From NCBI GenBank assembly GCA_902774185.1, contig CACYHE010000014.1, positions 1 to 44,725 of the forward strand: DNA of 44,725 bases, read 5' to 3'. This document shows, piece after piece, positions 1 to 44,725 of this stretch. The stretch comes from an uncultured Bacteroidales bacterium (lineage in GTDB: Bacteria; Bacteroidota; Bacteroidia; Bacteroidales; Paludibacteraceae). A model generated the notes under the pieces. It was not told the DNA's origin. It was given only the letters and a program-made list of their open reading frames with translations, and did not search any database. Positions within the stretch are counted from its first letter, which is position 1, and each line of letters opens with the position of its first letter. A program made the position numbers and the translations under genes.

Positions 1-1
1 C

Positions 2-355
2 GGCCATGATCGTGGCGCCAAAGTGGTAGCCACCGGTTATGCCGATTGCGGCTTTGATGTCGATATGGGACCGTTGTTCCAGACTCCGGCAGAGGCAGCC
101 AAACAGGCGGTGGAGAACGATGTCCATGTACTGGGTGTCTCCAGCCTCGCGGCAGGTCACAAGACCCTCATCCCGCAGGTCATTGAGGAGCTCAAGAAAC
201 TCGGCCGTCCGGATATCATGGTCACTGCCGGTGGTGTCATCCCCGCGCAGGACTACGACTTCCTCTACAAGGCCGGCGTTGCCGCCATCTTCGGTCCCGG
301 CACCCCTGTTGCCTATTCGGCGAAAGTGGTTATGCAATTATTGATGCAGGAATAA
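2..355 (+). CDS. scpA: Methylmalonyl-CoA mutase large subunit, C-terminal fragment
   Basis: This is the last ~117 residues of a gene that begins before the window. It is the cobalamin-binding domain of methylmalonyl-CoA mutase, which interconverts succinyl-CoA and methylmalonyl-CoA in the propionate pathway. The fragment opens with GHDRGAKV, the end of the DxHxxG motif whose histidine ligates cobalt, and continues with [17 protein letters not shown] and a Rossmann-like fold carrying GVSSLAAGH and VTAGGVIP. All are typical of the large (alpha) subunit. The frame is open from the first complete codon at position 2 to TAA. Family identity is firm. The subunit name assumes the catalytic TIM barrel lies upstream, outside the window. 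A hairpin terminator follows. Confidence 0.93.
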
Positions 356-380
356 GCGAATCATAGATTCGATAGAAAGC

Positions 381-414
381 ATAGAGGCACCATCGAGGTG
401 TCTCTATCTTTTTT
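381..414 (+). terminator. Rho-independent terminator after the mutase gene
   Basis: ATAGAGGCACC pairs with GGTGTCTCTAT (11 bp, one G-U wobble) across a short loop, and CTTTTTT follows. It lies 26 bases after the mutase stop codon. Confidence 0.85.
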
Positions 415-462
415 GCGGTTTATCAGCCCGAAGTGCATTGTCGGACGATTTTTTTCATTTTT

Positions 463-494
463 CTTGCATATGTCATTTTTTTTGTGTAATTTTG
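463..494 (+). promoter_or_regulatory. Bacteroidota-type promoter for the oxidoreductase gene
   Basis: CTTG at 463-466 (a -33 variant) is followed after exactly 20 bases by TAATTTTG at 487-494, which matches the TAnnTTTG -7 element of the Bacteroidota primary sigma factor. It sits 19 bases before the ATG, so the 5' leader is about a dozen bases. Confidence 0.75.
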
Positions 495-513
495 CACGCA
501 AAATCGTGCAAAT

Positions 514-1128
514 ATGAAAGTACTGTTGATTAATGGTTCTCCGCATAAAAGCGGAAACACGTATCTGGCGCTGAAGGAAGCGGCGCAGGAGTTGGAAAAG
601 AATGGCATCGAGACCGAGATTGTGGGTGTCGGAACAAAGCCCGTACGCGGCTGTATTGCGTGCGCCACGTGTAAGACGAAGAACAATAACCGCTGTGTGT
701 TCGACGACGATATATGCAACGAGGTGAGCGCCAAGATGGCTGAATGCGACGGACTCATTGTGGGTTCGCCGGTTTATTATGGTCAGCCTAACGGGACGAT
801 CATATCGTTGGTACAGCGAATGTTATATTCGAACGGAGCAGCGTTTAACGGCAAGCCTGTAGCAGGTGTGGCTGTTTGTCGTCGAGGCGGTGCGACCGCA
901 GCCTTGCAGACGCTGAATATGCCGTTTCAGTTGCTGAACATGCCGATCGTAACGAGTCAGTACTGGAACATCGTCTATGGTCGTCTGGAAGGCGAAGCGG
1001 CTCTCGATGCCGAAGGCATGCAGACCATGCGGTCGTTGGCCAAGAATATGGCGTATTTGCTGAAAGCCACGGAAGGCAAGGCAAAGCCCGAATACGAGGC
1101 GCGGCAGGCCATGCATTTTATCCGATAA
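514..1128 (+). CDS. Flavodoxin-fold NAD(P)H-dependent oxidoreductase (iron-sulfur flavoprotein-like)
   Basis: A 204-residue cytoplasmic protein of the NADPH-dependent FMN reductase / flavodoxin-like superfamily. The N terminus KVLLINGSPHKSGNT is the phosphate-binding loop for FMN, and DGLIVGSPVYYGQPNG is the second flavin-contacting loop. A cysteine cluster (GCIACATCKT, then a further Cys about nine residues on) resembles the compact motif of iron-sulfur flavoproteins. Such proteins usually move electrons from NAD(P)H to quinones, nitro compounds or azo compounds; the substrate here cannot be deduced. It has its own promoter and is monocistronic or at most weakly linked to the antiporter, which has a separate promoter. 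Whether the cysteines bind a cluster is uncertain. Confidence 0.85.
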   Translation: MKVLLINGSPHKSGNTYLALKEAAQELEKNGIETEIVGVGTKPVRGCIACATCKTKNNNRCVFDDDICNEVSAKMAECDGLIVGSPVYYGQPNGTIISLVQRMLYSNGAAFNGKPVAGVAVCRRGGATAALQTLNMPFQLLNMPIVTSQYWNIVYGRLEGEAALDAEGMQTMRSLAKNMAYLLKATEGKAKPEYEARQAMHFIR

Positions 1129-1131
1129 AAC

Positions 1132-1175
1132 TGCAGAATTATTTGCGTAATTGAAAAAAAAGCAGTAATTTTGCA
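1132..1175 (+). repeat. 44-bp promoter-containing direct repeat, copy 1
   Basis: The 44 bases here are identical to 8060-8103 upstream of rplU. Flanking bases differ at once on both sides. The unit contains a complete TTTG-N20-TAATTTTG promoter. Confidence 0.9.
1142..1173 (+). promoter_or_regulatory. Bacteroidota-type promoter for the cation antiporter
   Basis: TTTG at 1142-1145, 20 bases, then TAATTTTG at 1166-1173. Transcription should begin near 1180, leaving only about 13 untranslated bases before the ATG at 1193. The same 32 bases drive rplU at 8070-8101. Confidence 0.85.
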
Positions 1176-1192
1176 GCGCAAAATTGTTGACT

Positions 1193-2539
1193 ATGGTACA
1201 TGATTTATATATTTTGATGATCACAGCGGGCGTGGTGAGTCTGCTGTTCAAATTACTTAAGCAACCGGTTGTGCTGGGTTACATCGTTGCCGGTGTGTTG
1301 GTTGGTCCGAACCTGTTTGGTGAGAACTTAGTCAACCACGAGAATGTTGAGGCCTGGGGTAATATCGGTGTGCTGTTTGTGCTGTTCTGTATCGGTTTGG
1401 AGTTCCGTTTGAAGAACCTGTTCGAGAGCGGCAAGACGGCGGCAGTAGGAGCGATCACGATTATCAGCGGTATGTTACTATTGGGGTACGGCGTAGGCAG
1501 ATGGGCTGAGTTGGATAACATGAACTCGCTTTTCTTGGCCGCGATGCTCTGTATGAGCAGTACGACGATCGTGATGAAGGCCATTGACGAGGCGGGATTG
1601 AGTAAGGCGCGGTTTGTGAAGGGCGCAACAGGTATCTTGATTCTGGAAGACATCGTTGCCGTGGTGCTGCTTGTGTTGCTATCGAGTATTGCGGTGAAGA
1701 ACAGTTTCGAAGGTGTGGTGCTGCTCAAGAAAGTAGGCGTGCTGGCCGTGACGCTGGTTGTATGGTTCGTAGTCGGCATATTGGTGATCCCTACCCTGAT
1801 TCGCAAAGTGCGTCCCTACCTGAATGACGAGACGCTGATCATCCTGTCGCTCGGTCTGTGTCTGGGCATGGTGCTGACGGCCGAGGAAGCCGGTTTCAGT
1901 AGTGCGTTAGGTGCATTTGTGATGGGTATGGTGCTGGCTGAGACTTTGGAGTCGCACCGTATTGAAAAACTGATGTCACCGCTTAAGAATGTGTTTGCCG
2001 CTATCTTCTTCGTGTCGGTAGGTATGATGATTAATCCTTCGCAGTTGGTGCTGTACTGGCCGTCTATCTTATTTGTATCGTTCGTTATCATCGTAGGTAT
2101 GATCACGTTCGGTACCTTAGGATGCTGGTGGGGCGGAGAGACGATGAAGGACTCCATGCAGACGGGTTTCTGTTTCGTGCAGATCGGTGAGTTCTCGTTT
2201 ATCATCGCAGCCTTGGGAAGTAAGTTAGGTGTGACCGATCCGGTACTCTACCCGATCATCGTGGCTTCCAGTGTGCTGACGACATTCCTAACGCCATATA
2301 TTATGAAGGCAACCGTTCCGTGTTATAACTTCCTTTACAAGCATTCTTCGAACCGTTTGCGCGGAAAGATAGACAAGCGAGAACAAGAGGTTGCATTGGC
2401 GGAGAATAAGACTTCGGGTGCTTCGGAGACGAAGTTTTTATCCCATGCCGACAAGGTACAACACGCCGTTCGCAAGACCATTATTACCAAACGTGTGGTT
2501 AAGTTATTCTATAAGAATATGAGTGAGAATGACAATTAA
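1193..2539 (+). CDS. Cation:proton antiporter, CPA2 family (KefB/KefC-like membrane domain)
   Basis: A 448-residue inner-membrane protein with about 12 predicted transmembrane segments, matching the Na+/H+ exchanger domain of the CPA2 family. Recognisable stretches are the N-terminal LGYIVAGVLVGPN, the IGLEF region, ILILEDIVAVVLLV in the core helix carrying the conserved acidic residues, and FVQIGEFSFIIAALG. The hydrophilic tail of about 60 residues lacks the TrkA-N/C (RCK) domain found in full KefB/KefC, so gating probably differs. I chose ATG 1193 over the in-frame TTG at 1184 because 1184 would lie almost on the expected transcription start. The transported cation (K+ or Na+) cannot be told from sequence. 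Confidence 0.88.
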   Translation: MVHDLYILMITAGVVSLLFKLLKQPVVLGYIVAGVLVGPNLFGENLVNHENVEAWGNIGVLFVLFCIGLEFRLKNLFESGKTAAVGAITIISGMLLLGYGVGRWAELDNMNSLFLAAMLCMSSTTIVMKAIDEAGLSKARFVKGATGILILEDIVAVVLLVLLSSIAVKNSFEGVVLLKKVGVLAVTLVVWFVVGILVIPTLIRKVRPYLNDETLIILSLGLCLGMVLTAEEAGFSSALGAFVMGMVLAETLESHRIEKLMSPLKNVFAAIFFVSVGMMINPSQLVLYWPSILFVSFVIIVGMITFGTLGCWWGGETMKDSMQTGFCFVQIGEFSFIIAALGSKLGVTDPVLYPIIVASSVLTTFLTPYIMKATVPCYNFLYKHSSNRLRGKIDKREQEVALAENKTSGASETKFLSHADKVQHAVRKTIITKRVVKLFYKNMSENDN

Positions 2540-2576
2540 GTTGAAAGTGGAAAGTTGAAAGTTGAAAGTTGAAAGT
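2540..2576 (+). repeat. Heptad array GTTGAAA in an intergenic gap
   Basis: About five 7-base units (GTTGAAA, one GTGGAAA) begin directly after the antiporter TAA and reach to within 10 bases of the next ATG. The array fills almost the whole intergenic gap, in sense orientation to both genes. Confidence 0.92.
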
Positions 2577-2584
2577 TAATGGTT

Positions 2585-3427
2585 ATGAAAAAAGTATATG
2601 TATTTCTTGCGGCGGTGCTGAGTGTTACTGCCGTCATGGCTCAAGAGAAGAGTGATCCATTAGCAACCGGTTTAGGCGGTGTGGCAACGGTAGTAGGTGA
2701 AACGCAAACCGCGACGGACAGTTTGGTGAGCGTTCCGGTAGAGAATGAAAGCACAAAGGAGGTGCCGTTATGGAAACAGAAATTGTACTACGGGTATAAT
2801 TTCGACATCTATTTTCACCACAACACCAAGCAGGGCACGAAGGAGAACGGTTGGTCGATCGCCATCGAGCCGGAGTTGGGTTGGAAGTTAAAAGAGCGTA
2901 TCTATTTAGGTATGCGTGTTGCCGGAGCGTATCAAGACTCGTACACGACCTATTCGTATGAAGGTTTGGACGGAAAGACCTATTCGCAGGACTTGCGTGT
3001 GGTGAACGGATCGTGGTCCGTGACGCCGTATATGCGGTATCGTCTGAAGACGCTTTTTGACGGAAAGTTAGGTATCTGGATGGAGGCGCACTTATACACC
3101 GGCATGGAGTTTCCGCGTGTAAAGAACGGTACGATCCAAGGCACCGATTATGAGGGTTTACGGCACAGTGTGACCTACGGCGCCCAGTTATCACCGGTGA
3201 TCACGTATCAGTTCAGTAAGAAACGGAGTTTCCAGATCTTCTTCTCGATTATGAGTGTGGGTTACAGCGGCCAGGCAAAGTTCTATCAAGACCCGACAAC
3301 CGGAGCACGGCATACCGAGTACACGAACGATGTGATTGTGTTCTCGGGTAAACTGAAGAATTTGTTAGCCAACCAGTTCACGCCCGGTTTGTACGGACTG
3401 AAATTCGGTGTACAGAAGAGTTTCTAA
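2585..3427 (+). CDS. Predicted outer-membrane beta-barrel protein
   Basis: A 280-residue protein with a Sec signal peptide (MKKVYVFLAAVLSVTAVMA, cut before QEKS), a Thr/Ser-rich stretch to about residue 55, then alternating polar/hydrophobic strands such as KLYYGYNFDIYFHH, RIYLGMRVAGAY and SWSVTPYMRYRL. It ends in ...FGVQKSF, and a terminal Phe is the usual outer-membrane barrel signal. I do not recognise a family. ATG 2585 is preferred over 2579 because it gives a standard signal peptide. The downstream TamB-like gene starts inside its last codons (20-base overlap), so the two are probably translated together, which suggests an envelope role. Confidence 0.75.
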   Translation: MKKVYVFLAAVLSVTAVMAQEKSDPLATGLGGVATVVGETQTATDSLVSVPVENESTKEVPLWKQKLYYGYNFDIYFHHNTKQGTKENGWSIAIEPELGWKLKERIYLGMRVAGAYQDSYTTYSYEGLDGKTYSQDLRVVNGSWSVTPYMRYRLKTLFDGKLGIWMEAHLYTGMEFPRVKNGTIQGTDYEGLRHSVTYGAQLSPVITYQFSKKRSFQIFFSIMSVGYSGQAKFYQDPTTGARHTEYTNDVIVFSGKLKNLLANQFTPGLYGLKFGVQKSF

Positions 3428-6400
3428 ATTATTATGGAAGATCCCGCTTCGATTGGTTGAGATCATCGTGGGGCTGGTATTACTACTGTTGATTGCAGTG
3501 GTATGTGTGATCTATGTTCCTTCGTTCCGTAAAGCAGCGCTGAACAAGGGTATCTCTATCGCCAATGAGCAGACGGACTATGATATCGAATTGGGAGAGC
3601 TCTATCTCTCGCCGTTTCACCATTCGCCGATGGTGCTTTATCGGGCTTACAAAGGGCAGGAAGACCTGCCGCTGGAGGTACAGATAGACCGTTTGTTTGT
3701 CGGCCATCGGGGACAAGACACCTTAGTTTACGTACACGCGTTACGCCTGAAGGCGGTGGTTAGAACGAGTCAAATTTCAAATTTCAAATCTCAAATTTTA
3801 AACACTCCTATCGAAGTAGAGCAGTTGTATCTGGAGAATACGGTTTTTCATTCGGATAGTTTGATTGCGTCGGTAGGTATTGATGCGAGGATAGGATTGT
3901 TAGATGTACGTAGTCCGCAACTGAATATTGCGCAAGGTAAATATCCCTTGCACGGTCTTCGTTTGCACGGCGCTGAGGTAGCGATTGACTTACGCGAGAC
4001 GCCTCCGGACACAACGGCACAGGATAGTGAGACGCCCCCTATGCTGATGGCGTTTGAGGTGCCAGACGGAGATATTCGGAATCTGCGATTCCGGTTAACT
4101 CCGTTAGGTATCGACATAAGCACCCGTTCGTTGGTAACCAATGTGTTAGCGGACGTAGGAGCGAACCTGTATGATGCCCGAAATATCGATATCGGAGGGT
4201 TACGTTTCGGTATGGGTGACCTGTCTATTCCTGCAGACACAATCTACGGCAATGCGTCCGTCAATTTGGCCAATAACCTGATTACGAGCAAGGGATTGCA
4301 TGTTCGTTCCGACGAGATGGGTGCGAAAGCAGACCTGTATGCGACGCAGATGAACCTTGAAACGATGCGTGTAGAGGTGACCGGCGATGCGGAGTTCCAA
4401 GGCAGCAAGGCCAAGTTGCGTGCCATGTACGACATCGACGATGAGAAGTATGACGCGAAGGTGCATATCGACCGTGTGGACTTGAGTCCTTTCTTACAGG
4501 ACTCTACCCCATTATCCCTTGCCGGAGATATCGAAGCAACGGGTAAAGGTATTGACCCGAAGCGAGCGATGCGTTCGCATATCAAGCTTAATCTGGACGA
4601 AGCGATCTACGGTAACTACGACGTCTCCCATACCTCACTGGATGCAGCAACCGACAGTGCGCTATCCGTAGCACTTTCGATGCCCGGGTTGCAGGTAGAT
4701 ATCGCCTCTCCAATGCCGCTTTTTGATTTGATTGACCGGATATCGCCGTTAGTAAACACGGTGAGCGATTCGGCCGTGCTCCATGCACTCACTTCGTTGG
4801 AAGACTTGACGGTCTTAGACACGATACGACACAAGATACCGGCTATCGATGCCGCTATCACGCTGAGCAAAGGCAGTCCGGTACAAGCATTCATCGACAG
4901 TACGGGTTTGGATATCGAACAGGTGTTACTGGCACTCCGCTCCGATTCGCTTCGCACGGATCTGGCGCTGGATGTAGCAACCAATGAGACGCAACAGACA
5001 CTCCGTTTGCCTGCAGCCAAGGCTTCGTTGAAAGTGGGCATGGAAGAAGGAACAACGAATGTAGCGCTAGGGGCGGACACGCGTCTCACAGACGGTTTGA
5101 TGAGTGCCTATGACCTTTGTTCCGATATAGGTTTCCGCATGGATGTGACACGTTCCGGAAAAGCGTTGTACGGGGACGGACGAATCACCTTAGACAGCCT
5201 TGCTTATCAGAATACGGAACTGGGTAACCATGCCGTTGACCTTCGTATTTTGCCTTCGCAGGAACACACGAACGCGATACGTGCCGATGTACAGTTGGAT
5301 GATATCCCGTTGGAACTGGTGAACAGTTTTGTGACGCTGACGGATATTGATCTAGCAGGAGCGATACGAGCGTCGGCTTCCGTGGACGGTTTACCGGCTA
5401 AAACAGATATATCCGCGGAGGTACAACCGATCGGTGTTCGGGCGAAATACGTTCCTTATGAGATCGGTATCCGTTTGGGAGAGACTCCTATTATCATGCA
5501 GCATAATCATGTGGGCCTCAACGGATTACCTATCTACATGGTTGACAGTACGTTCTTGGCATTATACGGCGGTTTGGACCTGGAAGAGATGCGTCTGGAC
5601 ATCACGCTGGAGGCGGACAGTTTTGCGCCGGTTAAGTTGACGAAAGGCGGTCCGTTCCCGGTTTATGGTGAGTTAGCGACCGATCTGCACGGTCGTGTAA
5701 CGGGTCCGCTGGACAGCATCGTGGCGGATGTGGATCTGACCTTGCTTCCTGTGACCGATATCACCTACCCTATTGATAAGAAGAACTTAGCACAAGTCAA
5801 ACCGCACGGCACCGTTTCCGTGCATTGTCCGGTAGCCGCTATCGATTCGTTACGTCTTGGAGGTCGCATCAACGTGGATGACGGATTTATTCGTTATTCG
5901 CCTAAACTCTACCCCGTTATGCCGTTCCATGTCGATTCGGGCAGTCATGTTGCTTTCAACGGTCCGATCGGTCAGACGCGGTTAAACGTGTCCGCTTCGC
6001 AGCGGGTGAAAGCCGACGTTGAATCGGACGATCAGGATACGCGTCGGGTTGATTTCACAACCGGCGTACGGGTAAACGGCGTCTTGGATTCAATCGGTTT
6101 GAAGAGTATCGGTTTCTTCCTGGAAGCCCCTGAGGACGAGGCTATTACACGGGAGTTAGAGTCGGTAGATGAAGAGACACGCGAAGGTCTCGCAGCTACG
6201 CTGCTGGCGACGGGTATGTATGTAGGCGAGAGTAACGATGCGGTAGAGCGCGACGGTTATGCCCTATCGTCCATCTTGAACAGTCGTATCAATGCAGCGA
6301 TGGCGAACTCAAAGATCGGTAAGTTCATGGACGTAGATATCAGTAGTGCCCAAACAACCCACGCGTCAGGAAAGACGAACGATATGAATATATCGATCAG

Positions 6401-7994
6401 CAAGTCGTTTTTCAAAGACAAACTGCGTATCACAATAGGTTCGACGCTGACGGACAACCCGGAGATCAATAAGACCAGTGGTTTATTCACGAATTTCGCC
6501 GCAGATTACAAGCTAACCAAAGAAGGCAATGTACTGCTGCATCTATACTCACAGCGAGACTATAACAATGTGCTGGAGGGTGAGTTGTACAAATCCGGTC
6601 TGGCGATACGTGCCAACAAAGACTGGCGTCGTCAAGAACTGTTTAAGGGCGATTCGATCAAGCGCACCTACGGTTTGCAAGCAGACGCAGGTGTGGCATA
6701 CAGGTCGAACAACAGTATCGGTCCTGACTTGACGCTCAAGTCCACGATCAGGAATGTGTTCGGTAAAGGGGAGACGTTTACCCTGAAGGGTAACGGAGCT
6801 TATTTCTGGGCATTACGCGGTAGGCATCACGGGGATCCGAAGAAGACGGACACGTATAAGTTAGGCGCGAATGCGTCGTTGATTTTCCCGTACCTGCATT
6901 GGGCAGGAGACCATAATCCCGATGGCGACACACGCTATATGTTGGGTTACCAATACGAGAATATCGCAGGCGGATACGGTGTGAACAAAGTGTCCGGTTC
7001 ATTCTCCTATTTCATTCGTTCCGCTCATAATCCGTATATCACCCATGCCTTCACACCTTTCTCGCTTTCTGTGGTACTGATGAAAGCGGAATCGGAAGAC
7101 CTGTTGGACAAAGCGGCTGAGTATCCACAGTTGATCAAAGTGATTGCCGGAGATGAATTCATCCCTTCTATTGCGTATAACTTCATCTATGATAACTACC
7201 GCTCCAAACGTGCTGTTAACACGATGCTGGACCTTGGCGTCAAAGAGTCCGGCAACCTGATCAACGCCCTTTATTGCGCATTCGGCTACAAGTGGGAAGA
7301 AAAGGAAAAACCGCTGGGTAAGATCACGTTTAACCAGTTTGTCAAACTATCTGCCGAGTTACGCAATAAATTCAATTTCACCGACCAGGTTTGTATCGCT
7401 ACGCGTCTGTATGCAGGAGCGAATATTCCTTTAGGAAATTCGAATTTCTCGCCCCTTTCGGAGGCCTTCTATACCGGTGGTCCGAATAGTTTGCGTGCCG
7501 CGTCTCCTTATGCTTACGGACCGGGTAATTTCTATTCAGCTAAGTATAACCAGAACTTCTTCCATTCGGGCGATGTGAAGTTAGAAGCGAATTTCGAGTT
7601 GCGTTTCCCGATTGTATGGAAACTATACGGAGCGGCGTTCTTAGATGCCGGAAACGTATGGAACTGGTATTCGACAGTGGACCTATTCAAAGCGGCAGGG
7701 TTCGAAGATTATCTGACGCGTTTGGAGATTTCGGAGACTTTGTACGACGGTATTCTGAATAATCCGGAATGGGCAAAACAGATTGCTTTGGGAACCGGAG
7801 CGGGTTTGCGACTGGATATAGACGGTTTGGTTGTTCGCTTGGATGTAGGTGTAGGTATCCATGCGCCGTATCAGACATTCCGTTACGACAAGAAGGGCAA
7901 TGCCGACCTGACGCAACCGATCCACAGTTATTACAACATACCGTCGGTACTTGACGGACTTCGTATCAATTTCGGTATCGGTTATCCGTTCTAA
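3408..7994 (+). CDS. TamB-like translocation/assembly protein fused to an Omp85 (TamL-like) barrel
   Basis: A 1528-residue protein. Residues ~15-36 form an N-terminal membrane anchor (LVEIIVGLVLLLLIAVVCVI). It is followed by about 1000 residues of repeating beta-rich AsmA/TamB-type sequence and a TamB C-terminal region ending near residue 1065 (LTDNPEINKTSGLF and following). Instead of stopping, the frame continues into about 450 residues that look like an Omp85 barrel. These carry GGPNSLRAASPYAYGPG (~1356-1372), the counterpart of the Bacteroidota TamL motif, the strand pair LRFPIVWKLYGAAFLDAGN, and a terminal GIGYPF. Known TamB links the inner membrane to an outer-membrane TamA/TamL partner; here both ends seem to be one chain, with no recognisable POTRA domains. 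The GTG start overlaps the previous gene by 20 bases. A heptad array encodes QISNFKSQILN near residue 125. Confidence 0.8.
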   Translation: MYRRVSKLLWKIPLRLVEIIVGLVLLLLIAVVCVIYVPSFRKAALNKGISIANEQTDYDIELGELYLSPFHHSPMVLYRAYKGQEDLPLEVQIDRLFVGHRGQDTLVYVHALRLKAVVRTSQISNFKSQILNTPIEVEQLYLENTVFHSDSLIASVGIDARIGLLDVRSPQLNIAQGKYPLHGLRLHGAEVAIDLRETPPDTTAQDSETPPMLMAFEVPDGDIRNLRFRLTPLGIDISTRSLVTNVLADVGANLYDARNIDIGGLRFGMGDLSIPADTIYGNASVNLANNLITSKGLHVRSDEMGAKADLYATQMNLETMRVEVTGDAEFQGSKAKLRAMYDIDDEKYDAKVHIDRVDLSPFLQDSTPLSLAGDIEATGKGIDPKRAMRSHIKLNLDEAIYGNYDVSHTSLDAATDSALSVALSMPGLQVDIASPMPLFDLIDRISPLVNTVSDSAVLHALTSLEDLTVLDTIRHKIPAIDAAITLSKGSPVQAFIDSTGLDIEQVLLALRSDSLRTDLALDVATNETQQTLRLPAAKASLKVGMEEGTTNVALGADTRLTDGLMSAYDLCSDIGFRMDVTRSGKALYGDGRITLDSLAYQNTELGNHAVDLRILPSQEHTNAIRADVQLDDIPLELVNSFVTLTDIDLAGAIRASASVDGLPAKTDISAEVQPIGVRAKYVPYEIGIRLGETPIIMQHNHVGLNGLPIYMVDSTFLALYGGLDLEEMRLDITLEADSFAPVKLTKGGPFPVYGELATDLHGRVTGPLDSIVADVDLTLLPVTDITYPIDKKNLAQVKPHGTVSVHCPVAAIDSLRLGGRINVDDGFIRYSPKLYPVMPFHVDSGSHVAFNGPIGQTRLNVSASQRVKADVESDDQDTRRVDFTTGVRVNGVLDSIGLKSIGFFLEAPEDEAITRELESVDEETREGLAATLLATGMYVGESNDAVERDGYALSSILNSRINAAMANSKIGKFMDVDISSAQTTHASGKTNDMNISISKSFFKDKLRITIGSTLTDNPEINKTSGLFTNFAADYKLTKEGNVLLHLYSQRDYNNVLEGELYKSGLAIRANKDWRRQELFKGDSIKRTYGLQADAGVAYRSNNSIGPDLTLKSTIRNVFGKGETFTLKGNGAYFWALRGRHHGDPKKTDTYKLGANASLIFPYLHWAGDHNPDGDTRYMLGYQYENIAGGYGVNKVSGSFSYFIRSAHNPYITHAFTPFSLSVVLMKAESEDLLDKAAEYPQLIKVIAGDEFIPSIAYNFIYDNYRSKRAVNTMLDLGVKESGNLINALYCAFGYKWEEKEKPLGKITFNQFVKLSAELRNKFNFTDQVCIATRLYAGANIPLGNSNFSPLSEAFYTGGPNSLRAASPYAYGPGNFYSAKYNQNFFHSGDVKLEANFELRFPIVWKLYGAAFLDAGNVWNWYSTVDLFKAAGFEDYLTRLEISETLYDGILNNPEWAKQIALGTGAGLRLDIDGLVVRLDVGVGIHAPYQTFRYDKKGNADLTQPIHSYYNIPSVLDGLRINFGIGYPF
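3771..3803 (+). repeat. Intragenic heptad array CAAATTT (TamB-like gene)
   Basis: Four 7-base units (CAAATTT, one CAAATCT) within the TamB-like gene, encoding QISNFKSQILN. The reading frame is kept. Confidence 0.88.
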
Positions 7995-8059
7995 TGAGGG
8001 CTGAATGGACACATTTTTGCCTTCTAATGTTTACATAAATAAAAAAAAGTAATTTTTTT

Positions 8060-8103
8060 TGCAGAATTATTTGCGTAATTGAAAAAAAAGCAGTAATTTT
8101 GCA
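8060..8103 (+). repeat. 44-bp promoter-containing direct repeat, copy 2
   Basis: Identical over 44 bases to 1132-1175, including a run of eight A residues between the -33 and -7 elements. Confidence 0.9.
8070..8101 (+). promoter_or_regulatory. Bacteroidota-type promoter for rplU-rpmA
   Basis: TTTG at 8070-8073, 20 bases, TAATTTTG at 8094-8101. Transcription is expected to start near 8108. Confidence 0.85.
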
Positions 8104-8230
8104 CGCTTTTTGTCGAGAGCTTTACGCTCGAGAAAAATCGCACTTGAGATTTTATGCGGATCAGGCTCGAATAAGTGTCTTTTCGAATAAAGACCGCCGC
8201 ACCGCCCTAACATTAATTACAACAGTACAC

Positions 8231-8551
8231 ATGTACGCAATTGTAGAGATGAAAGGCCAGCAGTTCAGAGTAGAAGCTGGCAAAAAATTGTTCATCAATC
8301 GTATGAACGAGCTCGAGAAAGGCGCAACCGTTGAGTTTGAGAACGTGTTATTGCTGGACAACGAGGGTAAAGTAAAAGTTGGTGCTCCTTACGTAAAGGG
8401 TGCAAAAGTGGTTTGCGAAGTACTCGACAACGAGTGCCGTGGAGAGAAGGTTCTTGTATTCCACAAGAAACGTCGCAAAGGTTATCGCAAGCTGAACGGT
8501 CACCGTCAGGACTTGACCAACGTAATTGTTAAAGAAATTGTTATTGCTTAA
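8231..8551 (+). CDS. rplU: Large-subunit ribosomal protein L21 (bL21)
   Basis: A 106-residue protein, the normal bL21 length, starting [20 protein letters not shown]. It carries the conserved [14 protein letters not shown] strand and the C-terminal basic [15 protein letters not shown], which contacts 23S rRNA. The open frame extends upstream to 8099, but homology begins at ATG 8231. It is followed 17 bases later by rpmA, the usual L21-L27 pair. Confidence 0.97.
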
Positions 8552-8568
8552 AAGAAAGGACAACCAGT

Positions 8569-8832
8569 ATGGCTCACAAGAAAGGTGTCGGTAGTTCCAA
8601 GAACGGCCGTGAATCAGAAAGCAAACGTCTTGGCGTGAAGATCTTCGGTGGTCAATTCGCAAAGGCAGGTAACATTATCGTACGTCAACGTGGCACGGTA
8701 CATAACCCGGGTGAAAACATGGGTATGGGTAGCGACCACACATTGTTCGCTCTTTGCGATGGTATCGTAACCTTCCGCAAGAAACGCGACAACAAGTCGT
8801 ACGTCTCTATTGCGCCGGTAGCTGAAGCTTAA
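8569..8832 (+). CDS. rpmA: Large-subunit ribosomal protein L27 (bL27)
   Basis: An 87-residue protein beginning [24 protein letters not shown]. This is the bL27 N terminus without the cleavable extension of Firmicutes, and its tail reaches toward the peptidyl-transferase centre. [21 protein letters not shown] and the end of the protein also match the family. Co-transcribed with rplU and closed by a strong terminator. Confidence 0.97.
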
Positions 8833-8850
8833 TCGGCGAGAGAGAACCTC

Positions 8851-8895
8851 AATCTCCTACCGAGGGCTTCGGCTTAAGGTGGGAGATTTTGTTTT
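8851..8895 (+). terminator. Rho-independent terminator after rpmA
   Basis: AATCTCCTACC pairs with GGTGGGAGATT over 11 bp with one G-U wobble, followed by TTGTTTT. Confidence 0.88.
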
Positions 8896-8908
8896 GTACT
8901 AACAAAAC
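8891..8908. other. Perfect 7-bp inverted repeat before serS
   Basis: GTTTTGT, loop ACTA, ACAAAAC. It directly follows the rpmA terminator and precedes the serS upstream array. It may be an operator or mRNA hairpin; function unknown. No TAnnTTTG box was found in this gap. Confidence 0.5.
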
Positions 8909-8936
8909 TAGGAACCTAGGAGACTAGGAACTTAGG
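8907..8936 (+). repeat. 8-bp tandem array (CTAGGAAC type) upstream of serS
   Basis: Units CTAGGAAC, CTAGGAGA, CTAGGAAC, TTAGG sit 16 bases before the serS ATG. Confidence 0.85.
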
Positions 8937-8952
8937 TAAACCTATAAAGACA

Positions 8953-10266
8953 ATGTTAACATTAAAACAAATTTATGATGATAAGGCTCGTGTGATAGCG
9001 GGTCTGGAGAAGAAACATTTTGCGGGAGCAGCCGAGGCTATCGAAGAGGTACTGCGTCTGGATGGCGAGCGCAAGAGTGCGCAGCAAGCCAAAGATGCAG
9101 CCTCAGCACAGATGAATCAGATCAGCAAGTCCATCGGTATGCTCATGGCGAATGGCGAAAGGGAAAAGGCGAATGAAGCCAAGGCACAGACGGGTGCATT
9201 GAAGGCACAGATCGCTGAGTTTGACGCGAAGATGAGTGAGGCTGAGGAGGCACAGACGAAGTTGCTGCTTACGATCCCGAACGTACCCTACGACATTGTG
9301 CCGGAAGGCAGTTGTGCAGAGGATAACTTAGTGGTTAAGAGCAACGTACCTCACCATGGCGGTGACACCGTTGGTACATGGGTTGGCGAAGTGAATAACG
9401 ATGAGGCAAAGTTACCGCACTGGGAGTTGGCCAAGAAATACAACCTGATTGATTTTGACCTGGGTGTGAAGATCTCAGGTGCAGGATTCCCTGTATATAT
9501 CGGTCAAGGTGCCCGTCTGCAACGTGCGCTGATTAATTTCTTCCTGGCAGAAGCGAACAAAGCCGGTTACACGGAGATTATGCCACCGACGGTAGTGAAC
9601 GCTGCGTCGGGTTACGGAACGGGTCAGTTACCGGACAAGGAAGGTCAGATGTATCACTGCGAAGTAGATGACCTGTATCTTATTCCAACGGCAGAGGTGC
9701 CTGTAACGAACCTGTATCGCGATGTGATCATCGACGAGGATAAGTTACCTATTAAGAACTGCGCTTATACGGAGTGTTTCCGTCGTGAGGCAGGGTCGTA
9801 CGGTAAGGATGTACGCGGTCTGAACCGTTTGCACGAGTTCTCGAAGATCGAGATCGTACGTATCGACACGCCGGAACATTCGGACGCCAGTCACAAAGAG
9901 ATGTTGGAGCACGTAGAGGGACTGTTGCAGAAGTTGGAACTGCCCTACCGTATCCTGCGTCTGAGCGGCGGTGATATGAGTTTCACGGCTGCGTTGTGCT
10001 ATGACTTTGAGGTCTATAGCGAGGCACAACACCGTTGGTTGGAGGTATCGAGTACAAGTAATTTCGACACCTATCAGGCAAATCGTCTAAAATGTCGTTA
10101 CCGTCGTACGGAGGACAAGAAAGTGCAGTTATGCCACACGCTGAACGGATCCGCTTTAGCTCTGCCGCGTATCGTGGCTGCGCTGTTGGAAAACAACCAG
10201 TGTGAAGAAGGCATTCGTATTCCGAAGGCTCTTCAACCCTATTTCGGAGATGATATGATTCGCTAA
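8953..10266 (+). CDS. serS: Seryl-tRNA synthetase
   Basis: A 437-residue class II aminoacyl-tRNA synthetase that charges tRNA(Ser). Residues 1-~105 form the N-terminal helical arm that grips the tRNA long variable loop. The catalytic domain follows with TAEVPVTNLYRD, motif 2 (ECFRREAGSYGKDVRGL) and motif 3 (NGSALALPRIVAALLENNQ). Length is normal. The tip of the arm (about residues 65-75, MANGEREKANE) is encoded by a 7-base periodic DNA stretch (9147-9175) but looks length-conserved, so the enzyme is probably active. Its TAA shares an A with the ATG of the next gene, so it heads a serS-permease-panB transcript. Confidence 0.97.
   Translation: MLTLKQIYDDKARVIAGLEKKHFAGAAEAIEEVLRLDGERKSAQQAKDAASAQMNQISKSIGMLMANGEREKANEAKAQTGALKAQIAEFDAKMSEAEEAQTKLLLTIPNVPYDIVPEGSCAEDNLVVKSNVPHHGGDTVGTWVGEVNNDEAKLPHWELAKKYNLIDFDLGVKISGAGFPVYIGQGARLQRALINFFLAEANKAGYTEIMPPTVVNAASGYGTGQLPDKEGQMYHCEVDDLYLIPTAEVPVTNLYRDVIIDEDKLPIKNCAYTECFRREAGSYGKDVRGLNRLHEFSKIEIVRIDTPEHSDASHKEMLEHVEGLLQKLELPYRILRLSGGDMSFTAALCYDFEVYSEAQHRWLEVSSTSNFDTYQANRLKCRYRRTEDKKVQLCHTLNGSALALPRIVAALLENNQCEEGIRIPKALQPYFGDDMIR
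9147..9175 (+). repeat. Intragenic heptad-periodic stretch in serS
   Basis: Four consecutive 7-base units related to GGCGAAT (GGCGAAT, GGCGAAA and two variants). They lie in the tip of the tRNA-binding coiled coil. This is weaker than the other arrays and could be partly chance. Confidence 0.55.
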
Positions 10267-11237
10267 TGACGCGAAACGCCTCCATATTCACAGGACTTGT
10301 ATTATTGCTGCTGCTGCTAATGGGAATCAACATATGCAGCGGCAGCATATGGTTATGGCCATTCGGTGAGTTAAGTCCGATGGAGCAGCAGATATTGCAT
10401 GCAATCCGTTTGCCGAAGGCGTTGACGGCTTTATTGGCCGGTGCCGCTTTGTCCGTATCGGGTTTGATTATGCAGACCTTGTTCCGCAATCCCTTAGCCG
10501 GTCCGTACACCTTAGGCGTAAGCTCGGGTGCCAGTTTGGGTGTGGCGTTGCTGACGATGCTATCAACGGTTAGCGGATTAGCGGTTAGCGGGTTAGCGGT
10601 CAGTATTCCTATTGCAGCCTGTATCGGTGCAACTTTGGTGTTGCTGTTGGTGCTGGCGGTAAGCAAACGGGTGACGAGTAATGTGAGTCTGTTGATCGTA
10701 GGTCTGATGTTCGGTTCCATCGCAGGAGCATTGGTAAGTCTGCTGCAGAATTTCGCGAACCCGGACGCGTTGAAGTTATTCATTGTATGGACCTTGGGTT
10801 CGTTGAGTAGCGTCAATTGGCAGGACATGCAGCTGTTAGTGCCGATATTAGTTGCAGGAACGGTGTTTGTGCTGCTAAGTTTGAAACCGCTGAACGGTCT
10901 GCTGTTAGGTGAAGACTACGCACGGGGTTTGGGGATACACGTAGCGCGTACGCGTTTATATATTGTATTAGCGACGGGATTATTAGCAGGCGGAGTAACT
11001 GCTTTCTGCGGTCCAATAGCGTTTATCGGTGTTGCCGTTCCGCATATCGCGAGAGGGATCTTCAAGACCTCTAACCATCGCGTGACGATACCGGCAAGTG
11101 CGCTGATAGGTGCTTGTATGTTGTTGGTTTGCGACATCCTTTGTTCGCTCTCCGTACATACGCTACCGATATCGACGGTGAGTGCGCTCTTTGGTGCCCC
11201 GATTATTATCTGGATTATTCTTAAAAACAAAAAATAA
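10266..11237 (+). CDS. FecCD/BtuC-family ABC transporter permease
   Basis: A 323-residue inner-membrane permease of the iron-siderophore/cobalamin import family, with about nine or ten transmembrane helices. The block RNPLAGPYTLGVSSGASLG and the late GPIAFIGVAVPHIAR are diagnostic. Family members pair with an ATPase and a periplasmic binding protein, but neither is adjacent: serS lies upstream (1-base overlap) and panB downstream (1-base overlap). It must use partners encoded elsewhere or be a remnant. Residues ~101-112 (VSGLAVSGLAVS) come from a 7/8-base repeat array. Substrate cannot be assigned. Confidence 0.9.
   Translation: MTRNASIFTGLVLLLLLLMGINICSGSIWLWPFGELSPMEQQILHAIRLPKALTALLAGAALSVSGLIMQTLFRNPLAGPYTLGVSSGASLGVALLTMLSTVSGLAVSGLAVSIPIAACIGATLVLLLVLAVSKRVTSNVSLLIVGLMFGSIAGALVSLLQNFANPDALKLFIVWTLGSLSSVNWQDMQLLVPILVAGTVFVLLSLKPLNGLLLGEDYARGLGIHVARTRLYIVLATGLLAGGVTAFCGPIAFIGVAVPHIARGIFKTSNHRVTIPASALIGACMLLVCDILCSLSVHTLPISTVSALFGAPIIIWIILKNKK
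10568..10602 (+). repeat. Intragenic 7/8-bp array in the permease gene
   Basis: Alternating GGTTAGC and GGATTAGC-type units (15-base double unit), encoding two copies of SGLAV in a hydrophobic segment. The frame is kept because 15 is divisible by three. Confidence 0.88.
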
Positions 11238-12052
11238 TGTCAGTTCATGTACAAAATAGCCGAATGACAACGGCGAAGATTCGTCAGATGAAGGCAAGTG
11301 GTGAGAAGATCGCCATGCTGACGAGTTATGATTTTACCTTAGCGCGTTTAGAGGACGAGGCGGGTGTAGATATACTGCTGGTTGGCGACAGTGCCAGCAA
11401 TGTAGTGTGCGGTAATCAGTACACGCTTCCTATTACCGTGGACGAGATGATTTTTCTGACCAAGGGAGTGGTTCGTGCCGCGCAACATGCGTTGGTAGTA
11501 TGCGACATGCCGTTTGGCAGTTATCAAGTAAGCGAAGAGGAGGCAGTACGCAACGCGATTAAGATTTTGAAAGAGAGCGGTTGTGATGCCGTTAAGTTAG
11601 AAGGCGGTGAAGAGATTCTGCCGGCTATCCGTCATATGATACAGGCGGGTGTACCTGTTATGGGTCATTTAGGATTGACACCGCAGAGCGTGAATCAGTT
11701 TGGCGGTTACGGGTTGCGTGCCAAAGAAGAGGCCGAGGCGGAGAAACTGCTGCGCGATGCGAAGTTACTGGACGAAGCAGGCTGTTTCTGTATCGTACTG
11801 GAGAAGATCCCTGCCGCCTTGGCAGAGCGGGTGACGAAAGCGGTCAGTTGTCCGGTGATCGGTATCGGTGCGGGCAATGTATGCGACGGACAGGTGCTGG
11901 TGCTACACGATATGTTAGGTCTCAACCAAGGCTTCAAACCGAAGTTCCTTCGTCATTTTGCCCAATTAGCAGACGAAGTGAAAGGCGCTGTGGGTGCCTA
12001 TATCGAGGCGGTGAAAGACAGCAGTTTTCCTTCCAACGAAGAAAGTTATTAA
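11237..12052 (+). CDS. panB: 3-methyl-2-oxobutanoate hydroxymethyltransferase (ketopantoate synthesis)
   Basis: A 271-residue enzyme that transfers a hydroxymethyl group from methylenetetrahydrofolate to alpha-ketoisovalerate, the first committed step to pantothenate and CoA. The TIM-barrel motifs are MLTSYDFTLARLEDEAGVD, LLVGDSAS with the metal-binding Asp, VVCDMPFGSYQ, AVKLEGG, PVMGHLGLTPQSVNQFGGY and PVIGIGAG. Length matches the family. Its ATG overlaps the permease TAA by one base. A bidirectional terminator follows, shared with the convergent membrane-protein gene. No other pan gene is present. Confidence 0.97.
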   Translation: MSVHVQNSRMTTAKIRQMKASGEKIAMLTSYDFTLARLEDEAGVDILLVGDSASNVVCGNQYTLPITVDEMIFLTKGVVRAAQHALVVCDMPFGSYQVSEEEAVRNAIKILKESGCDAVKLEGGEEILPAIRHMIQAGVPVMGHLGLTPQSVNQFGGYGLRAKEEAEAEKLLRDAKLLDEAGCFCIVLEKIPAALAERVTKAVSCPVIGIGAGNVCDGQVLVLHDMLGLNQGFKPKFLRHFAQLADEVKGAVGAYIEAVKDSSFPSNEESY

Positions 12053-12073
12053 GATTGACGATTGGACGATCAG
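12053..12073 (+). repeat. Degenerate array remnant after panB
   Basis: GATTGACGATTGGACGATCAG begins right after the panB stop. It shares the words GATTGACGATT and GGACGATT with the complement of the CAATCGT arrays at 40181, 40676 and 42464. Confidence 0.55.
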
Positions 12074-12078
12074 TAAAT

Positions 12079-12107
12079 AAAAATGAGGCTTAAGGGCCTC
12101 ATTTTTT
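12079..12107. terminator. Bidirectional terminator between panB and the minus-strand membrane gene
   Basis: AAAAATGAGGC pairs with GCCTCATTTTT across a six-base loop, with T runs on both strands. It serves panB (+) and the 12109-12867 gene (-). Confidence 0.88.
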
Positions 12108-12108
12108 G

Positions 12109-12867
12109 TTATGGAAGGATCTTGTGGATCTCTGCTTCTATTTCTTCCTGGTATTTATTACCCGTCTCAGGATTGATGGGCAAGGTACCGAAGTCGAGCG
12201 TCACGAAAGGATGCAGACTACTGGTGGTCACCAGTTTGAGGTCCTTACGTCCCCGACGCACCTCCATGATCTCCGAGAACGGGAGGATGACACCTTGGGC
12301 GTAGAGCAGCCCGAGTTCACGATTGACCAATATATCCCGTCCTACGAGGATATCGTGTTTATACCACACCTCCGGATTATCGCCAAGCGCCTCTTTGATC
12401 ACCGCACGAGCCTGCGGATTAAGCACCTCGGCTTCTTTCTTCCATTGCTCACGCTGACGCGCCCGCTCAGCAGCCGCTTCGCGCACGTGCTCCTCGTTTT
12501 CATTGACATACTCATCGATGGAAGCCAGATAATCTTTGGCTCTACGACGCAACCCGAAAAGGATCAAGGTGTCCGCAATGATGACTACACCCGGATAGAC
12601 GAGGGTATTAAAATACAGAAGGTTGGGATTATAACTCTTCAAGATAAACGGGATGGGCACATAGGCGATCGCCAGAATCAAGCCGACACTCAAGAGCGCA
12701 CGGCAACGGTTATGCGAATGACGGATAGCCTGCATCGTCTGCTCTCTGGTCACCTCACGAACAACCTTCAAGCGCTCACGTGCGTCGAACCACTGCCAAA
12801 CCAAGAAGAAGGAAACGAGCATCAGCCCGATAAGGACAAATAACAATACGTAAAGTACGAACTCCAT
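12109..12867 (-). CDS. Uncharacterised inner-membrane protein
   Basis: A 252-residue protein with no recognised family. It has an N-terminal transmembrane helix (residues ~2-24), two more hydrophobic segments at about 58-78 and 84-105, a charged helical stretch rich in E/R/A (~108-150, possible coiled coil), and a soluble C-terminal domain. That domain contains VWYKHDILVGRDILVNRELGLLYA-like strands and the segment LPFSEIMEVRRGRKDLK, reminiscent of PH-like membrane-protein domains. That comparison is tentative. It has its own promoter divergent from galK, so the two genes may share regulation. Confidence 0.75.
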   Translation of the reverse strand: MEFVLYVLLFVLIGLMLVSFFLVWQWFDARERLKVVREVTREQTMQAIRHSHNRCRALLSVGLILAIAYVPIPFILKSYNPNLLYFNTLVYPGVVIIADTLILFGLRRRAKDYLASIDEYVNENEEHVREAAAERARQREQWKKEAEVLNPQARAVIKEALGDNPEVWYKHDILVGRDILVNRELGLLYAQGVILPFSEIMEVRRGRKDLKLVTTSSLHPFVTLDFGTLPINPETGNKYQEEIEAEIHKILP

Positions 12868-12914
12868 AAACTGCTAATTTAAGGTTATTTTATTATATTT
12901 CGTAAAATCTGCTG

Positions 12915-12946
12915 CAAAGTTACTATTTTTTTTTCGATTAAGCAAA
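12915..12946 (-). promoter_or_regulatory. Minus-strand promoter for the 12109-12867 gene
   Basis: On the minus strand TTTG (12946-12943), 20 bases, TAACTTTG (12922-12915). It is back-to-back with the galK promoter, 25 bases away. Confidence 0.85.
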
Positions 12947-12971
12947 TAAATGCGTAAAATTTTGTATTTTT

Positions 12972-13003
12972 TTTGCATATCTCATTTATTTTTAGTACTT
13001 TTG
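12972..13003 (+). promoter_or_regulatory. Promoter for galK-galM-beta-galactosidase
   Basis: TTTG at 12972-12975, 20 bases, TACTTTTG at 12996-13003, 38 bases before the galK ATG. No obvious operator palindrome was seen. Confidence 0.85.
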
Positions 13004-13041
13004 CACCATAAAGTGAATAAATTCTATAAATTACAACTACT

Positions 13042-14223
13042 ATGACAACACAAGAGATGAACGTTGCTTTCGAGCAAGCGTACGGCAAGAAAGCCGAAAA
13101 GATGTATTTTTCCCCGGGTCGTGTTAACTTGATCGGAGAGCATACCGATTATAACGGAGGTTGTGTTTTCCCCTGCGCTTTGAGTTTCGGAGCATGGTTA
13201 CTGCTGGCCAAGAACAACGACAAGGTGCTGCGTTTCCGTTCGATGAACATGCCGCAGGTGTATGAGATTGCTATCGATGCGATCGCTCCTCAGCCGGACC
13301 GAGCTTGGTGTAACTACGCCTTGGGTTGCATCGCTATCATCGCCCGTCGTCATCCCGAGGCAAAGTTAGAAAGCGGTTATGACCTGTTATACTACGGCAA
13401 TGTGCCTGCCGGAGCGGGTTTGAGCAGTAGTGCGGCAATGGAGGTTGTTACGGCAAGAGCATTTACAGAGGAGATGCATTGGAAGGATGCCGACGATAAG
13501 GCGTATCGTACGGAGTTGGCCTTGATCGGTCAGGCTTGTGAGCACGAGTTCGCCGGTGTGATGTGCGGTATCATGGATCAGTTTGCGAGTGCGCAAGGTA
13601 AGAAAGACCATGCGATCTATCTGAACTGCGACACGATGGAGTTTGAGCATGTGCCGGTTAAGTTAGAAGGTATCAAAGTGGTAATCACCAATACCCATAG
13701 TCCGCACCATCTGGATAGCGGAGCGTATAACGACCGCGTTCGTCAATGCAAGACAGCGGTTGAGCAGATCAGTAAGGTGAAGCCGATTAAGTTCCTTGCC
13801 GAGTTGACGGAAGAGGATTGGAAAGAGGTAGAAGGCGCTATCAGTGATCCTATTGCTAAGAAACGTGCGCGTCACGTAGTAGGTGAGGTTGCCAGAACGG
13901 CAGCTGCCGTAGAGGCATTGCGCAGAGGTGAGATTGCTTATTTCGGAGAGTTAATGACCGCCAGCCATGTATCGCTGCGTGACGACTATGAGGTAACGGG
14001 TCCGGAGTTGGATGCCTTGGCAGAAGCCGCATGGCAGGTAGAAGGTGTGTTAGGCAGCCGAATGACCGGAGGCGGATTTGGCGGTTGTACCGTAAGTCTG
14101 GTGAAGGACGAGGCTATCGAGACGTTCAAGGCTTTCGTTGGCGCGGAGTATGAGAAGAAGACTGGGCTCAAGGCAGATTTCTATGTAGCAGAGATCGGTG
14201 ACGGCGTGACAAGACTGGAATAG
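13042..14223 (+). CDS. galK: Galactokinase
   Basis: A 393-residue GHMP-family kinase that phosphorylates alpha-D-galactose at C1 as the first step of the Leloir pathway. The galactokinase signature GRVNLIGEHTDYNGG is at residues 26-40, the ATP-binding loop PAGAGLSSSAAMEV near 123-136, the catalytic-Asp segment CGIMDQFAS near 174-182, and the third GHMP motif GSRMTGGGFGGCTV near 334-347. Length is normal. It leads an operon with galM and a GH2 enzyme, giving release, anomer conversion and phosphorylation of galactose. Its stop codon abuts a repeat array that fills the gap to galM. Confidence 0.97.
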   Translation: MTTQEMNVAFEQAYGKKAEKMYFSPGRVNLIGEHTDYNGGCVFPCALSFGAWLLLAKNNDKVLRFRSMNMPQVYEIAIDAIAPQPDRAWCNYALGCIAIIARRHPEAKLESGYDLLYYGNVPAGAGLSSSAAMEVVTARAFTEEMHWKDADDKAYRTELALIGQACEHEFAGVMCGIMDQFASAQGKKDHAIYLNCDTMEFEHVPVKLEGIKVVITNTHSPHHLDSGAYNDRVRQCKTAVEQISKVKPIKFLAELTEEDWKEVEGAISDPIAKKRARHVVGEVARTAAAVEALRRGEIAYFGELMTASHVSLRDDYEVTGPELDALAEAAWQVEGVLGSRMTGGGFGGCTVSLVKDEAIETFKAFVGAEYEKKTGLKADFYVAEIGDGVTRLE

Positions 14224-14303
14224 TTGAGAGTTGAAAGTTCTTATCTCCTTTGGAGAACGATCTAAAGGTATGGAGAGTTGAGAGAAGTAGAAAGTAGAAA
14301 GTT
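14224..14303 (+). repeat. Composite array (GTTGAGA/GTTGAAA heptads around a 31-bp core) between galK and galM
   Basis: This gap is made wholly of GTTGAGA/GTTGAAA-type heptads, a non-repetitive core with the hairpin TCTCC-TTT-GGAGA, and further AAGTAGA-type heptads up to the galM ATG. Bases 14236-14288 are identical to 29045-29097 inside rimO. Confidence 0.92.
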
Positions 14304-15314
14304 ATGAGTTTTGTACGTTTTTATACGATTAAGAGCAGTGGAGGGTTGAAGGTGGAGGTGAGTAACCTTGGCGCGAAGATCACGAAACTGCTGGTAACTA
14401 ACCGCAAAGGGGAAGTAAAGGACGTCGTGTTAGGTTTCAAGACAGCAGAGGAATGGCAGACAAAAGAGACGTACTTCAATGCCATCTGCGGTCGGGTAGC
14501 TAACCGAATCAAAGACGGAGCCTTTGAGTTGAAAGATGAAAGTGGAAAGTTGAAAGTTTATAAACTTCCCATCAATAACGGTCCGAACAGTCTGCATGGC
14601 GGTATCGAAGGATTCAATGCGAAGATCTGGGAGGTAGTGGAGCAAAGTCCGTATGAGATTAAGTTACACTACCGCTCGAAGGACGGCGAGGAAGGTTATC
14701 CGGGTAATCTGGATGTATGGGTTACTTATACGGCAACGAAAGACAACCGTCTGGTGATTCATTACGAAGGTAAGACGGACAAGCCGACACTGGTAGCGAT
14801 GACCAACCATGCCTATTTCAACTTAGCAGGTGAAGCCAGCGGTCGGGTCGATGAACATGTGCTACAGGTGAATGCCGATAAGTTCACGCCGTTTGACGAG
14901 TTCACTTGTCCAACGGGTGAGATCAAGCCGGTAGATGGTACGCCGATGGACTTCCGGAAACCGACGAAGTTAGGCGATCGAATGGGAGATCCGTTCTTTG
15001 CTCCGTGGCGAGGGATCGATAATAACTTCTGCCTTTGTGCCTATGACGCTCCGAAGGAGTTACGGCACGCTTGTACCTTGGAGGCGGACGGAAGAACGAT
15101 GGAATGTTGGACAACGATGAAGGGTCTGCAGGTCTATACCGGTAATTTTATCGGGCGTAACGAAGGCAAGAGCGGGACGCTGTATGATATCCAGCATGCC
15201 GTGTGTCTGGAGGCGCAACAGTGGCCGGACAGTATTCACCATGATGACTTCCCGAATGTAGTACTGCTACCCGGAGAGAAATTAGACGAAATAACCGAAT
15301 ACAGGTTTCTGTAA
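14304..15314 (+). CDS. galM: Aldose 1-epimerase (mutarotase)
   Basis: A 336-residue galactose mutarotase that supplies the alpha anomer to GalK. The motifs are FNAICGRVANRI, NNGPNSLHGG, MTNHAYFNLAGEASG with the active-site His, and VCLEAQQWPDSIHH with the catalytic Glu. The protein lacks a signal peptide, so it is cytoplasmic. Residues ~76-86 (KDESGKLKVYK) come from a GTTGAAA heptad array inserted in a surface loop ahead of the NNGPN motif. Relative to typical GalM sequences I recall, this loop is about nine residues longer. Co-transcribed with galK, with a repeat-filled 80-base gap. Confidence 0.95.
   Translation: MSFVRFYTIKSSGGLKVEVSNLGAKITKLLVTNRKGEVKDVVLGFKTAEEWQTKETYFNAICGRVANRIKDGAFELKDESGKLKVYKLPINNGPNSLHGGIEGFNAKIWEVVEQSPYEIKLHYRSKDGEEGYPGNLDVWVTYTATKDNRLVIHYEGKTDKPTLVAMTNHAYFNLAGEASGRVDEHVLQVNADKFTPFDEFTCPTGEIKPVDGTPMDFRKPTKLGDRMGDPFFAPWRGIDNNFCLCAYDAPKELRHACTLEADGRTMECWTTMKGLQVYTGNFIGRNEGKSGTLYDIQHAVCLEAQQWPDSIHHDDFPNVVLLPGEKLDEITEYRFL
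14528..14558 (+). repeat. Intragenic GTTGAAA-family array in galM
   Basis: About four 7-base units (GTTGAAA, GATGAAA, GTGGAAA, GTTGAAA) coding for an extended loop, in frame. Confidence 0.88.
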
Positions 15315-15390
15315 AGTTTAAAGTTGAAAGTTTAAAGTTGAAAGAAGTTTTATAGTTGAAAGTTTACAGTTGAAAGTTGAAAGATGAAAG
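15315..15390 (+). repeat. GTTGAAA array between galM and the GH2 gene
   Basis: About ten heptads (GTTGAAA with GTTTAAA and GTTTACA variants) run from the galM stop across the first possible GH2 start codon. The ATG at 15384 is itself part of a GATGAAA unit. Confidence 0.92.
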
Positions 15391-17888
15391 TTCCATTCAA
15401 TATCATGTACACCATGCTGCTGATCGGTAGCATGGTATTTTGTGCTTGCACGAGCAAGCAGACCGTTCGCAAGGACACATTGCTGACGAATTGGCAGTTT
15501 ACGCAAGACACGACGGAGAACCCGGTATGGGAGCAAGTGACTGTTCCGCACGACTGGGCTATAAGAGGTCCGTTCGACCGAGCGAATGACCTGCAGGAAG
15601 TGATTGTGGTGCAGAACGGGGAGAAAGAGCCGACGTGGAAGACAGGTCGCAGCGGAGGTCTGCCTTGGATGGGTAAGGGTCATTACCGGACACGTGTAGC
15701 GGTGAATAAGGATAAGTTCTATACCTTGGTCTTCGATGGTGCGATGAGTCACGCAGACGTGTATATCAACGGCGAAGAGGTTGTCTATTGGCCGTACGGA
15801 TATAATACGTTTGATTGCTATATATTGCCCGAACTGATAGAGCAATCAGTTGTCAGTGATCAGTTGTCAGAAGTTACCATCGATGTTTATCTGGAGAACA
15901 AACCGCAACAGAGTCGTTGGTACCCGGGGGCAGGATTGTATCGCAATGTGCATTTGGTAGAGACGAACCCGATTCATATACCGACATTTGGCGTGCTGGT
16001 TCGGACGCCGGAAGTAAAAAAGGACCAAGCTACGGTGACGATAGAAGTGGAGCTGCAGGAGGGCGTGGAGCCTATTGGAGTACAGAATACAGAGTACAGA
16101 GTACAGACCGATTTACTTTATAAGGGCAAGGTGGTTGCCACGATAGAAGGACGTGAAGGTTGCACAGAAGTGAAGAATCCGCATCTGTGGAGTCCGGAAA
16201 GCCCAAACCTGTATATTGCGCGTACGAGAGTACTGAAGGGCGAAGAGGTGCTGGATGAAGTAGAGACGCGGTTTGGTATTCGGAGTATCTCTTATACGCC
16301 GGAGAAGGGTTTTCAGTTGAATGGCGAGACCCGCAAGTTCAAGGGCGTTTGTAATCACCACGACTTAGGTCCCTTGGGAGCAGCGGTTCATAAGGACGCG
16401 TTGCGTCACCAGATAGCGATGCTGCAGGAGATGGGTTGCGATGCGATTCGTACGAGTCATAACATGCCGGATCCGCAGTTGGTAGAGCTGTGCGACGAAA
16501 TGGGAATGATGATGATGATTGAGCCCTTCGATGTATGGAACTGGGGAAAGACAGAGAATGACTATAATAAGGAGTTTAACGATTGGTGGGAGCGCGACAT
16601 CACGAATATGGTGAAACATTACCGGAATAACGCGTGTGTGATGTTGTGGTCCAGCGGTAATGAGGTATGGAACCAAGTGTTACCGGACGGGATTGAGATC
16701 GTGACGAACCTGCAGGCTCTCTTCCATAAGTTAGACCCAACCCGACCGGTGACAAATGGTATGGATCAAGCGATGCATGTGATTCATAACGGTTTTGGCG
16801 CAGCGGTAGAGTTACCGGGTTTCAATTATCGGACGAGTCGGTATGAGGAGGGGTATGAGAACCTGCCGCAGAAGATGATCTTAGGTTCGGAGACCGCCAG
16901 TACGGTATCGAGCCGAGGGGTTTATAAGACGCCGGCTATTATTCAGCCTGACGCGATGTATGAGGATAATCAAAGTAGCGGTTATGACGTGGAATACTGC
17001 GCGTGGTCGGGTCTGCCGGAACAGGATTTTCAGTTACAGGACGATTATGATTGGACCTTGGGTCAGTTCGTTTGGACCGGTTTTGACTATTTGGGTGAAC
17101 CTTCTCCATACGATACGGACGCATGGCCGAGTCACAGCAGTTATTTCGGCATTATTGACTTGGCTTCTTTGCCGAAAGACCGTTTCTGGCTCTATAAGAG
17201 TCAATGGAACAAGAAAGAGGCGACCTTGCATGTGTTACCGCATTGGAACTGGCAGGAAGGCGATTTAGTGCCGGTGTTCTGCTATACGAGTTACCCGAGT
17301 GCGGAGTTGTTCGTGAACGGCAAGAGTTACGGCAAGCTGCGTTTTGCAACGAAGGAAGAGACGGAAAGCCTCACCCCGACCCTCTCCCGCAGAGAGGGAG
17401 ATGAGAATGCCTCCAATAGTGAGGCGAAGGTTAGTCAGATGCCGAAGGTGGGTGATTTCGAAGTGCCAGTATGGGGTTCAGCGCCGAGACCAGAGTTGTT
17501 GCCGAGTTACCGCTTGATGTGGTTTGATGTGCCGTTTGAGGCAGGAGAGATGACGGTGGTGGCGTATGATGCGGACGGAAAGGAAGCAGCGCGTGAGACC
17601 GTTAAGACGGCAGGTGAGCCGGATCATTTGAAGGTTATTTGGGCGAATGAGAAGGAGAATCCGGAGGAGTTATGCTATTATACGGTCAAGGTAGTAGATA
17701 AAGACGGTAACCTTTGTCCGTTTGCCAATAATCTGATTGTGTATGAGGGTGACGGGTTTGTAGCGACAGCTAATGGCGATGCGGCTTGTCTGGACAGTTT
17801 TGTGGAACCACAGATGCATGCTTTTGCCGGACAATGTACATTTATCCTGAAGAAGGGACATAAGGGTACATTCCGAATTGCGCAATAA
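15384..17888 (+). CDS. GH2-family beta-galactosidase, predicted lipoprotein
   Basis: An 834-residue glycoside hydrolase family 2 enzyme with a sugar-binding domain (~30-190), an immunoglobulin-like domain (~195-310) and a TIM barrel. The acid/base is E427 in SSGNEVWNQ and the nucleophile is E503 in LGSETAS. C-terminal domains are common in Bacteroidota GH2 enzymes. The N terminus MLLIGSMVFCACTSK suggests a lipobox, so it is probably membrane-anchored in the periplasm or at the surface. ATG 15405 or 15414 are alternative starts. Three repeat arrays lie in frame: VVSDQLSE (15843), NTEYRVQ (16078) and LTPTLSRREG (17369). The operon with galK and galM argues for beta-galactoside use, but substrate specificity within GH2 is not certain. 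Confidence 0.92.
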   Translation: MKVPFNIMYTMLLIGSMVFCACTSKQTVRKDTLLTNWQFTQDTTENPVWEQVTVPHDWAIRGPFDRANDLQEVIVVQNGEKEPTWKTGRSGGLPWMGKGHYRTRVAVNKDKFYTLVFDGAMSHADVYINGEEVVYWPYGYNTFDCYILPELIEQSVVSDQLSEVTIDVYLENKPQQSRWYPGAGLYRNVHLVETNPIHIPTFGVLVRTPEVKKDQATVTIEVELQEGVEPIGVQNTEYRVQTDLLYKGKVVATIEGREGCTEVKNPHLWSPESPNLYIARTRVLKGEEVLDEVETRFGIRSISYTPEKGFQLNGETRKFKGVCNHHDLGPLGAAVHKDALRHQIAMLQEMGCDAIRTSHNMPDPQLVELCDEMGMMMMIEPFDVWNWGKTENDYNKEFNDWWERDITNMVKHYRNNACVMLWSSGNEVWNQVLPDGIEIVTNLQALFHKLDPTRPVTNGMDQAMHVIHNGFGAAVELPGFNYRTSRYEEGYENLPQKMILGSETASTVSSRGVYKTPAIIQPDAMYEDNQSSGYDVEYCAWSGLPEQDFQLQDDYDWTLGQFVWTGFDYLGEPSPYDTDAWPSHSSYFGIIDLASLPKDRFWLYKSQWNKKEATLHVLPHWNWQEGDLVPVFCYTSYPSAELFVNGKSYGKLRFATKEETESLTPTLSRREGDENASNSEAKVSQMPKVGDFEVPVWGSAPRPELLPSYRLMWFDVPFEAGEMTVVAYDADGKEAARETVKTAGEPDHLKVIWANEKENPEELCYYTVKVVDKDGNLCPFANNLIVYEGDGFVATANGDAACLDSFVEPQMHAFAGQCTFILKKGHKGTFRIAQ
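15843..15872 (+). repeat. Intragenic heptad array CAGTTGT in the GH2 gene
   Basis: Units CAGTTGT, CAGTGAT, CAGTTGT, CAG encode SVVSDQLSE between two strands of the sugar-binding domain. Confidence 0.88.
16078..16109 (+). repeat. Intragenic heptad array GTACAGA in the GH2 gene
   Basis: Units GTACAGA, ATACAGA, GTACAGA, GTACAGA encode VQNTEYRVQTD. Confidence 0.9.
17369..17400 (+). repeat. Intragenic LTPTLSRREG-type palindromic repeat in the GH2 gene
   Basis: A C-rich arm followed by CTCTC...GAGAG encodes SLTPTLSRREGD. I recall this peptide from unrelated bacterial proteins as the translation of a dispersed palindromic repeat. Confidence 0.85.
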
Positions 17889-17930
17889 CCGCGCAATAAT
17901 CACGCAATAATCACGCTATAATCACCCAAT
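17881..17930 (+). repeat. 11-bp tandem array after the GH2 gene
   Basis: About four 11-base units (CGCAATAATCA and variants). The first unit supplies the last codons and the TAA of the GH2 gene. The rest of the gap to 18027 shows nothing recognisable. Confidence 0.88.
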
Positions 17931-18026
17931 ACACATCCGTCGCAGGCCTTGAATTTGAAGGGTTCCGAGAGGATGCATGGTTGAAAAGCGATAAACATAA
18001 ATCAAATTTCTCCAAGTTGGAAAATT

Positions 18027-18060
18027 AAAATAGCCTGAGCGGTGCCCAGGCTATTTTTTT
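18027..18060. terminator. Bidirectional terminator between the gal operon and the Sus operon
   Basis: AAAATAGCCTG pairs with CAGGCTATTTT, with T runs on both sides. It closes both the plus-strand galK operon and the minus-strand Sus operon. Confidence 0.9.
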
Positions 18061-18075
18061 AGATAATGCGAGAGA

Positions 18076-19023
18076 TTATTCTGCGCCTTCGCAAACGTTC
18101 CAACAATACTTAGCAGGATCGCTGTAGTCAACCGTAACGTTCTTCTCTTCACCAAGAACATTGTTCGGGCAACCACCCCAAGTGTCAGTCTCGTCATAGT
18201 CAATGGTAGCAGGATCGTCCTCAGTGCGGAAGATTCGGATTTCTTTATCCCAGCCGCCTTCGCCGCGAACTTTCCACTCTGCGTTAGCGTTAGCCATGAT
18301 AGTAGCCTTGAAGGTAGTACCCTCTACTTTCTCGAGAGCAACCGGCTCAGAACCCCAACCTTCGAACGAACCAACGAGTTCAATCGGGAACTCTTCTTCG
18401 CAGAATGCAGGAACGATTACAGTGATGTTGTAAGCTTCCGGAACCAAGCACTCAGACTTCTGCCAGCCACCTACGTTTACATACAGCAGACCGGAACCGT
18501 AAACCTCGATGTTACCATCGTTGGATTTACCATTGTCAGCGGTAGAGTACTCGTCGTTAACAGACCAGTTAACAGCTTGTCCTTCCCAGTTACCATCATC
18601 GGTGTAGATCAAGCAAAGCTTACCAGCCATGTAAGTAGCAGGATGGGTGTCACTTTCGCCCCATGCCTCAGCACCAAGTTTGTAAGTAGCTTTGTACCAG
18701 TTTCCTTCGATTTTCTCAAATTTGATGCAAGATTCAACACCTGCAGGACCATCCAAACTAAGGTACTCGTTAGCACCCGTCCAAGCACTACCATCTACCG
18801 TACCCTTGAAAGCGATACCGTTGCACTGTGAACCAGCCGGGATCTGAATAACGAAGGTTACATAACCCTCAGCCGGAGCGTCAACCTCAGGGATGTCTTC
18901 CTCTACAGGAACATCTGTAGTGTCAGGAGTCGGAGTCGGAACCGGAACCGGATCATTGTTTTTCTTACAACCTACCAATGCGATAGTTGCGATAGCCAAA
19001 ACGGCTAAAAATACTTTTTTCAT
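18076..19023 (-). CDS. SusE/SusF-position surface glycan-binding lipoprotein (predicted)
   Basis: A 315-residue lipoprotein with signal MKKVFLAVLAIATIALVGC (lipobox Cys at 19), then a Pro/Thr/Glu/Asp-rich tether (PVPVPTPTPDTT) that would lift it from the membrane. Two beta-rich domains follow. The second contains IELVGSFEGWGSEP and FKATIMANANAEWKVRGEGGW, which resembles SusE/SusF and carbohydrate-binding folds. Being third after susC-susD is the classical place for a surface glycan-binding protein. Such proteins share little sequence, so the ligand is unknown. A terminator follows. Confidence 0.72.
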   Translation of the reverse strand: MKKVFLAVLAIATIALVGCKKNNDPVPVPTPTPDTTDVPVEEDIPEVDAPAEGYVTFVIQIPAGSQCNGIAFKGTVDGSAWTGANEYLSLDGPAGVESCIKFEKIEGNWYKATYKLGAEAWGESDTHPATYMAGKLCLIYTDDGNWEGQAVNWSVNDEYSTADNGKSNDGNIEVYGSGLLYVNVGGWQKSECLVPEAYNITVIVPAFCEEEFPIELVGSFEGWGSEPVALEKVEGTTFKATIMANANAEWKVRGEGGWDKEIRIFRTEDDPATIDYDETDTWGGCPNNVLGEEKNVTVDYSDPAKYCWNVCEGAE

Positions 19024-19064
19024 ACAGTCTAAAATTTTAGTTTGTAATTAATTGTGTTTATTTG

Positions 19065-19082
19065 AATAAGTTTGCACTTATT
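19065..19082. other. Perfect 7-bp hairpin between susD and the lipoprotein gene
   Basis: AATAAGT, loop TTGC, ACTTATT, without a T run on the minus strand. It could be an mRNA processing or stability hairpin that adjusts the ratio of SusD to the lipoprotein. Inference only. Confidence 0.45.
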
Positions 19083-19088
19083 GTCTGA

Positions 19089-20759
19089 TTAATAGCCCTC
19101 CGTCTGGGTCAGACCACCGGCAACGATGTCAGACTCCGGAATCGGATAGAGGTTGAATTTCTTATCCTTAACGACAAGACCTTCTTCGGACTTGTTACCG
19201 CCACGACCTTCCCAATGGTAGTCAGCGTTAGCGCCGGCGAATTTACCGAAGCGTACGAGGTCGATACGACGACGTCCTTCAGCGAAGAACTCGCGGCTCC
19301 ACTCATCGAGCAGGAATTGGTCATCAATCGTGAAGGGTTTGGTGTTATGAGCGCGGTCACGGAGTGCCTGAACAGCAGCCTCAGCAGTCATGCCGAGCGG
19401 AGCAGCACCACGGTGAACAGCTTCCGCATAAGTCAAGTATGCTTCGCCTACACGCATGAACGGGATATCGGTATCCGGGAATTGCGGTCCATGAGGCTCC
19501 ACAGTGATCTCCTCACCGAGTGCATTCTCGATATAACGGCCGGTCCATTTAACCATAGACCATCCATGATAGAAGTCCCCCATGTTACCACGCGTACGGA
19601 TAGAATCCGCCGTCTTGATTGCGGTATCCGGCAGAACGACAGCCACACCGGTGTTCAGGACGGAGCAGAGGATAGCGCGGTCGTCACCAAGGACGGTCGG
19701 CATATCGAACTCATTATAGAGGTTGGACTCCGTCTGGTCAACCGGGATGAACTTAGCCACGAACTCCGGCGAGCAGCGATAACCTGCCCAACCTTCAGAG
19801 GTACCCGGGTTTACGTAAACGTTCTTATCACGGCAAGCAGCTACGAGGAAGGTAGAACCACCCCAGCATTGTGCATGGATACCATCCTGATAGATAAGCA
19901 GCAAAGCTTCACCGGTAGAACCACCCATCACTTTGTAGTTATCACCCATAAACATCTCCTGATACGGGGAATAGATACCTCCGGTGCTGGTGGTATGCAG
20001 TTTATGCGGACCATCGATCACCTCTTTTGCATACTTAGCAGCTTTGTCCCACTCAGCAGTACCGGTATATACCTGTGCGTTGAGGTAGAGACGAGCGAGC
20101 AACATCTTAGCAGCGTATTTGTCTACACGGAAGTCATTCTTACGTGTTTCCGGCAGCAGGCCTTCTACTTCTTTGAGTTCATTCTCCAACCACTCGTAGA
20201 GTTCTACGCGGGTGAGTTGTTTTTTCTTCTCAGCGTTAACCTTATCTGCGAACGGCACATTTCCGAACATATCGAGCAGATAGTAGTAGTTGAGTGCGCG
20301 GAGGAAACGTACTTCAGCGATCTGGTTCGGAGCATCAGCACTGTAGTCTGCTTTTGCATTCTCGAGGAAATGGTTGCAGAGTGTGATGTCGAAATAGAAA
20401 CGATAGTACAGACCTTGAACGAGCTGATTCAGGGAGTTCCATTGCATGGTACGGATTTCCGGCAGACCCGGGTCATTCCAACCTACCCAGCACTCATCCG
20501 TCGGGAATTCCTGCAACTCCCAAACCATACGGAGGAAAGCAGAAGTACCCTCATCGATGTCATCTACGTCACCGCTACCTGCAGGTCCTTGTTGACCGGT
20601 AAGAGCGAGCGTAGCATAACATTTGGAGAAAATAGCGTCCTGATTAAATTCCATGATCTTATTCTCATCGTGCGGGGTGACATCCAAGTCTTTTACACAC
20701 GAGGTGAGACCTAAGACGGAGACTGCGACGCAAAGCAAATATTTTCCTAAGTTTTTCAT
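19089..20759 (-). CDS. SusD/RagB-family nutrient-binding outer-membrane lipoprotein
   Basis: A 556-residue SusD-like protein that acts as the surface lid and glycan binder of the SusC channel. The signal MKNLGKYLLCVAVSVLGLTSC ends in a lipobox Cys at 21. The N-terminal helical TPR region contains AEVRFLRALNYYYLLDMFGNVPF, and the C-terminal block DEWSREFFAEGRRRIDLVRFGKF is the strongest family mark. The early segment EGTSAFLRMVWELQEFPTDE resembles SusD proteins of starch systems, which hints at an alpha-glucan ligand rather than a beta-galactan. This is tentative. It starts 23 bases after susC. Confidence 0.95.
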   Translation of the reverse strand: MKNLGKYLLCVAVSVLGLTSCVKDLDVTPHDENKIMEFNQDAIFSKCYATLALTGQQGPAGSGDVDDIDEGTSAFLRMVWELQEFPTDECWVGWNDPGLPEIRTMQWNSLNQLVQGLYYRFYFDITLCNHFLENAKADYSADAPNQIAEVRFLRALNYYYLLDMFGNVPFADKVNAEKKKQLTRVELYEWLENELKEVEGLLPETRKNDFRVDKYAAKMLLARLYLNAQVYTGTAEWDKAAKYAKEVIDGPHKLHTTSTGGIYSPYQEMFMGDNYKVMGGSTGEALLLIYQDGIHAQCWGGSTFLVAACRDKNVYVNPGTSEGWAGYRCSPEFVAKFIPVDQTESNLYNEFDMPTVLGDDRAILCSVLNTGVAVVLPDTAIKTADSIRTRGNMGDFYHGWSMVKWTGRYIENALGEEITVEPHGPQFPDTDIPFMRVGEAYLTYAEAVHRGAAPLGMTAEAAVQALRDRAHNTKPFTIDDQFLLDEWSREFFAEGRRRIDLVRFGKFAGANADYHWEGRGGNKSEEGLVVKDKKFNLYPIPESDIVAGGLTQTEGY

Positions 20760-20782
20760 ATTATGTATCTCCTTTTAAATTA

Positions 20783-23700
20783 TTAGAATTGAATGCTGCA
20801 ACCCAAAACGGTAGTCATACTACGCGGATAGATGTTATTATCGATACCGCCGAAGATTTCCGGGTCAAGTCCCTTGTATCCGGAGATGACGAACGGGTTG
20901 GAAATCGTAGCATAGATACGAGCGTTGAGTTTACCTTTGGTAACCTTATCATTGAAGGTGTAACCGAGGGTGATATTATCACAGCGGAGGAAGGAAGCGT
21001 TCTCTACGAAGTAGTCGGTGAGGAACCAGTCGCTGAAGTCACCGCCTTCAACATATTGGTTACCATCCCACTCGAGTTTCTTCATGCCATCCGACTTCAT
21101 ACCGCTCCAATAGGTGTTGTAAGCCGTGCGGATCAAACCATAGTAACCACCGTTGAGGTTGGTATAAACGTTATCCGGAGCTACGTTGTAAATAGCACCT
21201 GCGAGTACTCCATTGTAAACATAGTTACCGATGGAAGCACGGAAGGTAAGACCGAGGTCGAAGCCGTAGAACTGGAACTTGGTCTGGAAGCCTAGCGTGA
21301 ACGGAGCCATCGGCGCTTTGTACATGTAACGGTCTTCACCGTTCACCTGACCATCCTTATTGAGGTCGACAGCGTAGTACATTGCGTTACCTTGTGCATC
21401 CTCACCCTTCTCCGTCTTATATACATAGAAGGACGAAGCGGAGTAACCTACTTTGTGCGCCTGGATAGTACCACCGGTACCTACGCTGATACCTCCCGTC
21501 GGAACGTAATAGGTAGAGTCATTATCCGCAGCGTTCAGTTTGGTAATCTTGTTCTCATTCCAAGTAAAGTTGAAACCGAGATCCCATTTGAACTTGCTCG
21601 GGCTCTTCGGACGATCGATAGCGACAGCGTTGATAGAGAACTCGACACCTTGGTTATAGAGCGAACCGATGTTACTTACGACCTTGTTACGGAAGTTAGC
21701 ACCTGCCGGTACGTTAACGACGTTGATCAGGTCATTGGTAATACGATAGTAGTAGTCGATGCTACCGGTGATACGTGCGTTAAGGAAGCCGTAGTCGATA
21801 CCGGCACCATAGGTGGTTGTCTTCTCCCAAGTCAACTCAGGGTTAACAGCATCCGGACGATAGTGGTAGTACAAAGGCAGACCGTCACCGTCGAGCACTT
21901 GCGTACCTGTACCATCGTAAATAGCTTTACCATTCTCATCGTAGTAGAGATAGTTCTCACCGCCGACAGGATAGTAAGCGTGCGGCTGTGAAGCATAATA
22001 AGTTGCGAAGTACGGATAGTCACCTTGTCCGATTTCCTGCTGACCGGTGATACCGTAGTTGAGACGAAGCTTCAACTCGCTGATAGTATTGTTGTCGCGG
22101 AGTGCAGCGAAGGACTCTTTGATTTTCCACATAGCAGCCACAGAGGGGAAGAAGCCCCAGCGGTTATTCTTGTGGAAGCGGCTCGAACCATCGGCACGGA
22201 AGGTAGCGGTCAAACCAACTTGATTCCAACCGGTCCAGTTCAAACGACCGAAGAAGGAAACGAGGTAGTTCTCCGTCATCCATTTATAGCGCGAACGAGT
22301 GTCGTCTTTCATCTGACCAGCCTTCGGGTTCGGAGTTCCGTCCGAGAGAAGGGAGTTAGCAGGATACGATCCCCAACCGTCACGCTCGCCATCACGATAG
22401 AAGTGTTGCCACTCGTAAGCAGCCATGATGTCGAAGTGCTGTTGTGCTTGCTCCCAGTCGTGCGAGTATTGAGCATACGCGGTGAAGAGGAGGTTATATT
22501 TACGGGTCTTCTCCCAACCTTCCCAACCATAGTAGAAGTTCGAGAAGGAATACGGGCCGATATGTGTATCGGATTTACCATAGGAGTAGTCAGCACCGAA
22601 GTTCGCATGGAGGCGCAGATCTTCGAAACCGTGGATCTTATAATCACCTTCCAAGTTACCTACGAACGAACCGGAGTTAGAGGTATAGTGCTCTTGATTG
22701 AGGGCAGCTACCGGGTTACCGGTTGTGTTGCGGTTAACGGTGTAGGGCCAAGCCTTATCGCCGTAGTTACCACGGGCAGCACGCTGGTAGTAACCTTCGA
22801 ACCAAGTGTCAGCAATCTCTTGCTCAGTCATAAGCACACCACCTGCACCCTTAACCGTAGCGGCAGAGCCATCAAAACGTGCGGTGTTACCACCGCGAAC
22901 GGGTTGTGTCGGGTCCATGCTGAGAGCAGCACCGGTAACACCAGCTGCATAACGGTTGTAGATATACATACCCTTTGCATTGAGATTGAAGCTCAAGTGC
23001 TTATCCAAGAAGGACGGGTTGAGGTTCATCGAAGCGGTAACACGTTGCATGTTGTTCGTCTTCACGATACCGTCTTGATAGGTATAACCGAGCGAGAAAC
23101 GATACGGCATATGTTTGGTACCACCGGTAACGGAGAAGTTATGGTCGGTAGCAAAAGCTGCGCGGTATACTTCGTCCTGCCAATCCGTGTTATACAAACC
23201 TAACCATTTGGTCTTGGAACTCGGGTGATGCAGCGTGTTGACTGCATAATCACGAATCTCGTTACCGGAGAGGGTCTCCAGACGATTTACGAGGTTCGAC
23301 ATAGAGACGTTACCCTCGTACGAGAATTTCGGTTTCGATCCGTTAGCACCTTTCTTCGTAGTGATGATGATGACACCGTTGGAAGCACGCGAACCGTAGA
23401 TAGCGGTAGCGGAAGCATCCTTGAGGACCGTAAAGGTCTCGATATCAGCAGGGTTCACCATAGAGAGGGGGTTCGATACACCTTGGATACCATTGTTATC
23501 CATTGCCAAACCATCGATGATGATAAGCGGGTCATTGGAAGCGGAGAGGGACGATCCACCACGAATACGGATGGTAGCGCCAGCACCCGGAGCACCGCCG
23601 GAAGAGGTAACGTTCACACCTGCGATCTTACCGGACAACATGTCGGTAGCGGTGGTTACGAGACCCTTGTTCATGTCGTCCGGTTTGATAGCGGTAACGG

Positions 23701-24064
23701 CACCGGTAGCATCGTTTTTCTTAACGACACCATAACCGACAACGACCACTTCGTCGAGGAGCTCCGTGTCCTCGCCCATACGAACGTTCATCGAAGGTGC
23801 AGCAGCCAACTCCTGAGTCTTGTAACCCATGTACGAGATAGCAAGTTTTGCACCGGGTTGTACTGTGAGTTCGAAGTTACCATCGAAATCAGTAATCGTA
23901 CCATTGGTAGTACCGATCTCCAGCACAGAGGCGCCGATGATAGGCTCACCGTTCGCCACATCAGTAACCGTACCTTGTACGGCTATTTGGGCGAAGGCGG
24001 TCATTCCTGTAACCAACAGGAAAGCCAACAACACGGCGCGGAATGAAAGAAGATTGTGTTTCAT
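20783..24064 (-). CDS. SusC/RagA-family TonB-linked outer-membrane transporter
   Basis: A 1093-residue TonB-dependent transporter. It has a signal peptide (to about residue 25), a carboxypeptidase-D-like regulatory domain (VQGTVTDVANGEPIIGASV and following, ~28-105), a TonB-box-like region ending DEVVVVGYGVVKK, a plug with IRGGSSLSASNDPLIIIDG, and a 22-strand barrel ending in CSIQF. It forms the pedal-bin import channel with the SusD protein encoded downstream. There is no sigma/anti-sigma signalling extension. No CAAAnnTA (minus-strand TAnnTTTG) occurs in the 114-base gap upstream, so it is probably transcribed from the MFS promoter. Confidence 0.96.
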   Translation of the reverse strand: MKHNLLSFRAVLLAFLLVTGMTAFAQIAVQGTVTDVANGEPIIGASVLEIGTTNGTITDFDGNFELTVQPGAKLAISYMGYKTQELAAAPSMNVRMGEDTELLDEVVVVGYGVVKKNDATGAVTAIKPDDMNKGLVTTATDMLSGKIAGVNVTSSGGAPGAGATIRIRGGSSLSASNDPLIIIDGLAMDNNGIQGVSNPLSMVNPADIETFTVLKDASATAIYGSRASNGVIIITTKKGANGSKPKFSYEGNVSMSNLVNRLETLSGNEIRDYAVNTLHHPSSKTKWLGLYNTDWQDEVYRAAFATDHNFSVTGGTKHMPYRFSLGYTYQDGIVKTNNMQRVTASMNLNPSFLDKHLSFNLNAKGMYIYNRYAAGVTGAALSMDPTQPVRGGNTARFDGSAATVKGAGGVLMTEQEIADTWFEGYYQRAARGNYGDKAWPYTVNRNTTGNPVAALNQEHYTSNSGSFVGNLEGDYKIHGFEDLRLHANFGADYSYGKSDTHIGPYSFSNFYYGWEGWEKTRKYNLLFTAYAQYSHDWEQAQQHFDIMAAYEWQHFYRDGERDGWGSYPANSLLSDGTPNPKAGQMKDDTRSRYKWMTENYLVSFFGRLNWTGWNQVGLTATFRADGSSRFHKNNRWGFFPSVAAMWKIKESFAALRDNNTISELKLRLNYGITGQQEIGQGDYPYFATYYASQPHAYYPVGGENYLYYDENGKAIYDGTGTQVLDGDGLPLYYHYRPDAVNPELTWEKTTTYGAGIDYGFLNARITGSIDYYYRITNDLINVVNVPAGANFRNKVVSNIGSLYNQGVEFSINAVAIDRPKSPSKFKWDLGFNFTWNENKITKLNAADNDSTYYVPTGGISVGTGGTIQAHKVGYSASSFYVYKTEKGEDAQGNAMYYAVDLNKDGQVNGEDRYMYKAPMAPFTLGFQTKFQFYGFDLGLTFRASIGNYVYNGVLAGAIYNVAPDNVYTNLNGGYYGLIRTAYNTYWSGMKSDGMKKLEWDGNQYVEGGDFSDWFLTDYFVENASFLRCDNITLGYTFNDKVTKGKLNARIYATISNPFVISGYKGLDPEIFGGIDNNIYPRSMTTVLGCSIQF

Positions 24065-24110
24065 TTGCTTGTGTTTTTTTTGTTAAGTATTGTTTGTTGT
24101 TTGTTAGTGA

Positions 24111-24179
24111 CTAGAGGGGCTAGATATTCTAGAGGCTCTAGAGGCTCTAGATGTTCTAGTTGTTCTAGAGGTTCTAGAT
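24111..24179 (-). repeat. 9-bp tandem array CTAGAGGCT between the MFS gene and susC
   Basis: Eight imperfect 9-base units (CTAGAGGCT, CTAGATGTT and others), each starting CTAG, running up to the MFS stop codon. On the minus strand they would encode LEP/LEH tripeptides, but they lie between genes. All units carry the self-complementary CTAG. Confidence 0.92.
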
Positions 24180-25825
24180 TATTCCTTGCCTTCTTTGATG
24201 ATGGCCACCGAGAGGGCACCGAGGAGGAGAAGGACACCGGCAACCACGAGCATGTAAGGCTGTTGTGCTACGCCGTTCACCTCCGGGAAGCAAGCGAGGA
24301 TCAGACCACCGACTGCAGCTGCTACAATCTGCGGGAGGCAGATAGAACAGTTAAACAGACCGAGGTACGAACCCATATGCTCCTTAATCGAGTTGGTAAC
24401 GATGGTGAACGGAATCGCCAACATCGCAGCCCAAGCACAACCGATAAGCAGGTAACAACCGCATAGTTGCAACTGTGCTACCGTGGTCGGAATCTTCATG
24501 ATCACCACGCTGGTCTGAGTCGTATCGGTGCAGAAGAAGGTAAGGATGAAACCGATAGCACCGATGATGAGACTGAGCGAGTATGCCATTTTACGACGCT
24601 GCTTAAATAGCGGGATGATCATAGCCCAAAGGACAGAACCGATTGCCTGGATAGCGAAGAGCACGCCTACCCAGTCGCCGGCACGACCGTATTCCTTACT
24701 GCTGACATCGATATCGGTCTTGGACGAAACGACTGCACCTTCGGGAACGACGATGGTCTCAGGATGCGAGAGGACCTCACCGTCCATGACGGTAGCCACC
24801 TGCAATTCAAGACCCGGAGTCTCAAGGATCTGCTTGGCATCATCGGTCTTGAGGATACCGCTGGAGACAATCAACTCATTATTATACATTACGTACGTGT
24901 GCGTGATGGCGTTACCATCGGCATCGGTATAAGAGCTGATAGCCTGTGCGTACGGGGTATCGATAGCCGACTGCGCCACCGTACCGGTGCTATAGGTCCA
25001 CATATAGAGGAAAGCAGCCCAGCAGAAGAACTGAACGAGACCAACGGTCCAGAACGTCTTCGGCGCTTTTTTGAGAAGGGCTACGAAACTCGGGCTCTTC
25101 TCTTCTTTCTTATTCGGGTCGATACCATGGAACTCGGCATACTCCTTCGGCGGCATCTCTTTGACCGCAAAGAAAGTATAGAGCACACAGAGGATGAGCA
25201 CCGCAGCGCCGATATAGAACGACCATTGAACGGACGGAGCCACGTGACCCGGCTCTACCTCCGCATTACTGAAGAACCAAGCGGTGAGGCAGAACGGAAG
25301 GAGATAACCGACGAGCGAACCTGCGTTGCAGAGGAAAGACTGGATGGAATATGCCAAGCCTTTCTGCTCTTCGTTGACCGAGTCGCCCACCATCATCTTA
25401 AACGGCTGCATGGCGATGTTGATACTCGTATCCAGGAAGATCAACGAGAAGATGCCGAACCAGATAACGGCGGTGAAACCGAGGAACACTTTCCTACCCG
25501 TCTCTCCCGGGAAGAAATCACCCGCCATCGGCAACATCAGCATCACGATAACGGCAATGATGGCACCGATCAGAAGGTAAGGTTTACGACGACCGAGCCT
25601 ATTCCATGTACGATCGGAGAACTTACCGATCAGGGGCTGTACGATCATACCCATCAACGGCGGCAAAAGCCAGAAGAGGGAGAGCTGGTGCGGGTCAGCA
25701 CCCAACGTAGCAAAGATACGGGAGATGTTAGCACTTTGGAGCGCGTAAGCGATCTGAACTCCGAAGAAACCAAAACTCAAATTAAAGAGTTGAGCAAAGG
25801 ATAAATTCCGTTTCTGCATGGTCAT
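24179..25825 (-). CDS. MFS sugar transporter (SLC45/maltose-transporter-like)
   Basis: A 548-residue inner-membrane protein with about 12 transmembrane helices. The first helix region LSFGFFGVQIAYALQSANISRIF, GKFSDRTWNRLGRRKPYLLIGA (the MFS loop 2-3 motif) and MIIPLFKQRRKMAYSLSLI match sugar:proton symporters of the SLC45/maltose type seen in Bacteroidota glycan loci. A soluble loop of about 100 residues (~275-375) between helices is unusually long. As first gene of the operon it would carry oligosaccharides from periplasm to cytoplasm after SusC import. ATG 25819 is an alternative start. Confidence 0.88.
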   Translation of the reverse strand: MTMQKRNLSFAQLFNLSFGFFGVQIAYALQSANISRIFATLGADPHQLSLFWLLPPLMGMIVQPLIGKFSDRTWNRLGRRKPYLLIGAIIAVIVMLMLPMAGDFFPGETGRKVFLGFTAVIWFGIFSLIFLDTSINIAMQPFKMMVGDSVNEEQKGLAYSIQSFLCNAGSLVGYLLPFCLTAWFFSNAEVEPGHVAPSVQWSFYIGAAVLILCVLYTFFAVKEMPPKEYAEFHGIDPNKKEEKSPSFVALLKKAPKTFWTVGLVQFFCWAAFLYMWTYSTGTVAQSAIDTPYAQAISSYTDADGNAITHTYVMYNNELIVSSGILKTDDAKQILETPGLELQVATVMDGEVLSHPETIVVPEGAVVSSKTDIDVSSKEYGRAGDWVGVLFAIQAIGSVLWAMIIPLFKQRRKMAYSLSLIIGAIGFILTFFCTDTTQTSVVIMKIPTTVAQLQLCGCYLLIGCAWAAMLAIPFTIVTNSIKEHMGSYLGLFNCSICLPQIVAAAVGGLILACFPEVNGVAQQPYMLVVAGVLLLLGALSVAIIKEGKE

Positions 25826-25875
25826 TATCTATAAAAATATCTATAATTTGCCAAATGTACTTTACAAATCGGCGA

Positions 25876-25907
25876 CAAAATTACTGCTTTTTTTTGGAAT
25901 ACGCAAG
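25876..25907 (-). promoter_or_regulatory. Promoter for the MFS-susC-susD-lipoprotein operon
   Basis: Minus strand CTTG (25907-25904), 20 bases, TAATTTTG (25883-25876), 51 bases before the MFS start. Confidence 0.78.
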
Positions 25908-26099
25908 AGCTTTGTGCATTTTTTTACATTTTTTGTTGTTTTTTGTATCCAAACATACCGAAAGGTTTCGAAATGTTTCCTCCATTTTCCATTTCTGAAC
26001 CCGTAAAAACCACGATAAAAGTAGGTATTAATAAGGATGTAAGTACATGTGAGAATTTTTTGATTGAAAAAATATTTTTTTGAAAAAAAACGGCAAGGT

Positions 26100-26131
26100 C
26101 TTGCATATATAAAAATTTATTCGTAACTTTG
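26100..26131 (+). promoter_or_regulatory. Promoter for recQ and the genes behind it
   Basis: CTTG at 26100-26103, 20 bases, TAACTTTG at 26124-26131. The transcript would begin near 26138, so its 5' leader consists almost wholly of the heptad array that follows. Confidence 0.78.
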
Positions 26132-26141
26132 CCCCCGATTT

Positions 26142-26189
26142 GGGAAATTGAAATGTGAAAGATGAAAATTGAAAGGTGAAAGGAAGAAA
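26142..26189 (+). repeat. Heptad array TGAAAGG/TGAAAAT forming the recQ leader
   Basis: Six or more 7-base units of the TGAAAnn type run from just after the expected transcription start to 9 bases before the recQ ATG. Confidence 0.88.
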
Positions 26190-26198
26190 AAATACTAT

Positions 26199-28382
26199 AT
26201 GGAAGTAACACATGAGGAATTGACGAGCGCGTTGCAAACCTATTTCGGTTTTGACACGTTCAAGGGAAATCAAGAGGCGATCATTCGCAACGTGATGGAG
26301 GGCAAAGACACCTTCGTGTTGATGCCTACCGGTGGCGGTAAGAGTCTTTGTTACCAGTTACCGTCCTTGATCATGGACGGTGTGGCGATCGTTATCTCGC
26401 CTTTGATTGCGTTGATGAAGAACCAGGTGGATGCGATGCGTAACTACTCGGAAGAGGAGGGCGTAGCGCATTTTATCAATTCGAGTTTGAGCAGAGGGGA
26501 GATCAATGCGGTGCGTGATGATGTGGTTGCCGGTAAGACGAAGCTCCTGTATCTGGCGCCGGAGAGTTTGCAGAAAGCGGAGAACGTGGATTTTTTGCGA
26601 GGCGTGAAGATCTCTTTTTATGCGGTCGATGAGGCACATTGTATCTCGGAGTGGGGTCATGATTTCCGTCCGGAGTACAGTCAGATCCGCAGCATGGTGC
26701 AGCGTATCGGCAAGGCGCCGATCATCGCGTTGACGGCAACGGCTACGCCGAAGGTGCAAAAGGATATCCAGAAGAACTTAGGTATGCCGGACGCAACAGT
26801 ATTCAAGAGCAGTTTCAACCGACCGAATCTATATTACGAAGTACGTCAAAAGACCGCCGACGTGGATAAGGATCTGGTGCGTTTTATCCGAGGCATGGAA
26901 GGCAAGAGCGGTATCGTGTATTGCTTGGCGCGTAAGGAAGTAGAAGACTTGGCGCAGGTGCTGCAGGTAAACGGTATCTCGGCTCGTCCGTACCATGCCG
27001 GTATGGATGCGGCGACCCGTACGGCGAACCAAGATGCATTCCTGATGGAAGAGGTGCAAGTGATCGTGGCGACTATCGCTTTCGGTATGGGTATCGACAA
27101 GCCGGACGTACGTTTTGTGATCCATTATGACATCCCGAAATCGTTGGAGGGATACTACCAGGAGACGGGTCGTGCAGGTCGGGACGGAGGTGAAGGACAG
27201 TGTATCTGTTTCTACAGTCCGGACGATATCGAGCGTTTGCGGCGTTTCCAGAAAGACAAGACGCCCAAAGAGATCGGTATCGGTAACCAGTTGCTGTTCG
27301 AGACGCAGAGTTATGCAGAAAGTACAATTTGCCGCAGGAAACTGTTACTGCACTATTTCGGCGAAGAGTACACGGAGGAGAAATGCGGTAACTGCGATAA
27401 CTGTCGCAAGACCTACAAACAGATCGACGCGAGTGAGTTGTTACAGATCGCCCTGGAGACCATCCAGCAGGTGAACGAGAAACACAGAGCGGAACATATC
27501 GTAGATATCCTGCACGGCAACCAGACGGCGGAGGTAATGAGTTATCACCATGACGAGTTGGATAATTTCGGTGCTGCCAGTGACGTTGAGGAGAGCACGT
27601 TGCATGCGATTTTACGGCAAGCCTTGCTGGTAGGAATGATCACGAAAGATGTGGATACGTACGGTGATCTGAAGTTAACGAAGGACGGAACGAAGTTCAT
27701 TCGCAAGCCGGGTAAGTTCGAAGTGCCTATCGAGATAGAGGACGAAGACGAGATGGATATCGACGGAGCTGCCGCTACGTGTGCTGCCGCTGATGAGGTG
27801 CTGTTCTCCATTCTGAAAGATATCCGTCGCAAGGTAGCCAAGAAGAGCGATGTGCCGCCGTTTGTCATTTTCCAAGACCCGAGTCTGGAGGCGATGGCCA
27901 CTACCTACCCCATTACGATGGATGAGTTACTATTGATTCCGGGTGTAGGCGTAGCGAAAGCCAACCGGTACGGCGAGGAGTTCTTACGCGTTATCAAGGA
28001 GTACGTCGACGAGAACGAGATCATTCGTCCGGACGACATGCGCATTCGCACCGTAGCCAAGAAGAGTACGCGTAAGAAACAGATCATCCAAGCCATCGAC
28101 CGTCGTGTCGATCTGGACGACTTGGCGGAGAGCTGCGGAATGAGTATGGAGGAGATGATGGACGAGTTGGAAGCCATCGTGTTCAGCGGTACGAAGATCA
28201 ATATCAATTACTTCATCAAAGAGGTGGTGGATCCGGACGAGGAAGAAGAGATTTACGACTATTTCAAGAGCGCCGACGACGATAACATCAAGAAGGCGAT
28301 GGAGGAATTGGGCGAGGACTACTACGACGAGATGCATGTACGGCTTGTACGATTGAAGTTCCATTGTGATTTGGGGAATTAA
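26199..28382 (+). CDS. recQ: ATP-dependent DNA helicase RecQ
   Basis: A 727-residue superfamily 2 helicase (3' to 5') acting in recombination and repair. Walker A MPTGGGKSLCYQLP is near residues 42-55, DEAH box VDEAHCISEWGHDFRPEY near 143, motif III LTATATPKV, motif VI YQETGRAGRDG, then the RecQ zinc site with four Cys (CRRKL, then KCGNCDNC, from ~378), a winged-helix domain and an HRDC domain near 530-600. The ~100-residue tail is acidic. ATG 26199 is chosen over TTG 26169, which lies in the repeat leader. Its last codon and stop run straight into an AATTAAA array. It opens a long plus-strand gene run. Confidence 0.96.
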   Translation: MEVTHEELTSALQTYFGFDTFKGNQEAIIRNVMEGKDTFVLMPTGGGKSLCYQLPSLIMDGVAIVISPLIALMKNQVDAMRNYSEEEGVAHFINSSLSRGEINAVRDDVVAGKTKLLYLAPESLQKAENVDFLRGVKISFYAVDEAHCISEWGHDFRPEYSQIRSMVQRIGKAPIIALTATATPKVQKDIQKNLGMPDATVFKSSFNRPNLYYEVRQKTADVDKDLVRFIRGMEGKSGIVYCLARKEVEDLAQVLQVNGISARPYHAGMDAATRTANQDAFLMEEVQVIVATIAFGMGIDKPDVRFVIHYDIPKSLEGYYQETGRAGRDGGEGQCICFYSPDDIERLRRFQKDKTPKEIGIGNQLLFETQSYAESTICRRKLLLHYFGEEYTEEKCGNCDNCRKTYKQIDASELLQIALETIQQVNEKHRAEHIVDILHGNQTAEVMSYHHDELDNFGAASDVEESTLHAILRQALLVGMITKDVDTYGDLKLTKDGTKFIRKPGKFEVPIEIEDEDEMDIDGAAATCAAADEVLFSILKDIRRKVAKKSDVPPFVIFQDPSLEAMATTYPITMDELLLIPGVGVAKANRYGEEFLRVIKEYVDENEIIRPDDMRIRTVAKKSTRKKQIIQAIDRRVDLDDLAESCGMSMEEMMDELEAIVFSGTKININYFIKEVVDPDEEEEIYDYFKSADDDNIKKAMEELGEDYYDEMHVRLVRLKFHCDLGN

Positions 28383-28413
28383 TTAAAAATTAAAAATTAA
28401 GAATTAAAAATTC
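28375..28413 (+). repeat. Heptad array AATTAAA between recQ and rimO
   Basis: About five 7-base units (AATTAAA, one AATTAAG) span the recQ stop codon and end 3 bases before the rimO ATG. Confidence 0.9.
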
Positions 28414-28416
28414 CTC

Positions 28417-29844
28417 ATGCAGAAAGGCGTAGTTGATTTCATAACGCTGGGGTGCTCGAAGAATCTGGTGGACGCTGAGCGGGTGATGCGGCAGTTAGAG
28501 GCGGCAGGATGGCGATGTGTCCATGACCCGGAGGAGCCGAAGGGGGAAGTATGCGTAATCAACACCTGCGGATTTATAGGCGATGCCAAAGAGGAGAGCA
28601 TCAACATGATTCTGCAGATGGCGGAACGGAAGAAGAAGGGGAAGTTGAAGACGCTGATTGTGATGGGTTGTTTGAGTGAACGGTATCGTGCAGAGTTGGA
28701 AGAAGAACTACCGGAGGTCGATGCGTATTACGGGAAGTTTGATTTCGAGGGGATGGTAGAGAAACTCGGAAACTATCCGAAAGAATCCGAGATTATCCGA
28801 TTTAATCCGAATTATGAGCGGAAGTTGACAACCCCGAAACACTATGCGTATCTGAAGATATCGGAGGGATGTAACCGGATGTGTTCGTACTGCGCGATAC
28901 CGTTGATTACGGGTCGGCATACGAGTAGGCCGAAAGCGGAGATATTGGAGGAAGTACGGTGGTTAGTGAGCCAGGGTGTCAAGGAGTTGAACGTGATCGC
29001 ACAGGACCTCAGTTCCTACGGATTGGATTTAGTTGAGAGTGGAGAGTTCTTATCTCCTTTGGAGAACGATCTAAAGGTATGGAGAGTTGAGAGAAGTGGG
29101 AAAGTAGGAAGTAAAAAGTCGAAAGACAAAAGACATCTGTTGCCGGAACTCATTGATGAGATGGCGCAGATTGAGGGGGTCGAATGGATACGGTTACATT
29201 ATGCCTACCCGACGGATTTTCCGGAAGAGCTGTTAGACGTGATGGCGAAACATGCGAATGTATGCAAATACCTCGATATCGCCTTGCAGCACTGTACGGA
29301 TCATATATTGGGTTTGATGCGAAGACATATCACGCAAGCCGAGCAGGATGCGTTGATCCGGAAGATACGGGAACGCGTGCCGGGTATCTGTATCCGAACG
29401 ACGCTCTTAGTGGGTCACCCGGGTGAGACAGAAGAAGATTTTGAAGCACTCAAAGAATGGGTGAAGGAGATGCGTTTTGACCGGATGGGTTGTTTCGCTT
29501 ATTCGGACGAAGAAGGGACGTACGCCAATAAACATTATACGGACGATGTTCCGCAGGAGGTGAAAGAGCAACGCGTAGAGGAGTTGATGGCGATCCAACA
29601 GCAGATCAGCGGAGAGTTGATGGCTGCGAAAGTGGGAACCGTTCAACGCGTGATTATCGACCGGCAAGAAGGCGATTATTGGATAGGACGCACACAGTAC
29701 GACAGTCCGGAGGTGGATTGCGAAGTGCTTGTTGAGAACATTGGTCATTTGTCATTGGTCATTGGTAATTTTTATAATGTGAAGATCACCAAGGCGGAGG
29801 AATTTGATTTATATGGGGAAGCGATTAGTGAATTAGGGAATTAG
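28417..29844 (+). CDS. rimO: Ribosomal protein S12 methylthiotransferase RimO with repeat-derived insertions
   Basis: A 475-residue radical-SAM methylthiotransferase that modifies an Asp of ribosomal protein S12. The N-terminal domain has the three cluster Cys (TLGCSKN, INTCGF, VMGCLSE), the radical SAM site is CNRMCSYC near residue 152, and a TRAM domain ends the protein (EEFDLYGE). Homologues I recall are about 430-440 residues. The excess is mostly residues ~206-241, where the 53-bp composite repeat plus flanking heptads encodes a Lys/Ser-rich stretch (FLSPLENDLKVWRVE, then SGKVGSKKSKDKRH) ahead of LLPELIDEMAQIEGVEWIR. A second array adds IGHLSLVIGNF in the TRAM domain. The frame is intact, so activity is plausible. 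The stop codon comes from a third array. Confidence 0.95.
   Translation: MQKGVVDFITLGCSKNLVDAERVMRQLEAAGWRCVHDPEEPKGEVCVINTCGFIGDAKEESINMILQMAERKKKGKLKTLIVMGCLSERYRAELEEELPEVDAYYGKFDFEGMVEKLGNYPKESEIIRFNPNYERKLTTPKHYAYLKISEGCNRMCSYCAIPLITGRHTSRPKAEILEEVRWLVSQGVKELNVIAQDLSSYGLDLVESGEFLSPLENDLKVWRVERSGKVGSKKSKDKRHLLPELIDEMAQIEGVEWIRLHYAYPTDFPEELLDVMAKHANVCKYLDIALQHCTDHILGLMRRHITQAEQDALIRKIRERVPGICIRTTLLVGHPGETEEDFEALKEWVKEMRFDRMGCFAYSDEEGTYANKHYTDDVPQEVKEQRVEELMAIQQQISGELMAAKVGTVQRVIIDRQEGDYWIGRTQYDSPEVDCEVLVENIGHLSLVIGNFYNVKITKAEEFDLYGEAISELGN
29030..29140 (+). repeat. Composite repeat inserted in rimO (includes the 53-bp unit)
   Basis: GTTGAGA/GTGGAGA heptads, the 31-bp hairpin core, then AAGTGGG/AAGTAAA/AAGACAA-type heptads. 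Bases 29045-29097 equal 14236-14288. Confidence 0.92.
29740..29770 (+). repeat. Intragenic heptad array TCATTGG in the rimO TRAM region
   Basis: Units TCATTTG, TCATTGG, TCATTGG preceded by ATTGG, encoding IGHLSLVIGNF. Confidence 0.88.
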
Positions 29845-29852
29845 GGAATTTT
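29830..29852 (+). repeat. 8-bp array GGAATTAG across the rimO stop
   Basis: Three GGAATTAG-type units supply the last codons and the TAG of rimO and end 15 bases before the HU ATG. Confidence 0.8.
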
Positions 29853-29867
29853 TAAAACTTATATACC

Positions 29868-30146
29868 ATGCTTACAAAAGAATTAATCGGTCAGGTAGTG
29901 AATACGACTAAGCTGACCAAGAAAAATGCCGAGCAGTTGTTGGCCACAACAACAGCGATTATGCGCGAAAACCTGCTCGCCGGTAAAGCGGTTCAGTTAC
30001 AAGGAATCGGTTCCTTGGAGATGAAAGAACGCAAAGCACGTACGATCGTTCATCCCCGTACGGGAGAACGTTCGATAGCACCGAGTAAGAACCAGTTGGT
30101 GTTCAAACCGGTAGGTAACCTGAAAGACGAACTTAAAAAAATCTAA
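29868..30146 (+). CDS. HU/IHF-family DNA-binding protein
   Basis: A 92-residue HU-fold protein starting MLTKELIGQVVNTTKLTKKNAEQLL, with the helical dimer body, the IGSLEMKERKARTIVHPRTGE beta arm and a terminal helix. The arm carries IVHPRTGER in place of the usual RNPxTGE, so the DNA-intercalating Pro is kept. HU proteins bend and compact the nucleoid. It ends 2 bases before a second, larger HU-domain gene, which suggests the two act together, perhaps as a heterodimer. Confidence 0.93.
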   Translation: MLTKELIGQVVNTTKLTKKNAEQLLATTTAIMRENLLAGKAVQLQGIGSLEMKERKARTIVHPRTGERSIAPSKNQLVFKPVGNLKDELKKI

Positions 30147-30148
30147 CC

Positions 30149-31249
30149 ATGGCAGAGAAACTTAGTTGGAGCGATTTGCGTCGTGCATTGGCGGCGCGCG
30201 CTAATGTAAGCGAAAAAGAAGCAAATGCTTTCTTGACTGCGTTGAACGCTCAGATCATTGAGGCGCTCAAGAGTGACAAACAGGTTAAGATCAACGGTTT
30301 GGGAACCTTCAAGTTACAAGCGGTTGCCACCCGTAAGAGTGTGAACGTGAAGACCGGCGAAGAGATCACCATCGAGGGTTATAACAAAGTGGCTTTTGTT
30401 CCCGAAGCAGGTGTGAAGGAATTGGTAGAGAAAGGTTCCGGAACACAGAGCACAGAACACAGAGCACAGACCGATAATGCTGCAAAGATAGCCGACGTGG
30501 ATCCTATTCAGAAACTCGGTGCGCAGGCAGAAGAGATCGTGGATCTGTTAGGTGACTTGGGACAGAGTCCGAAGGAGGAAGAACCGGTTGTTGAAGAGCC
30601 GAAAGCAGAGGAGATGGTGGTTGAAGAGCCGAAACCCGAAGAGACGGTGGTTGTGGTAGAGCAGCCGGAGGTCAGTGTTCAGCCGGCAGAAGAACCGGTA
30701 GCGGAAGACCCAAAGGCGGAAGAACCCAAGCAAGAAGAGAAACCGAAGAAAAAGAGTCATTTCTGGCGTGACACCTTGATCTGTGTTGTAGTGTTGCTGA
30801 TTCTGTTGGTAGTGGGTTATTTCTTCCTGCGTGAGCAGATAAGCGGTTGGGTTGATTCGATCGTCAATGGTATCCATGAGAAGACGGAGATGCAAGCCGG
30901 TGAGGCAAACGAGGACCAGAATGCGGTTTCTTTTGAAGACGAACAGAACGCAGCCGGTTCGGTTGCCACGAACGAATCAGATGCCGAGGAGCTTGAGTTT
31001 ACTTATACCAAACTCATCACGACGGAACGTTTGACGAATGGAAGCCGTCTGGCTTGGTTGGCTCGTAAGTACTACGGTTCGCCGGTTTATTGGCCCTATA
31101 TCTACGCTGCCAATAGAGATCGCGTGAGTGATCCGGATATGATCACTATCGGTACGGCAATCCGTGTTCCGCAGTTAACGAAGGAGCAGTTAGACACCAC
31201 GAACACGCAGGTTATCAGACTTTTGGATAAATTGCAGAGAGCTAATTGA
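30149..31249 (+). CDS. HU-domain protein with a transmembrane helix and a C-terminal LysM domain
   Basis: A 366-residue protein with an unusual order of parts. Residues 1-~95 form an HU-type DNA-binding domain (VKINGLGTFKLQAVATRKS). Residues ~100-205 are an acidic, Pro/Glu-rich linker with EEP(V/K) repeats, and include a heptad-encoded TQSTEHRAQT. Residues ~209-229 form one transmembrane helix after the basic KPKKKSHFWR. Residues ~299-343 are a LysM domain (LAWLARKYYGSPVYWPYIYAANRD, ending GTAIRVP). The positive-inside rule puts HU in the cytoplasm and LysM in the periplasm, so the chain could tie the nucleoid to peptidoglycan. The uvrA TTG start overlaps its stop. Confidence 0.9.
   Translation: MAEKLSWSDLRRALAARANVSEKEANAFLTALNAQIIEALKSDKQVKINGLGTFKLQAVATRKSVNVKTGEEITIEGYNKVAFVPEAGVKELVEKGSGTQSTEHRAQTDNAAKIADVDPIQKLGAQAEEIVDLLGDLGQSPKEEEPVVEEPKAEEMVVEEPKPEETVVVVEQPEVSVQPAEEPVAEDPKAEEPKQEEKPKKKSHFWRDTLICVVVLLILLVVGYFFLREQISGWVDSIVNGIHEKTEMQAGEANEDQNAVSFEDEQNAAGSVATNESDAEELEFTYTKLITTERLTNGSRLAWLARKYYGSPVYWPYIYAANRDRVSDPDMITIGTAIRVPQLTKEQLDTTNTQVIRLLDKLQRAN
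30441..30472 (+). repeat. Intragenic heptad array GAACACA/GAGCACA in the HU-LysM gene
   Basis: Four alternating 7-base units encode TQSTEHRAQT at the start of the linker. Confidence 0.9.
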
Positions 31250-34002
31250 CGACAGATAGTATTCGTATAGAGGGAGCAGACACCCACAATTTGAAGCATG
31301 TATCGGTAGCTATACCGCGCAACAAATTGGTGGTGGTGACGGGTGTGAGCGGTAGCGGCAAGAGTTCGCTGGCGTTCGACACCCTTTATGCGGAGGGTCA
31401 ACGGCGCTATGTAGAGAGTCTGAGTGCGTATGCGCGTCAGTTCATGGGGCGCATGCAGAAACCGGAGGTGGAGAAGATAGAAGGCATCCCCCCGGCCATC
31501 GCTATCCAGCAGAAAGTGACAAGTCGTAATCCCCGTTCAACGGTAGGTACCGTAACGGAGATTTACGACTATCTCAAATTATTGTACGCGCGCGTAGGTC
31601 GCACGTACTCGCCTGTAAGCGGAGAAGAGGTGAAAAGAAACACGATACGCGATATGGTACAATACATGGAGAGCCAACCGAAAGGGACTCGTCTGTATCT
31701 GCTTAGTCCGATCGTGCTACCGGAAGGCCGTACGCTGCAGGAACAGTTGGCATTATGGCAGAGTCAGGGTTTCAGCCGCTTACTGATTGACGGCGACACC
31801 GTTCGGTTGGATGCCGACACCTGGCAGCAGGTGAAGGGACACGAGGCCTATCTGTTGGTGGACCGTATCGTGGTCGATCAAGAGCAGGCGACCAGTAACC
31901 GCTTTGCAGACAGCGTACAGACCGCTTTCTTTGAGGGACAAGGCGAATGCCAGGTGTATGTACAAAAGGACAATGTACCCAGAATCAAGGTGTTCTCCGA
32001 ACGATTTGAAGCGGACGGGATCAAGTTCATCGAACCCAACGAACACCTGTTCGATTTTAATAATCCCGTAGGGGCCTGCCCCGAATGCAAGGGTGTCGGT
32101 ACGGTGATGGGTATTGACATTGATCTGGTGGTGCCGGATAAGTCGAAGTCCATCTACGAGCAGGCCATCGCGTGCTGGCAGAGCGAATCGATGAAACCAT
32201 GGTTGGATGCCCTGATCTACAACGCTGCGAAGTTTGATTTTCCCATTCATACACCTTTCTATGCCTTGACGCCGGAACAGAAACAGCTGATCTGGACCGG
32301 CAACGAGTATTTCCGAGGTTTGCATGCGTTCTTCAAAGAGTTGGAAGAGAAGCAATACAACCGCATCCAGTACAAAGTGATGCTGTCCCGTTTCAAAGGC
32401 AAGACGACTTGTCCCGTGTGCCGGGGTTTTCATCTGCGCAAAGAAGCGGAGTACGTTTTGGTGAACGGGAAGAATATCCAATCCCTCTGTGCGATGCCGT
32501 TGTCGGAATTACAGGACTGGTTCGCGCATATCGAGTTGACGGATACGGAACGTCAGACAGCGGAGATGTTGTTAGTGGAGATCAACCACCGCCTGCAGTT
32601 TATGCACGATGTAGGACTTAGTTACCTAACCTTGAACCGGCAGAGTAACACCTTGTCTGGCGGTGAGAGTCAGCGTATCAACTTGGCGAAGTCATTGGGT
32701 AGCAGTTTGGTAGGATCGTTGTACGTGCTGGATGAACCCTCTATCGGACTTCACCCGCGTGACACAGAGCGCTTGATTCATGTGCTCAAACAACTGCGCG
32801 ACTTGGGTAACACCATCGTGGTCGTGGAGCACGACGAAGATATCATCGGTGCAGCGGACCATGTGATAGAGATCGGTCCTGCCGCAGGTCGTCATGGCGG
32901 AGAGGTGGTGTATGAAGGCAAACCGCGGATGGAGCAGTTCGTCTATCAGGTACCTGCGATGCGTCGGCATTGGAACAACTATATCGAGATTGAAGGGGCA
33001 TGTGAGAACAACCTGAAGAACCTGACCGTTCGTTTTCCGCTGCATGTGATGACTGTGGTGACGGGAGTGAGTGGTAGCGGTAAAAGTTCGCTGGTCAGCA
33101 AAGTGCTCTACCCTGCCCTCAAGAAACATTACGGCGGTTCGTTCGCAGAACACACCGGTGACTTCGGTCATCTGAAAGGCAGCATGCATCTGATGCGGGA
33201 TATTGAGTTTGTGGACCAGAACCCCTTGAGCAAGTCCAGTCGCAGCAATGCCGTGACGTATCTGAAAGCCTACGACGAGATACGCCGGTTATACGCCGAG
33301 CAGCCTTTGTCCAAACAATTAGGTTTCACTCCGGCTCATTTCTCGTTTAACACGCCGGGCGGACGGTGCGAGACCTGTCAAGGAGAAGGAACGATCACTA
33401 TTGAGATGCAGTTTATGGCAGACCTGGTGCTCGAATGCGAACAGTGTCACGGTCATCGGTTCAAACAAGACGTGCTGGACGTCCATTATCGCGGCAAGTC
33501 GATTTATGACATTCTCTGTATGACGGTGAACCAAGCGGTAGAGTTCTTCAGCGAAGACCCTGCCTGCGATAAGATTGTGAAACGACTCAAACCCTTGCAG
33601 GAAGTAGGTATCGGTTATATCCAGTTAGGACAGAGCAGCAGTACTTTGTCCGGCGGAGAGAGTCAACGTGTCAAGTTAGCCTCCTTCCTGGCGCAGGAAG
33701 AGAACCGACCGACCATCTTCGTCTTTGACGAACCGACAACGGGTCTTCATCATCGGGATATAGACGTACTGCTGAAGGCGCTGAACCGACTGGTGAGCAA
33801 AGGACATACGGTGATCATCATTGAACACAACCCGGCGGTCATCGTGGCTGCGGACCATGTGATCGACCTGGGACCCGAAGGAGGAAAAGAAGGAGGATTT
33901 ATCGTAGCTACCGGTACACCGGAAGAAATAGCTGCATGCAAAGAGAGTTATACCGGCAAATATATTGCCAAAATCATAGGAGCGGATTATGAAAGTGTTT
34001 AA
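31246..34002 (+). CDS. uvrA: Excinuclease ABC subunit A
   Basis: A 918-residue nucleotide-excision repair ATPase. Two ABC modules have Walker A GVSGSGKSS at ~33-41 and ~606-614, signatures LSGGESQRINLAKSLG and LSGGESQRVKLASFL, and Walker B LYVLDEPSIGLHPRD and IFVFDEPTTGLHHRD. Zinc-site cysteines are in CPECKG, CPVCRG and CETCQGEG...CEQCHG. The insert EEVKRNTIRDMVQYM matches the UvrB-interaction domain, so this is the housekeeping type rather than a UvrA2. The start is TTG at 31246, overlapping the preceding TGA by 3 bases; no ATG precedes the conserved IRIEGADTHNLK. Confidence 0.97.
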   Translation: MTTDSIRIEGADTHNLKHVSVAIPRNKLVVVTGVSGSGKSSLAFDTLYAEGQRRYVESLSAYARQFMGRMQKPEVEKIEGIPPAIAIQQKVTSRNPRSTVGTVTEIYDYLKLLYARVGRTYSPVSGEEVKRNTIRDMVQYMESQPKGTRLYLLSPIVLPEGRTLQEQLALWQSQGFSRLLIDGDTVRLDADTWQQVKGHEAYLLVDRIVVDQEQATSNRFADSVQTAFFEGQGECQVYVQKDNVPRIKVFSERFEADGIKFIEPNEHLFDFNNPVGACPECKGVGTVMGIDIDLVVPDKSKSIYEQAIACWQSESMKPWLDALIYNAAKFDFPIHTPFYALTPEQKQLIWTGNEYFRGLHAFFKELEEKQYNRIQYKVMLSRFKGKTTCPVCRGFHLRKEAEYVLVNGKNIQSLCAMPLSELQDWFAHIELTDTERQTAEMLLVEINHRLQFMHDVGLSYLTLNRQSNTLSGGESQRINLAKSLGSSLVGSLYVLDEPSIGLHPRDTERLIHVLKQLRDLGNTIVVVEHDEDIIGAADHVIEIGPAAGRHGGEVVYEGKPRMEQFVYQVPAMRRHWNNYIEIEGACENNLKNLTVRFPLHVMTVVTGVSGSGKSSLVSKVLYPALKKHYGGSFAEHTGDFGHLKGSMHLMRDIEFVDQNPLSKSSRSNAVTYLKAYDEIRRLYAEQPLSKQLGFTPAHFSFNTPGGRCETCQGEGTITIEMQFMADLVLECEQCHGHRFKQDVLDVHYRGKSIYDILCMTVNQAVEFFSEDPACDKIVKRLKPLQEVGIGYIQLGQSSSTLSGGESQRVKLASFLAQEENRPTIFVFDEPTTGLHHRDIDVLLKALNRLVSKGHTVIIIEHNPAVIVAADHVIDLGPEGGKEGGFIVATGTPEEIAACKESYTGKYIAKIIGADYESV

Positions 34003-35893
34003 ATTGAGTTACATGCCTCGTTGGGGCGTCTTGTTATTGGATTTGCTACTAAGTACCATCGCTTTTTGGTTGAGCGTATGGATCGGTAGCGGATTCTTCC
34101 ACTACCAGGATCTGAGCGGTCAGTCCGTCGGCATCCAATATCTGATCGTGATCAGTACGCAACTGATTGCTTTTCTGGCCTTTCAGACTTTCTCGGGTAT
34201 CTTGCGTTACTCCACGTTCATCGACACGATCAAAGTGTTGCTGTCCAATATCACGACCGGCTTTGTGCTGGTGATCCTCAATATTATTCTGGATCATACG
34301 ACAGGCGGGCATCCGGTGATGAATACGGTGCTGGCGATCTATGTACCGACATCGTTCGTGCTGCTTTTCTCGTTGCGTGTAGGAGTGAAGACGCTCAGTG
34401 AAACCTTCGAGCAGAACCAAGCCAGCCCCCGTGTGATGATCTACGGTACGCAGTCGGCAGGTCTCGCCATTGCCAAGATGCTGCGTGCAGCAGGTAACAC
34501 GCCCTACCGTCCGGCAGGGTTCATTGCCAATGAGAACCAACGGCACGGGTATGACTTAGCCGGTCTGCGTGTACGTCCGCTTAATGAGAAACTGTTTGAC
34601 TGGATGGCGAAACGAGGCATTCGGCATGTGATCGTCTCACCGCTGAAGATGCGGGAACTGAATCCTGCCAAGGATCTGCAGATTTTCATTGACCATAATG
34701 TCCGTATTCTAACCACCCCTTACTTCACCCAATGGGACAACACGGATGACATCGACATGCAGCGTATCGGTCGCATCGACTCGATTAAAATCGAGGACCT
34801 GTTAGAGCGTCCACAGATACATATCAACACGGAGAACGTGCGTCAGACCCTGCAGAAACGCGTCGTACTGGTCAGTGGTGCAGCAGGCAGTATCGGCAGT
34901 GAGTTGGTTCGGCAGATACAGCAGTTCGAACCGCAGGTAACGATCTTGTTGGAGATAGCGGAGAGTCCCTTACATGACCTGATGCAGGAACTGAAAGTAC
35001 AATTCCCCGAATCGCGTTTCATTCCGGTGATAGCCGACGTACGGAACAGAGACCGTATCGAGCAGATCTTCAACGAGATGCGTCCCGACATCGTTTATCA
35101 TGCAGCAGCCTACAAACATGTGCCGCTCATGGAGAGTTTTCCGAACGAAGCCATTCAGGCGAATGTGTTAGGCACCAAAAACATGGCCGATATGTCCGTC
35201 AAATACGGGGTGCAACGGTTCGTGATGATCTCTACGGACAAGGCGGTCAACCCGACCAATATCATGGGTGCCAGTAAGCGTATCGCCGAGATCTATGTAC
35301 AGTCGCTCTTCCGTAAGTTGCATGCGCAGAACCCCGACTGCACCAAGTTCATCACCACCCGTTTCGGCAATGTGTTGGGCAGTAACGGTTCAGTCATACC
35401 GTTCTTCCGTAAGCAGATCGCAGCAGGCGGTCCGGTGACGGTGACCCATCCGGAGATTATCCGCTATTTCATGACGATTCCCGAAGCCTGCTGTCTGGTG
35501 ATGGAAGCCGGCACATTAGGGGAAGGCGGAGAGATCTTTATCTTCGATATGGGTAAGCCGGTGAAGATCCTGGAACTGGCAAGAAATATGATTCGTCTGG
35601 CAGGATACACACCGGAGAAAGACATCCAAATCATCTTCACCGGTTTGCGTCCGGGAGAGAAACTGTACGAAGAGTTACTGAACCAGAAAGAGACAACCAT
35701 ACCAACCGCCAACAAGAAGATCATGGTGGCACGTGTTCGGGAGTTCGACTACGATACGGTCAGCAAAGAGATCGACCGACTCATTGAGACCAGCCGGTTA
35801 ACCAAACCCTTCACAACCGTCACGCAGATGAAGAAACTGGTGCCGGAATATATCAGTAACAACTCGATCTACGAGCAATTAGACCCGCAATGA
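33989..35893 (+). CDS. WbpM/CapD/FlaA1-like NDP-sugar 4,6-dehydratase, membrane-bound
   Basis: A 634-residue protein with about four N-terminal transmembrane helices (~12-135), a nucleotide-binding middle domain (VMIYGTQSAGLAIAKML) and an extended short-chain dehydrogenase domain. The latter has SGAAGSIGSELVRQI near 293-307, VYHAAAYKHVPLME and ISTDKAVNPTNIMGASKR. The Met in NIMGASK replaces the usual catalytic Tyr, as in the WbpM class that makes UDP-4-keto-6-deoxy-GlcNAc for surface polysaccharides. Its ATG lies 14 bases inside uvrA. With the next gene it starts a polysaccharide block. Confidence 0.92.
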   Translation: MKVFKLSYMPRWGVLLLDLLLSTIAFWLSVWIGSGFFHYQDLSGQSVGIQYLIVISTQLIAFLAFQTFSGILRYSTFIDTIKVLLSNITTGFVLVILNIILDHTTGGHPVMNTVLAIYVPTSFVLLFSLRVGVKTLSETFEQNQASPRVMIYGTQSAGLAIAKMLRAAGNTPYRPAGFIANENQRHGYDLAGLRVRPLNEKLFDWMAKRGIRHVIVSPLKMRELNPAKDLQIFIDHNVRILTTPYFTQWDNTDDIDMQRIGRIDSIKIEDLLERPQIHINTENVRQTLQKRVVLVSGAAGSIGSELVRQIQQFEPQVTILLEIAESPLHDLMQELKVQFPESRFIPVIADVRNRDRIEQIFNEMRPDIVYHAAAYKHVPLMESFPNEAIQANVLGTKNMADMSVKYGVQRFVMISTDKAVNPTNIMGASKRIAEIYVQSLFRKLHAQNPDCTKFITTRFGNVLGSNGSVIPFFRKQIAAGGPVTVTHPEIIRYFMTIPEACCLVMEAGTLGEGGEIFIFDMGKPVKILELARNMIRLAGYTPEKDIQIIFTGLRPGEKLYEELLNQKETTIPTANKKIMVARVREFDYDTVSKEIDRLIETSRLTKPFTTVTQMKKLVPEYISNNSIYEQLDPQ

Positions 35894-36975
35894 TACAGAC
35901 CTTTTTCTTTGAACATACCTACCTCATCGGGGTCGTCAGTTTTCTGTTGGGACTAATCGGCATGCCGGTTGTCATTCGCATCGCCAAAGCGAAAGGGTTT
36001 GTGGTGCGTCCCAATAAACGAATGAGTCACACGGGAGAGGTTCCGAACATAGGCGGACTGAATATCATCTTCAGTTTTATGCTCAGTTACCTGCTTTTCG
36101 AGTATAACCAGATGACGCAGAGCCAGTTCTTCCTCATCGGTCTGTTCGCCATCATGTCGGTCGGTTTCATCGATGACGTACTGGTTCTTACGCCTACCGC
36201 CAAACTGTTAGGGGAGACCTTGGCGGGTATCGCGCTCATCGGTTTTGCCGACCTGCGCATCACCCATCTGCACGGGATCTTCGGCATCACGGAAATAGGC
36301 ATCATCCCCAGTTACCTCATCTCCCTGTTCGTGCTCATCGCCATCATCAATGCGGTTAACCTCATTGACGGTATCGACGGTCTGGCGAGCGGGTTAGGAA
36401 TCCTGTACTGCCTGTTCTTTGCCATCTATTTCGGTTTGGCAGGCGAGACCAGTTGGTCCATCTTAGGTATCTGTATGATAGGCGCTTTGGCAGTGTTCTT
36501 CATCTATAATGTGTTCGGCAAACGGGAGAAGATCTTCATGGGCGACTCCGGCAGTTTGTTGTTGGGATATCTGCTGACCGCTTTCGTGTTCCATCTATGC
36601 GAACTGAATGCGTATGACCAGGTACCGGAAGCGCTCCATATGACTGCGGCTCCGGCTGTTGCGATATGCGTACTGACCGTGCCTATCTTCGACACGATTC
36701 GTGTCAGCCTGACGCGTATGAAACAAGGGCGCAGTCCGTTCAAACCCGATAAGAATCATATCCACCACCTCTTGCTGCGAACGGGGCTGAACCATATTCA
36801 AACGACCTGCGTCCTGTTGTCGGTCAGCCTTGTGTTCATCGGATTGGCAATACTGGGACGAAACTGGAATATCTGGCTCTTGCTCTTTGTTGACTTTGCG
36901 TTGGCGACCGGCATGACCCTTATCTTATGGCGTATCATCAATAAGAAACTATACGGTTCGAATGCTAAGCGTTGA
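35890..36975 (+). CDS. Undecaprenyl-phosphate sugar-1-phosphate transferase (WecA/MraY family)
   Basis: A 361-residue inner-membrane enzyme with about 11 helices that loads the first sugar phosphate onto undecaprenyl phosphate. The motifs are KRMSHTGEVPNIGG, GFIDDVLVLTPTAKL with the paired Asp, INAVNLIDGIDGLASGL, FMGDSGSLLLGY and the cytoplasmic HIHHLLLRTG of the WecA branch. It overlaps the dehydratase by 4 bases, a placement that fits use of the dehydratase product or GlcNAc as substrate. The exact sugar is unknown. Confidence 0.93.
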   Translation: MIQTFFFEHTYLIGVVSFLLGLIGMPVVIRIAKAKGFVVRPNKRMSHTGEVPNIGGLNIIFSFMLSYLLFEYNQMTQSQFFLIGLFAIMSVGFIDDVLVLTPTAKLLGETLAGIALIGFADLRITHLHGIFGITEIGIIPSYLISLFVLIAIINAVNLIDGIDGLASGLGILYCLFFAIYFGLAGETSWSILGICMIGALAVFFIYNVFGKREKIFMGDSGSLLLGYLLTAFVFHLCELNAYDQVPEALHMTAAPAVAICVLTVPIFDTIRVSLTRMKQGRSPFKPDKNHIHHLLLRTGLNHIQTTCVLLSVSLVFIGLAILGRNWNIWLLLFVDFALATGMTLILWRIINKKLYGSNAKR

Positions 36976-38788
36976 TCACATATCGATGGAGTTTTCTTCC
37001 CGTCCGGTACTGGATGACATCTCGTTCCTCATCAACCGTAAGGAACGCATCGCACTGGTGGGAAAGAACGGAGCGGGAAAAACCACCCTGCTGCGTCTTA
37101 TTGCCGGTGAGTACCAACCGACAAGCGGTCGTATCTCCAAAGAGACCGACATGACCATCGGTTACTTACCGCAGATGATGCTCTTCCAAGATGACCGGAC
37201 GCTGCGGGACGAAGTGATGACAGTCCTAACTTCAAACGACCTCAAACAACATCAAACGACTTCCAACAACGATGAAGCACGCTTCATCGCTGAGATGGAC
37301 CGAACGATCATCGGTCTGGGTTTCGAGCGCAAGGACTTCGACCGGCCTTGTTCGGAGTTCTCCGGCGGTTGGCGCATGCGTATCGAGTTGGCGAAGATCT
37401 TACTGCGCCATCCCGATCTGCTACTACTGGACGAACCGACCAACCACCTTGATATCGAGTCTATCCAGTGGCTTGAGGATTTTCTGAAAACCAGTCCGTC
37501 CGCCGTGCTCATGGTCAGCCACGACCGCGCCTTCATCGATAATGTATGCGGTCGAACGATCGAGATCACTTTGGGACGTATCTATGACTATAACGTCAAC
37601 TACAGCCGGTTTGTGGAACTACGCAAAGAGCGGCACGAACAACAGGTACGGGCGTATCAGAACCAGCAGAAAATGATTCAGGACACCGAAGAGTTCATCG
37701 AGCGGTTCCGCTACAAAGCTACCAAAGCGGTACAAGTCCAGAGCCGTATCAAACAACTGGAGAAACTGGAGCGACTGGAAGTGGATCTGGAAGATACCAG
37801 CCGTCTTAACCTTCGTTTCCCGCCTGCCCCACGTAGCGGGGACTATCCGATCATCGTCGAAGAGCTCCGCAAAGACTTCGGCACGCATACTGTCTTCCAT
37901 GACGTCACCTTCACCATCAAACGGGGAGAGAAAGTAGCCTTCGTTGGTAAGAACGGAGAAGGCAAAACGACCCTCGTCAAGTGTATCATGGGGCAGTTGG
38001 ACTATATGGGCACACTCAAGATCGGCCATAACGTCAAGATCGGTTATTTTGCCCAGAACCAAGCGGCCTTGCTGGATGAGAACCTGACCGTATTCGAGAC
38101 GATCGACTACGTGGCGGTGGGTGATATCCGCACCAAGATACGAGACATATTAGGTGCTTTTATGTTCGGCGGCGAAGCGTCCGAGAAGAAAGTGAAAGTG
38201 CTTAGCGGCGGTGAACGCAGCCGGTTAGCGATGATACGCTTACTGCTCGAACCCTGCAACCTGCTCATTTTGGATGAACCGACCAACCACCTGGATATGC
38301 AGTCCAAGGATGTCCTCAAAGCCGCTCTGCAAGACTTCAACGGCACCCTCATCTGCGTCAGTCACGACCGGGATTTCCTGAACGGACTGGTAAGCAAAGT
38401 GTATGAGTTCGGTGGCGGTCGTGTCAAAGAGCATCTGGGCGGTATATACGACTTCCTCCGCGCCAAAAAGATCGATTCTCTACAAGAGTTGGAGAAGAAG
38501 AACACAGACCGCTCCGCTGACAGAGCACAGAACACAGACCTGATTACTCCGACTTCCGCCAAACTCGATTATGCGGCACAGAAAGCCTTAGCTGCCGAGC
38601 GACGGAAAAAAGAGAAAGCCATCGCTGAGACCGAAGAGGCCATCGCTGCGTTGGAAGCCCAACAGGCACAGATAGAACAACAACTGGCGGACCCGCAGAA
38701 CCAAACAGCGGAACTGTTTCAGAAATACGAATCGGTTAAACATCAGATAGAACAAAAACTATACGAATGGGAGATCCTAAGCGAATAA
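36962..38788 (+). CDS. ABC-F family ATPase (ribosome-associated)
   Basis: A 608-residue soluble protein with two ABC modules and no membrane domain. It has GKNGAGKTT, FSGGWRMRIELAKILL and LLLDEPTNHLD, then GKNGEGKTT, LSGGERSRLAMIRLLL and LILDEPTNHLD. The linker (VQVQSRIKQLEKLERL) and the C-terminal coiled coil fit ABC-F factors that act on the ribosomal E site. Residues ~91-103 (SNDLKQHQTTSNN) are encoded by four 10-base repeats, where ABC-F homologues I recall have a longer helical segment. A GAACACA array encodes NTDRSADRAQNTD before the coiled coil. It overlaps the transferase gene by 14 bases. Resistance versus housekeeping role is unresolved. Confidence 0.93.
   Translation: MLSVDHISMEFSSRPVLDDISFLINRKERIALVGKNGAGKTTLLRLIAGEYQPTSGRISKETDMTIGYLPQMMLFQDDRTLRDEVMTVLTSNDLKQHQTTSNNDEARFIAEMDRTIIGLGFERKDFDRPCSEFSGGWRMRIELAKILLRHPDLLLLDEPTNHLDIESIQWLEDFLKTSPSAVLMVSHDRAFIDNVCGRTIEITLGRIYDYNVNYSRFVELRKERHEQQVRAYQNQQKMIQDTEEFIERFRYKATKAVQVQSRIKQLEKLERLEVDLEDTSRLNLRFPPAPRSGDYPIIVEELRKDFGTHTVFHDVTFTIKRGEKVAFVGKNGEGKTTLVKCIMGQLDYMGTLKIGHNVKIGYFAQNQAALLDENLTVFETIDYVAVGDIRTKIRDILGAFMFGGEASEKKVKVLSGGERSRLAMIRLLLEPCNLLILDEPTNHLDMQSKDVLKAALQDFNGTLICVSHDRDFLNGLVSKVYEFGGGRVKEHLGGIYDFLRAKKIDSLQELEKKNTDRSADRAQNTDLITPTSAKLDYAAQKALAAERRKKEKAIAETEEAIAALEAQQAQIEQQLADPQNQTAELFQKYESVKHQIEQKLYEWEILSE
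37231..37270 (+). repeat. Intragenic 10-bp array TCAAACGACC in the ABC-F gene
   Basis: Four consecutive 10-base units of the type TTCAAACGAC, in frame within the first ABC module. Confidence 0.9.
38501..38540 (+). repeat. Intragenic GAACACAGA array in the ABC-F gene
   Basis: AACACAGA and GAGCACAGAACACAGA words separated by GCTCCGCTGAC, encoding a polar linker between the second ABC module and the coiled coil. Same word as 30441-30472. Confidence 0.85.
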
Positions 38789-39945
38789 AAGAGGTTGTTG
38801 AATATATTATTCGATGGCTTTGCTATGACAACAGCGAAGCGGCTTCACGGGTGGCCTACTCGACGGACACGAAAGAACTGCTGACGCACGACGTACTCAT
38901 CATCCCGAACGGTCATTTAGGAGATATGATCATCTTACCGGATCTGGGACAAGTGGTGGTGGAGCATCCGGCGAAAGGGAAAACGATCATCCGGACGGAT
39001 ATCGTGTATAACACCTTTTTCTTCATCTCACGTGCCGAAGAGACCTTCAACACCGAGCGGGACGAACACAATCGTTTCCTTGCCAGATACTCCGTTTTGG
39101 GACATAGTAACCGCATGCAGATCCCTCTGCTGGACGAACATGCACGCCTGCTGCTTAAACTGCTGAACGAACCCCTTCCTGAACCCGGTTTCAACCATAT
39201 TTACCTCACCCATGATATCGACACCCTCTCGCAATACCGCCATCTGCGGGGTGCATTGGGAGGTATCCTGCGGGGAAAAGGAAAAACCGTCTTCGCCTCT
39301 TGGCGCGACATACATAACGACCCCGCCTACACCTTCCCGTGGATCATCGAGCAGGACAGGAAAGTGGAAAGGGAAAAGGGAAAAGTGGAATGTATCTATT
39401 TCATCAAACAGACCAAAGGCAAAGGCTTCGACTATCCGCAGTATAGCCTGTTCGGACGGGATTTCAAGCGCGTCAAGAAACTGTTGCAGGATAGCGGTGC
39501 GCAATTCGGAGTGCATGGCAGTTATTACGGCGACCTGCCCAAAGCAGACCTGGCGGGTTCTACCCTGTACCGCACGCATTATCTAAGGATGGGCACTAAA
39601 CTGATGCAAGGTCTGGAAGCTGCCGGTTACACCGATGACTTCACCATGGGTTTTGCCGACGAAGCCGGTTTTCGCCTACAGACCACACGTGCCGTGCGGT
39701 GGATCAACCCCAGAACCCTGCGTCTAACGAATATCACGATGCACCCCCTCATCATCATGGATACCACCCTCAGCAATGAGAACTATATGAACCTGAACGA
39801 AGAGGAAGCGTACTTCCTGTGCGAACAGCTCATCGAGAAAGTGCGTTTACACCATGGGGACCTCTGTCTGCTCTGGCATAATAACAACCTGACACCCGAT
39901 ACCTACCATAAAGCGCTGTATGAAAAGATTATTAATTGTATCTGA
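38767..39945 (+). CDS. Polysaccharide deacetylase-like protein
   Basis: A 392-residue protein without a signal peptide. The N-terminal ~130 residues form a domain I do not recognise. The C-terminal part resembles the polysaccharide deacetylase-like proteins of Bacteroidota glycan loci: YLTHDIDTLSQY carries an HDxD-type metal site, GVHGSYYGDLPK and FADEAGFRLQTTRA follow the expected NodB-like order, and LCLLWHNNNL ends the domain with a conserved His. The reaction on a surface polysaccharide is inferred from neighbours. Residues ~199-208 (KVEREKGKVE) come from an AAAGTGG/AAAGGGA heptad array. The ATG overlaps the ABC-F gene by 22 bases. Confidence 0.78.
   Translation: MGDPKRIKEVVEYIIRWLCYDNSEAASRVAYSTDTKELLTHDVLIIPNGHLGDMIILPDLGQVVVEHPAKGKTIIRTDIVYNTFFFISRAEETFNTERDEHNRFLARYSVLGHSNRMQIPLLDEHARLLLKLLNEPLPEPGFNHIYLTHDIDTLSQYRHLRGALGGILRGKGKTVFASWRDIHNDPAYTFPWIIEQDRKVEREKGKVECIYFIKQTKGKGFDYPQYSLFGRDFKRVKKLLQDSGAQFGVHGSYYGDLPKADLAGSTLYRTHYLRMGTKLMQGLEAAGYTDDFTMGFADEAGFRLQTTRAVRWINPRTLRLTNITMHPLIIMDTTLSNENYMNLNEEEAYFLCEQLIEKVRLHHGDLCLLWHNNNLTPDTYHKALYEKIINCI
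39361..39390 (+). repeat. Intragenic heptad array AAAGTGG/AAAGGGA in the deacetylase-like gene
   Basis: Units AAAGTGG, AAAGGGA, AAAGGGA, AAAGTGG encode KVEREKGKVE in frame. Confidence 0.88.
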
Positions 39946-41092
39946 TCCTCCGGTAGCTCCGGGTTATCTGCCCCGTCTACGCTATCTTTGCGAATACCTC
40001 GTTCGCAAAGGCTATGACGTGACGTGGGTGACCGAAGAAAGAGGAGACATCCCCTTTGACCACACCTACCCGCTCATCACCATCCCGATGTATAGCGGTT
40101 CCAAATGCGACTGGTTCTTCAAATCCGTTTGGACCCTTCTCACCGACTGGTATAATCGCGCCTTTGCAAAAAAGTGTCTTCAATCGTTCAATCGTCAATC
40201 GTTCAATCGTCAATCGTCCAATCGTCAATCATTTGACCTCGTCCTCTGTTCCACCTTCAATGAGGTACCTTTAGGCGCAGCCAAACGGATAGCGGATCAA
40301 CTGAACGTACCGCTCTTCTGCGACATCCGGGACTTGGACGAACAGGTGGACAACAGCCGCTATCAGTACCACCATCAGTCGGGGTGGTTGATGCCTTTCC
40401 GTCGGATCTACCGCGCCGTACATATTCGTCGCCGCAACAAAGTACTGCGTGCAGCTACCGTCGTCACCACCGTCTCCGCGTGGCATCGGGAGTTTATCCG
40501 AACCCTCAACCCCAACACCATCACGATGTTCAACGGGTACGACGAGAAACAGTTCTACCCCAAAGATATCCCTACCGATACCTTCCGTATCACCTATATC
40601 GGTTCGCTCTTCGACTGGCAAAAACCGGCCCTAAACAAAGTGCAAACCATCATCGATGAACTAAACAAATCAAAAATCGTCCAATCGTCAATCGTCCAAT
40701 CGTCAATCGTCCTTGACGTCCATACGCCTCAAAATAACCCCATCCCTTATACCGAGATAGGCGATGCCATCCGACGCAGTTCGATCATGCTGGTACTCAC
40801 CGACACCCATACGCACGGCATGCTGACCACCAAGTTCTTCGAAGCCCTCGGTTGTCAAAAACCCATCCTCTGCGTCCCGTCCGACCAAGGCGAATTGGCG
40901 GAACTCATGGATTGGTCCCATGCCGGACTCGATTCCGATGATTTCGAGCAGATCAAGGCCTTCATCATCGACCGTTATAAGGAATGGCAAACCAAAGGTT
41001 TCACCCGACAAAGCAACCTCTTGTGGGAGATATTATCGCGTGAAGCCCAAAGTGAAGAAATTGAAAAACTAATAAATATCTATCTATCATGA
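39920..41092 (+). CDS. Glycosyltransferase, GT4-like
   Basis: A 390-residue GT-B glycosyltransferase. The N-terminal LLIVSDPPVAPGYLPRLRYLCEYLVRKGYDVTWVTEE is the acceptor-side Rossmann fold. The C-terminal half has ITYIGSLFDWQKP, MLVLTDTHTHGMLTTKFFEALGCQKPILCV (the E-x7-E region of GT4 enzymes) and GELAELM. Two repeat arrays lie in frame: QSFNR pentapeptides near 88-104 and IVQSS repeats near 253-264. Their period is 15 bases, so copy changes would not shift the frame. Its ATG lies 26 bases inside the previous gene. Sugar donor and acceptor are unknown. Confidence 0.88.
   Translation: MKRLLIVSDPPVAPGYLPRLRYLCEYLVRKGYDVTWVTEERGDIPFDHTYPLITIPMYSGSKCDWFFKSVWTLLTDWYNRAFAKKCLQSFNRQSFNRQSSNRQSFDLVLCSTFNEVPLGAAKRIADQLNVPLFCDIRDLDEQVDNSRYQYHHQSGWLMPFRRIYRAVHIRRRNKVLRAATVVTTVSAWHREFIRTLNPNTITMFNGYDEKQFYPKDIPTDTFRITYIGSLFDWQKPALNKVQTIIDELNKSKIVQSSIVQSSIVLDVHTPQNNPIPYTEIGDAIRRSSIMLVLTDTHTHGMLTTKFFEALGCQKPILCVPSDQGELAELMDWSHAGLDSDDFEQIKAFIIDRYKEWQTKGFTRQSNLLWEILSREAQSEEIEKLINIYLS
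40181..40231 (+). repeat. Intragenic CAATCGT(T) array, GT4 gene copy A
   Basis: Alternating 8- and 7-base units CAATCGTT and CAATCGT (15-base double unit, more than three copies) encode QSFNR repeats. Confidence 0.93.
40676..40712 (+). repeat. Intragenic CAATCGT(C) array, GT4 gene copy B
   Basis: The same word family as 40181 in a different frame (AATCGTCC and AATCGTC), encoding IVQSSIVQSS. Confidence 0.93.
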
Positions 41093-42114
41093 AAAAGATC
41101 TTCTTTTCTGTGCTCTGTGTTCTGTGTTCTGTGCTCATTTATGCTTGGAACAGTCCTATACCCGTACCGGACCTGAGCAGTGCCCGTCTGCGTGTCGTAG
41201 CCCAGAACGCTGCCAACTATATCACGAACTTCGAGGCGTCCAATGCGAAAATCAACACGCAAGAAGCGTTCGATACCAAAACCAATAAGATCGCCAATGC
41301 TTTCCTTGCCCTGCAAGCCGATATCGTGGCGATATGCGAAGTGGAAGAGAACGACGAGATATTGGGTTACATCGTCGATGCAATGAACACCATCTACGGT
41401 CAGCAGGTCTATACCTACCTTACCGACGGTCTGTACGAACATGCGAGTGCCGGTAGTTACCAAGCGCTCAAATCCGGCTTCATCTATCGCCAGGACAAAG
41501 TGACGCCACAAGGTTCGATGTCCTCACCGTACTACTCCGGCGAATACAACCATCGCATGCGTATCCAAGCCTTCAAAGAGAAGAGTACCGGTGAGGTCTT
41601 CGTGCTGTCCATGAACCATTTCAAAGCCAAGACCGGTGACTACGAGAACACCCAGCGGCAGAATGCAAATAACCTCATCTCCAAGTTGAATTGGGTCACC
41701 ACCGACCCCGACATCTTGGTCATGGGCGACCTGAACGCATACATGGGCGAAGAACCCATCAACCTTTTGGAAAATGCCGGATACGAAGAACAACTCGTTC
41801 GTTTTGATCCCAATGCCTATACCTATGATTACTACGGCGATCTGGGTATCCTCGATCATTGCATGGCGAACGCTTCGATGGCGAAACAGATCACCGGCGC
41901 TTATGCCTATCATATAAACACAGCCGGTTACTCAAGCTATAAGTATTCCGACCACGATGCCATCGTTGTGGGACTGCGGTTAGGAGAAGATGTAAGCGAA
42001 GGCTTTGTTGTGACACCTACCGAATCGGCAGCACGTAAGATCCTCTATAACGGACAGTTGTATATCGAACTGGACGAACAGTATTTCAATAGCATGGGAA
42101 CCAAGATCCAATGA
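41089..42114 (+). CDS. Secreted endonuclease/exonuclease/phosphatase-fold protein
   Basis: A 341-residue protein with a signal peptide (KKIFFSVLCVLCSVLIYAW) and an EEP-superfamily domain. The motifs are RVVAQNAANY, VAICEVEEN with the metal-binding Glu, LSMNHFKAK with the catalytic His, VMGDLNAYMGEEP (GDxN), ILDHCMAN and YSDHDAIVVGL with the final Asp-His. This resembles secreted nucleases of the ExeM type, so extracellular or periplasmic DNA or phosphoester cleavage is likely. It overlaps GT4 by 4 bases, an odd neighbour for glycan genes. The signal-peptide core is encoded by a CTGTGTT/CTGTGCT array. Confidence 0.9.
   Translation: MKKIFFSVLCVLCSVLIYAWNSPIPVPDLSSARLRVVAQNAANYITNFEASNAKINTQEAFDTKTNKIANAFLALQADIVAICEVEENDEILGYIVDAMNTIYGQQVYTYLTDGLYEHASAGSYQALKSGFIYRQDKVTPQGSMSSPYYSGEYNHRMRIQAFKEKSTGEVFVLSMNHFKAKTGDYENTQRQNANNLISKLNWVTTDPDILVMGDLNAYMGEEPINLLENAGYEEQLVRFDPNAYTYDYYGDLGILDHCMANASMAKQITGAYAYHINTAGYSSYKYSDHDAIVVGLRLGEDVSEGFVVTPTESAARKILYNGQLYIELDEQYFNSMGTKIQ
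41108..41136 (+). repeat. CTGTGTT/CTGTGCT heptad array in a signal-peptide coding region
   Basis: The reverse complement of the GAACACA/GAGCACA word at 30441 and 38501. Here it encodes the hydrophobic SVLCVLCSVL. Confidence 0.9.
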
Positions 42115-42851
42115 TCAGCATCATCATCCCCATATATAACGCAGCCGATTATCTGAGCGCTTGTCTGGATAGTCTTCTGGCGCAGACAGAACATGACCTG
42201 CAGGTGGTGATGGTCGATGACGGTAGTACGGATGCCGGTGTGACGATCGCACAATCCTACACGCAACGCGACCCACGTTTTGTCTTGATCCGACAGTCCC
42301 ATGCGGGTCAGTCCGCTGCCCGGAACAACGGTCTCAAACAGGCTACCGGTTCTTTTATCGCCTTCCTCGATGCCGATGACAGTCTCGCACCCGACTGGTG
42401 TGAACGCCATCTGGCAGCCATCGACGGCGTGGACTATGTCCAGTCCGGATACCAACGAGTCGATAAATCGTCCAATCGTAAATCGTCCAATCGTAAATTA
42501 CCTAAGCATCGTCTCCAATTCACCTCGCCTTGCATGCGTCTGTACCGACGGGAAGCGATAGAAGGGATGACGTTTGCCGAAGGATTTATCTATGAAGATG
42601 TCTTGTGGTCGGTCGATCTATGGATACGAACGGCTTCTTGCCGCCGCATCGACTATGCCGGTTACCGCTACACGCTTAACCCCAAAAGTACCACTGCTGC
42701 ACCTCATCCCAAGGCACAGCAGCGGATCTTACAAGCTTTGCGCAACAAAGCGCACAAGACCTTGTTAGGTAAAAAATGGATCGTCTATTATACCCTCCTT
42801 CGACTCAAGGCCTACTTCATAGCTGAGGGTAAGCGAAATAAGCATAATTGA
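42111..42851 (+). CDS. Glycosyltransferase family 2 protein
   Basis: A 246-residue GT-A fold enzyme beginning MISIIIPIYNAADYLSACLDSLL, with VVMVDDGSTDAG for nucleotide binding, RNNGLKQATGSFIAFLDADDSL with the DxD metal site, and YEDVLWSVDLW, the usual acidic motif late in GT2 domains. Between ~118 and 130 a CAATCGT-family array encodes KSSNRKSSNRK. The shortish C terminus has a basic tail but no transmembrane helix. It overlaps the previous gene by 4 bases and the convergent metallophosphoesterase gene by 35 bases. It ends the polysaccharide block. Confidence 0.92.
   Translation: MISIIIPIYNAADYLSACLDSLLAQTEHDLQVVMVDDGSTDAGVTIAQSYTQRDPRFVLIRQSHAGQSAARNNGLKQATGSFIAFLDADDSLAPDWCERHLAAIDGVDYVQSGYQRVDKSSNRKSSNRKLPKHRLQFTSPCMRLYRREAIEGMTFAEGFIYEDVLWSVDLWIRTASCRRIDYAGYRYTLNPKSTTAAPHPKAQQRILQALRNKAHKTLLGKKWIVYYTLLRLKAYFIAEGKRNKHN
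42464..42499 (+). repeat. Intragenic AATCGTCC/AATCGTA array in the GT2 gene
   Basis: 15-base double units of the CAATCGT family encode KSSNR repeats; third such array within 2.4 kb. Confidence 0.92.
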
Positions 42852-43707
42852 TCTCATCGCCCATGGCAACGGTCATATAGTGTTGCCCTTTCTCATCATC
42901 TTTCGTGGCGTCCAACACCATGTATTGCACGCCTTGGAACGTCACATGTTGCCGTGCATGCTGGTGACCGCTCCATACATACTCCACCCCGTATTTCGCC
43001 AAGGTGTAGGTCAACTCATAGGTCTCCTCCAAGGCATAGTTACTCGTGTGACCTTGCGAACTGTCTAACTTCCACAGATGCGTATGTGTAAATACGATAA
43101 TATGCCGGTATCCCTCTTGACTCTTCTCCGCCAACAGGTCCTTCAACCATTTCGTCTGCTCCGTGCCTAACGAACCTTCCGCACTGTCCAGACATATGAA
43201 CAGGTCCAGTTTCTTATTGCCGTTACGGGTATCGAACCAGTACGCCGAGCTCTTGAAGAACGAACGATAGACTGACCATTGTTTGAAGTAGATATCGTGG
43301 TTACCAGGCGTGATAAACAACGTGTCCGCCTGCGTGCGCGTACCTATATGTAATATACTGTCCGCACACGCGTAGTTCTTCTGCGCATCAATCAAATCGC
43401 CTAAATGCAGCGCCATCTTCGGACCGTTTGCGGCATCGTACTGCGCCACGAAATAATCGAGGTTACGATGCGCTTTCTTAGTGATATGACTGTCCGTGCA
43501 CACATAGATGACATAGTCATCTGCCTGCATATTCAGATGGATATCTCCCACACTGTCGTTATAAGTTTTCGACTGTTGGAAACGCACGTTCACCGTCTCC
43601 CCCTGCGGAGAGAACATGCCTTTCATATCCAATACCGTATCGTCATTCGCGCATGCTGCCAAAACAACCGCAACCGCTATATAGAATATCTTCTTCATAT
43701 CTTTCAT
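42817..43707 (-). CDS. Calcineurin-like metallophosphoesterase, predicted lipoprotein
   Basis: A 296-residue protein with lipoprotein signal KKIFYIAVAVVLAACAND (Cys near residue 19) and all metallophosphoesterase motifs in order: CTDSHI, LGDLID, PGNHDIY, VFTHTHLW and SGHQHARQH, providing the two-metal site. It would hydrolyse a phosphoester outside the cytoplasm; the substrate is unknown. An alternative start is ATG 43698, which gives a cleaner signal peptide. A GTTGAAA array lies directly before its start in sense orientation. Its last 35 bases overlap the GT2 gene on the other strand. Confidence 0.92.
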   Translation of the reverse strand: MKDMKKIFYIAVAVVLAACANDDTVLDMKGMFSPQGETVNVRFQQSKTYNDSVGDIHLNMQADDYVIYVCTDSHITKKAHRNLDYFVAQYDAANGPKMALHLGDLIDAQKNYACADSILHIGTRTQADTLFITPGNHDIYFKQWSVYRSFFKSSAYWFDTRNGNKKLDLFICLDSAEGSLGTEQTKWLKDLLAEKSQEGYRHIIVFTHTHLWKLDSSQGHTSNYALEETYELTYTLAKYGVEYVWSGHQHARQHVTFQGVQYMVLDATKDDEKGQHYMTVAMGDEINYAYFAYPQL

Positions 43708-43745
43708 CTTTCAACTTTCAACTTTCAACTTTCAACTTTCAACTT
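43706..43745 (-). repeat. GTTGAAA heptad array between two minus-strand genes
   Basis: Five GTTGAAA units (minus strand) plus GATGAAA fill the whole gap between the barrel-protein stop codon and the metallophosphoesterase start. Confidence 0.93.
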
Positions 43746-44459
43746 TTAGAACCGATAGGTGAAACCGGTTCTAAACGTCGCTCCGTAGAACGTAGCATCG
43801 AGATGGAACATTCCGGTCGGTTTGCATTGGGCCCCGAACACCAGTCGCCAGTTATCACCTAAATCACACCAAGCCCCGACACCGAAGAGGGGTTGCCACA
43901 TGCGTTCCATCTGGTAGTCATCGATATTACTGAATAGGAAAGAGAGGTTCCAGTTAGTATCCTGCGGACGGCAGAAGACCTCCACCCGGTACAGCAGGTT
44001 AAAGGGTTCCACCACATAGGTGTCGTTCGTATGCCAGTCCCGTTTCCAGTCATCGAACACACGGCCGTACATACCTAAGGTCACAGACACATAATCCATG
44101 CGGTAACCGACACCCAACGCGGCGGTCAGGTCGCCTAATTGATTACGCACAACCGCACGATAGTAAAGGTCCGTCTCGATGAACATCTCACCTACCGGCA
44201 GTTCGAACTTAGGACGAAACTGCAAAGCACCCGAATAGACATTGGCGGACGAAAGCTGCACTTTCGCTTCCATCTCAAAATAGTCGTTGAACGGCAAAAG
44301 AGACTGCACGTCCAAGTTTCCATGATGCCCCCAGGTCTTGTTATAACTGTACTCGCCCATCACCGTCAGACGGTACTCTCGCGTCCCAAATCCCGGTTCC
44401 GCAGCCAACATGCCCACTGCCCCCAGAACACAGAACAAAGAACAAAGATACTTTTTCAT
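43746..44459 (-). CDS. Predicted outer-membrane beta-barrel protein (DUF2490-like)
   Basis: A 237-residue protein with signal peptide KKYLCSLFCVLGAVGMLAAEPG and about ten amphipathic strands (YRLTVMGEYSYNK, YFEMEAKVQL, MFIETDLYYRAVV, WRLVFGAQCK), ending TFRTGFTYRF with a terminal Phe. The pattern suggests a small outer-membrane barrel of the DUF2490 kind, which is tentative. Part of the signal-peptide core is encoded by the complement of the GAACACA repeat (44424-44447). No TAnnTTTG promoter could be placed with confidence upstream. It is probably co-transcribed with the metallophosphoesterase gene behind it. Confidence 0.78.
   Translation of the reverse strand: MKKYLCSLFCVLGAVGMLAAEPGFGTREYRLTVMGEYSYNKTWGHHGNLDVQSLLPFNDYFEMEAKVQLSSANVYSGALQFRPKFELPVGEMFIETDLYYRAVVRNQLGDLTAALGVGYRMDYVSVTLGMYGRVFDDWKRDWHTNDTYVVEPFNLLYRVEVFCRPQDTNWNLSFLFSNIDDYQMERMWQPLFGVGAWCDLGDNWRLVFGAQCKPTGMFHLDATFYGATFRTGFTYRF
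44424..44447 (-). repeat. Signal-peptide heptad array (CTTTGTT/CTGTGTT, minus strand)
   Basis: On the coding strand CTTTGTTCTTTGTTCTGTG encodes the hydrophobic LCSLFCVLG. It is related to 41108-41136. Confidence 0.8.
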
Positions 44460-44725
44460 AAAAATTTTATCTATGTTTATTTCTGATTATTAATTTTGAA
44501 CTGAAAGTTTGGAAGATTTATTTAAAAAGTGATTGTCAAATACTACTGATGCGTTAACTTAAGTAACTTGCTCTGTATATTGTTTATATTCAGCAACTTA
44601 TGGGCATATTCAGACTTTTCGATTTGAAAAAATATGTTTTTTATGTTTATGTCTTTTGAATGATTTAACTCGAAGAGTTGGGGGAATTGGTGGTAAAAAC
44701 TATCTAAAAATATATTTTTAAGGAG
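44460..44725. other. AT-rich terminal region without genes
   Basis: No coding frame, RNA gene or clear terminator was seen. Composition is much more AT-rich than the rest of the window, with an AAGGAG at the right edge that could be a ribosome-binding site or chance. It contains the upstream region of the 44459 minus-strand gene. Confidence 0.45.

What the first reader, a model, noticed from the sequence alone, without database searches (positions are those of the whole stretch)
2540..44447. About 29 unrelated short tandem arrays share a 7-base (or near-7) period across the whole window
Arrays lie at 2540, 3771, 8907, 9147, 10568, 12053, 14224, 14528, 15315, 15843, 16078, 17369, 17881, 24111, 26142, 28375, 29030, 29740, 29830, 30441, 37231, 38501, 39361, 40181, 40676, 41108, 42464, 43706 and 44424. 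The words differ (GTTGAAA, CAAATTT, GTACAGA, CAGTTGT, TCATTGG, AATTAAA, GAACACA, AAAGTGG and others), yet most have period 7, with 7/8, 8, 9, 10 and 11 as variants. Different words with one period suggest a mechanism that sets unit length rather than copies one mobile sequence. Heptanucleotide STRR repeats are known in cyanobacteria. I know of no explained equivalent in Bacteroidales, though similar peptides appear in database proteins I recall.
Basis: partly seen in the sequence, partly recalled or inferred. Interest (0 to 1): 0.82.

Follow-up and report, generated by a model that had tools for sequence, protein, structure and literature searches.

The report
Seven-base repeat arrays in rumen bacteria
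A rumen bacterium and many of its close relatives carry numerous tiny DNA arrays whose unit is seven bases long whatever the word, a recognised bacterial repeat class that is unusually dense here and often begins right after a gene's stop codon, which makes the genus a good place to ask what sets the seven-base step.

Summary
The excess is real. TRF gives 55 rows in the window against 5.6 (max 13) in Markov controls; in a 400-kb sample of the same genome, lag 7 gives 93 exact runs against 0.7 expected. TRF supports 24 of the 29 listed places. A 7-base excess is already published for many bacteria, weakly for Bacteroidetes, with a polymerase-slippage hypothesis. Here it marks one rumen Paludibacteraceae genus: 224 arrays, 96 words, 30 species, 0-28 per 100 kb.

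New details: one gene gap holds different 7-base words in different species; in gaps of 60-400 nt, 22 of 38 arrays start within 12 nt of the upstream stop codon; genic arrays avoid stop triplets; 15-base (7+8) versions are mostly genic; 11-base arrays are a separate class.

Against a pure unit-length mechanism, some words and non-repetitive cores recur around the genome (one core at 43 places). Best reading: slippage with a 7-base preference plus copying, filtered by selection. A lead: 32 of 41 genus genomes lack a match to the proofreading part of DNA polymerase I, but that is probably one event and not sufficient. A Y-family polymerase link failed an independent check. An interesting variant of a known phenomenon.

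The parts
2538..2577 (+). GTTGAAA array (period 7), overlaps the last bases of the gene ending at 2539 and runs almost to the next start
   Evidence: TRF score 73; gene calls
3770..3802 (.). CAAATTT array, period 7, about 320 nt into the TamB/Omp85-like ORF 3453-7994
   Evidence: TRF 52; Pfam; place
8908..8936 (.). period-8 array upstream of seryl-tRNA synthetase (8953-10266)
   Evidence: TRF 37; Pfam
9145..9175 (.). weak period-7 array inside the seryl-tRNA synthetase gene
   Evidence: TRF 34
10567..10600 (.). 7/8 alternating array = 15-base unit, inside the FecCD-family gene
   Evidence: TRF 61, period 15; Pfam
14221..14302 (+). dispersed copy: heptamer-like ends around a unique core, in the gap between galactokinase and aldose-epimerase genes
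   Evidence: 94% identical to 29030-29112; core exact twice in the window and once at C4
14527..14558 (+). GTTGAAA-like array, period 7, inside the aldose-epimerase gene
   Evidence: TRF 50
15313..15392 (+). GTTGAAA/GTTTAAA array with a GAAGTTTTATA core, from the end of the epimerase gene to the start of the GH2 gene
   Evidence: TRF 76/96; core at 14 places genome-wide against 3 for the reversed control
15846..15870 (.). weak CAGTTGT array, period 7, inside the GH2 gene
   Evidence: TRF 36
16078..16107 (+). GTACAGA array, period 7, inside the GH2 gene
   Evidence: TRF 53
17881..17984 (-). 11-base array (CGCAATAATCA) that is one end of a dispersed element of about 100 nt; separate class
   Evidence: TRF 74, period 11; homologous copies; 9 matches to its end genome-wide
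24111..24184 (.). 9/18/27-base array between the TonB-dependent receptor and MFS genes; not period 7
   Evidence: TRF 71-90
26145..26190 (.). period-7/21 array just upstream of recQ (26199)
   Evidence: TRF 42-71; Pfam
28381..28412 (+). AATTAAA array overlapping the recQ stop codon and filling the recQ/rimO-like gap
   Evidence: TRF 57; stop within the array; orthologous gaps
29030..29112 (+). second copy of the 14221 element, inside the rimO-like gene
29739..29770 (+). CATTGGT array, period 7, near the 3' end of the rimO-like gene; some congeners carry other 7-base words there
   Evidence: TRF 50; sister-species comparison
29824..29850 (+). period-8 array across the stop of the rimO-like gene
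   Evidence: TRF 47
30441..30470 (+). GAACACA array, period 7/14, inside an HU-like gene; followed by CCGATAATGCT, much as at AACACAG arrays of L022
   Evidence: TRF 60; shared flank (window letters)
37228..37270 (+). period-10/20 array in the ABC-F gene, in an indel-variable stretch
   Evidence: TRF 65; ortholog alignment
38499..38546 (+). ACAGAAC/ACAGAGC units around a dispersed ACAGACCGCTNNGCNGACAGA core, in the ABC-F gene
39359..39390 (+). GGAAAAG array adding 4 residues relative to the congener sequences shown in the alignment
   Evidence: TRF 36; ortholog alignment
40179..40230 (+). 15-base (7+8) array in a glycosyltransferase gene, residues 87-104
   Evidence: TRF 95; alignment; model
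40675..40712 (+). 15-base (7+8) array in the same gene, residues 252-265
   Evidence: TRF 76; alignment; model
41107..41136 (+). TCTGTGC array, period 7, in the N-terminal stretch of the endonuclease/exonuclease/phosphatase-family gene
   Evidence: TRF 46; Pfam
42464..42498 (+). 15-base (7+8) array in a glycosyltransferase-2 gene
   Evidence: TRF 70; alignment
43701..43746 (-). GTTGAAA array (sense) filling the gap from one gene's stop (43746) to the next gene's start (43707)
   Evidence: TRF 85; gene calls
44425..44448 (.). AGAACAA array, period 7, beside the called start (44411) of the gene ending at 43746
   Evidence: TRF 41; gene calls

Best explanation
These are 5-11-base-class simple-sequence repeats with a strong preference for a 7-base step, dense in part of one rumen Paludibacteraceae genus. 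Most probably (inferred) a replication or repair polymerase re-aligns its primer about 7 bases back on short local homologies and adds extra units. Loops of this size largely escape mismatch repair, while shorter units are corrected (established knowledge; MutS is present). Insertions survive where they do least harm: just after stop codons, in gaps between same-direction genes, and in indel-tolerant protein loops, where stop-free words and 15- or 21-base spacing keep the frame. Some families then spread, with non-periodic neighbours, by an unidentified copying route, so words recur within a species. Shown: the excess, the species differences, the location bias, the stop filter, different words in one gap, dispersed cores. 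Inferred: slippage as the source, the enzyme, the copying route.
For: Lag-7 excess over controls and over other families of the order: 5 runs in 344 kb (20 loci) against 93 in 400 kb. 96 words in 224 arrays. In the recQ/rimO gap the window has AATTAAA, L085 GAGAATT, L096 GTTGATA, L048 GTCGTTR (read by eye), while 9 of 33 distinct congener loci have a gap of 2-4 nt and no array. Codirectional gaps of 60-400 nt: 22 of 38 arrays start <=12 nt from the upstream stop, 6 of 38 end within 12 nt of the start, random placement 9.8; 19 of 88 include at least two bases of the stop. Stop triplets in the sense word: 23 of 88 genic against 63 of 88 codirectional intergenic, P=2e-9. Lag-15 arrays: 12 of 17 genic. 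Genic arrays of the syntenic block are insertions at indel-variable positions. MutS1 over cut-off in 38 of 41 genomes.
Against: Two-copy duplications, expected as slippage intermediates, are scarce: away from other arrays, lag-7 runs of 6-7 show no excess (111 against 98 expected in the own genome, 410 against 430 in congeners) and runs of 8-10 only a small one (21 against 7.5; 77 against 35.5). Dispersed cores show that copying contributes. No polymerase was shown to be responsible. Density varies from 0 to 28 per 100 kb between congeners and is overdispersed even among species with the same PolA match pattern (chi2 129, df 25). No within-species length variation could be examined.
Confidence: 0.55

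Rival explanations
1. The arrays are mainly parts of small dispersed elements (array plus non-periodic core) copied around the genome, so the common period reflects a few founding families and their mutated descendants.
For: Core ACAGACCGCTNNGCNGACAGA at 43 places genome-wide (up to 2 mismatches; some places adjacent), reversed control 0; window 14221-14302 and 29030-29112 are 94% identical with a third core copy elsewhere; 13 of 95 own period-7 arrays have a dispersed non-periodic match within a 20% sample of the genome against 14 of 285 control places; AAAGTTG is 23 of 95.
Against: Pooled over eight species 17 of 173 arrays have such a match against 28 of 519 controls, and six of the eight species have 0 or 1 (small samples). 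Different words occupy one orthologous gap, and 19 of 88 arrays include the local stop codon.
Confidence: 0.25
2. The stop-anchored arrays are functional: a stop-bearing 7-base word repeated three times puts a stop in all three frames, a back-up termination cassette; or they set spacing to the next start.
For: Stop triplets in the sense word of 63 of 88 codirectional intergenic arrays, in the antisense word of 37 of 88; stop anchoring.
Against: 9 of 33 distinct congener loci have a 2-4-nt gap and no array at the one gap examined in detail; 65 of 88 genic arrays of the same period are stop-free; any period not divisible by three would serve.
Confidence: 0.07
3. Phase-variable contingency loci: gain or loss of one 7-base unit switches genes on and off.
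For: A 7-base unit shifts the reading frame, and phase variation is the usual role given to bacterial simple repeats of 1-5 bases (passages).
Against: In the window several genic arrays lie in housekeeping genes (seryl-tRNA synthetase, ABC-F, rimO-like, HU-like). Whether surface genes are over-represented was not tested.
Confidence: 0.05
4. Chance or assembly artefact.
For: The congener records are mostly metagenome-assembled (titles); no reads were available.
Against: Excess far above controls; similar arrays in separately assembled congeners; genic arrays lie in open reading frames.
Confidence: 0.01

Closest known systems
Long simple-sequence repeats, heptanucleotide class (Mrazek et al. 2007, not read, known here through PMC4679880, PMC4692102 and PMC4060949)
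   Same: Period 7 dominant, no expansion of short units; polymerase-contact slippage hypothesis
   Different: Here the class is concentrated in one small-genome rumen genus, is common inside genes, and is stop-anchored in gaps
TAACTGA direct repeats of Beggiatoaceae, cyanobacteria and five Bacteroidetes (MacGregor 2015, PMC4679880)
   Same: Heptamer arrays, mostly intergenic, uneven across taxa, two sets in Paludibacter
   Different: One word, and in the Guaymas Beggiatoaceae genome close to start codons; here many words, closer to stop codons
GGGAATC / GGGGA(C/T)T heptamers of Xanthomonas and Nostoc (Rehm et al. 2015, PMC4692102); cyanobacterial STRR (recalled)
   Same: Dispersed heptamer arrays whose length and sequence differ between close relatives
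   Different: One G-rich word family able to form quadruplexes; here A-rich, many words
Tandem repeats of archaeal Borg elements (PLoS Biol 2023, PMC9879509)
   Same: Independent origins, A-rich, genic copies under a frame filter, some starting within gene ends
   Different: No single unit length there, genic units divisible by three, and the carrier is an extrachromosomal element

Membership tests
Heptanucleotide long simple-sequence repeats | Period 7 in excess of sequence-matched controls | tested here: met
   93 against 0.7 at lag 7; TRF 55 rows against 5.6
Heptanucleotide long simple-sequence repeats | Short units not expanded in the same genome | tested here: met
   Lags 2-5 zero in the own 400-kb sample, control about 1 each; lag 1 not tested
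Heptanucleotide long simple-sequence repeats | Copy number changes by slippage | not testable with these tools
   No reads or second strain; three sister-species pairs at 82-89% identity show replaced words or point changes, no clean unit change
TAACTGA-type heptamers (MacGregor) | One dominant word placed just upstream of start codons | tested here: not met
   96 words in 224 arrays; stop side favoured over start side, 22 against 6 of 38
Dispersed mobile repeat element | Copies share non-periodic sequence | tested here: inconclusive
   13 of 95 against 14 of 285 controls in the own genome, 17 of 173 against 28 of 519 pooled; one core at 43 places
Phase-variable contingency repeats | Length polymorphism switching a gene | not testable with these tools
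   No population data
11-base arrays | Same class as the 7-base arrays | tested here: not met
   9 of 74 genic against 87 of 199 for period 7, P=4e-7; median codirectional gap 571 against 80 nt

The most novel reading that the evidence does not exclude
A lineage-specific change in the DNA synthesis machinery, such as DNA polymerase I having lost its 3'-5' exonuclease domain, sets a fixed 7-base realignment step, so arrays are born at stop codons and loops in one multi-unit event without two-copy intermediates. The genus would be a natural mutator for 7-base units.
Probability: 0.12. Interest if true: 0.8.

Novelty: new variant of a known kind. Interest (0 to 1): 0.5.

Why it matters
Why 7 is the favoured unit of longer bacterial repeats has been discussed since 2007 (as cited). 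A genus in which congeners run from none seen to about 28 arrays per 100 kb, with syntenic genes and a polymerase domain missing in most members, makes that question testable by comparison and by reconstituting the polymerases. Stop anchoring and the 7+8 frame rescue suggest how such repeats enter coding genomes.

Tried and rejected
Control rejected: GTTGAAA read backwards is a rotation of itself, so its 'control' counts are void.

Period switching between congeners (7 here, 11 in G011 and G009; heterogeneity chi2 132, df 27) looked like one mechanism with a changeable step. Rejected: 11-base arrays differ in location, and some are ends of a dispersed element.

Y-family polymerase as the cause. 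First look: five species without an IMS match, 4 arrays in 392 kb, against 220 in 1.92 Mb with one; written down as a prediction before test letters were asked for. The three test species without IMS gave 1 array in 68 kb, as predicted. All together: 8 species without, 5 in 460 kb; 25 with, 220 in 1.92 Mb; Mann-Whitney P=0.0015 ignoring kinship. Against: only 4 independent contrasts on the tree, 1.5-2 of them in favour, the rest undecided; and in a second check of 15 further genomes the single one without IMS, that of L079, has 5 lag-7 runs in 22.7 kb, while five with IMS (L088, L089, L091, L092, L095) have none. Not upheld.

SbcD: over cut-off in 7 of 41; no relation to density was tested.

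Polymerase I: six of 41 genus genomes have an unbroken PolA match, 32 a match split with positions about 320-480 unmatched, three are unresolved (G001, G020, G063). Three split proteins scanned have no exonuclease-domain match at E<=1; the unbroken G011 protein has two weak ones, one over its cut-off. In G007 and G008 the frames are 856 and 888 aa, so loss is less sure there. Arrays: 4 in 345 kb in the six, 221 in 2.02 Mb in 26 split species (P=0.018 ignoring kinship; G063 left out). Five of the six group together in the UvrA tree (G023 not placed), so probably a single event; a lead only. Enzymes and groupings were chosen after the densities were seen.

A 7k+4 length ladder looked suggestive but is weak and not claimed. 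The ABC-F model (mean pLDDT 47) is unusable. Rfam: no match at gathering score in the window. Paper search for Paludibacteraceae with tandem repeat: 0 papers. Searches were seen as listings, except the four papers named in the report.
Full report
OBSERVATION. TRF lists 55 rows in the window; 30 order-3 Markov controls average 5.6 (max 13), with 0.8 period-7 rows on average. Exact self-match runs of 10 or more at lag 7 number 9 in the window against 0.05 in dinucleotide shuffles; lags 14, 15, 21 and 30 are also high. The window lies in a 2.19-Mb draft genome. Twenty stretches of 20 kb (400 kb, 18%) give 93 runs at lag 7 against 0.7 expected, none at lags 2-5, 13 at 8, 17 at 9, 9 at 11.

TAXON. 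The closest named records are rumen 'Paludibacteraceae bacterium' or 'uncultured Bacteroidales' assemblies (titles). I do not know the genus name.

SPREAD. Twenty loci from other families of the order: 5 lag-7 runs in 344 kb. In 30 species of the genus (2.31 Mb in all) I count 224 period-7 arrays, N-containing, homopolymer and internally repeating units dropped; densities run from 0 to 28 per 100 kb. Samples per species are 16-445 kb, so low counts are imprecise. Lag 11 is the second peak among lags 4-13 (98 arrays; lag 14 is the double of 7); the 7:11 ratio differs between species (chi2 132, df 27).

WORDS. 95 own arrays have 37 words, AAAGTTG 23, AACACAG 7, AAATTTC 7; the genus has 96 words in 224 arrays. 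The frequent words are not especially common as single heptamers (AAAGTTG rank 301 of 1172 classes). Recurrence within a species therefore needs seeding, copying or sequence-specific expansion.

SAME GAP, DIFFERENT ARRAYS. Between recQ (26199-28382) and the rimO-like gene (28417-29844; Pfam), the window has AATTAAA, L085 GAGAATT, L096 GTTGATA and GTTGAAA, L048 and L043 GTCGTTR, L047/L082 GACGATT, L053 an 11-base word (read by eye); 9 of 33 distinct congener loci have a gap of 2-4 nt and no array (37 rows, four of them second copies of one assembly). Near the 3' end of the rimO-like gene L047 and L082 (89% identical DNA) have different 7-base words, whereas L050 and L087 (82%) share one with point changes. 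The third pair compared, L046/L083, has no period-7 array in the block.

LOCATION. By my own gene caller (not a published one; 22% called non-coding), of 224 arrays 25 lie outside the first or last called gene and were set aside; of the remaining 199, 88 are genic by midpoint and 111 intergenic, 88 of these codirectional (by coverage, gives 87 and 112). In codirectional gaps 51 of 88 start within 12 nt of the upstream stop and 21 end within 12 nt of the start, against 29.8 for random placement; in gaps of 60-400 nt 22 and 6 of 38 against 9.8. Called starts are less certain than stops. Nineteen of 88 include at least two bases of the stop codon.

GENIC FILTER. Sense words hold a stop triplet in 23 of 88 genic and 63 of 88 codirectional intergenic arrays (P=2e-9). 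Lag-15 arrays are genic in 12 of 17, against 87 of 199 for lag 7; not all of the 17 show the 7/8 alternation, and four that do are intergenic, so the frame-keeping reading is a tendency. The three window arrays detected at that lag are genic. Alignments with congeners show the genic arrays of the syntenic block as insertions at indel-variable positions. A model of the glycosyltransferase (39920-41092; mean pLDDT 83.5) puts both arrays in less confident stretches, 91-100 (56) and 251-260 (67), but other stretches (11-20, 141-160) are as low; the ABC-F model failed.

KINETICS. Away from other arrays, lag-7 runs of 6-7 (two copies) show no excess, 111 against 98 and 410 against 430, and runs of 8-10 a small one, 21 against 7.5 and 77 against 35.5; the large excess begins at runs of 11, that is 18 nt. 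This fits a length threshold for slippage, or birth in one multi-unit step; I cannot decide.

COPYING. Result against my first model: one search found arrays that share non-periodic cores. Window 14221-14302 and 29030-29112 are 94% identical; the core occurs at three places genome-wide. ACAGACCGCTNNGCNGACAGA occurs at 43 places with up to 2 mismatches, 17 of them exact, reversed control 0. GAGAAGTNNNATAGTNGAAAG occurs at 14 against 3 for the reversed control. Measured blindly, 13 of 95 own arrays have a dispersed non-periodic match in the sample against 14 of 285 shifted control places; over eight species 17 of 173 against 28 of 519. Some of the 13 are shared flanks without obvious tie to the array. 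Copying is real in the own genome, a minority by this test, and probably under-counted because only about a fifth of the genome was compared.

THE 11-BASE CLASS. Nine of 74 genic, long gaps. In the own genome three of the nine detected arrays (window 17892, L031, L033), plus an imperfect copy in L024, belong to a dispersed element of about 100 nt; nine matches to its end are found genome-wide. I treat it as separate.

ENZYMES. MutS1 is over cut-off in 38 of 41 genus genomes, consistent with short-unit repeats being corrected. The Y-family link did not survive the second check (see Tried and rejected). Polymerase I is unbroken in 22 of 24 other-family genomes (the other two, G042 and G050, give only fragments) and in six of 41 genus genomes (G011, G013, G019, G023, G024, G028), while 32 show a match split around positions 320-480 and three are unresolved. 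The own protein has 5'-3' exonuclease and polymerase domains and no 3'-5' exonuclease match (alignment). Arrays: 4 in 345 kb in the six, 221 in 2.02 Mb in 26 split species, 126 in 1.57 Mb without the own genome. Five of the six sit together in the UvrA tree (G023 was not placed), so this is probably one event, and several split species are array-poor (G036 1 in 100 kb, G033 1 in 80 kb, G012 0 in 36 kb). It is a lead, not a cause.

LITERATURE. Mrazek and Huang 2014, PMC4060949 (passages and the first part of section 3.1 read): in Bacteroidetes the 7-base class is the only simple-repeat class scored above normal (0.75). Rehm 2015, PMC4692102 (passages): heptamer excess in many bacteria and the polymerase-contact hypothesis. 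MacGregor 2015, PMC4679880 (abstract, introduction, taxon section). Borg repeats 2023, PMC9879509 (passages). Mrazek 2007 was not read.

VERDICT. A real, strong, genus-restricted case of a known repeat class, with new anatomical detail and mixed evidence on whether unit length or copying dominates.

Noticed in passing
window 14238-14267 and 29047-29076: Identical 30-nt core, once between genes and once inside the rimO-like gene; third copy on contig C4 of the same genome.
   Followed up: partly
window 17881-17984: 11-base array forming one end of a dispersed element of about 100 nt, also in L024, L031 and L033; nine matches to its end genome-wide.
   Followed up: partly
L244:107-2434 (own polA): DNA polymerase I of 775 aa with no 3'-5' exonuclease domain match, a linker in its place; 878 aa in G011 with weak domain matches.
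   Followed up: partly
window 38499-38546 and orthologs: The same variable stretch of the ABC-F gene holds an AACACAG-type element here and, in several congeners, an 11-base CCGACGGTCAA array encoding a repeated peptide.
   Followed up: partly
window 17369-17412: Not an array but a GC-rich inverted repeat (CCCTCTCCC...GAGAGGGAG, by eye), resembling one in the recQ/rimO gap of L045 and L079.
   Followed up: no
genus genomes: SbcD over the family cut-off in only 7 of 41 genomes.
   Followed up: no
window 24111-24184: 9/18/27-base CTAGAGGTT-like array upstream of a TonB-dependent receptor gene.
   Followed up: no
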